Notes under the pieces: generated by a model
Seen by the model: the letters and a program-made list of their open reading frames with translations, nothing else
Told to the model about the DNA's origin: nothing
Databases searched by the model: none
Shown here: piece by piece, positions 1 through 64,000 of the stretch
Layout: each line of letters starts with the position of its first letter
Numbering within the stretch: the first letter of the stretch is position 1
Source: Salminus brasiliensis
Taxonomy: Eukaryota > Chordata > Actinopteri > Characiformes > Bryconidae
Length of the DNA: 64,000 nucleotides
NCBI RefSeq assembly: GCF_030463535.1
Contig: NC_132901.1
Coordinates: 3,677,640 to 3,741,639, forward strand
Direction of reading: 5' to 3'
Made by a program: the position numbers and the translations under genes

Positions 1-1313
1 AACGTCTGGTTATGACTGAGGACTCTAGCTAGCTAACAAGCTAACTAGCTTTAATGGAACGTAATGGCATTACTTTTATGCTAATGACCTTTAGGTATTA
101 GATAGTGTGGTTTTAATTAGCATGAGGGAATTGTAGCTACGTAGCTAAGTAACATTATGTTGTAATGAAATCCGACTTTAATGGTTTAAACGAAGTTTTC
201 AAATCTGAATCTTTTCACATCGCCAAGCTTTTTCACAACAGCCGTCCCCATTATCAGCCACTTCCCCGAAGTCAGCATTTCCGCCCTAGATGCACAAGAT
301 TACTACGTTGTTGTCATCTATGTCAAATATATCAAATATATCATGGATATTTGACGTAGTTTAGCATGTGATTGTGATTTTTGTCATGTTACATTCCCAT
401 TAGTTAGCTAACTAGCTACGTCTTTTTTCAGTCATTAGCACGGGGAGCTAGCTAACCATAAACACTCATTCACACCATAAAAGTTTTTCAGGACGGGTTT
501 GTGAGCATAAATGTGGGTATTTATTTATACATATTTCATATTTTTATTTAATAGCTTTTTGCTTTTACTGTGGTGATGTTTTCAGATATTTTTGAAGATT
601 TTTATTCTATATTTGAGTCTCTTTAAGTCTCTTTTCACTATACTGTTTTCCCCAAAATGACCCTTGCTGACCATAAAGCAGGGCTGATTTACCGTATTTT
701 AACTCAGTAATCAGATTTTTAAAAGGTTTAAAGATGACTGAAGTGCTGTTGATTCAGTATGAATTCAGGGTGCAAAAGTGACACTGAATCATCATCAGAT
801 TAGATAATTGATTCAGTGAATGATTCACTTAATTGATTCAATGAATTAACGTCGACAGTTTAGCATTGACTCAACATCTGTTTAATGACTGATTGCTATC
901 GGAGTAGAACTTGGTGGAGGAAGTGACTGATTGGAGAGGTAAGACTTGGCGGTAGTGCTAGATGACTAGTCTGGTCTCACGTCTGGTCTCACGTCTGATC
1001 TCACGTCTGACCTCACGTCTGACCTCACGTCTGATCTTCACTATTTTCTTTCCTCAAAATGACCCGTGCTGCATAAAGCAGGGCTGATTTACCATAATTT
1101 ACCTCAGTAATCAGATTTTTAAAAGGTTTAAAGATGTCTGAGGTGGCGTCAATCTTCTGTTAATGTTTTGTTAAATTTCAGGGTTGATTCAGTATGAATT
1201 TAGGGAGCAAAATTGACGATGAATCAACATAAGATTGGAATATTGATTTAATGAATGATGTTAACGGCGACAGTTTAAAGTTGACTTAACATCTATTCAA
1301 TACTTGATGAATG
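1..1313. other. Unit 1 5' spacer with internal ~270-bp duplication
   Basis: No credible gene seen. The first 600 bases are AT-rich with many TAGCTAGC/GCTAAC motifs. A block at about 631-893 (TTTTCACTATACTGTTTTCC... to TTTAATGACTGA) is repeated in diverged form at about 1034-1310. Both contain the landmarks AAAATGACC, CATAAAGCAG and TTTTTAAAAGGTTTAAAGAT. Between them, 967-1034 holds about five copies of a 12-bp CTCACGTCTGAC-type repeat. The 64-codon ORF at 165-359 has no recognisable content and is not kept as a gene. Confidence 0.75.
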
Positions 1314-4300
1314 CCTCATTAACACACAACTCAAACAGTAACACCAACCTCAATAGAAACATCATTAACACACACCCCTAAATGTTTACTAATCCAATTA
1401 GAAGCCTTATTAACACACCATCCCAAAGATTTATACTTCTTCCATTAGACACCTTAACACACACCTCAAACTGTAAAACTAACCCCGTCAGAAACCTTAT
1501 TAACACACGCCTCAAACAGTAACACTTACACCATCAGAAACCTCATTAACACACACCTCAAACAGTAATACTAATCCCATTAGAAACCTCATGAACACAC
1601 ACCTCAAACAGTAACACTAACCCCATTAGAAACCTCATTAACACACACCACAAACAGTAACACTAACCCCAGTAGAAACCTCATTAACACACACCACAAA
1701 CAGTAACACTAACCCCATCAGAAACCTCATTAACACATGCCTCAAACAATAATACTAACCCCATTAGAAACCTCGTTAACACACACCTCAAACAATAATA
1801 CTAACCCCATTAGAAACCTCGTTAACACACACCACAAACAGTAACACTAACCCCAGTAGAAACCTCATTAACACACACCACAAACAGTAGCACTAACACC
1901 AGTAGAAACCTCATTAACACACACCTCAGAAATTCCTACTAATCCCATTAGAAACCTCATTGACACACACCTCAAACAGTAACACTAACCCCATTAGAAA
2001 CCTCATTAACAAACACCTCAGAAATTCCTACTAATCCCATTGAAACCCTTATTAACACACACCTCAAACAGTAACACTTACACCATCAGAGACCTCATTA
2101 ACACATACCTCAAACAGTAATACTAACCCCATTAGAAACTGCATTAACATATACCTCAAACAGTAACACTAACCCCATTAGAAACCTCATTAACACATAC
2201 CACAAACAGTAACACTAACCCCAGTAGAAACTTCATTAACACACACCTCAAACAGTAAGACTAACCCCATGAGAAACATCATTAACACACACTTTAAAAA
2301 GTAAAACTAACCCCATTTGAAACCTCATTAACACACACCACAAACAGTAACACTAACCCCATTAGAAACCTCATTAACACACACCACAAACAGTAACACT
2401 AACCCCAGTAGAAACCTCATTAACACACACCACAAACAGTAACACTAACCCCATTAGAAACCTTGTTAACACACACCTCAAACAATAATACTAATCCCAT
2501 TAGAAACCTCATTAACACACACCTCAAACAGTAACACTAACCCCATCAGAAACATCATTAACACACACCTCAAACAGTAAAACTCACCCCATTAAAAACT
2601 ACATTAACATACACGTCAAACAATAATATTGACCCCATTATAAACCTCATTACCACACACCTCAAATAGAAATACTAATCCCATTAGAAACCTCATGAAC
2701 ACACACCTCAAACAGTAACACTAACCCCATTAGAAACATCATTAACACACACCTCAGAAATTCCTACTAATCCCATTAGAAACCTCATTAACACACACCT
2801 CAAACAGTAACACTGACCCCATTAGAAACCTCATTAACAAACACCTCAGAAATTCCTACTAATCCCATTGAAACCCTTATTAACACACACCTCAAACAGT
2901 AACACTTACACCATCAGAAACCTCATTAACACATACCTCAAACAGTAATACTAACCCCATTAGAAACTGCATTAACATATACCTCAAACAATAACACTAA
3001 CCCCTTTAGAAACCTCATTAACACATACCACAAACAGTAACACTAACCCCAGTAGAAACTTCATTAACACACACCTCAAACAGTAACACTAACCCCATTA
3101 GAAACCTCATTAACACACACCTCAAACAGTAAGACTAACCCCATGAGAAACTTCATTAACACACACCTCAAACAGTAACACTAACCCCATGAGAAACCTC
3201 ATTAACACACCTCAAACATTAACACTAACCCCATCAGAAACATAATTAACACACACCTCAAACAACAACACTAACCCCACCAGAAACCTCATTAACACAC
3301 ACCTCAAACAGTAACACTAACCCCATCAGAAACCTTATTAACACACATCTCAAACAGTAACACTTACACCATCAGAAACCTCATTAACACACACCTCAAA
3401 CAGTAAAACTCACCCCATTAAAAATTGCATTAAAACACACCTCAAACATTAACACTAACCCCATCAGAAACATAATCAACACACACCTCAAACAATAACA
3501 CTAACCTCAGTAGAAACCTCATTAACACACACCTCAGACATTCCTACTAATCCCATTAGAAACCGCATTACCACACACCTCAAACAGTAAAAGTAACCCC
3601 ATTAGAAACTTCATTAACACACACCTCAAACAGTAACACTAACCCCATTAGAAACCTCATTAACACACACCACGAACAGTAGCAATAACCCCAGTAGAAA
3701 TCTGATTAACACACACCTCAAACATTAATACTAACCCCAGTAAAACCTCATTAACACACACCTCAGAAATTCCTACTAACCCCATTAGAAACCTTATTAA
3801 CACACACCTCAAACAGTAACACTTACACCATCAGAAACCTCATTAACACACACCTCAATCATTAAATTTAACCCCACCAGAAACCTCATGAACACACACC
3901 TCAAACAGTAACACTAACCCCATCAGAAACATCATCACATGCCTCAAACAATAATACTAACCCCATTAGAAACCTCATTAACAGACACGACAATCAGTAA
4001 CACTAACCCCATCAGAAAGCTCATTAACACACCTCAAACATTATCACTAACCCCATCAGAAACCTCATTAACACACACCTCAAACAGTAACACTAACCCC
4101 ATTAGAAACCTTATTAACACACACCTCAAACAGTAAGACTAACCCCAGTTGAAACCTTATTAACACACACCTCAAACAGCAACACTAACCCCATCAGAAA
4201 CCTCATTAACACATGCCTCAAACAATAATACTAACTCCATTAGAAACCTCGTTAACACACACCTCAAACATTAACACTAAACCCATCAGAAACCTCATTA

Positions 4301-5696
4301 ACACACCTCAAATATTAACACTAACCCATCAGAAACATATTTAACACACACCTCAAACAGTAACACTAACCCCAGTAGAAACCTCATTAACACACACCTC
4401 AAATATTAAGACTAACCCCATGAGAAACATCATTAACACACACCTTAAACACTAACACCAGTAGAAACCTCATTAACACACACCTCAAACATTAACACTA
4501 ACCCCATCAGAAACCTCATTAACACACACCTCAAACAGTAAGACTAACCCCATGAGAAACATCATTAACACGCACCTTAAACAGTAACACTAACCCCATT
4601 AGAAACCTCATTAACACACACCTCAAACAGTAAGACTAACCCCATGAGAAACTTCATTAACACACACCTCAAACAGTAATACTAACCCCATTAAAAACCT
4701 TATTAACACACCTCAAACACTAACACTAACACCAGTAGACAACTCATTAACACACACCTCAAACAGTAACCTCATTAGAAACCGCAAACAGTAACACTAA
4801 CCCATCAGAATCTTCATTAACACACACCTCAAACAGTAACACTAACCCCATGAGAAACATCATTAACACACACCTTAAACAGTAACACTAACCCCATTAG
4901 AAACCTCATTAACACACACCTCAAACAGTAAGACTAACCCCATGAGAAACATCATTAACACACACCTTAAACACTAACACTAACCCCATTAGAAACCTCA
5001 TTAACACACACCTCAAACAATAAGACTAACCCCATTAGAAACCTTATTAACACACCACAAACAGTAACACTAACCCCATTAGGAACCTCATTACCACACA
5101 CCACAAACAGTAACACTAACCCCAGTAGAAATCTGATTAACACACGCCTCAAACATTAACACTAACCGCATTAGAAACCTCATTAACACACCTCAAACAG
5201 TACAACTAACCCCCTCAGAACCCTCATTAACACACCTCAATCAGTAACACTAACCCCATTATAAACCTCATGAACACACATCAAACAGTAACACTAACCC
5301 CATTAGAAACCTTATTAACACACACCTCAAACATCAACATTAACCCCATGCGAAACCCCTTTACACACACCTCAAACAGTAAAACTAACCCCATAAGAAA
5401 CCTCATTAACACACACCTCAAACAGTAACACTAACCCCATAAGAAACCTCATTACCACACACCTCAAACAGTAACACTAACCCCATTAGAAACCTCATTA
5501 ACACACACCTCAAACAGTAAAACTAACCCCAGTAGAAACCTCATTAACACACACCTCAAACAGTAAAACTAACCTCATAAGAAACCACATTAACACACAC
5601 CTCAAATAGTAACACTAACCCCATAAGAAACCTCAGTAACACACACCTCAAACAGTAACACTAACCCCATATGAAACCTCATTAACACACACCTCA
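1314..5696. repeat. 46-bp minisatellite array, unit 1 (~95 copies)
   Basis: Imperfect tandem repeat with a 46-bp period. Each copy runs CATTAACACACACCTCAAAC, then AGTAACACTAACCCCATTAG, then AAACCT. Point variants are common (ATTAGAAACC/ATCAGAAACC/AGTAGAAACC, CACCTC/CACCAC), as is a sub-variant with CAGAAATTCCTACTAATCCC. At 4383 bp it is the longest array in the window. The strand shown is C-rich; the complement carries GGGGTTAG in each copy. Short ORFs inside it are by-products of the repeat. Confidence 0.95.
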
Positions 5697-6751
5697 GAAA
5701 CTCAACAAATGTGAACCCATTACATCACATCTTCTCCACCTCATTAAAACCTTCTTATTTTACACCACCTTCATCATCTACTACCACACCACATCCTCCC
5801 TCACGAACAGACCCAATTCCTCAGATTCGGACTCAACCCAGAACAGTCCTCCTTACCAACTATCCTACATCACTGGACCTCTTCACTGGTTCAGAAGCTC
5901 GCTCTTCCACACTCTTCCCTAGACTACAGCTGATCTCTGAGCTGAAACTATCCCTTTAATCAATGCTCTCGTCTGGACTACAGTGGACTGATGCTAGCGT
6001 AGCACTCTTCCTGTAAACCATGTGATCCACCAAGCCCATTTCAGTCCACTTCAGGAGGTTCGTTTTTGGACACATACCTGGAAACATCTGCTCATCTCCA
6101 GACTTTTAATTCAGACAAGGCCTTGATTCAGCCCATCTGCTTCCAGCCATCCAGACAAGGCCTTGATTTGGGAAGCTCATACAGTATCTTCATCTAGATG
6201 AAGAAGCGTCTTTCAGAGAAGAGCACAGAAGGTGTATTAGCTTTGACCTTGTCCTGAAACAGTGTCCATATCACTACACACTAATTCAGCCGCTCAGCCA
6301 TACTGTCCCCGCCTCACTGAGAGACTACAGCATGTAGGAGTCAGCAGGAGCCCCGTCCAGTATGCTAGCAATACAGCAGTGTGTTGTGTGTATTCATGTT
6401 TGTAGATGTAGAGTGGTCTTCGTAGCCGTGTTCCTCAGCCGGGTCCATTACAATGCATAGCACCAGGAAGTTCCTACAGGAGGAACCTCAACGGTGGGGT
6501 GGTTAGCCTCTGAAGAACTGTAGCATTCAGATAACGGACTATATTGTAGATATTTTCAACAGCTGGACACGTCGGCCGACTGTATGATTCTGAACACAAT
6601 ATATTTATATATACATATACTGCCTGGCCACCACTAGATTTAACTTAGCAAATAGATAAGAGCTTCCCATTGGATAATTGTAGCCTTAAGCCACTTGCTA
6701 GTGAGGCTAACCGGCAGAAACGGCTTTAGTTGCTAAGGACAGAGATTTATG
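5697..6751. other. Unit 1 spacer downstream of the 46-bp array
   Basis: Unique-within-unit sequence with no gene I can support. It contains a direct repeat of AGACAAGGCCTTGATT (around 6113 and 6154) that appears to have mediated a deletion in unit 2. The 82-codon ORF at 5711-5959 has no recognisable domain and is not conserved as an ORF in all units. Confidence 0.6.
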
Positions 6752-6992
6752 GTACAGAGGTAGATCTACTTCACTACTGTACTAAAGTACTAAAATACTG
6801 TATCTGTATCTACTGGAGTATTATATACTTTTTTACTTCACTACATATTTTAGTGTTTACATTGTTTATGTGCTGCATCGTTACTCGTTACAATTATAAC
6901 AAACCATTTCAAACCCACATCATCACCTCCAGAGCACTAGATGGCGCTCTCACCGGGTTTGATGAAGCCGCCTCAGCATTGTACAGAAAATC
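6752..6992. mobile_element. Relic of a non-autonomous DNA transposon, unit 1
   Basis: The sequence around CTACTTCACTACTGTACTAAAG, GTATCTGTATCTACTGGAGT and TACTTTTTTACTTCACTACA resembles the TACTTTTACT-rich ends of fish non-autonomous DNA transposons. In units 2, 3 and 5 a complementary end (TCACTTTTACTCAAGTCTGG) follows about 180 bp later. Here that half is deleted. Family assignment is from memory of sequence style only. Confidence 0.45.
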
Positions 6993-7884
6993 CATTGTTA
7001 CATATAAAGTGATCTGGTCTTACTGGTTGAGTAGTACCATAGTACTTGTGTTGTGTGATGTGTCAATCAGGTGTAAATCTGATACACTTGACACCCCTAA
7101 GGCATGCTTTTGTTCACACTATAATTAACGCTATGATGGCGATGTTATCTGGAACTGCTGTTCCCTGTTCCTGCAGCTGGTGGCAGCAGAGGACACAATT
7201 AATCTGTGCAGTTACCATGCGATCGATCCAGGGTGAAGCCAAATATCACATCTGCGGCCTGAATTCACCCCCTAATACCTGAGGACCCTGAGGAGCATCT
7301 TATTTAGCCTGCTACATTATTTAGCATTAGACTATTAGCCAACGTTAGCCTGACATAAGCCAATGAATGTGGAAGACCCTTATTCATGGATGGGAGACCC
7401 GAGTTCCCTTCCTAGCTAAAGGCTACACCAATGAAACTGGGAAGTGAGCCTCCAAAATGTCTTCAAACCTGCTATGGTCAGGTCTTCTTGCTAACTTCCT
7501 GTTAGTGATCATGATGGACTACAGCTGGTAGCTTCTCAACGCCCACATTACCAGCCCTGAGTGGACTGACCAACACACAGTGCAACGGGAAAGTCCAGGG
7601 AGGTCAGTGCAGATCTGAGGAGGACGACTGTAGTAGACGTGTGCTGCTGAAGAGTGTCTCTACATGCACCAGCTGCATCTCCTACAGACAGCAGCTAAGA
7701 CAGTACGCCACCTACTGGTCAACAGTAAGTATTACAGAGGGAGAAGATCTTACAGAGTGAAGCGATGATGTAAAGCTCTCTGTTACAATTTAAAAATAGG
7801 ATCAAATTGATTGATTGATTGATGTTAATAAGCATTGTTACATCGTTCGTTTGATCTCCTGTTTTATTTTCTCAGCAAAGACAA
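6993..7884. other. Unit 1 spacer with possible 5' non-coding exon
   Basis: No protein-coding exon can be supported. A donor-like ACA|GTAAGT lies at 7724|7725, and an acceptor-like TTTTATTTTCTCAG ends at 7875. This could be a leader intron of the downstream kinase gene. The same pair is present in all units. The ORF at 7046-7282 has counterparts elsewhere but no recognisable features. Confidence 0.4.
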
Positions 7885-8852
7885 GGGGGAAGAGCCTTTT
7901 CCTATAAAGCCCCCCAGCTCTGGAATAACCTTCCAGATAATGTTCGGGACTCAGACACAGTCTCAATCTTTAAATCTAAACTGAAAACTTATATGTTTAG
8001 TTTAGCTTTTGGTAATTAATGTTTCTTAGATAAGGGCTGCAGGTCCAGGGGTTCGCGGACCCAGGGAATTGTAGTACTCTGAGATGCTGGAGCTGTCGTC
8101 TCGCTGCTTACACGCGATCACTCAGGTTTGTTGACGGTGGAGCAGATAGATGCTGGTGTTCTCAGGGTACGCCCGTGTCCGTGTTACCTTCTGGCTCTCT
8201 CCTTTTAATTATGCTGTGATAATCAGACCTGCCGGAGTCATCAGACATACCCAGATGCTGATGATCAACATTCTCTGCACTCCATAAAATTCCTCTTAGA
8301 ACTAACTTCTCTCTCTTTACCTTCCCCGAGTAAATGGCCACCCAGCCCGATCTGCAGGAAGATTGCCCGCTGAGGTCCCCTCTACCTGCATCTAACCAGC
8401 TGCCACCTACCAGTCCAGCCAGCGGGTCCCCCCCAACCCGCCACCACCCATGGCTCACCCGCCAGCCGCTGCTGCCTGTTTGGTGGCCGTGCTGAAACCT
8501 AGATGGACTCGTGCCTGTCTGACACTATTAATATCACAACTATTAACTTTCTGTTGTACCTGGTTTGGTAATTTTTATCATTAATGTTTAAAACAGTCTG
8601 GCCAGAGGAGGATGGGTCCCCCTTGTGAGTCTTGGTTCCTCCCAAGGTTTCTTCCTCCAGCTCTGAGGGAGTTTTTCCTTGCCACTGTCGCCGTTGGCTT
8701 GCTCACGGGGGTCTTTGACGCTTCATGTTATTTCTTCTTTCTTCTCTGTCTCTGTTCTTTATTAAGTAATAATTATGTAAAGCTGCTTTGTGACGACAAC
8801 AGTTGTAAAAAGCGCTATACAAATAAATTTGACTTGACTTGACTTGACTTGA
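7885..8852 (+). mobile_element. 5'-truncated LINE insertion private to unit 1
   Basis: About 968 bp that is absent from the matching position in units 2-5. There GCAAAGACA runs straight into AATCATCTC. The 5' part (7888-8019) reads as the C-terminus of a non-LTR reverse transcriptase ORF, with GRAFSYKAPQLWNNLP followed by FKSKLKTYMF and a TAA stop. The rest is 3' UTR, including the widespread fish motif GGTTCCTCCCAAGGTTTCTT (near 8634) and a tail AAAGCGCTATACAAATAAAT followed by (TTGAC)n. A short GACAA at both borders fits a target-site duplication but merges with the tail repeat. It is probably a CR1/Rex1-type element; the exact clade is uncertain. Confidence 0.8.
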
Positions 8853-9067
8853 CAAATCATCTCATAAAAGCATCTTCCTGTTTTAACTGCAGGTGAACAG
8901 AGGACACGCGGACACTGGACGGAACTCGCCATGGCAACCGAGCAGCTCTTTCTATTGATGACATCACAATGGTGGAGCTCCCTGTCACAGCCTTCCGAGC
9001 TCGGAACTCCTTCACTTCTTCTCAGGACACTGAGGAAGAGACAAGCTGTTCGACTTGGTCCTGACGT
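8853..9067. other. Unit 1 conserved segment before the 12-bp repeat
   Basis: Conserved in all five units. It contains CTGCAG|GTGAAC, which could be a donor, and a short frame at 8969-9064. That frame starts M-V-E-L-P-V-T and ends in an acidic stretch before TGA. It is 31 codons and shows no recognised domain. It could be leader sequence of the kinase transcript. Confidence 0.35.
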
Positions 9068-9610
9068 TTGTCTTAGCGATTGACTTAGCAGCAGTCGTAG
9101 CGGTTCACTTAGCGACAGTCTTAGTGAACGTCTTACTGGTAGTCTTAGCGACAGTCTTAGTGATTGTCTTAGTGACAGTTATTAGTTATTAGTTATTAGT
9201 TATTGGCTTAGTCACAGCCTTAGCTATTAGCTTAGTCATAGTCTTAGAGACTACACTGGTGATTGTCCTAGCGACAATCTCACTGATTGGCTTAGCGACT
9301 TAGCGACTGGCGTAGTTTTTGGCTTAGTCACAGTCTTAGCTACTACCTTAATCATAGTCTTAGAGACTAACTTAGTGATTGTCTTAGAGACAGTCTTAGG
9401 GATTGTCCTAGCCACTGGCTTAGTGACAGTTTTAGCTGTTGGCTTAGCATTAGACTTAGCCACTGGATTAGCTGATAGTATTAGTGACTAGCTTAGCAAT
9501 AGCGTTAGAGACAGTCTTAGCTATTGGCTTAGTCACATTCTTAGCTGTTGGCTTAGCGACAGTATTAGCAACTGGCTTAGCCACAGTGTTAGTTATTGTC
9601 TTAGCTGTAG
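9068..9610. repeat. 12-bp minisatellite, unit 1
   Basis: Degenerate 12-bp tandem repeat, e.g. GCGACAGTCTTA, GTGATTGTCTTA, GCTGTTGGCTTA. Because 12 is a multiple of three, frames stay open on both strands. The minus strand gives a Lys/Thr/Val-rich pseudo-protein (AKTVTKPVARTIPKTVSKT...), which I treat as an artefact. The repeat ends 29 bp upstream of the kinase start codon. Unit 1 has a local change to TTAGTTATTAGTTATT near 9179. Confidence 0.9.
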
Positions 9611-9639
9611 GGAATTGCAGGTTCTTCATCCAGCAGTAG

Positions 9640-11707
9640 ATGATGGAGCAGGAGTCTACAGCTACAGGTCATTCATACAGTTCTGCTGGAATCTGATCTT
9701 ACAGATCCACACTTTGTTGCTTTGATTAGATTTTAGATTTAGGTCTCGGGATCCATGTTTACTCTCTGTGATGTGAACTGGAATAAGCTCTGTTAGGAGC
9801 TTCATTAAGAGCTAAGAGAATTGTAGGCACTACCTACTCCATTCTAGACGTCAGTCTGTACAGACTCCAACCCTTATGTCCTGTATTTAGATGTTGGGCG
9901 GCGAAAGAGGAAAAGAAAGGAGGAGGGCAGCCAGAGGTTCTCACAGAGAACAACCGAGGTTGCCAGAAGTAAAAGCCCGGTAAGGAAGAGAAGGAAGGGA
10001 GAAGTTAGCCAGCCCAAGATAATGACCAGAAGACAGCGGAGCGACATCAAGCCAGGTTAGCTCATTGGCCAGACCACTGCACACAAGGAAGTGGTCCAGT
10101 ATTTAGTGCAATAGCCTGTGCTGCTAATAGATAGACTCCTGAGAGATGATGGGGAGAGAGCTGATGTTCAGCTTCAACACTGTTTGTTTTCCACAGACAC
10201 TTTTGCCTCTCTCTACGTCACTGGAGAGAAACTGGGAGAAGGAGGCTTCGGCGCCGTCTTCGAGGGAACCCGGGTTTCCGACGGCCTACAGGTTCTCAAA
10301 TCACCCCTCCAGAACTTCATTATCTCATCTGTTCCCTTTTCAGTCCTCATAACATTCACACCTCATCTCCTCTCTGTCTGCAGGTGGCCGTTAAATTCGT
10401 CACCAAGCGGGACGACGATGAATACGTCCAATGCGTAAGTGCACCTGGAAGCCAGGTTTTACTGTCCGATCACACATCACGCTCCCAGACTTCACTGCAC
10501 TCACCTTTCCACCAACCTTGCCCTGCGTTTCTGTTCTTCCAGCCTGTTCAGCTCAGGACCGTGCCCATGGAGGTGGCTCTAATGAACAGGATGAGCCAGC
10601 CACCCACCAGCAATGTGGTGAAGCTCATCGAGTGGTTCGACGAGCCTGAGCGCTACATCCTGGTCCTGGAGCGCCCAGATCCTTGCCAGGACTTGCAGTC
10701 CTTGATCGACCAGTGGGGAGGTTCGGTCAGTGAAGAGATAGCCAGGGACATCATGCTCCAGACGGTGGAGGCAGCAAGAACGTGCCACAAGCGAGGTGTC
10801 CTGCACAGAGACATCAAACTGGAGAACTTCCTGATCAACACAGACACCTCAGAGATCAAGCTGATCGACTTCGGCTGTGGGGACTGGGTCAAGAAAGGCG
10901 GATACCGTGAATTTGCAGGTAAACTGGAGTCTAGGGACGAAATTTACACGTTACCTTAGAAACATGAGTCTGAGAGGACCCATGTGTCCCTCTCATGGCC
11001 ACTTCACTGGAAAGTTAACGAGCTGGACGCTCTTCTTCTTTTATGTTCTCAGGCACCTTTCAGTACTGCCCCCCAGAGTTCTTTCTAAAGGGGAGGTACC
11101 ACGCCAGTCCTGCGACAGTCTGGTCTCTAGGAGTCCTACTGTTCAGGCTGGTTAGTGGACACCTTCCCTTTACAGACGAGCAGGAAATCGTGGAGGGGCT
11201 TCTGAGCTTCAAGGACCACCTATCCAATGGTGAGATATCTGAGAGCCTCCTCGAGAGACTCTTAGAAGTTCAGGACGACGTGTTCTGCACGGTCGTCTTT
11301 CTGAAATGTACTTAAGTATCTCTCTCACATCCAATCCAATCCCGTCCCTCTGCACAGAATGCTGCAATCTGATTAGGAGGTGTCTGCAGCGCAACCCATC
11401 CCAGAGGCCCAAAGTGAAGCAGATCCTGAAGCACGACTGGTTCCAGTGCAGCGTTCCTACCGAGGATCAGGTTAGCCATGGAAAATGAGAACGACTGCTT
11501 AGAGAAGAAACAGTAGAAGCTAAAATATCTAGAGTTGTGATCGAGGAGGCGAAGGAAAGAAAAACTACTAGAAATGAAGAGGAAGATCTGAATTCTCAGC
11601 ATTTCTGATCCTTAGACGTGCTTCCGTCTCCAATGCGTATCTCCTGGGTTGTGTTTCAGGTCCTGAGAACAGAGCAGCCTTCAGAGCAGAGGAGACAAAC
11701 CGTCTGA
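9640..11707 (+). CDS. PIM-like serine/threonine protein kinase, copy 1 (8 exons, 350 aa)
   Basis: Predicted Ser/Thr kinase of the PIM family. My model joins 9640-9667, 9891-10055, 10197-10291, 10384-10434, 10543-10918, 11053-11229, 11358-11470 and 11660-11707. All introns are GT-AG, phases agree and the frame stays open, giving 1053 nt. The start MMEQESTAT directly follows an in-frame TAG. Residues 13-60 are Arg/Lys-rich (GRRKRKRK, VRKRRK), suggesting nuclear targeting. The kinase domain spans about 70-326: GEGGFG loop 78-83, VAVK Lys100, helix-C Glu123, the PIM-type hinge ERPDP 156-160, HRDIKLEN 201-208, DFG 222-224, CPPE 244-247 and WSLG 262-265. All catalytic residues are present. PIM kinases are known to be active without activation-loop phosphorylation. 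The variable residues are R118 and H195. The first donor (GTCATT) and exon 3's donor (GTTCTC) are weak. Met54 (10022) is an alternative start. If the exon 7 donor is skipped, the protein ends EDQVSHGK. Confidence 0.87.
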
Positions 11708-11799
11708 AGTTGGCCCGTTTCATCAACAGGTAAAAATGGGTATAAGGAGCTCCAGCGTTGAGCTGTGGAGCTGTGGAGCTGTGTTTTATGGAATGATGG

Positions 11800-12054
11800 T
11801 GCTCCATCCAATAAGTCTGGGATGAGTTGGGGATGAGGTGAGTTGGTGATAATCCTGAGCTGACTAACGCTCTCGTCACTGAATGCAATCAAATTCTTAC
11901 AGCAGTGCTCCTCCAAATTTTAGTAGAAAGCCTTCTTCCCTGGCAGTAGAGAGAGTTACCCCAACAAAAGCAGGATCAACTCTTTTAAATGCCGTTAATT
12001 TTGGAAGAAGCAGTGAATGAACAGGCGTCCCAATACTTTTGTCAATATAGTGTA
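11800..12054 (+). mobile_element. Decayed Tc1-like transposon 3' end in last intron, unit 1
   Basis: The end reads GTCCCAATACTTTTGTCAATATAGTGTA, which matches my memory of a very common fish Tc1/mariner terminal repeat. Upstream, CACTGAATGCAATCAAATTC and a broken LVESLLPW-like frame look like the decayed C-terminus of its transposase. Present in all five units inside the intron between coding exon 8 and the 3'-UTR exon, so it predates the array. Confidence 0.65.
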
Positions 12055-12544
12055 GAGTCCCTAAAGTCTTTACAGGAAGCCCCAGCAGTGTGTGTAGCTG
12101 GGAATGGGTACACTTGACGTGCTTTGGCTTGCTTAAGGAAATTCCCATGTAAGGCTGGGAACTGTTTACCCTCGTCTTAATGACGACGACTCCGTCTGAT
12201 AAAAGATGAGAGTGAACGGCGGATTCTGGAAGGTGGGAAAGTTCACCACTGGTTTAATCTGCTGCTGTCTTAGAGGCCTGACACCAGTGTTTGTGGAAAT
12301 GGGGGTCAGCAGAGCTCCGAGAGGGGGGGTGGGACAGAGGGGCAGTTCACTCTTACAGTGAAGATCACCTCATTCCCTTTAAGCGCTAAGCGCTCCCCAC
12401 TTCTCGTAGAGCTTAGAAGCCTTTTTTTGGACAGAAGCACCAAACAGTGTATGAACCAAAAGCCTGTGAAGCGGTTAGCCTTTAGCTCACTGCTGCGCTG
12501 AGTAGAAGCTGCTGCTGCTGCTGTGTTGATTGTGTGTGTTTCAG

Positions 12545-13545
12545 GATTCCTCCTTTCCTCCATCCTTGGTTGTCTGGTTCCTCCAGAACTCATCCCTAGG
12601 TCATGCCATCTGCCAACTCCCGCCCCTTCTAGCCTCGACTCTGCCCCATCACTTTTTCCTCACTCCATGCCTTCACCTTCCCCTCTGGCCACACCTCGGA
12701 CCGCTGCTCGAACCTTCACGCGTCTTCTGCCCTTAATCTGCGGACCCTCCTAGGCGTAGAGCTTGTTCCCCGAGCTCCGCCGCTCCCTCTCGCTGCAGTA
12801 CCTCAGTTCCCTCGACCGTAGTCCATGCGCCCCTCCACTGTCAGTGCCTGGAGTAGAAGCCTCTGGACTGGCTCCTCCATTCTGCACGACTCCCCAGGTG
12901 CGTCGTCTTGCTGACCCGTCGCAGGATCGGCTGACCCTCCCTCGGCTTTCTCAGCTTTCCGTTATTCTGCTGTCTTCTAGCAGCTGGTCTCCACATTACG
13001 TCCGTCGTTAGTAAGAAGTACGTGTAGAAGTAAGGAAGGACTAAGAAGTACTTTTCCACAATCCGGCGCCAACCAGAGGAGGATGGGTTCCCCTACTGAG
13101 CCTGGGTTCCTCTCAAGGTTTCTTCCTGGCTTCTCAGGGAGTTTTTCCTTGCCACCGTTGCCCTCGGCTTGCTCCTTAGGGGTCTAGGCCCGGATTCTAG
13201 CCTTATTCACTAGCGACACAACGGGCTAAATTCAATGGAGTATTTAATCGGACGTCCGTCTTACTTATCTGACCTCTATACTTTAAATCAACCGCCCCCC
13301 TTGCAGCCCCCTCTCATATTATCAGAAGCTGATGGCATGGTCTGAACTAACAGACTTATCCTCTGACCAATCTGACCTCCTATAAATTCCAGCTCCGTCC
13401 TTCTCCCACCAAGCAGAAGCCACCTGAGCTCCAGCCCAGAGTTCTCAGAGTTCTCCCCCTTCCCTTACAGTCTCCTCCCATATGATCAGAAGCTGATGGC
13501 CTGGTCTGAACGCCCCTGATCAAAATAAAGATTTTTAGAGCACTG
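12545..13545 (+). other. 3'-UTR exon of kinase copy 1, with poly(A) signal
   Basis: The acceptor TGTGTTTCAG ends at 12544, and AATAAA lies at 13524-13529 followed by a GT-rich stretch. The upstream donor CAACAG|GTAAAA is at 11729|11730, 22 nt after the stop codon. That is too close to trigger nonsense-mediated decay under the usual 50-nt rule. Open frames inside (12523-12753, 12763-13011) cannot be joined in frame to the kinase. The segment at about 13073-13192 resembles the LINE 3'-UTR motif seen near 8602-8720. Confidence 0.65.
13524..13529 (+). terminator. Poly(A) signal AATAAA of kinase copy 1
   Basis: Canonical hexamer in GATCAAAATAAAGATTTTTA, about 1 kb into the last exon and followed by GTGAATGTGTTT. 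It is conserved at 24092, 37502 and 50630 in copies 2-4. Confidence 0.65.
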
Positions 13546-14376
13546 CTCAGGTGAATGTGTTTATTATCACTGATGATTCACTCCATTTCAGAAAGCATTA
13601 CTGTACATCATACTGACGCTAACAGCTAACAGCTAACAACGGTTCTACCTTCAGTGTTAGAACATGTGGAGGCATCTGGAGCCGAGCAGAGTCTTCAGAG
13701 CTGAAACGATGACCAGCTGTAGCCATAAGACACGTCTCTGGACAACTTGGCTATGATTAGTCAGATTCAGTGGTGGATTTATCTGTTTTACCTTCTGTTA
13801 AATGAGACATAAAATAATATGTCATATAAACAACTAAACAGAGCCTAAATGCTAACTCCAGCCACACAAGAGAAGGGAGAATGGCTGGGCAGAGGCTAAA
13901 AGCTAATGCTAGACGCAAAATAGCAATCAGTGCTACAGTTATTAGTGCTGAAGGACTGAGATGCTAATCTACTTTTAATAGCTTTGGTAAAGCTAACGCT
14001 AGGCTGACCGCTACTGACTGTGCTGACTGGACACAGCGAGAACTTAGAAAGCAACACCATCCAGTAAGACTTGAGAATAGTTACAGCAAATACGTTTGTT
14101 CGGATTTGGATTTGCTACAGTTCTAAGCTACGCTACGCTAGGCTAGGCTGTGCTATGGTATGCGGCCAGTCAGTCATATACACTGAGTAATAACTGACGA
14201 GCTCCTTCAGGCAATAAACAGACGCTAACGGCTAACTGCTGCCTCTGAGGTAAGAAAACACTTCATGAGGTAAAAATGATCCATTTCTGAGTGAATATTG
14301 GTAATATGTATCAGTTCTAACTGAATATTGATTATTTTAAAGCTTTAACTAAATCACTTTCACATTACTGTGGTAA
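13546..14376. other. Unit 1 trailing spacer
   Basis: No gene seen. It holds short GCTAAC/ACGCTA-rich stretches (CTAACAGCTAACAGCTAACA near 13619, CTACGCTACGCTAGGCTAGG near 14128). It ends CTTTCACATTACTGTGGTAA, the empty version of the site where units 2 and 3 carry an L2-type LINE. Confidence 0.7.
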
Positions 14377-15657
14377 AACGTCTGGTTATGACTGAGGACT
14401 TTAGCTAGCTAACAAGCTAACTAGCTGTAATGGAACGTAATGGCATTACTTTTATGCTAATGACCTTTAGGTATTAGATAGTGTGGTTTTAATTAGCATG
14501 AGGGAATTGTAGCTACGTAGCTAAGTAACATTATGTTGTAATGTAATCCGACTTTAATGGTTTAAACGAAGTTTTCAAATCTGAATCTTTTCACATCGCC
14601 AAGCTTTTTCACAACAGCCGTCCCCATTATCAGCCACTTCCCCGAAGTCAGCATTTCCGCCCTAGATGCACAAGATTACTACGTTGTTGTCATCTATGTC
14701 AAATATATCAAATATAACATGGATATTTGACGTAGTTTAGCATGTGATTGTGATTTTTGTCATGTTACATTCCCATTAGTTAGCTAACTAGCTACGTCTT
14801 TTTTCAGTCATTAGCACGGGGAGCTAGCTAACCATAAACGCTCATTCACACCATAAAGGTTTTTTAGGACGGGTTTGTGAGCATAAATGTGGGTATTTAT
14901 TTATACATATTTCATATTTTTATTTAATAGCTTTTTTGTTTTACTGTGGTGATGTTTTCAGATATTTTTGAAAATTTTTATTCTATATTTGACAAGTTTC
15001 TTTAAGTCTCTTTTCACTATACTGTTTTCCCCAAAATGACCCTTGCTGACCATAAAGCAGAGCTGATTTACCGTATTTTACCTCAGTAATCAGATTTTTA
15101 AAAGGTTTAAAGATGACTGAAGTGCTGTTGATTCAGTATGAATTCAGGGTGCAAAAGTGACACTGAATCATCATCAGATTAGATAATTGATTCAGTGAAT
15201 GATTCAATTAATTGATTCAATTAATTAATGTCGACAGTTTAGCATTGACTCAACATCTGTTTAATGACTGATTGCTATCGGAGTAGAACTTGGTGGAGGA
15301 AGTGACTGATTGGAGAGGTAAGACTTGGCGGTAGTGCTAGATGACTAGTCTGACCTCACGTCTGACCTCACGTCTGATCTTCACTATTTTCTTTCCTCAA
15401 AATGACCTGTGCTGCATAAAGCAGGGCTGATTTACCGTATTTTACCTCAGTAATCATATTTTTAAAAGGTTTAAAGATGTCTGAGGTGGCGTCAATCTTC
15501 TGTTGATGTTTTGTCAAAATTTCAGGGTTGATTCAGTATGAATTTAGGGAGCAAAATTGACGATGAATCAACATAAGATTGGATTATGGATTCAATGAAT
15601 GACGTTAACGGCGAAACTTTAACGTTGACTTAACATCTATTCAATGACTGATGAATG
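14377..15657. other. Unit 2 5' spacer
   Basis: Counterpart of 1-1313, with the same internal duplication but only two copies of the CTCACGTCTGAC repeat near 15350. The ORF seen at 165-359 in unit 1 is interrupted here, which supports treating it as non-coding. Confidence 0.7.
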
Positions 15658-17064
15658 CCTCATTAACACACACCTCAAACAGTAATACTAACCCCATCAG
15701 AAACCTCATTAACACACACCTCAAACATTAACACTAACCCCATCAGAAACTTCATTAACACACACCTCAAACAGTAACACTAACCCCATTAGAAACCTTA
15801 TTAACACACCTCAAACAGTAACACTAACATCAGAAAAAACCTCATTAACACACACCTCAAACAGTAAGACTAACCCCATTAGAAACCTCATTAACACACC
15901 TCAAACAGTAACACTAACCCCATTAGAAACCTCATTAACACACACCTCAAACATTAACACTAACCCCATTATAAACCTCATTACGACACACCTCAAACAG
16001 TAACACTAACCCCATTAGAAACCTCATTAACACACACCTCAGAAATTCCTACTAACCCCATTAGAAACCTCATTAACACACACCTCAAACAGTAACACTT
16101 ACCCCATTAGAAACCTTATTAACACACCTCAAACAGTAACACTAACACCAGAAGAAACCTCATTAACACACACCTCAAACAGTAAGACTAACCTCATTAG
16201 AAACCGCAAAGAGTAACACTAAGCCCATCAGAAACTTCATTAACACACACCTCAAACAATAACACTAACCCCATTATAAACCTCATTACCATGCACCTCA
16301 AACAGTAACAATAACCCCATTAGAAACTTCATTAACACACACCCCAAACAGTAACACTAACACCAGTAGAAACTTCATGAACACACACCTCAAACATTAA
16401 TACTAACCCCATCAGAAACCTTAACACACATCTTAAACAGTAAAACTAACCCCATTAAAAACTGCATTAACATACACCTCAAACAGTAACACTAACCCAA
16501 TCAGAAACCTCATTAACACATGCCTCAAACAGTAACACTAACCCCATTAGAAACCTCATTAACACATGCCTCAAACAGTAACACTAACCCCATTAGAAAC
16601 CTCATTAACACACACCTCAAACGGTAAAACTAACCCCATTAGAAACCTTATTAACACACACCACTAACAGTAACACTAACCCCAGTAGAAACCTCATCAA
16701 CACACACCTCAAACAGTAACACTAACCCCATCAGAAACCTCATTAACACACACCCCAAACAGTAACACCTCATTAACACACACCTTTAACAGTAAGAATA
16801 TCCCCATGAGAAACTTCATTAACACACACCTCAAACAGTAACACTAACCCTATAAGAAACCTCATTAACACACACCTCAAACAGTAACACTAACCCCATA
16901 TGAAACCTCATTAACACACACCTCAAACAGTAACACTAACCCCATAAGAAACCTCATTAACACACACATCAAACATTAACACTCACCCCATTAGAAACCT
17001 TATTAACACACACCTCAAACAGTAACACTAACCCCATTAGAAACCTCATTAACACACACCTCAG
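15658..17064. repeat. 46-bp minisatellite array, unit 2 (~31 copies)
   Basis: 1407 bp of the CATTAACACACACCTCAAAC family, about a third of the unit 1 length. It includes truncated copies such as CACACCTTTAACAGTAAGAA. Confidence 0.94.
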
Positions 17065-18004
17065 GAACTCAACAAATGTAAACCCATTACATCACATCTT
17101 CTCCACCTCATTAAACCCTTCTTATTTTACACCACCTTCATCATCTACTACCACACCACATCCTCCCTCACGAACAGACCCAATTCCTCAGATTCGGACT
17201 CAACCCAGAACAGTCCTCCTTACCAACTATCCTACAGCACTGGACCTCTTCACTGGTTCAGAAGCTCGCTCTTCCACACTCTTCCCTAGACTACAGCTGA
17301 TCTCTGAGCTGAAACTATCCCTTTAATCAATGCTCTCGTCTGGACTACGGTGGACTGATGCTAGCGTAGCACTCTTCCTGTAAACCATGTGATCCACCAA
17401 GCCCATTTCAGTCCACTTCAGGAGGTGGAAACATCTGCTCATCTCCAGACTTTTAATTCAGACAAGGCCTTGATTTGGGAAGCTCATACAGTATCTTCAT
17501 CTAGATGAAGAAGCGTCTTTCAGAGAAGAGCACAGAAGGTGTATTAGCTTTGACCTTGTCCTGAAACAGTGTCCATATCACTACACACTAATTCAGCCGC
17601 TCAGCCATACTGTCCCCGCCCGGCTTTTATTCCATGTTGATGTTTGCTTTTTTTGTCTGTACTGTCCTTGATGTCTGTATTTCTTGGAAAATGAAATTCG
17701 GCCGCTCTAGACATAGCTCCAAATCCGACTATTCTAATGTAGCACTGTTCTGAAGCTAATAAGGCATTTAGAACGAGAGCTAGCCAGGCTAACGTGCAGC
17801 CTCCACACAGGGGGGGTAGCTCAACACAATATATATATATATATACACACACATACATACATACACACACTGCCTGACCACCACTAGATTTAACTAAGCA
17901 AATAGATAAGAGGATAATTGTAGCCTTAAGAAAACCACTTGCTAGTGAGGCTAACCGGCAGAAACGGCTTTAGTTTGCTAAGGACAGAGATTTATGGTAC
18001 AGAG
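17065..18004. other. Unit 2 spacer with deletions
   Basis: Shorter than in unit 1. GGAGGTGGAAACATCTG replaces a longer junction near 17424. One copy of the AGACAAGGCCTTGATT direct repeat and the sequence between the copies are missing. CCCCGCC joins directly to GGCTTTTATTCC near 17620, skipping segments present in unit 5. A (TA)n/(CA)n microsatellite lies near 17829-17868 and is the empty counterpart of the Tc1 site in unit 5. Confidence 0.65.
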
Positions 18005-18290
18005 GTAGATCTACTTCACTACTGTACTAAAGTACTAAAATACTGTATCTGTATCTACTGGAGTATTATATACTTTTTTACTACACTACATATTTTAGTG
18101 TCTACATTGTTTATGTGCTGCATCGTTACTCGTTACAATTATAACGAACCATTTCAAACCCACATCATCACCTCCAGAGTACTAGATGGCGCTGTCGGGT
18201 TTGATGAAGCCGCCTCAGCATTGTACAGAAAATGTTGAGTACCTGAGTGCCACTCAAGTCACTTTTACTCAAGTCTGGGTCTCTAGTACT
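18005..18290. mobile_element. Non-autonomous DNA-transposon relic, unit 2
   Basis: Fuller version of the relic at 6752. Both the CTACTTCACTACTGTACTAA start and the TCACTTTTACTCAAGTCTGG end are present. Confidence 0.45.
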
Positions 18291-18376
18291 TTCTACATGT
18301 CTGGCTAGTAAGCATAAAGATTGGACTCTGGAGCAACGGGAGGACGATGTGGTTCAGGGAGAGTCCATTGTTACAC

Positions 18377-18460
18377 ATGGACCGGCCACCAGACCTGAAC
18401 CCCATTGAGAATCTTTGGGATCAGAGAAGCAGATGCACACTAGCAGACATAGAATACCCA
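18377..18460 (+). pseudogene. Short Tc1-like transposase fragment, unit 2
   Basis: The frame reads PPDLNPIENLWDQ, the signature around the third catalytic acidic residue of Tc1/mariner transposases. No flanking transposase remains. Also present in units 3 and 5 and deleted from units 1 and 4. Confidence 0.65.
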
Positions 18461-19611
18461 TAATGCACATGTCCCAAATCTGTGTTCACTACCTTTAGTG
18501 GAATTCTGTTCCCTATAATAGTGCCCTATATAGTGATCTGGTCTTACTGGTTGAGTAGTACCATAGTACTTGTGTTGTGTGATGTGTCAATCAGGTGTAT
18601 ATCTGCTACGCTTGACACCCCTAAGGCATGCTTTTGTTCACACTATAATTAACGCTATGATGGCGATGGTATCTGGAACTGCTGTTCCCTGTTCCTGCAG
18701 CTGGTGGCAGCAGAGGACACAACTAATCTGTGCAGTTACCATGCGATCGATCCAGGGTGAAGCCAAATCTCACATCTGCGGCCTGAATTCACCCCCTAAT
18801 ACCTGAGGACCCTGAGGAGCATCTTATTTAGCCTGCTACATTATTTAGCATTAGACTATTAGCCAACGTTAGCCTGACATAAGCCAATGAATGTGGAAGA
18901 CCCTTATTCATGGATGGGAGACCCGAGTTCCCTTCCTAGCTGAAGGCTACACCAATGAAACTGGGAAGTGAGCCTCCAAAATGTCTTCAAACCTGCTATG
19001 GTCAGGTCTTCTTGCTAACTTCCTGTTAGTGATCATGATGGACTACAGCTGGTAGCTTCTCAACGCCCACATTACCAGCCCTGAGTGGACTGACCAACAC
19101 ACAGTGCAACGGGAAAGTCCAGGGAGGTCAGTGCAGATCTGAGGAGGACGACTGTAGTAGACGTGTGCTGCTGAAGAGTGTCTCTACATGCACCAGCTGC
19201 ATCTCCTACAGACAGCAGCTAAGACAGTACGCCACCTACTGGTCAACAGTAAGTATTACAGAGGGAGAAGATCTTACAGAGTGAAGCGATGATGTAAAGC
19301 TCTCTGTTACAATTTAAAAATAGGATCAAATTGATTGATTGATTGATGTTAATGAGCATTGTTACATCGTTCGTTTGATCTCCTGTTTTATTTTCTCAGC
19401 AAAGACAAATCATCTCATCTTCCTGTTTTAACTGCAGGTGAACAGAGGACACGCGGACACTGGGCGGAACTCGCCATGGCAATCGAGCAGCTCTTTCTAT
19501 TGATGACATCACAATGGAGGAGCTCCCTGTCACAGTCTTCCGAGCTCGGAACTCCTTCACTTCTTCTCAGGACACTGAGGAAGAGACAAGCTGTCCGACT
19601 TGGTCCTGACG
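18461..19611. other. Unit 2 spacer with possible 5' leader splice sites
   Basis: Corresponds to 7010-9067 of unit 1 without the truncated LINE, so the candidate leader exon after TTTTATTTTCTCAG (19399) is uninterrupted apart from a small deletion (CATCTCATCTTCC). Confidence 0.4.
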
Positions 19612-20178
19612 TTTGTCTTAGCGATTGACTTAGCAGCAGTCGTAGCGGTTCACTTAGCGACAGTCTTAGTGAACGTCTTAGTGGTAGTCTTAGCGACAGT
19701 CTTAGTGATTGTCTTAGTGACAGTTTTAGTCTCACTGACTGGCTTAGCGATTTAGTGACTACCGTAGTTATTGGCTTGGTCACAGCCTTAGCTATTAGCT
19801 TAATCATAGTCTTAGAGACTAAACTGGTGATTATCCTAGCGACAGTCTCACTGATTGGCTTAGCGACTTAGTGACTGGCGTAGTTTTTGGCTTAGTCACA
19901 GCCTTAGCTACTACCTTAATCATAGTCTTAGAGACTAACTTAGTGATTGTCTTAGAGACAGTCTTAGGGATTGTCCTAGCCACTGGCTTAGTGACAGTTT
20001 TAGCTGTTGGCTTAGCATTAGACTTAGCCACTGGATTAGCTGATAGTATTAGTGACTAGCTTAGCAATAGCGTTAGAGACAGTCTTAGCTATTGGCTTAG
20101 TCACATTCTTAGCTGTTGGCTTAGCGACAGTATTAGCAACTGGCTTAGCCACAGTGTTAGTTATTGTCTTAGCTGTAG
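19612..20178. repeat. 12-bp minisatellite, unit 2
   Basis: About 567 bp of the CTTAGTGACAGT-type repeat. Minus-strand open frames here differ in start and length from those of other units, as expected for a non-coding repeat. Confidence 0.9.
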
Positions 20179-20207
20179 GAAATTGCAGGTTCTTCATCCA
20201 GCAGTAG

Positions 20208-22275
20208 ATGATGGAGCAGGAGTCTACAGCTACAGGTCATTCATACAGTTCTGCTGGAATCTGATCTTACAGATCCACACTTTGTTGCTTTGATTAGATT
20301 TTAGATTTAGGTCTCGGGATCCATGTTTACTCTCTGTGATGTGAACTGGAATAAGCTCTGTTAGGAGCTTCATTAAGAGCTAAGAGAATTGTAGGCACTA
20401 CCTACTCCATTCTAGACGTCAGTCTGTACAGACTCCAACCCTTATGTCCTGTATTTAGATGTTGGGCGGCGAAAGAGGAAAAGAAAGGAGGAGGGCAGCC
20501 AGAGGTTCTCACAGAGAACAACCGAGGTTGCCAGAAGTAAAAGCCCGGTAAGGAAGAGAAGGAAGGGAGAAGTTAGCCAGCCCAAAATAATGACCAGAAG
20601 ACAGCGGAGCGACATCAAGCCAGGTTAGCCCATTGGCCAGACCACTGCACACAAGGAGGTGGTCCAGTATTTAGTGCAATAGCCTGTGCTGCTAATAGAT
20701 AGACTCCTGAGAGATGATGGGGAGAGAGCTGATGTTCAGCTTCAACACTGTTTGTTTTCAACAGACACTTTTGCCTCTCTCTACGTCACTGGAGAGAAAC
20801 TGGGAGAAGGAGGCTTCGGCGCCGTCTTCGAGGGAACCCGGGTTTCCGACGGCCTACAGGTTCTTAAATCACCCCTCCAGAACTTCATTATCTCATCTGT
20901 TCCCTTTTCAGTCCTCATAACATTCACACCTCGTCTCCTCTCTGTCTGCAGGTGGCCGTTAAATTCGTCACCAAGCGGGACGACGATGAATACGTCCAAT
21001 GCGTAAGTGCACCTGGAAGCCAGGTTTTACTGTCCGATCACACATCACGCTCCCAGACTTCACTGCACTCACCTTTCCACCAACCTTGCCCTGTGTTCCT
21101 GTTCTTCCAGCCTGTTCAGCTCAAGACAGTGCCCATGGAGGTGGCTCTAATGAACAGGATGAGCCAGCCACCCACCAGCAATGTGGTGAAGCTCATCGAG
21201 TGGTTCGACGAGCCTGAGCGCTACATCCTGGTCCTGGAGCGCCCAGATCCTTGCCAGGACTTGCAGTCCTTGATCGACCAGTGGGGAGGTTCGGTCAGTG
21301 AAGAGATAGCCAGGGACATCATGCTCCAGACGGTGGAGGCAGCAAGAACGTGCCAGAAGCGAGGTGTCCTGCACAGAGACATCAAACTGGAGAACTTCCT
21401 GATCAACACAGACACCTCAGAGATCAAGCTGATCGACTTCGGCTGTGGGGACTGGGTCAAGAAAGGCGGATACCGTGAATTTGCAGGTAAACTGGAGTCT
21501 AGGGACGAAATTTACACGTTACCTTAGAAACATGAGCCTGAGAGGACCCATGTGTCCCTCTCATGGCCACTTCACTGGAAAGGTAACGAGCTGGACGCTC
21601 TTCTTCTTTTATGTTGTCAGGCACCTTTCAGTACTGCCCCCCAGAGTTCTTTCTAAAGGGGAGGTACCACGCCAGTCCTGCGACAGTCTGGTCTCTAGGA
21701 GTCCTGCTGTTCAGGCTGGTTAGTGGACACCTTCCCTTTACAGACGAGCAGGAAATCGTGGAGGGGCTTCTGAGCTTCAAGGACCACCTATCCAATGGTG
21801 AGATAACTGAGAGCCTCCTCGAGAGACTCTTAGAAGTTCAGGACGACGTGTTCTGCACGGTCGTCTTTCTGAAATGTACTTAAGTATCTCTCTCACATCC
21901 AATCCAATCCCGTCCCTCTGCACAGAATGCTGCAATCTGATTAGGAGGTGTCTGCAGCGCAACCCATCCCAGAGGCCCAAAGTGAAGCAGATCCTGAAGC
22001 ACGACTGGTTCCAGTGCAGCGTTCCTACCGAGGATCAGGTTAGCCATGGAAAATGAGAATGACTGCTTAGAGAAAAAAGAGTAGAAGCTAAAATATCTAG
22101 AGTTGTGATCGAGGAGGCGAAGGAAAGAAAAACTACTAGAAATGAAGAGGAAGATCTGAATTCTCAGCATTTCTGATCCTTAGACGTGCTTCCGTCTCCA
22201 ATGCGTATCTCCTGGGTTGTGTTTCAGGTCCTGAGAACAGAGCAGCCTTCAGAGCAGAGGAGACAAACCGTCTGA
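20208..22275 (+). CDS. PIM-like serine/threonine protein kinase, copy 2
   Basis: Same eight-exon structure as copy 1 with no indels: 20208-20235, 20459-20623, 20765-20859, 20952-21002, 21111-21486, 21621-21797, 21926-22038 and 22228-22275. Predicted 350 aa. Residue 118 is Lys and residue 195 is Gln (GCCAGAAGC), otherwise identical to copy 1. Synonymous changes include ACA for Thr119, AAA for Lys52 and CTG for Leu267. The acceptor of exon 3 is TTTTCAACAG instead of TTTTCCACAG and still fits the consensus. Catalytic motifs are all intact, so I see no reason to call it a pseudogene. Confidence 0.87.
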
Positions 22276-22367
22276 AGTTGGCCCGTTTCATCAACAGGTA
22301 AAAATGGGTATAAGGAGCTCCAGCGTTGAGCTGTGGAGCTGTGGAGCTGTGCTTTATGGAATGATGG

Positions 22368-22622
22368 TGCTCCATCCAATAAGTCTGGGATGAGTTGGGG
22401 ATGAGGTGAGTTGGTGATAATCCTGAGCTGACTAACGCTCTCGTCACTGAATGCAATCAAATTCTCACAGCAGTGCTCCTCCAAATTTTAGTAGAAAGGC
22501 GTCTTCCCTGGCAGTAGAGAGAGTTACCCCAACAAAAGCAGGATCAACTCTTTTAAATGCCGTTAATTTTGGAAGAAGCAGTGAATGAACAGGTGTCCCA
22601 ATACTTTTGTCAATATAGTGTA
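22368..22622 (+). mobile_element. Decayed Tc1-like 3' end in last intron, unit 2
   Basis: Paralogue of the relic at 11800, with the terminus GTGTCCCAATACTTTTGTCA. Confidence 0.62.
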
Positions 22623-23112
22623 GAGTCCCTAAAGTCTTTACAGGAAGCCCCAGCAGTGTGTGTAGCTGGGAATGGGTACACTTGACGTGCTTTGTCTTGC
22701 TTAAGGAAATTCCCATGTAAGGCTGGGAACTGTTTACCCTCGTCTTAATGACGACGACTCCGTCTGATAAATGATGAGAGTGAACGGCGGATTCTGGAAG
22801 GTGGGAAAGTTCACCACTGGTTTAATCTGCTGCTGTCTTAGAGGCCTGACACCAGTGTTTGTGGAAATGGGGGTCAGCAGAGCTCCGAGAGGGGGGGCGG
22901 GACAGAGGGGCAGTTCACTCTTACAGTGAAGATGACCTCATTCCCTTTAAGCGCTAAGCGCTCCCCACTTCTCGTAGAGCTTAGAAGCCTTTTTTTGGAC
23001 AGAAGCACCAAACAGTGTATGAACCAAAAGCCTGTGAAGCGGTTAGCCTTTAGCTCACTGCTGCGCTGAGTAGAAGCTGCTGCTGCTGCTGTGTTGATTG
23101 TGTGTGTTTCAG

Positions 23113-24113
23113 GATTCCTCCTTTCCTCCATCCTTGGTTGCCTGGTTCCTCCAGAACTCATCCCTAGGTCATGCCATCTGCCAAGTCCCGCCTCTTCTAG
23201 CCTCGACTCTGCCCCATCACTTTTTCCTCACTCCATGCCTTCACCTTCCCCTCTGGCCACACCTCGGACCGCTGCTCGAACCTTCGCACGTCTTCTGCCC
23301 TTAATCTGCGGACCCTCCTAGGCGTAGAGCTTGTTCCCCGAGCTTCGCTGCTCCCTCTCGCTGCAGTACCTCAGTTCCCTCGACCGTAGTCCATGCGCCC
23401 CTCCACTGTCAGTGCCTGGAGTAGAAGCCTCTGGACTGGCTCCTCCATTCTGCACGACTCCCCAGGTGCGTCGTCTTGCTGACCCGTCGCAGGATCGGCT
23501 GACCCTCCCTCGGCTTTCTCAGCTTTCCGTTATTCTGCTGTCTTCTAGCAGCCGGTCTCCACATTACGTCCGTCGTTAGTAAGAAGTACGTGTAGAAGTA
23601 AGGAAGGACTAAGAAGTACTTTTCCACAATCCGGCGCCAACCAGAGGAGGATGGGTTCCCCTACTGAGCCTGGGTTCCTCTCAAGGTTTCTTCCTGGCTT
23701 CTCAGGGAGTTTTTCCTTGCCACCGTTGCCCTCGGCTTGCTCCTTAGGGGTCTAGGCCCGGATTCTAGCCTTATTCACTAGCGACACAACAGGCTAAATT
23801 CAATGGAGTATTTAATCGGACGTCCGTCTTACTTATCTGACCTCTATACTTTAAATCAACCGCCCCCCTTACAGCCCCCTCTCATATTATCAGAAGCTGA
23901 TGGCATGGTCTGAACTAATAGACTTATCCTCTGACCAATCTGACCTCCTATAAATTCCAGCTCCGTCCTTCTCCCACCAAGCAGAAGCCACCTGAGCTCC
24001 AGCCCAGAGTTCTCAGAGTTCTCCCCCTTCCCTTACAGTCTCCTCCCATATGATCAGAAGCTGATGGCCTGGTCTGAACGCCCCTGATCAAAATAAAGAT
24101 TTTTAGAGCACTG
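23113..24113 (+). other. 3'-UTR exon of kinase copy 2
   Basis: The acceptor TGTGTTTCAG ends at 23112, and AATAAA lies at 24092-24097. The LINE-derived 3'-UTR motif recurs at about 23641-23760. Confidence 0.63.
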
Positions 24114-24925
24114 CTCAGGTGAATGTGTTTATTATCACTGATGATTCACTCCATTTCAGAAAGCATTACTGTACATCATACTGAGGCTAACAGCTAACAG
24201 CTAACAACGGTTCTACCTTCAGTGTTAGAACATGTGGAGGCATCTGGAGCCGAGCAGAGTCTTCAGAGCTGAAACGATGACCAGCTGTAGCCATAAGACA
24301 CGTCTCTGGACAACTTGGCTATGATTAGTCAGATTCAGTGGTGGATTTATCTGTTTTACCTTCTGTTAAATGAGACATAAAATAATATGTCATATAAACA
24401 ACTAAACAGAGCCTAAATGCTAACTCCAGCCACACAAGAGAAGGGAGAATGGCTGGGCAGAGGCTAAAAGCTAATGCTAGACGCAAAATAGCAATCAGTG
24501 CTACAGTTATTAGTGCTGAAGGACTGAGATGCTAATCTACTTTTAATAGCTTTGGTAAAGCTAACGCTAGGCTGACCGGCTACTGACTGTGCTGACTGGA
24601 CACAGCGAGAACTTAGAAAGCAACACCATCCAGTAAGACTTGAGAATAGTTACAGCAAATACGTTTGTTCGGATTTGGATTTGCTACAGTTCTAAGCTAC
24701 GCTACGCTAGGCTAGGTTGTGCTATGGTATGCGGCCAGTCAGTCATATACACTGAGTAATAACTGACGAGCTCCTTCAGGCAATAAACAGACGCTAACGG
24801 CTAACTGCTGCCTCTGAGGTAAGAAAACACTTCATGAGGTAAAAATGATCCATTTCTGAGTGAATATTGGTAATATGTATCAGTTCTAACTGAATATTGA
24901 TTATTTTAAAGCTTTAACTAAATCA
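24114..24925. other. Unit 2 trailing spacer up to LINE insertion
   Basis: Counterpart of 13546-14353. No gene seen. Confidence 0.68.
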
Positions 24926-27900
24926 TTTGTACATTATATTTGTACATTTGCGGCATTTAGCAGACGCTCTTATCCAGAGCGACTTACAAAGTGCTTTGCT
25001 ATTTACCCAAGAAAAGCCTTAGCTAGTTAGAATAGGCTAATAATTCAAAAGATACCTCCAAGCTTAGACATTACTAAACACAATACAATAAGGCGACCAT
25101 AGAACTATTCGTCCAAGTACTCTCTGAAGAGGTGGGTCTTCAGTCTGCGTTTGAAGACAGCGAGTGGCTCGGCCGTTCGGACACCCAGGGGCAGCTCGTT
25201 CCACCACTTTGGTGCCAGGACAGAAAAAAGCCTGGACGCTTGTCTTCCGCGGATTTTGAGGGATGGCGGGTCAAGCCGAGCCGTACTTGAAGCTCGAAGG
25301 GCTCTTGGTGCGGATCGGCTTTTGACCATTGCCATCAGGTACGGAGGGGCTGGTCCGTTCTTGGCTTTGTAGGCCAGCGTCAGGGTTTTAAATCTGATGC
25401 GGGCAGCTACTGGAAACCAGTGGAGAGAACGCAGCAGTGGAGTGACATGGCTAAATTTTGGGACATTGAAGACGACCCGTGCCGCTGCATTCTGGATGAG
25501 TTGCAGGGGCCTGATGGTGCGCAGAGGGAGACCAGCCAGAAGAGAGTTGCAGTAGTCAAGTCTGGAAGTGACGAGAGACTGAACAAGCACCTGGGTGGCC
25601 TCTCTAGAGAGGAAGGGTCGAATTCTCCGGATGTTGTACAGGAGGAATCTGCAGGACCGAGTTACGTTTGCAACATGACTTGAGAACGATAACTGATCAT
25701 CCATCACTACACCAAGGCTTCGGGCTTCAGTTGAAGGAGTGACCAGTGAGTTCTCAAAGGTGATGGCAAGATCGTTTCTTGGTCCAGCAGTTCCCGGGAT
25801 GTACAGCAGCTCCGTCTTGTAGGGGTTGAGTTTGAGATGGTGAGCCGCCATCCAAGACGAGACGTCGGCGAGGCATGCTGAGATACGGGCAGAAACCTGT
25901 GTGTCAGACGGTGGGAAAGAGAGCATGAGTTGAGTGTCATCGGCGTAGCAGTGGTAAGAGAATCCATGAGAGGATATCACTTTACCAAGAGAGTGAGTGT
26001 ATAGTGAGAAAAGAAGAGGACCAAGAACTGAGCCTTGTGGAACGCCAGTGGAGAGACTACAAGGAGCGGACGTGTCACCCTGCCATGTTACCTGGTATGA
26101 GCGTCCCTGCAGGTATGATGCAAACCATTGCCATGCAGAGCCGGTAATTCCAAGACCGGCAAGGATAGACAGGAGGATCTTGTGGTCCACTGTGTCAAAA
26201 GCTGCGGAGAGGTCGAGAAGGATCAGAACCGAGGACAGTCTGGCAGCTTTAGCTGCATGGAGCTTCTCTGTAACTGCAATGAGAGCAGTTTCAGTAGAGT
26301 GTGCAGCTTTGAAGCCAGACTGGTGGGGGTCCTGAAGATTGTTCAGAGTGAGAAAGAGAGACAGTTGGTTGTAGACGGAACGTTCAAGAATCTTTGAGAG
26401 AAAAGAGAGAAGAGAGATAGGTCTGTAGTTGCCGATGTCCAAGCTGTCTAGAGTTGGTTTCTTTAGGATGGGCACGACTCTGGCAGACTTGAAGGCCAAT
26501 GGTACATGACCTGATGACAAAGAGCTGTTTATGATAGAGGAGATAAAGGGAAGGAGGTTTGGAGCGATTGTTTGGAACAGAGGGGAAGGAACAGGGTCTA
26601 GTGGACAGGTGGTAGGATTATTGGAGGTGAGAAGATGTAGGAGGTCATCTGTGGAAAGAGGAGAGAAGCAGGTCAGAGAAGAGGGAGGAGGAGGGCAGTG
26701 CCTAGAGAGCTGGGTAGAGGCGGGGGGGAAAGATCGGCGGGTCTTGTCAACCTTTTCTTCAAAGAAGGAGACAAAATCATCTGCAGACAGGGTAGTGGGA
26801 GGTGGGGGAGTAGGAGGGTTGAGGAGAGAGGAGAAGATGGTGAATAGTTTGCGTGGGTCAGATGCAGAGGATTCCAATTTCCCCCTGTAGTAAGATGCTT
26901 TAGCGGCAGCAACTTCCATTCTAAACCTGGAGAGAAGAGACTGATAAGAGTGGAGGTCGGAGTCATGTTGTGACTTCCGCCACTTCCTTTCAGCCAGTCT
27001 TAGCTCTCTGCGGTTGTTGCGGAGAACATCTGACAGCCACGGGGAAGGTGGAGAAGAATTTGCTGACCTAGTGGAGAAAGGGCAGAGAAGGTCGACAGAG
27101 GTGGAAATAGAAGAGAGGAGAGTGTCTGTAGCAGTTTCAAGTGGGAGAGAGGAGAAAGATTCAAGATGGGGAAGAGTGGTCAGGACAGTTGAGGCAAGAG
27201 CTGAGGGGGAAACAGAGCGAAGATTGCGGTGAAGAGTGGAAGAACTTGCAGAAGTGGTAGTTGAAGGAGCAGAGAGGGGGAGTGAGAAGGAGAGAAAGTG
27301 GTGATCAGAGAAGTCCAAAGGAGTCACAGCCACATCCAGAGCAGGGACAGGTCTGCTGAAGATCAGGTCCAGAGTGTTCCCTGCTCTGTGTGTTGGTGCA
27401 GACTGGTTGAACGCGAGATCAAAAGAGGATAGGATTGGGAGAAGGCATGAAGACTGGAGTTTCTCTGATGGAAGGTTGAAGTCACCAAGTAGAATAAGTG
27501 GGGCGTCAACAGGGAGTCCACTCAAGAGAACATCCAGTTCATCAACGAAACTGCCCAAAGGACCAGGAGGACGATAGAGAACAATGATGAGAAGTCTAGT
27601 GGGAGAGGAGACAGTAACAGCATGGTATTCAAAAGAGGAAATGTCAAGATTAGAAAAAGAGAGCGGGGTGAAGCGCCACAGAGGAGAGAGAATTAAACCA
27701 GTGCCGCCGCCCCTGCCAGTCTTTCGTGGAGAGTGGGAAAAGACAAAGGCAGACGACAAGGCAGCTGGAGTTGCAGAGTTGTCCGGGGTGATCCACGTCT
27801 CAGTCAGTGCCAGGAAGTTTAGAGACCGAGCAGAAGCAAAAGCTGAAATGAAATCTGCCTTCTGCACTGCAGACTGGCAATTCCATAGTCCCCCAGTTAC

Positions 27901-28226
27901 CATCACATTGGTATTAGAACAAGGTGGGTAAATGAGGTTACCGGAATTGCGGCGTCTGCACCGGTATCTGCACCTCCGGCTGCTGTCAGAGGTGAGGACA
28001 GGAATTGCAAAGCACATCTTCAAGTATAACAGAACAGAGTTGAGTAAAAAAAAAAGTTTTTGCAGCAGATATTCTAGCTAGGAGTCATGACGTCTAACAA
28101 ACACCTAATTTATCAAGATTGGAGGCACTTGGCTCCTCCTCTGCAATTCACACTTCTAGCTGGCCTGAAACTACACCTGAATCAGCACCTCAATCAACTA
28201 GTGAGCACCAAGCTTCTATGTTAACC
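24926..28226 (-). mobile_element. L2-type LINE, near full length (unit 2)
   Basis: A 3.3-kb insertion between TAACTAAATCA and TTACTGTGGTAAAACG, compared with the empty site in units 1 and 4. It is in minus orientation: the 5' end is at about 28226. The 3' end, at the left, carries the fish L2-type tail GCATTTAGCAGACGCTCTTA followed by an ATGTACAAAT-type simple tail. About 8 bp of the empty-site sequence differ, so a clean target duplication is not visible. It encodes one long endonuclease/reverse transcriptase ORF. Confidence 0.9.
25105..28017 (-). CDS. LINE ORF2: endonuclease-reverse transcriptase, intact (970 aa)
   Basis: Non-LTR retrotransposon protein that nicks target DNA and primes reverse transcription. 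The first ATG is at 28017 (the frame extends two codons further to a TTG). The N-terminal apurinic-type endonuclease covers about residues 39-243, with LWNCQS, LTETW, GDFNLP (178-183) and SDHHF (237-241). The reverse transcriptase covers about 510-770, with NYRPISLLS, QSGFKAAHSTETA, LDLSAAFDTVDH, GVPQGSVLGPLLF and YADD (691-694). The C-terminus ends [10 protein letters not shown]...[22 protein letters not shown] and the tail point to the L2 clade. No stop or frameshift is seen. After RT motif YADD it has LNPYKTELL where the unit 3 copy has LNPSKTELL. A separate ORF1 is not visible upstream within the element. Confidence 0.92.
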   Translation of the reverse strand: MCFAIPVLTSDSSRRCRYRCRRRNSGNLIYPPCSNTNVMVTGGLWNCQSAVQKADFISAFASARSLNFLALTETWITPDNSATPAALSSAFVFSHSPRKTGRGGGTGLILSPLWRFTPLSFSNLDISSFEYHAVTVSSPTRLLIIVLYRPPGPLGSFVDELDVLLSGLPVDAPLILLGDFNLPSEKLQSSCLLPILSSFDLAFNQSAPTHRAGNTLDLIFSRPVPALDVAVTPLDFSDHHFLSFSLPLSAPSTTTSASSSTLHRNLRSVSPSALASTVLTTLPHLESFSSLPLETATDTLLSSISTSVDLLCPFSTRSANSSPPSPWLSDVLRNNRRELRLAERKWRKSQHDSDLHSYQSLLSRFRMEVAAAKASYYRGKLESSASDPRKLFTIFSSLLNPPTPPPPTTLSADDFVSFFEEKVDKTRRSFPPASTQLSRHCPPPPSSLTCFSPLSTDDLLHLLTSNNPTTCPLDPVPSPLFQTIAPNLLPFISSIINSSLSSGHVPLAFKSARVVPILKKPTLDSLDIGNYRPISLLSFLSKILERSVYNQLSLFLTLNNLQDPHQSGFKAAHSTETALIAVTEKLHAAKAARLSSVLILLDLSAAFDTVDHKILLSILAGLGITGSAWQWFASYLQGRSYQVTWQGDTSAPCSLSTGVPQGSVLGPLLFSLYTHSLGKVISSHGFSYHCYADDTQLMLSFPPSDTQVSARISACLADVSSWMAAHHLKLNPYKTELLYIPGTAGPRNDLAITFENSLVTPSTEARSLGVVMDDQLSFSSHVANVTRSCRFLLYNIRRIRPFLSREATQVLVQSLVTSRLDYCNSLLAGLPLRTIRPLQLIQNAAARVVFNVPKFSHVTPLLRSLHWFPVAARIRFKTLTLAYKAKNGPAPPYLMAMVKSRSAPRALRASSTARLDPPSLKIRGRQASRLFSVLAPKWWNELPLGVRTAEPLAVFKRRLKTHLFREYLDE

Positions 28227-28238
28227 TTACTGTGGTAA

Positions 28239-29507
28239 AACGTCTGGTTATGACTGAGGACTCTAGCTAGCTAACAAGCTAACTAGCTGTAATGGAACGT
28301 AATGGCATTACTTTTATGCTAATGACTTTTAGGTATTAGATAGTGTGGTTTTAATTAGCATGAGGGAATTGTAGCTACGTAGCTAAGTAACATTATGTTG
28401 TAATGAAATCCGACTTTAATGGTTTAAACGAAGTTTTCAAATCTGAATCTTTTCACATCGCCAAGCTTTTTCACAACAGCCGTCCCCATTATCAGCCACT
28501 TCCCCGAAGTCAGCATTTCCGCCCTAGATGCACAAGATTACCACGTTGTTGTCATCTATGTCAAATATATCAAATATAACATGGATATTTGACGTAGTTT
28601 AGCATGTGATTGTGATTTTTGTCATGTTACATTCCCATTAGTTAGCTAACTAGCTACGTCTTTTTTCAGTCATTAGCACGGGGAGCTAGCTAACCATAAA
28701 CGCTCATTCACACCATAAAAGTTTTTCAGGACGGGTTTGTGAGCATAAATGTGGGTATTTATTTATACATATTTAATATTTTTATTTAATAGCTTTTTTG
28801 TTTTACTTCAGATATTTAAAAAAAAAATTATTCTATATTGGACAAGTTTCTTTAAGTCTCTTTTCACTATACTGTTTTCCCCAAAATGACCCTTGCTGAC
28901 CATAAAGCAGGGCTGATTTACCGTATTTTACCTCAGTAATCAGATTTTTAAAAGGTTTAAAGATGACTGAAGTGCTGTTGATTCAGTATGAATTTAGGGT
29001 GCAAAAGTGACACTGAATCATCATCAGATTAGATAATTGATTCAGTGAATGATTCAATTAATTGATTCAATTAATTAATGTCGACAGTTTAGCATTGACT
29101 CAACATCTGTTTAATGACTGATTGCTATCGGAGTAGAACTTGGTGGAGGAAGTGACTGATTGGAGAGGTAAGACTTGGCGGTAGCGCTAGATGACTAGTC
29201 TGACCTCACGTCTGACCTCACGTCTGATCTTCACTATTTTCTTTCCTCAAAATGACCTGTGCTGCATAAAGCAGAGCTGATTTACCGTATTTTACCTCAG
29301 TAATCATATTTTTAAAAGGTTTAAAGATGTCTGAGGTGGCGTCAATCTTCTGTTGATGTTTTGTTAAAATTTCAGGGTTGATTCAGTATGAATTTAGGGA
29401 GCAAAATTGACGATGAATCAACATAAGATTGGATTATTGATTCAAAGAATGACGTTAACGGCGAAACTTTAACGTTGACTTAACATCTATTCAATGACTG
29501 ATGAATG
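28239..29507. other. Unit 3 5' spacer
   Basis: As in unit 2, but with a short deletion giving TTTTACTTCAGATATTTAAA near 28800, shared with unit 4 and, with slight changes, unit 5. No gene seen. Confidence 0.7.
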
Positions 29508-30348
29508 CCTCATTAACACACACCTCAAACAGTAATACTAACCCCATCAGAAACCTCATTAACACACACCTCAAACATTAACACTAACCCCATCAGAAAC
29601 CTCATTAACACACACCTCAAACAGTAACACTAACCCCATTAGAAACCTCATTAACACACACCTCAAACAGTAAAACTAACCCCATTAAAAACTGCATTAA
29701 CATACACATCAAACAGGAATACTAACCCCATTAGAAACCTCATTAACACACACCACAAACAGTAACACTAACCCCAGTAGAAACCTCATCAACACACACC
29801 TCAAACAGTAACACTAACCCCATCAGAAACCTCATTAACACACACCTCAAACAGTAAGAATATCCCCATGAGAAACTTCATTAACACACACCTCAAACAG
29901 TAACACTAACCCCATTAGAAACCTTATTAACACACCTTAAACAGTAACACTAACCCCATTAGATACCTCATTAACACACACATCAAACATTAACACTCAC
30001 CCCATAAGAAACCTCATTAACACACACCTCAAACAGTAACACTAACCCCATCAGAAACCTCATTAACACACACCTCAAACAGTAACACCCCATAAGAAAC
30101 CTCATTAACACACACCTCAAACAGTAACACTAACCCCATAAGAAACCTCATTAACACACACCTCAAACAGTAACACTAACCCCATTAGTAACAACATTAA
30201 CACACACCTCAAACAGTAACACTAACCCCATTAGAAACCTTATTAACAAACCTTAAACAGTAACACTAACCCCATTAGAAACCTCATTAACACACACCTC
30301 AAACAGTAACACTAACCCCATTAGAAACCTCATTAACACACACCTCAG
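29508..30348. repeat. 46-bp minisatellite array, unit 3 (~18 copies)
   Basis: 841 bp. The order of variant copies (for example CATCAAACAGGAATACTAAC, then AGTAAGAATATCCCCATGAG, then ATTAGTAACAACATTAAC) is the same as in the unit 4 array. Confidence 0.94.
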
Positions 30349-31409
30349 GAACTCAACAAATGTAAACCCATTACATCACATCTTCTCCACCTCATTAAAC
30401 CCTTCTTATTTTACACCACCTTCATCATCTACTACCATACCACATCCTCCCTCACGAACAGGCCCAATTCCTCAGATTCGGACTCAACCCAGAACAGTCC
30501 TCCTTACCAACTATCCTACATCACTGGACCTCTTCACTGGTTCAGAAGCTCGCTCTTCCACACTCTTCCCTAGACTACAGCTGATCTCTGAGCTGAAACT
30601 ATCCCTTTAATCAATGCTCTCGTCTGGACTACGGTGGACTGATGCTAGCGTAGCACTCTTCCTGTAAACCATGTGATCCACCAAGCCCATTTCAGTCGAC
30701 TTCAGGAGGTTCGTTTTTGGACACAAACCTGGAAACATCTGCTCATCTCCAGACTTTTAATTCAGACAAGGCCTTGATTCAGCCCATCTGCTTCCAGCCA
30801 TCCAGACAAGGCCTTGATTTGGGAAGCTCATACAGTATCTTCATCTAGATGAAGAAGCGTCTTTCAGAGAAGAGCACAGAAGGTGTATTAGCTTTGACCT
30901 TGACCTGAAACAGTGTCCATATCACTACACACTAATTCAGCCGCTCAGCCATACTGTCCCCGCCTCACTGAGAGACTACAGCATGTAGGAGTCAGCAGGA
31001 GCCCCGTCCAGTATGCTAGCAATACAGCAGTGTGTTGTGTGTATTCATGTTGGTAGATGTAGAGTGGTCTTCGTAGCCGTGTTCCTCATCCGGGTCCATT
31101 ACAACGCATAGCACCAGGAAGCTCCTACAGGAGGAACCTCAACGGTGGGGTGGTTAGCCTCTGAAGAACTGTAGCATTCAGATAATGGACTATATTGTAG
31201 ATATTTTCAACAGCTGGACACGTCGGCCGACTGTATAATTCTGAACACAATATATTTATATATACATATACTGCCTGGCCACCACTAGATTTAACTTAGC
31301 AAATAGATAAGAGCTTCCCATTGGATAATTGTAGCCTTAAGAAAACCACTTGCTAGTGAGGCTAACCGGCAGAAACGGCTTTAGTTGCTAAGGACAGAGA
31401 TTTATCGTA
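30349..31409. other. Unit 3 spacer downstream of the 46-bp array
   Basis: Resembles unit 1 in keeping both AGACAAGGCCTTGATT repeats and the ACAATATATTTATATATACA junction. No gene seen. Confidence 0.6.
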
Positions 31410-31705
31410 CAGAGGTAGATCTACTTCACTACTGTACTAAAGTACTAAAATACTGTATCTGTATCTACTGGAGTATTATATACTTTTTTACTTCACTACA
31501 TATTTTAGTGTTTACATTGTTTATGTGCTGCATCGTTACTCGTTACAATTATAACGAACCATTTCAAACCCACATCATCACCTCCAGAGCACAAGATGGC
31601 GCTCTCACCGGGTTTGATGAAGCCGCCTCAGCATTGTACAGAAAATGTTGAGTACCTGAGTGCCACTCAAGTCACTTTTACTCAAGTCTGGGTCTCTAGT
31701 ACTTT
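31410..31705. mobile_element. Non-autonomous DNA-transposon relic, unit 3
   Basis: Both ends are present, as in unit 2. Confidence 0.45.
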
Positions 31706-31789
31706 CTACATGTCTGGCTAGTAAGCATAAAGATTGGACTCTGGAGCAACGGGAGGACGATGTGGTTCAGGGAGAGTCCATTGTTACAC

Positions 31790-31874
31790 ATGGACCGGCC
31801 ACCAGACCTGAACCCCATTGAGAATCTTTGGGATCAGAGAAGCAGATGCACACTAGCAGACATAGAATACCCAT
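31790..31874 (+). pseudogene. Short Tc1-like transposase fragment, unit 3
   Basis: The same PPDLNPIENLWDQ frame as at 18377. Confidence 0.65.
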
Positions 31875-33032
31875 AATGCACATGTCCCAAATCTGTGTTC
31901 ACTACCTTTAGTGGAATTCTGTTCCCTATAATAGTGCCCTATATAGTGATCTGGTCTTACTGGTTGAGTAGTACCATAGTACTTGTGTTGTGTGATGTGT
32001 CAATCAGGTGTAAATCTGCTACGCTTGACACCCCTAAGGCATGCTTTTGTTCACACTATAATTAACGCTATGATGGCGATGGTATCTGGAACTGCTGTTC
32101 CCTGTTCCTGCAGCTGGTGGCAGCAGAGGACACAACTAATCTGTGCAGTTACCATGCAATCGATCCATGGTGAAGCCAAATCTCACATCTGCGGCCTGAA
32201 TTCACCCCCTAATACCTGAGGACCCTGAGGAGCATCTTATTTAGCCTGCTACATTATTTAGCATTAGACTATTAGCCAAAATTAGCCTGACATAAGCCAA
32301 TGAATGTGGAAGACCCTTATTCATGGATGGGAGACCCGAGTTCCCTTCCTAGCTGAAGGCTACACCAATGAAACTGGGAAGTGAGCCTCCAAAATGTCTT
32401 CAAACCTGCTATGGTCAGGTCTTCTTGCTAACTTTCTGTTAGTGATCATGATGGACTACAGCTGGTAGCTTCTCAACGCCCACATTACCAGCCCTGAGTG
32501 GACTGACCAACACACAGTACAACGGGAAAGTCCAGGGAGGTCAGTGCAGATCTGAGGAGGACGACTGTAGTAGACGTGTGCTGCTGAAGAGTGTCTCTAC
32601 ATGCACCAGCTGCATCTCCTACAGACAGCAGCTAAGACAGTACGCCACCTACTGGTCAACAGTAAGTATTACAGAGGGAGAAGATCTTACAGAGGGAAGC
32701 GATGATGTAAAGCTCTCTGTTACAATTTAAAAATAGGATCAAATTGATTGATTGATTGATGTTAATGAGCATTGTTACATCGTTCGTTTGATCTCCTGTT
32801 TTATTTTCTCAGCAAAGACAAATCATCTCATAAAAGCATCTTCCTGTTTTAACTGCAGGTGAACAGAGGACACGCGGACACTGGGCGGAACTCGCCATGG
32901 CAACCGAGCAGCTCTTTCTATTGATGACATCACAATGGTGGAGCTCCCTGTCACAGTCTTCCGAGCTCGGAACTCCTTCACTTCTTCTCAGGACACTGAG
33001 GAAGAGACAAGCTGTCCGACTTGGTCCTGACG
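31875..33032. other. Unit 3 spacer before the 12-bp repeat
   Basis: No gene supported. The leader-like donor ACAGTAAGT and acceptor TTTTCTCAG are conserved (about 32663 and 32812). The exon-like CTGGTGGCAGCAGAGG segment near 32114 has a change to CCATGGTG that would remove its donor, arguing against it being an exon. Confidence 0.4.
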
Positions 33033-33591
33033 TTTGTCTTAGCGATTGACTTAGCAGCAGTCGTAGCGGTTCACTTAGCGACAGTCTTAGTGAACGTCTT
33101 AGTGGTAGTCTTAGCGACAGTCTTAGTGATTGTCTTAGTGACAGTTTTAGTCTCACTGACTGGCTTAGCGATTTAGTGACTACCGTAGTTATTGGCTTGG
33201 TCACAGCCTTAGCTATTAGCTTAGTCATAGTCTTAGAGACTAAACTGGTGATTGTCCTAGCGACAGTTTCACTGATTGGCTTAGCGACTTAGTGACTGGC
33301 GTAGTTTTTGGCTTAGTCACAGTCTTAGCTACTACCTTAATCATAGTCTTAGAGACTAACTTAGTGATTGTCTTAGAGACAGTCTTAGGGATTGTCCTAG
33401 CCACTGGCTTAGTGACAGTTTTAGCTGTTGGCTTAGCATTAGACTTAGCCACTGGCATAGCTTATACTATTAGTGACTAGCTTAGCAAGAGACAGTCTTA
33501 GCTATTGGCTTAGTCACATTCTTAGCTGTTGGCTTAGCGACAGTATTAGCAACTGGCTTAGCCACAGTGTTAGTTATTGTCTTAGCTGTAG
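33033..33591. repeat. 12-bp minisatellite, unit 3
   Basis: About 559 bp. An 8-bp shortening at CTTAGCAAGAGACAG (near 33481) breaks the 12-bp phase that the other units keep. Confidence 0.9.
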
Positions 33592-33620
33592 GGAATTGCA
33601 GGTTCTTCATCCAGCAGTAG

Positions 33621-35688
33621 ATGATGGAGCAGGAGTCTACAGCTACAGGTCATTCATACAGTTCTGCTGGAATCTGATCTTACAGATCCACACTTTGTTG
33701 CTTTGATTAGATTTTAGATTTAGGTCTCGGGATCCATGTTTACTCTCTGTGATGTGAACTGGAATAAGCTCTGTTAGGAGCTTCATTAAGAGCTAAGAGA
33801 ATTGTAGGCACTACCTACTCCATTCTAGACGTCAGTCTGTACAGACTCCAACCCTTATGTCCTGTATTTAGATGTTGGGCGGCGAAAGAGGAAAAGAAAG
33901 GAGGAGGGCAGCCAGAGGTTCTCACAGAGAACAACCGAGGTTGCCAGAAGTAAAAGCCCGGTAAGGAAGAGAAGGAAGGGAGAAGTTAGCCAGCCCAAGA
34001 TAATGACCAGAAGACAGCGGAGTGACATCAAGCCAGGTTAGCCCATTGGCCAGACCACTGCACACAAGGAAGTGGTCCAGTATTTAGTGCAATAGCCTGT
34101 GCTGCTAATAGATAGACTCCTGAGAGATGATGGGGAGAGAGCTGATGTTCAGCTTCAACACTGTTTGTTTTCCACAGACACTTTTGCCTCTCTCTACGTC
34201 ACTGGAGAGAAACTGGGAGAAGGAGGCTTCGGCGCCGTCTTCGAGGGAACCCGGGTTTCCGACGGCCTACAGGTTCTTAAATCACCCCTCCAGAACTTCA
34301 TTATCTCATCTGTTCCCTTTTCAGTCCTCATAACATTCACACCTCGTCTCCTCTCTGTCTGCAGGTGGCCGTTAAATTCGTCACCAAGCGGGACGACGAT
34401 GAATACGTCCAATGCGTAAGTGCACCTGGAAGCCAGGTTTTACTGTCCGATCACACATCACGCTCCCAGACTTCACTGCACTCACCTTTCCACCAACCTT
34501 GCCCTGTGTTCCTGTTCTTCCAGCCTGTTCAGCTCAGGACCGTGCCCATGGAGGTGGCTCTAATGAACAGGATGAGCCAGCCACCCACCAGCAATGTGGT
34601 GAAGCTCATCGAGTGGTTCGACGAGCCTGAGCGCTACATCCTGGTCCTGGAGCGCCCAGATCCTTGCCAGGACTTGCAGTCCTTGATCGACCAGTGGGGA
34701 GGTTCGGTCAGTGAAGAGATAGCCAGGGACATCATGCTCCAGACGGTGGAGGCAGCAAGAACGTGCCAGAAGCGAGGTGTCCTGCACAGAGACATCAAAC
34801 TGGAGAACTTCCTGATCAACACAGACACCTCAGAGATCAAGCTGATCGACTTCGGCTGTGGGGACTGGGTCAAGAAAGGCGGATACCGTGAATTTGCAGG
34901 TAAACTGGAGTCTAGGGACGAAATTTACACGTTACCTTAGAAACATGAGTCTGAGAGGACCCATGTGTCCCTCTCATGGCCACTTCACTGGAAAGTTAAC
35001 GAGCTGGACGCTCTTCTTCTTTTATGTTCTCAGGCACCTTTCAGTACTGCCCCCCAGAGTTCTTTCTAAAGGGGAGGTACCACGCCAGTCCTGCGACAGT
35101 CTGGTCTCTAGGAGTCCTACTGTTCAGGCTGGTTAGTGGACACCTTCCCTTTACAGACGAGCAGGAAATCGTGGAGGGGCTTCTGAGCTTCAAGGACCAC
35201 CTATCCAATGGTGAGATATCTGAGAGCCTCCTCGAGAGACTCTTAGAAGTTCAGGACGACGTGTTCTGCACGGTCGTCTTTCTGAAATGTACTTAAGTAT
35301 CTCTCTCACATCCAATCCAATCCCGTCCCTCTGCACAGAATGCTGCAATCTGATTAGGAGGTGTCTGCAGCGCAACCCATCCCAGAGGCCCAAAGTGAAG
35401 CAGATCCTGAAGCACGACTGGTTCCAGTGCAGCGTTCCTACCGAGGATCAGGTTAGCCATGGAAAATGAGAACGACTGCTTAGAGAAGAAACAGTAGAAG
35501 CTAAAATATCTAGAGTTGTGATCGAGGAGGCGAAGGAAAGAAAAACTACTAGAAATGAAGAGGAAGATCTGAATTTTAAGGATTTCTGATCCTTAGACGT
35601 GCTTCCGTCTCCAATGCGTATCTCCTGGGTTGTGTTTCAGGTCCTGAGAACAGAGCAGCCTTCAGAGCAGAGGAGACAAACCGTCTGA
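33621..35688 (+). CDS. PIM-like serine/threonine protein kinase, copy 3
   Basis: Exons 33621-33648, 33872-34036, 34178-34272, 34365-34415, 34524-34899, 35034-35210, 35339-35451 and 35641-35688. Predicted 350 aa with Arg118 and Gln195, a combination not seen in the other copies. One synonymous change is visible in the N-terminal exon (AGT for Ser60). The intron before the last coding exon has TTTTAAGGATT where other copies have TCTCAGCATT near 35575, upstream of the conserved acceptor. Catalytic motifs are intact. Confidence 0.87.
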
Positions 35689-35780
35689 AGTTGGCCCGTT
35701 TCATCAACAGGTAAAAATGGGTATAAGGAGCTCCAGCGTTGAGCTGTGGAGCTGTGGAGCTGTGTTTTATGGAATGATGG

Positions 35781-36035
35781 TGCTCCATCCAATAAGTCTG
35801 GGATGAGTTGGGGATGAGGTGAGTTGGTGATAATCCTGAGCTGACTAACGCTCTCGTCACTGAATGCAATCAAATTCTCACAGCAGTGCTCCTCCAAATT
35901 TTAGTAGAAAGCCTTCTTCCCTGGCAGTAGAGAGAGTTACCCCAACAAAAGCAGGATCAACTCTTTTAAATGCCGTTAATTTTGGAAGAAGCAGTGAATG
36001 AACAGGCGTCCCAATACTTTAGTCAATATAGTGTA
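35781..36035 (+). mobile_element. Decayed Tc1-like 3' end in last intron, unit 3
   Basis: Paralogue of the relic at 11800, with TACTTTAGTCAATATAGTGT at its terminus. Confidence 0.62.
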
Positions 36036-36525
36036 GAGTCCCTAAAGTCTTTACAGGAAGCCCCAGCAGTGTGTGTAGCTGGGAATGGGTACACTTGACG
36101 TGCTTTGGCTTGCTTAAGGAAATTCCCATGTAAGGCTGGGAACTGTTTACCCTCGTCTTAATGACGACGACTCCGTCTGATAAATGATGAGAGTGAACGG
36201 CGGATTCTGGAAGGTGGGAAAGTTCACCACTGGTTTAATCTGCTGCTGTCTTAGAGGCCTGACACCAGTGTTTGTGGAAATGGGGGTCAGCAGAGCTCCG
36301 AGAGGGGGGGCGGGACAGAGGGCCAGTTCACTCTTACAGTGAAGATCACCTCATTCCCTTTAAGCGCTAAGCGCTCCCCACTTCTCGTAGAGCTTAGAAG
36401 CCTTTTTTTGGACAGAAGCACCAAACAGTGTATGAACCAAAAGCCTGTGAAGCGGTTAGCCTTTAGCTCACTGCTGCGCTGAGTAGAAGCTGCTGCTGCT
36501 GCTGTGTTGATTGTGTGTGTTTCAG

Positions 36526-37521
36526 GATTCCTCCTTTCCTCCATCCTTGGTTGCCTGGTTCCTCCAGAACTCATCCCTAGGTCATGCCATCTGCCAACTC
36601 CCGCCCCTTCTAGCCTCGACTCTGCCCCATCACTTTTTCCTCACTCCATGCCTTCACCTTCCCCTCTGGCCACACCTCGGACCGCTGCTCGAACCTTCGC
36701 ACGTCTTCTGCCCTTAATCTGCGGACCCTCCTAGGCGTAGAGCTTGTTCCCCGAGCTCCGTCGCTCCCTCTCGCTGCAGTACCTCAGTTCCCTCGACCGT
36801 AGTCCATGCGCCCCTCCACTGTCAGTGCCTGGAGTAGAAGCCTCTGGACTGGCTCCTCCATTCTGCACGACTCCCAAGGTGCGTCGTCTTGCTGACCCGT
36901 CGCAGGATCGGCTGACCCTCCCTCGGCTTTCTCAGCTTTCCGTTATTCTGCTGTCTTCTAGCCGGTCTCCACATTACGTCCGTCGTTAGTAAGAAGTACG
37001 TGTAGAAGTAAGGAAGGACTAAGAAGTACTTTTCCACAATCCGGCGCCAACCAGAGGAGGATGGGTTCCCCTACTGAGCCTGGGTTCCTCTCAAGGTTTC
37101 TTCCTGGCTTCTCAGGGAGTTTTTCCTTGCCACCGTTGCCCTCGGCTTGCTCCTTAGGGGTCTAGGCCCGGATTCTAGCCTTATTCACTAGCGACACAAC
37201 AGGCTAAATTCAATGGAGTATTTAATCGGACGTCCGTCTTACTTATCTGACCTCTATACTTTAAATCAACCGCCCCCCTTACAGCCCCCTCTCATATTAT
37301 CAGAAGCTGATGGCATGGTCTGAACTAATAGACTTATCCTCTGACCAATCTGACCTCCTATAAATTCCAGCTCCGTCCTTCTCCCACCAAGCAGAAGCCA
37401 CCTGAGCTCCAGCCCAGAGTTCTCAGAGTTCTCCCCCTTCCCTTACAGTCTCCTCCCATATGATCAGAAGCTGATGGCCTGGTCTGAACGCCCCTGATCA
37501 AAATAAAGATTTTTAGAGCAC
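36526..37521 (+). other. 3'-UTR exon of kinase copy 3
   Basis: The acceptor ends at 36525, and AATAAA lies at 37502-37507. It is 3 bp shorter than the others through loss near TCTAGCCGGTC (36957). Confidence 0.63.
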
Positions 37522-38336
37522 TGCTCAGGTGAATGTGTTTATTATCACTGATGATTCACTCCATTTCAGAAAGCATTACTGTACATCATACTGACGCTAA
37601 CAGCTAACAGCTAACAACGGTTCTACCTTCAGTGTTAGAACATGTGGAGGCATCTGGAGCCGAGCAGAGTCTTCAGAGCTGAAACGATGACCAGCTGTAG
37701 CCATAAGACACGTCTCTGGACAACTTGGCTATGATTAGTCAGATTCAGTGGTGGATTTATCTGTTTTACCTTCTGTTAAATGAGACATAAAAATAATATG
37801 TCATATAAACAACTAAACAGAGCCTAAATGCTAACTCCAGCCACAGAAGAGAAGGGAGAATGGCTGGGCAGAGGCTAAAAGCTAATGCTAGACGCAAAAT
37901 AGCAATCAGTGCTACAGTTATTAGTGCTGAAGGACTGAGATGCTAATCTACTTTTAATAGCTTTGGTAAAGCTAACGCTAGGCTGACCGGCTACTGACTG
38001 TGCTGACTGGACACAGCGAGAACTTAGAAAGCAACACCATCCAGTAAGACTTGAGAATAGTTACAGCAAATACGTTTGTTCGGATTTGGATTTGCTACAG
38101 TTCTAAGCTACGCTACGCTAGGCTAGGTTGTGCTATGGTATGCGGCCAGTCAGTCATATACACTGAGTAATAACTGACGAGCTCCTTCAGGCAATAAACA
38201 GACGCTAACGGCTAACTGCTGCCTCTGAGGTAAGAAAACACTTCATGAGGTAAAAATGATCCATTTCTGAGTGAATATTGGTAATATGTATCAGTTCTAA
38301 CTGAATATTGATTATTTTAAAGCTTTAACTAAATCA
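37522..38336. other. Unit 3 trailing spacer up to LINE insertion
   Basis: Counterpart of 24114-24925. No gene seen. Confidence 0.68.
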
Positions 38337-41300
38337 TTTGTACATTATATTTGTACATTTGCGGCATTTAGCAGACGCTCTTATCCAGAGCGACTTACAA
38401 AGTGCTTTGCTATTTACCCAAGAAAAGCCTTAGCTAGTTAGAATAGGCTAATAATTCAAAAGATACCTCCAAGCTTAGACATTACTAAACACAATACAAT
38501 AAGGCGACCATAGAACTATTCGTCCAAGTACTCTCTGAAGAGGTGGGTCTTCAGTCTGCGTTTGAAGACAGCGAGTGGCTCGGCCGTTCGGACACCCAGG
38601 GGCAGCTCGTTCCACCACTTTGGTGCCAGGACAGAAAAAAGCCTGGACGCTTGTCTTCCGCGGATTTTGAGGGATGGCGGGTCAAGCCGAGCCGTACTTG
38701 AAGCTCGAAGGGCTCTTGGTGCGGATCGGCTTTTGACCATTGCCATCAGGTACGGAGGGGCTGGTCCGTTCTTGGCTTTGTAGGCCAGAGTCAGTGTTTT
38801 AAATCTGATGCGGGCAGCTACTGGAAGCCAGTGGAGAGAACGCAGCAGTGGAGTGACATGGCTAAATTTTGGGACATTGAAGACGACCCGTGCCGCTGCA
38901 TTCTGGATGAGTTGCAGGGGCCTGATGGTGCGCAGAGGGAGACCAGCCAGAAGAGAGTTGCAGTAGTCAAGTCTGGAAGTGACGAGAGACTGAACAAGCA
39001 CCTGGGCGACTCTCTAGAGAGGAAGGGTCGAATTCTCCGGATGTTGTACAGGAGGAATCTGCAGGACCGAGTTACGTTTGCAACATGACTTGAGAACGAT
39101 AACTGATCATCCATCACTACACCAAGGCTTCGGGCTTCAGTTGAAGGAGTGACCAGTGAGTTCTCAAAGGTGATGGCAAGATCGTTTCTTGGTCCAGCAG
39201 TTCCCGGGATGTACAGCAGCTCCGTCTTGCTGGGGTTGAGTTTGAGATGGTGAGCCGCCATCCAAGACGAGACGTCGGCGAGGCATGCTGAGATACGGGC
39301 AGAAACCTGTGTGTCAGACGGTGGGAAAGAGAGCATGAGTTGAGTGTCATCGGCGTAGCAGTGGTAAGAGAATCCATGAGAGGATATCACTTTACCAAGA
39401 GAGTGAGTGTACAGTGAGAAAAGAAGAGGACCAAGAACTGAGCCTTGTGGAACGCCAGTGGAGAGACTACAAGGAGCGGACGTGTCACCCTGCCATGTTA
39501 CCTGGTATGAGCGTCCCTGCAGGTATGATGCAAACCATTGCCATGCAGAGCCGGTAATTCCAAGACCGGCAAGGATAGACAGGAGGATCTTGTGGTCCAC
39601 TGTGTCAAAAGCTGCGGAGAGGTCGAGAAGGATCAGAACCGAGGACAGTCTGGCAGCTTTAGCTGCATGGAGCTTCTCTGTAACTGCAATGAGAGCAGTT
39701 TCAGTAGAGTGTGCAGCTTTGAAGCCAGACTGGTTAGGGTCCTGAAGATTGTTCAGAGTGAGAAAGAGAGACAGTTGGTTGTAGACGGAACGTTCGAGAA
39801 TCTTTGAGAGAAAAGAGAGAAGAGAGATAGGTCTGTAGTTGCCGATGTCCAAGCTGTCTAGAGTTGGTTTCTTTAGGATGGGCACGACTCTGGCAGACTT
39901 GAAGGCCAATGGTACATGACCTGATGACAAAGAGCTGTTTATGATAGAGGAGATAAAGGGAAGGAGGTTTGGAGCGATTGTTTGGAACAGAGGGGAAGGA
40001 ACAGGGTCTAGTGGACAGGTGGTAGGATTATTGGAGGTGAGAAGATGTAGGAGGTCATCTGTGGAAAGAGGAGAGAAGCAGGTCAGAGAAGAGGGAGGAG
40101 GAGGGCAGTGCCTAGAGAGCTGGGTAGAGGCGGGGGGGAAAGATCGGCGGGTCTTGTCAACCTTTTCTTCAAAGAAGGAGACAAAATCATCTGCAGACAG
40201 GGTAGTGGGAGGTGGGGGAGTAGGAGGGTTGAGGAGAGAGGAGAAGATGGTGAATAGTTTGCGTGGGTCAGATGCAGAGGATTCCAATTTCCCCCTGTAG
40301 TAAGATGCTTTAGCGGCAGCAACTTCCGTTCTAAACCTGGAGAGAAGAGACTGATAAGAGTGGAGGTCGGAGTCATGTTGTGACTTCCGCCACTTCCTTT
40401 CAGCCAGTCTTAGCTCTCTGCGGTTGTTGCGGAGAACATCTGACAGCCACGGGGAAGGTGGAGAAGAATTTGCTGACCTAGTGGAGAAAGGGCAGAGAAG
40501 GTCGACAGAGGTGGAAATAGAAGAGAGGAGAGTGTCTGTAGCAGTTTCAAGTGGGAGAGAGGAGAAAGATTCAAGATGGGGAAGAGTGGTCAGGACAGTT
40601 GAGGCAAGAGCTGAGGGGGAAACAGAGCGAAGATTGCGGTGAAGAGTGGAAGAACTTGCAGAAGTGGTAGTTGAAGGAGCAGAGAGGGGGAGTGAGAAGG
40701 AGAGAAAGTGGTGATCAGAGAAGTCCAAAGGAGTCACAGCCACATCCAGAGCAGGGACAGGTCTGCTGAAGATCAGGTCCAGAGTGTTCCCTGCTCTGTG
40801 TGTTGGTGCAGACTGGTTGAACGCGAGATCAAAAGAGGATAGGATTGGGAGAAGGCATGAAGACTGGAGTTTCTCTGATGGAAGGTTGAAGTCACCAAGT
40901 AGAATAAGTGGGGCGTCAACAGGGAGTCCACTCAAGAGAACATCCAGTTCATCAACGAAACTGCCCAAAGGACCAGGAGGACGATAGAGAACAATGATGA
41001 GAAGTCTAGTGGGAGAGGAGACAGTAACAGCATGGTATTCAAAAGAGGAAATGTCAAGATTAGAAAAAGAGAGCGGGGTGAAGCGCCACAGAGGAGAGAG
41101 AATTAAACCAGTGCCGCCGCCCCTGCCAGTCTTTCGTGGAGAGTGGGAAAAGACAAAGGCAGACGACAAGGCAGCTGGAGTTGCAGAGTTGTCCGGGGTG
41201 ATCCACGTCTCAGTCAGTGCCAGGAAGTTTAGAGACCGAGCAGAAGCAAAAGCTGAAATGAAATCTGCCTTCTGCACTGCAGACTGGCAATTCCATAGTC

Positions 41301-41636
41301 CCCCAGTTACCATCACATTGGTATTAGAACAAGGTGGGTAAATGAGGTTACCGGAATTGCGGCGTCTGCACCGGTATCTGCACCTCCGGCTGCTGTCAGA
41401 GGTGAGGACAGGAATTGCAAAGCACATCTTCAAGTATAACAGAACAGAGTTGAGTAAAAAAAAAAGTTTTTGCAGCAGATATTCTAGCTAGGAGTCATGA
41501 CGTCTAACAAACACCTAATTTATCAAGATTGGAGGCACTTGGCTCCTCCTCTGCAATTCACACTTCTAGCTGGCCTGAAACTACACCTGAATCAGCACCT
41601 CAATCAACTAGTGAGCACCAAGCTTCTATGTTAACC
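38337..41636 (-). mobile_element. L2-type LINE, unit 3 copy (duplicated with the unit)
   Basis: 3300 bp at exactly the same site, with the same borders, as the unit 2 element. The two therefore descend from one insertion that was copied with the host unit, not from two transposition events. Minus orientation. Confidence 0.9.
38516..41427 (-). pseudogene. LINE ORF2, frameshifted near its 3' end
   Basis: Reads like the intact unit 2 ORF through the endonuclease and reverse transcriptase (YADD present, LNPSKTELL). The frame then breaks after [11 protein letters not shown], near 39006-39010, where + strand GGGCGACTCTCT replaces GGGTGGCCTCTCT, one base fewer. A further difference nearby cannot be excluded. 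The remaining ~160 C-terminal residues continue in another frame to 38516. The loss removes only the region after the polymerase, but the protein end is changed, so I call it broken. Confidence 0.85.
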
Positions 41637-41648
41637 TTACTGTGGTAA

Positions 41649-42917
41649 AACGTCTGGTTATGACTGAGGACTCTAGCTAGCTAACAAGCTAACTAGCTGT
41701 AATGGAACGTAATGGCATTACTTTTATGCTAATGACCTTTAGGTATTAGATAGTGTGGTTTTAATTAGCATGAGGGAATTGTAGCTACGTAGCTAAGTAA
41801 CATTATGTTGTAATGAAATCCGACTTTAATGGTTTAAACGAAGTTTTCAAATCTGAATCTTTTCACATCGCCAAGCTTTTTCACAACAGCCGTCCCCATT
41901 ATCAGCCACTTCCCCGAAGTGAGCATTTCCGCCCTAGATGCACAAGATTACTACGTTGTTGTCATCTATGTCAAATATATCAAATATAACATGGATATTT
42001 GACGTAGTTTAGCATGTGATTGTGATTTTTGTCATATTACATTCCCATTAGTTAGCTAACTAGCTACGTCTTTTTTCAGTCATTAGCACGGGGAGCTAGC
42101 TAACCATAAACGCTCATTCACACCATAAAAGTTTTTCAGGACGGGTTTGTGAGCATAAATGTGGGTATTTATTTATACATATTTAATATTTTTATTTAAT
42201 AGCTTTTTTGTTTTACTTCAGATATTTTAAAAAAAAATTATTCTATATTGGACAAGTTTCTTTAAGTCTCTTTTCACTATACTGTTTTCCCCAAAATGAC
42301 CCTTGCTGACCATAAAGCAGGGCTGATTTACCGTATTTTACCTCAGTAATCAGATTTTTAAAAGGTTTAAAGATGACTGAAGTGCTGTTGATTCAGTATG
42401 AATTTAGGGTGCAAAAGTGACACTGAATCATCATCAGATTAGATAATTGATTCAGTGAATGATTCAATTAATTGATTCAATTAATTAATGTCGACAGTTT
42501 AGCATTGACTCAACATCTGTTTAATGACTGATTGCTATCGGAGTAGAACTTGGTGGAGGAAGTGACTGATTGGAGAGGTAAGACTTGGCGGTAGTGCTAG
42601 ATGACTAGTCTGACCTCACGTCTGGTCTCACGTCTGATCTTCACTATTTTCTTTCCTCAAAATGACCTGTGCTGCATAAAGCAGGGCTGATTTACCGTAT
42701 TTTACCTCAGTAATCATATTTTTAAAAGGTTTAAAGATGTCTGAGGTGGTGTCAATCTTCTGTTGATGTTTTGTCAAAATTTCAGGGTTGATTCAGTATG
42801 AATTTAGGGAGCAAAATTGACGATGAATCAACATAAGATTGGATTATGGATTCAATGAATGACGTTAACGGCGAAACTTTAACGTTGACTTAACATCTAT
42901 TCAATGACTGATGAATG
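41649..42917. other. Unit 4 5' spacer
   Basis: Very close to unit 3, including the ACTTCAGATATTTTAAAAAA variant. It has two CTCACGTCTG copies. No gene seen. Confidence 0.7.
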
Positions 42918-43758
42918 CCTCATTAACACACACCTCAAACAGTAATACTAACCCCATCAGAAACCTCATTAACACACACCTCAAACATTAACACTAACCC
43001 CATCAGAAACCTCATTAACACACACCTCAAACAGTAACACTAACCCCATTAGAAACCTCATTAACACACACCTCAAACAGTAAAACTAACCCCATTAAAA
43101 ACTGCATTAACATACACATCAAACAGGAATACTAACCCCATTAGAAACCTCATTAACACACACCACAAACAGTAACACTAACCCCAGTAGAAACCTCATC
43201 AACACACACCTCAAACAGTAACACTAACCCCATCAGAAACCTCATTAACACACACCTCAAACAGTAAGAATATCCCCATGAGAAACTTCATTAACACACA
43301 CCTCAAACAGTAACACTAACCCCATTAGAAACCTTATTAACACACCTTAAACAGTAACACTAACCCCATTAGATACCTCATTAACACACACATCAAACAT
43401 TAACACTCACCCCATAAGAAACCTCATTAACACACACCTCAAACAGTAACACTAACCCCATCAGAAACCTCATTAACACACACCTCAAACAGTAACACCC
43501 CATAAGAAACCTCATTAACACACACCTCAAACAGTAACACTAACCCCATAAGAAACCTCATTAACACACACCTCAAACAGTAACACTAACCCCATTAGTA
43601 ACAACATTAACACACACCTCAAACAGTAACACTAACCCCATTAGAAACCTTATTAACAAACCTTAAACAGTAACACTAACCCCATTAGAAACCTCATTAA
43701 CACACACCTCAAACAGTAACACTAACCCCATTAGAAACCTCATTAACACACACCTCAG
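42918..43758. repeat. 46-bp minisatellite array, unit 4 (~18 copies)
   Basis: 841 bp, matching unit 3 in length and in the order of variant copies. Confidence 0.94.
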
Positions 43759-44819
43759 GAACTCAACAAATGTAAACCCATTACATCACATCTTCTCCAC
43801 CTCATTAAACCCTTCTTATTTTACACCACCTTCATCATCTACTACCACACCACATCCTCCCTCACGAACAGGCCCAATTCCTCAGATTCGGACTCAACCC
43901 AGAACAGTCCTCCTTACCAACTATCCTACAGCACTGGACCTCTTCACTGGTTCAGAAGCTCGCTCTTCCACACTCTTCCCTAGACTACAGCTGATCTCTG
44001 AGCTGAAACTATCCCTTTAATCAATGCTCTCGTCTGGACTACGGTGGACTGATGCTAGCGTAGCACTCTTCCTGTAAACCATGTGATCCACCAAGCCCAT
44101 TTCAGTCGACTTCAGGAGGTTCGTTTTTGGACACAAACCTGGAAACATCTGCTCATCTCCAGACTTTTAATTCAGACAAGGCCTTGATTCAGCCCATCTG
44201 CTTCCAGCCATCCAGACAAGGCCTTGATTTGGGAAGCTCATACAGTATCTTCATCTAGATGAAGAAGCGTCTTTCAGAGAAGAGCACAGAAGGTGTATTA
44301 GCTTTGACCTTGTCCTGAAACAGTGTCCATATCACTACACACTAATTCAGCCGCTCAGCCATACTGTCCCCGCCTCACTGAGAGACTACAGCATGTAGGA
44401 GTCAGCAGGAGCCCCGTCCAGTATGCTAGCAATACAGCAGTGTGTTGTGTGTATTCATGTTGGTAGATGTAGAGTGGTCTTCGTAGCCGTGTTCCTCAGC
44501 CGGGTCCATTACAATGCATAGCACCAGGAAGTTCCTACAGGAGGAACCTCAACGGTGGGGTGGTTAGCCTCTGAAGAACTGTAGCATTCAGATAACGGAC
44601 TATATTGTAGATATTTTCAACAGCTGGACACGTCGGCCGACTGTATGATTCTCTACACAATATACTTATATATACACACTGCCTGGCCACCACTAGATTT
44701 AACTTAGCAAATAGATAAGAGCTTCCCATTGGATAATTGTAGCCTTAAGAAAACCACTTGCTAGTGAGGCTAACCGGCAGAAACGGCTTTAGTTGCTAAG
44801 GACAGAGATTTATCGTACA
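43759..44819. other. Unit 4 spacer downstream of the 46-bp array
   Basis: As in unit 3, with a slightly different ATTCTCTACACAATATACTT junction near 44648. No gene seen; the minus-strand ORF at 44535-44729 is not conserved. Confidence 0.6.
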
Positions 44820-45053
44820 GAGGTAGATCTACTTCACTACTGTACTAAAGTACTAAAATACTGTATCTGTATCTACTGGAGTATTATATACTTTTTTACT
44901 TCACTACATATTTTAGTGTTTACATTGTTTATGTGCTGCATCGTTACTCGTTACAATTATAACGAACCATTTCAAACCCACATCATCACCTCCAGAGCAC
45001 TAGATGGCGCTGTCACCGGGTTTGATGAAGCCGCCTCAGCATTGTACAGAAAA
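44820..45053. mobile_element. Non-autonomous DNA-transposon relic, unit 4 (half deleted)
   Basis: Stops at GTACAGAAAA and jumps to TCCATTGTTACATATAAAGT, the same double deletion as unit 1. Confidence 0.45.
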
Positions 45054-46150
45054 TCCATTGTTACATATAAAGTGATCTGGTCTTACTGGTTGAGTAGTAC
45101 CATAGTACTTGTGTTGTGTGATGTGTCAATCAGGTGTAAATCTGCTACACTTGACACCCCTAAGGCATGCTTTTGTTCACACTATAATTAACGCTATGAT
45201 GGCGATGGTATCTGGAACTGCTGTTCCCTGTTCCTGCAGCTGGTGGCAGCAGAGGACACAATTAATCTGTGCAGTTACCATGCGATCGATCCAGGGTGAA
45301 GCCAAATCTCACATCTGCGGCCTGAATTCACCCCGTAATACCTGAGGACACATCTTATTTAGCCTGCTACGTTATTTAGCATTAGACTGTTAGCCAACGT
45401 TAGCCTGACATAAGCCAATGAATGTGGAAGACCCTTATTCATGGATGGGAGACCCGAGTTCCCTTCCTAGCTGAAGGCTACACCAATGAAACTGGGAAGT
45501 GAGCCTCCAAAATGTCTTCAAACCTGCTATGGTCAGGTCTTCTTGCTAACTTCCTGTTAGTGATCATGATGGACTACAGCTGGTAGCTTCTCAACGCCCA
45601 CATTACCAGCCCTGAGTGGACTGACCAACACACAGTGCAACGGGAAAGTCCAGGGAGGTCAGTGCAGATCTGAGGAGGACGACTGTAGTAGACGTGTGCT
45701 GCAGAAGAGTGTCCCTACATGCACCAGCTGCATCTCCTACAGACAGCAGCTGAGACAGTACGCCACCTACTGATCAACAGTAAGTATTACAGAGGGAGAA
45801 GATCTTACAGAGTGAAGCGATGATGTAAAGCTCTCTCTTACAATTTAAAAATAGGATCAAATTGATTGATTGATTGATGTTAATGAGCATTGTTACATCG
45901 TTCGTTTGATCTCCTGTTTTATTTTCTCAGCAAAGACAAATCATCTCATAAAAGCATCTTCCTGTTTTAACTGCAGGTGAACAGAGGACACGCGGACACT
46001 GGACGGAACTCGCCATGGCAACCGAGCAGCTCTTTCTATTGATGACATCACAATGGTGGAGCTCCCTGTCACAGCCTTCCGAGCTCGGAACTCCTTCACT
46101 TCTTCTCAGGACACTGAGGAAGAGACAAGCTGTCCGACTTGGTCCTGACG
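45054..46150. other. Unit 4 spacer before the 12-bp repeat
   Basis: No gene supported. It carries the uninterrupted candidate leader exon and has lost CCCTGAGGAG near 45350. Confidence 0.4.
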
Positions 46151-46717
46151 TTTGTCTTAGCGATTGACTTAGCAGCAGTCGTAGCGGTTCACTTAGCGAC
46201 AGTCTTAGTGAACGTCTTAGTGGTAGTCTTAGCGACAGTCTTAGTGATTGTCTTAGTGACAGTTTTAGTCTCACTGACTGGCTTAGCGATTTAGTGACTA
46301 CCGTAGTTATTGGCTTGGTCACAGCCTTAGCTATTAGCTTAATCATAGTCTTAGAGACTAAACTGGTGATTGTCCTAGCGACAGTCTCACTGATTGGCTT
46401 AGCGACTTAGCGACTGTCGTAGTTTTTGGCTTAGTCACAGTCTTAGCTACTACCTTAATCATAGTCTTAGAGACTAACTCAGTGATTGTCTTAGAGACAG
46501 TCTTAGGGATTGTCCTAGCCACTGGCTTAGTGACAGTTTTAGCTGTTGGCTTAGCATTAGACTTAGCCACTGGTTTAGCTTATAGTATTAGTGACTAGCT
46601 TAGCAATAGCGTTAGAGACAGTCTTAGCTATTGGCTTAGTCACATTCTTAGCTGTTGGCTTAGCGACAGTATTAGCAACTGGCTTAGCCACAGTGTTAGT
46701 TATTGTCTTAGCTGTAG
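46151..46717. repeat. 12-bp minisatellite, unit 4
   Basis: About 567 bp, the same length as in units 2 and 5. Confidence 0.9.
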
Positions 46718-46746
46718 GGAATTGCAGGTTCTTCATCCAGCAGTAG

Positions 46747-48814
46747 ATGATGGAGCAGGAGTCTACAGCTACAGGTCATTCATACAGTTCTGCTGGAATC
46801 TGATCTTACAGATCCACACTTTGTTGCTTTGATTAGATTTTAGATTTAGGTCTCGGGATCCATGTTTACTCTCTGTGATGTGAACTGGAATAAGCTCTGT
46901 TAGGAGCTTCATTAAGAGCTAAGAGAATTGTAGGCACTACCTACTCCATTCTAGACGTCAGTCTGTACAGACTCCAACCCTTATGTCCTGTATTTAGATG
47001 TTGGGCGGCGAAAGAGGAAAAGAAAGGAGGAGGGCAGCCAGAGGTTCTCACAGAGAACAACCGAGGTTGCCAGAAGTAAAAGCCCAGTAAGAAAGAGAAG
47101 GAAAGGAGAAGTTAGCCAGCCCAAGATAATGACCAGAAGACAGCGGAGCGACATCAAGCCAGGTTAGCTCATTGGCCAGACCACTGCACACAAGGAAGTG
47201 GTCCAGTATTTAGTGCAATAGCCTGTGCTGCTAATAGATAGACTCCTGAGAGATGATGGGGAGAGAGCTGATGTTCAGCTTCAACACTGTTTGTTTTCCA
47301 CAGACACTTTTGCCTCTCTCTACGTCACTGGAGAGAAACTGGGAGAAGGAGGCTTCGGCGCCGTCTTCGAGGGAACCCGGGTTTCCGACGGCCTACAGGT
47401 TCTCAAATCACCCCTCCAGAACTTCATTATCTCATCTGTTCCCTTTTCAGTCCTCATAACATTCACACCTCGTCTCCTCTGTGTCTTTAGGTGGCCGTTA
47501 AATTCGTCACCAAGCGGGACGACGATGAATACGTCCAATGCGTAAGTGCACCTGGAAGCCAGGTTTTACTGTCCGATCACACATCACGCTCCCAGACTTC
47601 ACTGCACTCACCTTTCCACCAACCTTGCCCTGTGTTCCTGTTCCTGCAGCCTGTTCAGCTCAAGACCGTGCCCATGGAGGTGGCTCTAATGAACAGGATG
47701 AGCCAGCCACCCACCAGCAATGTGGTGAAGCTCATCGAGTGGTTTGACGAGCCTGAGCGCTACATCCTGGTCCTGGAGCGCCCAGATCCTTGCCAGGACT
47801 TGCAGTCCTTGATCGACCAGTGGGGAGGTTCGGTCAGTGAAGAGATAGCCAGGGACATCATGCTCCAGACGGTGGAGGCAGCAAGAACGTGCCACAAGCG
47901 AGGTGTCCTGCACAGAGACATCAAACTGGAGAACTTCCTGATCAACACAGACACCTCAGAGATCAAGCTGATCGACTTCGGCTGCGGGGACTGGGTCAAG
48001 AAAGGCGGATACCGTGAATTTGCAGGTAAACTGGAGTCTAGGGACGAAATTCACACGTTACCTTAGAAACATGAGTCTGAGAGGAGCCTCGTGTCCCTCT
48101 CATGGCCACTTCACTGGAAAGGTAACGAGCTGGACGCTCTTCTTCTTTTATGTTCTCAGGCACCTTTCAGTACTGCCCCCCAGAGTTCTTTCTAAAGGGG
48201 AGGTACCACGCCAGTCCTGCGACAGTCTGGTCTCTAGGAGTCCTACTGTTCAGGCTGGTTAGTGGACACCTTCCCTTTACAGACGAGCAGGAAATCGTGG
48301 AGGGGCTTCTGAGCTTCAAGGACCACCTATCCAATGGTGAGATATCTGAGAGCCTCCTCGAGAGACTCTTAGAAGTTCAGGACGACGTGTTCTGCACGGT
48401 CGTCTTTTTGAAATGTACTTAAGTATCTCTCTCACATCCAATCCAATCCCGTCCTTCTGCACAGAATGCTGCAATCTGATTAGGAGGTGTCTGCAGCGCA
48501 ACCCATCCCAGAGGCCCAAAGTGAAGCAGATCCTGAAGCACGACTGGTTCCAGTGCAGCGTTCCTACCGAGGATCAGGTTAGCCATGGAAAATGAGAATG
48601 ACTGCTTAGAGAAGAAACAGTAGAAGCTAAAATATCTAGAGTTGTGATCGAGGAGGCAAAGGAAAGAAAAACTACTAGAAATGAAGAGGAAGATCTGAAT
48701 TCTCAGCATTTCTGATCCTTAGATGTGCTTCCGTCTCCAATGCGTATCTCCTGGGTTGTGTTTCAGGTCCTGAGAACAGAGCAGCCTTCAGAGCAGAGGA
48801 GACAAACCGTCTGA
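46747..48814 (+). CDS. PIM-like serine/threonine protein kinase, copy 4
   Basis: Exons 46747-46774, 46998-47162, 47304-47398, 47491-47541, 47650-48025, 48160-48336, 48465-48577 and 48767-48814. Predicted 350 aa with Lys118 and His195. It has the most synonymous changes of the set: CCA, AGA and AAA codons in the basic N-terminus, TTT for Phe145 and TGC for Cys225. The acceptor before exon 4 is TGTGTCTTTAG rather than CTGTCTGCAG and is still valid. Catalytic motifs are intact. Confidence 0.87.
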
Positions 48815-48906
48815 AGTTGGCCCGTTTCATCAACAGGTAAAAATGGGTATAAGGAGCTCCAGCGTTGAGCTGTGGAGCTGTGGAGCTGTGCTTTATGGAA
48901 TGATGG

Positions 48907-49161
48907 TGCTCCATCCAATAAGTCTGGGATGAGTTGGGGATGAGGTGAGTTGGTGATCATCCTGAGCTTACCACAGCTCTCGTCACTGAATGCAATCAAA
49001 TTCTCACAGCAGTGCTCCTCCAAATTTTAGTAGAAAGCCTTCTTCCCTGGCAGTAGAGAGAGTTACCCCAACAAAAGCAGGATCAACTCTTTTAAATGCC
49101 GTTAATTTTGGAAGAAGCAGTGAATGAACAGGCGTCCCAATACTTTTGTCAATATAGTGTA
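48907..49161 (+). mobile_element. Decayed Tc1-like 3' end in last intron, unit 4
   Basis: Paralogue of the relic at 11800, with several private substitutions (GATCATCCTGAGCTTACCAC near 48955). Confidence 0.62.
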
Positions 49162-49650
49162 GAGTCCCTAAAGTCTTTACAGGAAGCCCCAGCAGTGTGT
49201 GTAGCTGGGAATGGGTACACTTGACGTGCTTTGGCTTGCTTAAGGAAATTCCCATGTAAGGCTGGGAACTGTTTACCCTCGTCTTAATGACGACGACTCC
49301 GTCTGATAAATGATGAGAGTGAACGGCGGATTCTGGAAGGTGGGAAAGTTCACCACTGGTTTAATCTGCTGCTGTCTTAGAGGCCTGACACCAGTGTTTG
49401 TGGAAATGGGGGTCAGCAGAGCTCCGAGAGGGGGGTGGGACAGAGGGCCAGTTCACTCTTACAGTGAAGATGAGCTCATTCCCTTTAAGCGCTAAGCGCT
49501 CCCCACTTCTCGTAGAGCTTAGAAGCCTTTTTTTGGACAGAAGCACCAAACAGTGTATGAACCAAAAGCCTGTGAAGCGGTTAGCCTTTAGCTCACTGCT
49601 GCGCTGAGTAGAAGCTGCTGCTGCTGCTGTGTTGATTGTGTGTGTTTCAG

Positions 49651-50651
49651 GATTCCTCCTTTCCTCCATCCTTGGTTGCCTGATTCCTCCAGAACTCATC
49701 CCTAGGTCATGCCATCTGCCAACTCCCGCCCCTTCTAGCCTCGACTCTGCCCCATCACTTTTTCCACACTCCATGCCTTCACCTTCCCCTCTGGCCACAC
49801 CTTGGACCGCTGCTCGAACCTTCGCGCGTCTTCTGCCCTTAATCTGCGGACCCTCCTAGGCGTAGAGCTTATTCCCCGAGCTCCGCCGCTCCCTCTCGCT
49901 GCAGTACCTCAGTTCCCTCGACCGTAGTCCATGCGCCCCTCCACTGTCAGTGCCTGGAGTAGAAGCCTCTGGACTGGCTCCTCCATTCTGCACGACTCCC
50001 CAGGTGCGTCGTCTTGCTGACCCGTCGCAGGATCGGCTGACCCTCCCTCGGCTTTCTCAGCTTTCCGTTATTCTGCTGTCTTCTAGCAGCCGGTCTCCAC
50101 ATTACGTCCGTCGTTAGTAAGAAGTACGTGTAGAAGTAAGGAAGGACTAAGAAGTACTTTTCCACAATCCGGCGCCAACCAGAGGAGGATGGGTTCCCCT
50201 ACTGAGCCTGGGTTCCTCTCAAGGTTTCTTCCTGGCTTCTCAGGGAGTTTTTCCTTGCCACCGTTGCCCTCGGCTTGCTCCTTAGGGGTCTAGGCCCGGA
50301 TTCTAGCCTTATTCACTAGCGACACAACGGGCTAAATTCAATGGAGTATTTAATCGGACGTCCGTCTTACTTATCTGACCTCTATACTTTAAATCAACCG
50401 CCCCCCTTGCAGCCCCCTCTCATATTATCAGAAGCTGATGGCATGGTCTGAACTAACAGACTTATCCTCTGACCAATCTGACCTCCTATAAATTCCAGCT
50501 CCGTCCTTCTCCCACCAAGCAGAAGCCACCTGAGCTCCAGCCCAGAGTTCTCAGAGTTCTCCCCCTTCCCTTACAGTCTCCTCCCATATGATCAGAAGCT
50601 GATGGCCTGGTCTGAACGCCCCTGATCAAAATAAAGATTTTTAGAGCACTG
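49651..50651 (+). other. 3'-UTR exon of kinase copy 4
   Basis: The acceptor ends at 49650, and AATAAA lies at 50630-50635. The LINE-like motif starts near 50179. Confidence 0.63.
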
Positions 50652-51482
50652 CTCAGGTGAATGTGTTTATTATCACTGATGATTCACTCCATTTCAGAAA
50701 GCATTACTGTACATCATACTGACGCTAACAGCTAACAGCTAACAACGGTTCTACCTTCAGTGTTAGAACATGTGGAGGCATCTGGAGCCGAGCAGAGTCT
50801 TCAGAGCTGAAACGATGACCAGCTGTAGCCATAAGACACGTCTCTGGACAACTTGGCTATGATTAGTCAGATTCAGTGGTGGATTTATCTGTTTTACCTT
50901 CTGTTAAATGAGACATAAAATAATATGTCATATAAACAACTAAACAGAGCCTAAATGCTAACTCCAGCCACACAAGAGAAGGGAGAATGGCTGGGCAGAG
51001 GCTAAAAGCTAATGCTAGACGCAAAATAGCAATCAGTGCTACAGTTATTAGTGCTGAAGGACTGAGATGCTAATCTACTTTTAATAGCTTTGGTAAAGCT
51101 AACGCTAGGCTGACCGCTACTGACTGTGCTGACTGGACACAGCGAGAACTTAGAAAGCAACACCATCCAGTAAGACTTGAGAATAGTTACAGCAAATACG
51201 TTTGTTCGGATTTGGATTTGCTACAGTTCTAAGCTACGCTACGCTAGGCTAGGCTGTGCTATGGTATGCGGCCAGTCAGTCATATACACTGAGTAATAAC
51301 TGACGAGCTCCTTCAGGCAATAAACAGACGCTAACGGCTAACTGCTGCCTCTGAGGTAAAAAAACACTTCATGAGGTAAAAATGATCCATTTCTGAGTGA
51401 ATATTGGTAATATGTATCAGTTCTAACTGAATATTGATTATTTTAAAGCTTTAACTAAATCACTTTCACATTACTGTGGTAA
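50652..51482. other. Unit 4 trailing spacer
   Basis: Ends with the empty LINE site (CTTTCACATTACTGTGG), as in unit 1. No gene seen. Confidence 0.7.
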
Positions 51483-52348
51483 AACGTCTGGTTATGACTG
51501 AGGACTTTAGCTAGCTAACAAGCTAACTAGCTGTAATGGAACGTAATGGCATTACTTTTATGCTAATGACCTTTAGGTATTAGATAGTGTGGTTTTAATT
51601 AGCATGAGGGAATTGTAGCTACGTAGCTAAGTAGCATTATGTTGTAATGAAATCCGACTTTAATGGTTTAAACGAAGTTTTCAAATCTGAATCTTTTCAC
51701 ATCGCCAAGCTTTTTCACAACAGCCGTCCCCATTATCAACCACTTCCCCGAAGTCAGCATTTCCGCCCTAGATGCACAAGATTACTACGTTGTTGTCATC
51801 TATGTCAAATATATCAAATATAACATGGATATTTGACGTAGTTTAGCATGTGATTGTGATTTTTGTCATGTTACATTCCCATTAGTTAGCTAACTAGCTA
51901 CGTCTTTTTTCAGTCATTAGCACGGGGAGCTAGCTAACCATAAACGCTCATTCACACCATAAAAGTTTTTCAGGACGGGTTTGTGAGCATAAATGTGGGT
52001 ATTTATTTATACATATTTAATCTTTTTATTTAATAGCTTTGTTTTACTTCAGATATTAAAAAAAAAAATTATTCTATATTGGACAAGTCTCTTTAAGTCT
52101 CTTTTCACTATACTGTTTTCCCCAAAATGACCCTTGCTGACCATAAAGCAGAGCTGATTTACCGTATTTTACCTCAGTAATCAGATTTTTAAAAGGTTTA
52201 AAGATGACTGAAGTGCTGTTGATTCAGTATGAATTCAGGGTGCAAAAGTGACACTGAATCATCAAAAGATTTGATAATTGATTCAGTGAATGACGTTAAC
52301 GGCGACAGTTTAACGTTGTCTTAACATCTATTCAATGACTGATGAATG
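51483..52348. other. Unit 5 5' spacer, fused by internal deletion
   Basis: About 400 bp shorter than in other units. Sequence of the first internal block (AATTGATTCAGTGAATGA) passes directly into the end of the second block (CGTTAACGGCGACAG) near 52290. The CTCACGTCTGAC repeats between the blocks are gone. This is the product expected from recombination between the two blocks. Confidence 0.75.
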
Positions 52349-55300
52349 CCTCATTAACACACACCTCAAACAGTAACACTAACCCCACCAGAAACCTCAT
52401 TAACACACAACTCAAACATTAACACTAACCCCATTATAAACCTCATTAACACACACCTCAAACAGTAACACTAACCCCACCAGAAACCTCATTAACACAC
52501 AACTCAAACAGTAACACTAACCCCATTATAAACCTCATTAACACACACCTCAAACAGTAACACTAACCCCATTAGAAATCTGATTAACACACACCTCAAA
52601 CAGTAACACTAACCCCATTATAAACCTCATCAACACACACCTCAAACAGTAACACTAACCCCATTAGAAACCTCATTAACACATCTCAAACAGTAACACT
52701 AACCCCATTAGAAACCTCATTAACACATCTCAAACAGTAACGCTAACACCATTAGAAACCTCATTAACACACACCTCAAACAGTAACACTAACCCCATAA
52801 GAAACCTCATTACCACACACCTCAAACAGTAACACTAACCCCATTATAAACCTCATTAACACACACCTCAAACAATAACACTAACCCCATTAGAAACCTC
52901 ATTAACACACACCTCAAACAATAACACTAACCCCATTAGAAACCTCATTAACACACACCTCAAACAGTAACACTAACCCCATTAGATACCTCATTAACAC
53001 ACATCTCAAACATTAACACTCACCCCATTAGATACCTCATTAACACACACCTCAAACATTAACACTCACCCTATTAGAAACCTCATTAACACACACCTCA
53101 AACTGTAACACTAACCCCATCAGAAACCTCATTAACACACACCCCAAACAGTAACACTAACACCAGTAGAAACTTCATTAACACACACCTCAAACAGTAA
53201 CACTAACCCCATTAGAAACCTCATTAACACATCTCAAACAGTAACACTAACCCCATTATAAACCTCATTTACACACACCTCAAACAGTAACACTAACCCC
53301 ATTAGAAATCTGATTAACACACACCTCAAACAGTAACACTAACCCCATTATAAACCTCATCAACACACACCTCAAACAGTAACACTAACCCCATTAGAAA
53401 CCTCATTAACACATCTCAAACAGTAACACTAACCCCATTAGAAACCTCATTAACACATCTCAAACAGTAACGCTAACCCCATTAGAAACCTCATTAACAC
53501 ATCTCAAACAGTAACACTAACCCCATTAGAAACCTCATTAACACACACCTCAAACAGTAACACTAACCCCATGAGAAACTTCATTGCCACACACCTCAAA
53601 CAGTAACACTAACCCCATTAGAAACCTTATTAACACACCTCAAACAGTAACTCTAAGCCCATTAGAAACCTCATTAACACACCTCAAACAGTAACACTAA
53701 CCCCAGTAGAAACCTCATTAACACACACCTCAAACAGTAACATTAACCCCAGTAGAAACCTCATTAACACACCTCAAACAGTAACACTAACCCCATTAGA
53801 AACCTTATTAACACACACCTCAAACAGTAACACTAACCCCATTAGAAACCTCATTAACACACACCTCAAACAGTAACACTAACCCCAGTAGAAACCTCAT
53901 TAACACACACCTCAAACAGTAACACTAACCCCAGTAGAAACCTCATTAACACCAGAAACAGTAACACTAACCCCATTAGAAACCTCATTAACACACACCT
54001 CAAACAATAACACTAACCCCATTAGATACCGCATTAACACACACCTCAGAAATTCCTACTAATCCCATTAGAAACCTCATTAACACACCTCAAACAGTAA
54101 CACTAACCCCATTAGAAACCTCATTAACACACACCTCAAACAGTAACACTAACCCCATTAGAAACCTCATTAACACACACCTCAAACAGTAACACTAACC
54201 CCATTAGAAACCTCATTAACACACACCTCAAACAGTAACACTAACCCCATAAGAAACCTCATTAACACACACCTCAAACAGTAACACTAACCCTATAAGA
54301 AACCTCATTAACACACATCTTAAACAGTAAGACTAACCCCATTAGAAACTTCATTAACACACACCTCAAACAGTAAGACTAACCCCATTAAAAACTGCAT
54401 TAACATACACATCAAACAGGAATACTAACCCCATTAGAAACCTCATTAACACACACCTCAAACAGTAACACTAACCCCATTAGAAACCTCATTAACACAC
54501 ACCTCAAAGAGTAACACTAACCCCATCAGAAACCTCATTAACACATGCCTCAAACAATAATACTAACCCCATCATAAACCTCATTACGACACACCTCAAA
54601 CAGTAACACTAACCCCAGTCGAAATCTGATTAACACACACCTCAAACATTAAGACTAACCCCAGTAGAAACCTCATTAACACACACCTCAGAAATTCCTA
54701 CTAACCCCATTATAAACCTCATTACCACGCACCGCAAACAGTAATACTAACCCCATTAGAAACCTCATTAACACACACCTCAAACAGTAACACTAACACC
54801 AGTAGAAACCTCATTAACACACACCCCAAACAGTAACACTAACACCAGTAGAAACTTCATTAACACACACCTCAAACAGTAAGAATATCCCCATGAGAAA
54901 CTTCATTAACACACACCTCAAACAGTAACACTAACCCCATTAGAAACCTTATTAACACACCTTAAACAGTAACACTAACCCCATTAGAAACCTTATTAAC
55001 ACACACCTCAAACTGTAAGACTAACCCCATAAGAAACCTCATTAACACACACCTCAAACAGTAACACTAACCCCATTAGAAACCTCAATAACACACACCT
55101 CAAACAGTAACACTAACCCCATTAGAAACCTCATTAACACACACCTCAAACAGTAACACTAACCCCATTAGAAACCTCATTAACACACACCTCAAACAGT
55201 AATACTAACCCCATTAGAAACTTCATTAACACACACCTGAAACAGTAACACTAACCCCATTAGAAACCTCATTAACACACACCTCAAACAGTAACACTAA

Positions 55301-55607
55301 CCCCATTAGAAACCTCATTAACACACACCTCAAACAGTAACACTAACCCCATTAGAAACCTCATTAACACACACCTCAAACAGTAACACTAACCCCATTA
55401 GAAACCTCATTAACACACACCTCAAACAGTAACACTAACCCCATTAGAAACCTCATTAACACACACCTCAAACAGTAAAATTAACCCCATATGAAACCTC
55501 ATTAACACACACCTCAAACAGTAACACTAACCCCATTATAAACCTCATTAACACACACCTCAAACAGTAACACTAACCCCATTAGAAACCTCATTAACAC
55601 ACCTCAG
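52349..55607. repeat. 46-bp minisatellite array, unit 5 (~71 copies)
   Basis: 3259 bp. It contains higher-order runs: a block with CATTATAAACCTCATCAACAC and AACACATCTCAAACAG copies at about 52560-52750 is repeated at about 53280-53470. Near 55260-55480, several consecutive copies are identical, suggesting recent expansion. Confidence 0.94.
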
Positions 55608-56797
55608 GAACTCAACAAATGTAAACCCATTACATCACATCTTCTCCACCTCATTAAACCCTTCTTACTTTACACCACCTTCATCATCTACTACCACACC
55701 ACATCCTCCCTCACGAACAGACCCAATTCCTCAGATTCGGACTCAACCCAGAACAGTCCTCCTTACCAACTATCCTACATCACTGGACCTCTTCACTGGT
55801 TCAGAAGCTCGCTCTTCCACACTCTTCCCTAGACTACAGCTGATCTCTGTGCTGAAACTATCCCTTTAATCAATGCTCTCGTCTGGACTACGGTGGACTG
55901 ATGCTAGCGTAGCACTCTTCCTGTAAACCATGTGATCCACCAAGCCCATTTCAGTCCACTTCAGGAGGTTCGTTTTTGGACACAAACCTGGAAACATCTG
56001 CTCATCTCCAGACTTTTAATTCAGACAAGGCCTTGATTCAGCCCATCTGCTTCCAGCCATCCAGACAAGGCCTTGATTTGGGAAGCTCATACAGTATCTT
56101 CATCTAGATGAAGAAGCGTCTTTCAGAGAAGAGCACAGAAGGTGTATTAGCTTTGACCTTGTCCTGAAACAGTGTCCATATCACTACACACTAATTCAGC
56201 CACTCAGCCATACTGTCCCCGCCTCACTGAGAGACTACAGCATGTAGGAGTCAGCAGGAGCCCCGTCCAGTATGCTAGCAATACAGCAGTGTGTTGTGTG
56301 TATTCATGTTGGTAGATGTAGAGTGGTCTTCATAGCCGTGTTCCTCAGCCGGGTCCATTACAACGCATAGCACCAGGAAGTTCCTACAGGAGGAACCTCA
56401 ACGGTGGGGTGGTTAGCCTCTGAAGAACTGTAGCATTCGGATAATGGACTATATTGTAGATAATTTCAACAGCTGGACACGTCGGCCGACTGTATGATTC
56501 CATTTGGGAATGGATGTAGTGTGTCTCTACAATTCCAATGATGTATCCGTATTAAAGTTGCCTATAATGTCAGAGATTTGGCTTTTATTCCATGTTGATG
56601 TTTGCTTTTTTTGTCCGTACTGTCCTTGATGTCTGTATTTCTTGGAAAATGAAATTCGGCCGCTCTAGACATAGCTCCAAATCCGACTATTCTAATGTAG
56701 CACTGTTCTGAAGCTAATAAGGCATTTAGAATGAGAGCTAGCCAGGCTAACATGCAGCCTCCACACAGGGGGGTTAGCTCAACACAATATATATATA
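55608..56797. other. Unit 5 spacer, most complete version
   Basis: Includes the segment CCATTTGGGAATGGATGTAG to GGGTTAGCTCAACACAATAT (about 56499-56790). Units 1, 3 and 4 lack it, and unit 2 keeps only its second part. Unit 5 therefore probably preserves the ancestral layout here. No gene seen. Confidence 0.6.
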
Positions 56798-58403
56798 CAG
56801 TCATGCCCGAAAGTATTCATACCCCTGTCAAAGTTTGACTTAAATTTACTTTTATTTAACCAGAAATTATATTTTTACCTGGAAATGACACAGGCATCTC
56901 CCAGGAGATAACACGATGATGTACAAGAGGCATCATTGTGGGAAAAAATATTTCTCAGCTTTTATACACATTTGAACAAAAAGTGGCATGTCCAAAATTA
57001 TTCATACCCTTTGAAAACTGTCACAGTATATGGGAAAATCCAAAGTTCTATACCATTCCAAATAGTCCAAGCTGTTTTAAAGCATCCTAATTACCCTGAT
57101 TCATTGGGAACAGCTGTTTTAATCAACTCAACAGGAGAAAAACAGCAGCTCTCTGCAGTTGGTTTGTGGACAGTCATGGTTAAGACAAAGGAGCTCACTA
57201 AGGACCTGCGGCTGTGCATTGTGGCCGCTCACAAGTCAGGAAAGCCATATCAAAATGTTTTCAAGTTCCAGTGGCTACAGTGCAAAGTATTATTAAAAAA
57301 TACAAGAAGTTCCGCACTGTGGAAAATCTCAGAAGATGTGGTCGGAAGCCAAAAGTGACACCTGTGCTGGCCAGGAGAATAGTGAGAGAGGTGAAGAAAA
57401 ATCCAAGGATCACCACCAAGGCCATCCTGGTGAATCTGGACTCTGCTGGTGGCGACATCTCAAGGCAGACAGTTCAACGGACACTGCACACTGCTGGGTT
57501 CCACGGACGCAGGCCAAGGAGGACACCACTTCTCCAGAAAAGGCACACAAAAGCCCGCTTGACCTTTGCAAATGCTCATCTGGACAAAGAAGAAGACTTC
57601 TGGTGTTCTGTTTTATGGTCAGATGAAACAAAAATTGAATTGTTTGGCCACAATGATGTGTGCACCATTTGGCGTAAAAAAGGAGAAGCCTTCAACCCTA
57701 AGAACACCATCCCCACTGTCAAACATGGTGGTGGGAACCTAATGTTTTGGGGGTGTTTTTCAGCCAATGGACCAGGGAACTTGATCGCAGTAAATGGCAC
57801 CATGAAAAAAGAGCAATACATCAAGATTCTCAACAACAACATCAGGCAGTCTGCAGAGAAACTTGGCCTTGGGAACCGGTGGACATTTCAGCACGACAAC
57901 GACCCAAAACACACAGCCAAAGTGGTGAAGAAATGGTTAGCAGACAAAAACATTAATGTTTTGCAGTGGCCCAGCCAGAGTCCTGACTTGAATCCAATTG
58001 AGAATCTGTGGAGGGAGCTAAAGCTCAGGGTGATGGCAAGGAGACCCTTGAACCTCAAAGAGTTGGAGCTCATCACTAAAGATGAATGGGCAAAAATACC
58101 AGTGGAGACATGCAAAAAGCTGGTCAGCAATTACAGGAAGCGTTTGATTGCTGTAATAGCCAATAAAGGCTTTTCTATTAATTATTGAGAAGGGTATGAA
58201 TAATTTTGGACATGCCACTTTTTGTTCAAATGTGTATAAAAGCTGAGAAATATTTTTTCCCACAATGATGCCTCTTGTACATCATCGTGTTATCTCCTGG
58301 GAGATGCCGGTGTCATTTCCAGGCAAAAATATAATTTCTGGTTAAATAAAAGTAAATTTAAGTCAAACTTTGACAGGGGTATGAATACTTTCGGGCATGA
58401 CTG
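56798..58403 (+). mobile_element. Tc1-like DNA transposon, near-complete, private to unit 5
   Basis: 1606 bp flanked by TA on both sides (56796-56797 and 58404-58405) within a (TA)n tract. The corresponding place in unit 2 is empty. The 214-bp terminal inverted repeats (56798-57011 and 58190-58403) differ at only two positions. Each contains an outer GAAAGTATTCATACCC and an inner AAAATTATTCATACCC, the IR/DR arrangement of Sleeping Beauty-type fish elements. A single transposase ORF lies between them. High repeat identity suggests a recent insertion. Confidence 0.95.
57177..58188 (+). pseudogene. Tc1-like transposase with N-terminal frameshift
   Basis: Cut-and-paste transposase of the DD34E family. 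The ATG at 57177 opens MVKTKELTKDLRLCIVAAHK, typical of Tc1 N-termini. The frame shifts around 57235-57262, and the rest (FQVPVATVQSIIKKYK onward) continues uninterrupted in the +1 frame to TGA at 58186. The first helix-turn-helix is therefore split. The second DNA-binding half (RRPRRTPLL) is intact. So are the catalytic triad, Asp in VLWSDETK, Asp in FQHDNDPKHTAK and Glu in PDLNPIENLW, with the 34-residue spacing. The C-terminus reads NYRKRLIAVIANKG. An ORF starting at 57214 uses GTG, not a plausible eukaryotic start. Confidence 0.9.
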
Positions 58404-58557
58404 TATACACATACATACATATACACACTGCCTGGCCACCACTGGATTTAACTAAGCAAATAGATAAGAGGATAATTGTAGCCTTAAGAAAACCACTTGC
58501 TAGTGAGGCTAACCGGCAGAAACGGCTTTAGTTGCTAGGGACAGAGATTTATGGTAC

Positions 58558-58840
58558 AGAGGTAGATCTACTTCACTACTGTACTAAAGTACTAAAATAC
58601 TGTATCTGTATCTACTGGAGTATTATATACTTTTTTACTACATATTTTAGTGTTTACATTGTTTATGTGCTGCATCGTTACTCGTTACAATTATAACAAA
58701 CCATTTCAAACCCACATCATCACCTCCAGAGCACTAGATGGCGCTGTCACCGGGTTTGATGAAGCCGCCTCAGCATTGTACAGAAAATGTTGAGTACCTG
58801 AGTGCCACTCAAGTCACTTTTACTCAAGTCTGGGTCTCTA
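58558..58840. mobile_element. Non-autonomous DNA-transposon relic, unit 5
   Basis: Both ends are present, as in units 2 and 3, with a small internal loss (TTTTTTACTACATATTTTAG). Confidence 0.45.
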
Positions 58841-58931
58841 GTACTTTCTACATGTCTGGCTAGTAAGCATAAAGATTGGACTCTGGAGCAACGGGAGGAA
58901 GATGTGGTTCAGGGAGAGTCCATTGTTACAC

Positions 58932-59015
58932 ATTGACCGACCACCAGACCTGAACCCCATCGAGAATCTTTGGGATCAGAGAAGCAGATGCACACTAGCA
59001 GACATAGAATACCCA
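58932..59015 (+). pseudogene. Short Tc1-like transposase fragment, unit 5
   Basis: PPDLNPIENLWDQ frame as at 18377. It is unrelated in position to the young Tc1 element 0.5 kb upstream and clearly older. Confidence 0.62.
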
Positions 59016-60174
59016 TAATGCACATGTCCCAAATCTGTGTTCACTACCTTTAGTGGAATTCTGTTCCCTATAATAGTGCCCTATATAGTGATCTGGTCTT
59101 ACTGGTTGAGTAGTACCATAGTACTTGTGTTGTGTGATGTGTCAATCAGGTGTATATCTGCTACGCTTGACACCCCTAAGGCATGCTTTTGTTCACACTA
59201 TAATTAACGCTATGATGGCGATGTTATCTGGAACTGCTGTTCCCTGTTCCTGCAGCTGGTGGCAGCAGAGGACACAACTAATCTGTGCAGTTACCATGCA
59301 ATCGATCCATGGTGAAGCCAAATCTCACATCTGCGGCCTGAATTCACCCCCTAATACCTGAGGACCCTGAGGAGCATCTTATTTAGCCTGCTACGTTATT
59401 TAGCATTAGACTATTAGCCAACGTTAGCCTGACATAAGCCAATGAATGTGGAAGACCCTTATTCATGGATGGGAGACCCGAGTTCCCTTCCTAGCTGAAG
59501 GCTACACCAATGAAACTGGGAAGTGAGCCTCCAAAATGTCTTCAAACCTGCTATGGTCAGGTCTTCTTGCTAACTTCCTGTTAGTGATCATGATGGACTA
59601 CAGCTGGTAGCTTCTCAACGCCCACATTACCAGCCCTGAGTGGACTGACCAACACACAGTACAACGGAAAAGTCCAGGGAGGTCAGTGCAGATCTGAGGA
59701 GGACGACTGTAGTAGACGTGTGCTGCTGAAGAGTGTCTCTACATGCACCAGCTGCGTCTCCTACAGACAGCAGCTAAGACAGTACGCCACCTACTGGTCA
59801 ACAGTAAGTATTACAGAGGGAGAAGATCTTACAGAGTGAAGCGATGATGTAAAGCTCTCTCTTACAATTTAAAAATAGGATCAAATTGATTGATTGATTG
59901 ATGTTTATGAGCATTGTTACATCGTTCGTTTGATCTCCTGTTTTATTTTCTCAGCAAAGACAAATCATCTCATAAAATCATCTTCCTGTTTTAACTGCAG
60001 GTGAACAGAGGACACGCGGACACTGGACGGAACTCGCCATGGCAACCGAGCAGCTCTTTCTATTGATGACATCACAATGGTGGAGCTCCCTGTCACAGCC
60101 TTCCGAGCTCGGAACTCCTTCACTTCTTCTCAGGACACTGAGGAAGAGACAAGCTGTCCGACTTGGTCCTGACG
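59016..60174. other. Unit 5 spacer before the 12-bp repeat
   Basis: No gene supported. Leader-like splice signals are conserved (ACAGTAAGT near 59803, TTTTCTCAG ending near 59954). Confidence 0.4.
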
Positions 60175-60741
60175 TTTGTCTTAGCGATTGACTTAGCAGC
60201 AGTCGTAGCGGTTCACTTAGCGACAGTCTTAGTGAACGTCTTAGTGGTAGTCTTAGCGACAGTCTTAGTGATTGTCTTAGTGACAGTTTTAGTCTCACTG
60301 ACTGGCTTAGCGATTTAGTGACTACCGTAGTTATTGGCTTAGTCACAGCCTTAGCTATTAGCTTAGTCATAGTCTTAGAGACTAAACTGGTGATTGTCCT
60401 AGCGACAGTCTCACTGACTGGCTTAGCGACTTAGTGACTGGTGTAGTTTTTGGCTTAGTCACAGTTTTAGCTACTACCTTAATCATAGTCTTAGAGACTA
60501 ACTTAGTGATTGTCTTAGAGACAGTCTTAGGGATTGTCCTAGCCACTGGCTTAGTGACAGTTTTAGCTGTTGGCTTAGCATTAGACTTAGCCACTGGTTT
60601 AGCTTATAGTATTAGTGACTAGCTTAGCAATAGCGTTAGAGACAGTCTTAGCTATTGGCTTAGTCACATTCTTAGCTGTTGGCTTAGCGACAGTATTAGC
60701 AACTGGCTTAGCCACAGTGTTAGTTATTGTCTTAGCTGTAG
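60175..60741. repeat. 12-bp minisatellite, unit 5
   Basis: About 567 bp. Minus-strand open frames resemble those in units 3 and 4. Confidence 0.9.
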
Positions 60742-60770
60742 GGAATTGCAGGTTCTTCATCCAGCAGTAG

Positions 60771-62838
60771 ATGATGGAGCAGGAGTCTACAGCTACAGGT
60801 CATTCATACAGTTCTGCTGGAATCTGATCTTACAGATCCACACTTTGTTGCTTTGATTAGATTTTAGATTTAGGTCTCTGGATCCATGTTTACTCTCTGT
60901 GATGTGAACTGGAATAAGCTCTGTTAGGAGCTTCATTAAGAGCTAAGAGAATTGTAGGCACTACCTACTCCATTCTAGACGTCAGTCTGTACAGACTCCA
61001 ACCCTTATGTCCTGTATTTAGATGTTGGGCGGCGAAAGAGGAAAAGAAAGGAGGAGGGCAGCCAGAGGTTCTCACAGAGAACAACCGAGGTTGCCAGAAG
61101 TAAAAGCCCGGTAAGGAAGAGAAGGAAGGGAGAAGTTAGCCAGCCCAAGATAATGACCAGAAGACAGCGGAGCGACATCAAGCCAGGTTAGCTCATTGGC
61201 CAGACCACTGCACACAAGGAAGTGGTCCAGTATTTAGTGCAATAGCCTGTGCTGCTAATAGATAGACTCCTGAGAGATGATGGGGAGAGAGCTGATGTTC
61301 AGCTTCAACACTGTTTGTTTTCCACAGACACTTTTGCCTCTCTCTACGTCACTGGAGAGAAACTGGGAGAAGGAGGCTTCGGCGCCGTCTTCGAGGGAAC
61401 CCGGGTTTCCGACGGCCTACAGGTTCTTAAATCACCCCTCCAGAACTTCATTATCTCATCTGTTCCCTTTTCAGTCCTCATAACATTCACACCTCGTCTC
61501 CTCTCTGTCTGCAGGTGGCCGTTAAATTCGTCACCAAGCGGGACGACGATGAATACGTCCAATGCGTAAGTGCACCTGGAAGCCAGGTTTTACTGTCCGA
61601 TCACACATCACGCTCCCAGACTTCACTGCACTCACCTTTCCACCAACCTTGCCCTGTGTTCCTGTTCTTCCAGCCTGTTCAGCTCAAGACCGTGCCCATG
61701 GAGGTGGCTCTAATGAACAGGATGAGCCAGCCACCCACCAGCAATGTGGTGAAGCTCATCGAGTGGTTCGATGAGCCTGAGCGCTACATCCTGGTCCTGG
61801 AGCGCCCAGATCCTTGCCAGGACTTGCAGTCCTTGATCGACCAGTGGGGAGGTTCGGTCAGTGAAGAGATAGCCAGGGACATCATGCTCCAGACGGTGGA
61901 GGCAGCAAGAACGTGCCAGAAGCGAGGTGTCCTGCACAGAGACATCAAACTGGAGAACTTCCTGATCAACACAGACACCTCAGAGATCAAGCTGATCGAC
62001 TTCGGCTGTGGGGACTGGGTCAAGAAAGGCGGATACCGTGAATTTGCAGGTAAACTGGAGTCTAGGGACGAAATTTACACGTTACCTTAGAAACATGAGT
62101 CTGAGAGGACCCATGTGTCCCTCTCATGGCCACTTCACTGGAAAGTTAACGAGCTGGACGCTCTTCTTCTTTTATGTTCTCAGGCACCTTTCAGTACTGC
62201 CCCCCAGAGTTCTTTCTAAAGGGGAGGTACCACGCCAGTCCTGCGACAGTCTGGTCTCTAGGAGTCCTACTGTTCAGGCTGGTTAGTGGACACCTTCCCT
62301 TTACAGACGAGCAGGAAATCGTGGAGGGGCTTCTGAGCTTCAAGGACCACCTATCCAATGGTGAGATATCTGAGAGCCTCCTCGAGAGACTCTTAGAAGT
62401 TCAGGACGACGTGTTCTGCACGGTCGTCTTTCTGAAATGTACTTAAGTATCTCTCTCACATCCAATCCAATCCCGTCCTTCTGCACAGAATGCTGCAATC
62501 TGATTAGGAGGTGTCTGCAGCGCAACCCATCCCAGAGGCCCAAAGTGAAGCAGATCCTGAAGCACGACTGGTTCCAGTGCAGCGTTCCTACCGAGGATCA
62601 GGTTAGCCAGGGAAAATGAGAATGACTGCTTAGAGAAGAAACAGTAGAAGCTAAAATATCTAGAGTTGTGATCGAGGAGGCGAAGGAAAGAAAAACTACT
62701 AGAAATGAAGAGGAAGATCTGAATTCTCAGCATTTCTGATCCTTAGACGTGCTTCCGTCTCCAATGCGTATCTCCTGGGTTGTGTTTCAGGTCCTGAGAA
62801 CAGAGCAGCCTTCAGAGCAGAGGAGACAAACCGTCTGA
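60771..62838 (+). CDS. PIM-like serine/threonine protein kinase, copy 5
   Basis: Exons 60771-60798, 61022-61186, 61328-61422, 61515-61565, 61674-62049, 62184-62360, 62489-62601 and 62791-62838. Predicted 350 aa with Lys118 and Gln195, identical in protein to copy 2. It has a synonymous GAT for Asp146. If exon 7 were not spliced, its end would read EDQVSQGK rather than EDQVSHGK. All catalytic motifs are intact. The coding region is complete in the window; only the 3' UTR is cut. Confidence 0.87.
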
Positions 62839-62930
62839 AGTTGGCCCGTTTCATCAACAGGTAAAAATGGGTATAAGGAGCTCCAGCGTTGAGCTGTGGA
62901 GCTGTGGAGCTGTGCTTTATGGAATGATGG

Positions 62931-63185
62931 TGCTCCATCCAATAAGTCTGGGATGAGTTGGGGATGAGGTGAGTTGGTGATAATCCTGAGCTGACTAACG
63001 CTCTCGTCACTGAATGCAATCAAATTCTCACAGCAGTGCTCCTCCAAATTTTAGTAGAAAGGTGTCTTCCCTGGCAGTAGAGAGAGTTACCCCAACAAAA
63101 GCAGGATCAACTCTTTTAAATGCCGTTAATTTTGGAAGAAGCAGTGAATGAACAGGCGTCCCAATACTTTTGTCAATATAGTGTA
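62931..63185 (+). mobile_element. Decayed Tc1-like 3' end in last intron, unit 5
   Basis: Paralogue of the relic at 11800, with a private AAAGGTGTCTTCCC change near 63058. Confidence 0.62.
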
Positions 63186-63674
63186 GAGTCCCTAAAGTCT
63201 TTACAGGAAGCCCCAGCAGTGTGTGTAGCTGGGAATGGGTACACTTGACGTGCTTTGGCTTGCTTAAGGAAATTCCCATGTAAGGCTGGGAACTGTTTAC
63301 CCTCGTCTTAATGACGACGACTCCGTCTGATAAATGATGAGAGTGAACGGCGGATTCTGGAAGGTGGGAAAGTTCACCACTGGTTTAATCTGCTGCTGTC
63401 TTAGAGGCCTGACACCAGTGTTTGTGGAAATGGGGGTCAGCAGAGCTCCGAGAGGGGGGCGGGACAGCGGGGCAGTTCACCCTTACAGTGAAGATGACCT
63501 CATTCCCTTTAAGCGCTAAGCGCTCCCCACTTCTCGTAGAGCTTAGAAGCCTTTTTTTGGACAGAAGCACCAAACAGTGTATGAACCAAAAGCCTGTGAA
63601 GCGGTTAGCCTTTAGCTCACTGCTGCGCTGAGTAGAAGCTGCTGCTGCTGCTGTGTTGATTGTGTGTGTTTCAG

Positions 63675-64000
63675 GATTCCTCCTTTCCTCCATCCTTGGT
63701 TGCCTGGTTCCTCCAGAACTCATCCCTAGGTCATGCCATCTGCCAACTCCCGCCCCTTCTAGCCTCGACTCTGCCCCATCACTTTTTCCTCACTCCATGC
63801 CTTCACCTTCCCCTCTGGCCACACCTCGCACCGCTGCTCGAACCTTTGCACGTCTTCTGCCCTTAATCTGCGGACCCTCCTAGGCGTAGAGCTTGTTCCC
63901 CGAGCTCCGCTGCTCCCTCTCGCTGCAGTACCTCAGTTCCCTCGACCGTAGTCCATGCGCCCCTCCACTGTCAGTGCCTGGAGTAGAAGCCTCTGGACTG
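63675..64000 (+). other. 3'-UTR exon of kinase copy 5, truncated by window end
   Basis: The acceptor TGTGTTTCAG ends at 63674. The poly(A) signal would lie beyond the window. Confidence 0.6.

Follow-up and report, generated by a model that had tools for sequence, protein, structure and literature searches.

A head-to-tail array of five PIM-like kinase genes in Salminus brasiliensis with traces of probable exchange between units

At least one fish genome reportedly encodes very many PIM kinases, and we know of no accepted reason for such numbers in fish. An expanded PIM kinase family has been described in zebrafish (Rakshambikai et al. 2014, cited in PMC5763363); compared with that family, which is represented here by the title of the article only, the locus analysed in this work is one young tandem array in which signs of exchange are visible. 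In zebrafish, Region-2 of chromosome 4R contains three genes with PIM1/2/3 domains and thus resembles the present locus in that several PIM-domain genes lie in one chromosome region, but the accessible part of that study describes no array of near-identical copies (PMC11075544). For tambaqui, one pim-2-like gene is tabulated in the accessible part of PMC12189112. The accessible parts of PMC5041008 and PMC11192531 do not mention PIM, and in that of PMC5690287, the matches to a search for PIM are author names only. Among the matches listed for the literature on PIM families, which come mostly from papers available without subscription, there is no such array. The first-pass annotation of this DNA had pointed out that expanded pim-like families are known in some fish genomes, in agreement with the zebrafish literature as far as its accessible parts go; the array is a clear example of this already reported kind of gene-family expansion.

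Layout of the array and structure of the genes

We compared the window, that is, the entire 64,000-nucleotide stretch of the S. brasiliensis genome under analysis, with itself. A head-to-tail repeat spans the whole window, which contains 0 N bases, and carries five PIM-like kinase genes, all on the plus strand, spaced 10,568, 13,413, 13,126, and 14,024 bases from gene to gene. The first-pass annotation had proposed a five-copy head-to-tail array of nearly identical genes; all five copies could be mapped, and the 1,686-base genes show 98.8-99.4% identity to copy 1, far beyond chance.

10022..11707, plus strand: PIM-like kinase gene copy 1, open frame of 297 aa, GT-AG introns, TGA stop; PIM-1 match with E 1e-73
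10022-10055, 10197-10291, 10384-10434, 10543-10918, 11053-11229, 11358-11470, 11660-11707, plus strand: coding exons of copy 1
20590..22275, plus strand: PIM-like kinase gene copy 2, seven exons as in copy 1, frame open
34003..35688, plus strand: PIM-like kinase gene copy 3, seven exons as in copy 1, frame open
47129..48814, plus strand: PIM-like kinase gene copy 4, seven exons as in copy 1, frame open
61153..62838, plus strand: PIM-like kinase gene copy 5, seven exons as in copy 1, frame open

The seven coding exons, of 34, 95, 51, 376, 177, 113, and 48 bases (stop included), join into a 297-aa frame in each of the five copies, and all five have the six introns flanked AG/GT and the TGA stop, so that the earlier description of intact copies with open frames and GT-AG junctions applies throughout. 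We infer that translation of copy 1 starts at ATG 10022. The eighth exon of that description is not supported as stated: an eight-exon model that begins at the upstream ATG 9891 was considered and rejected, as its in-frame joining requires a 50-base purine-rich intron. An intron of 50 bases is below the usual length in vertebrates. A 3' UTR exon near 12545 of copy 1 is possible.

The units vary in length and divergence, and are built in the same order: spacer, 46-bp minisatellite, further spacer, 12/24-bp minisatellite, kinase gene. The window begins in an inter-unit spacer, base 5 matching positions 14381, 28243, 41653, and 51487, so that the array may run on leftward. On the right, the window does end in unit 5, as had been noticed, but only the 3' flank of this unit is cut, whereas the coding sequence of copy 5 is complete. 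The kinase array may, therefore, extend past both window ends. When 9 of the 23 frames of at least 80 aa in the unit at 5723-15657, along with one frame from unit 4, were compared with Pfam in search of other genes, none scored above the cut-off; the only match among these frames was HCV_NS5a_C, with an E value of 0.014, below its cut-off. The other 14 frames include some that overlap the kinase gene.

The repeats and inserts mapped in the units are the following (minisatellites and the unit-1 insert without strand).

1314..5722: 46-bp minisatellite before gene 1, 4,409 bases; TRF end 5696
15658..17089: 46-bp minisatellite between genes 1 and 2, 1,432 bases; TRF end 17063
29508..30354: 46-bp minisatellite between genes 2 and 3, 847 bases; TRF end 30347
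42918..43764: 46-bp minisatellite between genes 3 and 4, 847 bases; TRF end 43757
52349..55632: 46-bp minisatellite between genes 4 and 5, 3,284 bases; TRF end 55602
9070..9605: minisatellite of 12/24-bp repeats, upstream of gene 1, with counterparts upstream of the other four genes
24937..28220, minus strand: L2-type LINE of unit 2, with UnaL2 3' element; ends approximate
38348..41630, minus strand: LINE of unit 3, inserted as in unit 2, reading frame split; ends approximate
56798..58403, plus strand: Tc1-type DNA transposon, confined to unit 5, with inverted ends about 200 bases long; element ends approximate
7885..8850: insert of 0.96 kb, present in unit 1 only, with a short TTGAC repeat at its end

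The two 847-base minisatellites (29508-30354 and 42918-43764) are identical, and their repeats match in order (18 of 18); the remaining three 46-bp arrays have few repeat types in common with this pair or with one another. The LINE of unit 2 contains an open endonuclease/reverse transcriptase reading frame of 990 codons. Its junction sequences are identical in units 2 and 3, without a clean target-site duplication at the insertion junctions; the element is absent from units 1 and 4, and the corresponding site of unit 5 lies outside the window. In a search of the window for RNA families, nothing other than the UnaL2 element in each of the two LINE copies reached the gathering score. The transposase reading of the Tc1-type element is apparently split across two frames. 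A single transposon at 56501-58396 was considered and discarded, given that 56501-56797 is spacer, part of which also occurs in unit 2, and the start of the Tc1 element lies near 56798. Units 3 and 4 carry no insert of their own.

Two further features were observed among the spacers and inserts. About 100 bases of the unit-1 insert (8602-8704) resemble 13073-13174, in the 3' flank of units 1-4, at 86%, perhaps as copies of a common dispersed repeat. The spacers at 1-1313 and 51465-52343, which precede the minisatellites of units 1 and 5, show 92-95% identity to the other spacers, gaps counted, and are more diverged than the gene segments are among themselves.

The kinase, its predicted substrate site, and selection

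Residues 18-273 of the 297-aa protein match the Pfam domain Pkinase (8e-59), and the best match in a search of solved structures is PIM-1 (PDB chain 5o11_A, E 1e-73), with the entire kinase domain aligned and 121 of the 265 aligned columns identical (46%). This search yielded 64 distinct chains at 1e-30 or better, of which the best 60 were ranked here; the best 42 of the 64 are PIM-1 (41) or PIM-2 (1), with E values from 1e-73 to 1.1e-65, and the first non-PIM chain among the matches listed is MARK3, at 6.7e-36. The PIM-like identity assigned in the first-pass annotation is thus upheld. So is its assertion of full catalytic motifs: the catalytic residues of PIM1 chosen for the check, Lys67, Glu89, Asp167, Lys169, Asn172, and Asp186 (PIM1 numbering), are present at the aligned positions in 6 of 6 cases, and the DFG motif is conserved in the predicted kinase. 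The hinge reads LERPDPC in all five copies and fits LERPxP, the motif of PIM kinases being given as LERPXPX in the accessible part of PMC3729456.

The site that would bind the substrate is different. Seven PIM1 residues, besides the carbonyl of Phe130, are named as contacts of the pimtide peptide in the accessible part of the same source (PMC3729456); five of these seven are replaced in the array protein (Asp131 by Ser, Thr134 by Asp, Asp170 by Leu, Asp234 by Arg, and Glu243 by Thr), whereas Asp128 and Glu171 are retained. These two are all that is kept of the six acidic peptide-binding residues of PIM1 (Asp128, Asp131, Asp170, Glu171, Asp234, and Glu243). Furthermore, Asp239 of PIM1, which we take to be another substrate contact, corresponds to His. 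Because the substrate contacts of PIM1 do not define the PIM family, the loss of acidic residues bears on specificity. None of the replaced residues is among those that vary between the copies; the change is common to all five. The alignment, a single one, suggests an active kinase with a peptide preference unlike that of PIM1. It is conceivable, although we put this forward only tentatively, that the genes form a neofunctionalised PIM-like branch in which the basophilic peptide site was dismantled and partly charge-reversed, then kept constant by selection and exchange, and amplified for quick change of dose.

Only 2 of the 297 residues vary among the five proteins, 65 (Arg/Lys) and 142 (His/Gln). 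The variable coding sites lie in codons 7, 65, 66, 92, 93, 142, 172, and 214. Among the units, 8 of 893 coding sites are variable, compared with 31 of 792 in introns, 34 of 1,163 downstream, 6 of 416 upstream, and 32 of 739 in the stretch that holds the 12-bp minisatellite. Although the counts are small and pool the five copies, variation is lower at nonsynonymous sites (2 of 691) than at either synonymous sites (6 of 200; P 0.002) or intron sites (P 4e-7), and for this reason, we consider the protein constrained; synonymous and intron variability are alike (P 0.68). Homogenisation alone is insufficient to explain this pattern, because it would have lowered the synonymous sites too. The kinase protein is under purifying selection. 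Some of the copies could, in principle, be young pseudogenes that carry no visible damage yet, and one relaxed copy could hide in a test that pools all five; nevertheless, the deficit of nonsynonymous variation and the distribution of indels (0 in 893 coding columns vs 5 events in 3,150 other columns) argue against pseudogenes, which we deem unlikely. Variability is also below that of the introns (P 0.02) in the region immediately upstream of the coding sequence, but not significantly below that of the downstream region (P 0.11).

9606..10021, plus strand: region preceding copy 1, possibly its promoter and 5' UTR; variability below introns

Divergence and probable exchange among the units

Around the gene, the units differ pairwise by 0.85-1.60% (4,003 ungapped columns). 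Altogether, 139 sites are variable in 4,877 columns, of which 31 are informative, that is, divide the units two against three. Each of the 10 possible splits of this kind is represented among the 31 sites, and the best compatible pair of splits accounts for 12 of them, with 19 left over; hence, no single tree fits, and exchange among the units is probable. In a simple custom model of recurrent mutation (2,000 runs each), the number of conflicting sites was 1.0 on average and at most 5 with uniform rates, and 2.4 on average and at most 9 when 4% of the sites were 10-fold hot, compared with the observed 19. Once CpG sites and those in the minisatellite are removed, 7 of 19 fit the best pair. A PHI-like test gave only weak signs that incompatible sites cluster, and delimited no discrete conversion tracts; its P values were 0.30 with 1 site per window, 0.06 with 2, 0.04 with 3, and 0.17 with 5. 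Judged by the splits, the units have probably swapped sequence with each other.

Units 2 and 3 present a special case. They differ at 14 of 4,394 sites in the 3' flank taken together with the LINE and at none of the 847 in the minisatellite, compared with 62 of 5,967 on the gene side. Two other parts, the spacer that separates the LINE from the minisatellite (13 of 1,277) and the segment following the minisatellite (11 of 903), are as diverged as the gene side, so that low and high divergence alternate and the low part is not a single block. The unevenness is associated with a P value of 3e-7, for borders picked after the data were seen, and the longest difference-free stretch, of 1,409 bases, with one of 0.001 under random placement. 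Between the two copies of the LINE, 12 differences occur in 3,283 sites, 7 of these inside one 500-base stretch. Given the identity of the 847-bp minisatellites and this similarity of the LINE copies, an apparent recent duplication or exchange between units 2 and 3 is visible. Units 1 and 4 differ by 0.13% in the 1.5-kb 3' flank vs 1.50% in the 4-kb gene segment. Units 2, 3, and 5 have a 293-bp stretch that 1 and 4 lack, and a 218-bp stretch is common to units 2 and 5 only.

The site patterns fit repeated unequal crossing-over and/or gene conversion as candidate processes; it is possible that the mosaic units stem from allelic recombination before duplication, or from haplotypes mixed in the assembly. 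The first-pass annotation had left the choice between very recent amplification and active homogenisation. That choice can be narrowed here: the divergence around the gene is about 1%, exchange has indirect support in the 19 of 31 sites that remain unfit, and a recent duplication or exchange is visible in units 2 and 3 as well. Recent amplification on its own, in which five units were duplicated within a short time and then diverged independently with no exchange, would account for the 108 of 139 variable sites with patterns other than two-against-three, mainly variants confined to a single unit, and for the one LINE insertion common to units 2 and 3. However, it would require recurrent change at 19 of the 31 informative sites, against an expectation of about 1-2, and the divergence between units 2 and 3 is uneven; we regard amplification without exchange as improbable.

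An assembly artefact, already raised in the first-pass annotation, in which fewer than five real units would appear as five through their haplotypes, appears similarly doubtful: divergence of about 1% is within the allelic range in fish, two of the minisatellites are identical, and two or three real units in two haplotypes each could yield five versions, but the window contains no N, two haplotypes of one unit cannot produce five versions, and the sequences are five distinct ones because no two units carry the same combination of inserts and private SNPs occur in every one of them (20, 20, 9, 29, and 11 for units 1-5 in the 4,003 columns), which makes multiplication of one unit by the assembler unlikely and leaves mixed haplotypes of fewer units as the possible form.

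Proposed mechanism and implications

The reading that we prefer, and consider likely, is that these genes for PIM-like serine/threonine kinases are part of a tandem multigene array that was multiplied by unequal crossing-over, exchanges sequence among its units, and encodes a protein under purifying selection. Under this mechanism, 10-14-kb units would have been multiplied through unequal crossing-over of misaligned copies, misalignment being perhaps aided by the spacer minisatellite present in each unit, a role that is only suggested. Exchange from unit to unit, by crossing-over or gene conversion, would have continued after the multiplication, while purifying selection would remove changes in the protein. 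Each gene would be expected to yield an active kinase, with a substrate site altered from that of PIM1. According to the accessible part of PMC3729456, Pim1 is controlled mainly at the level of expression and stability; by analogy, the array kinase might be regulated chiefly by its amount, with copy number setting the dose.

The array offers five complete copies with scorable markers and a constrained protein. It gives a specific prediction of a changed substrate preference, and both the function of the kinase and the dynamics of its copy number would be directly testable.
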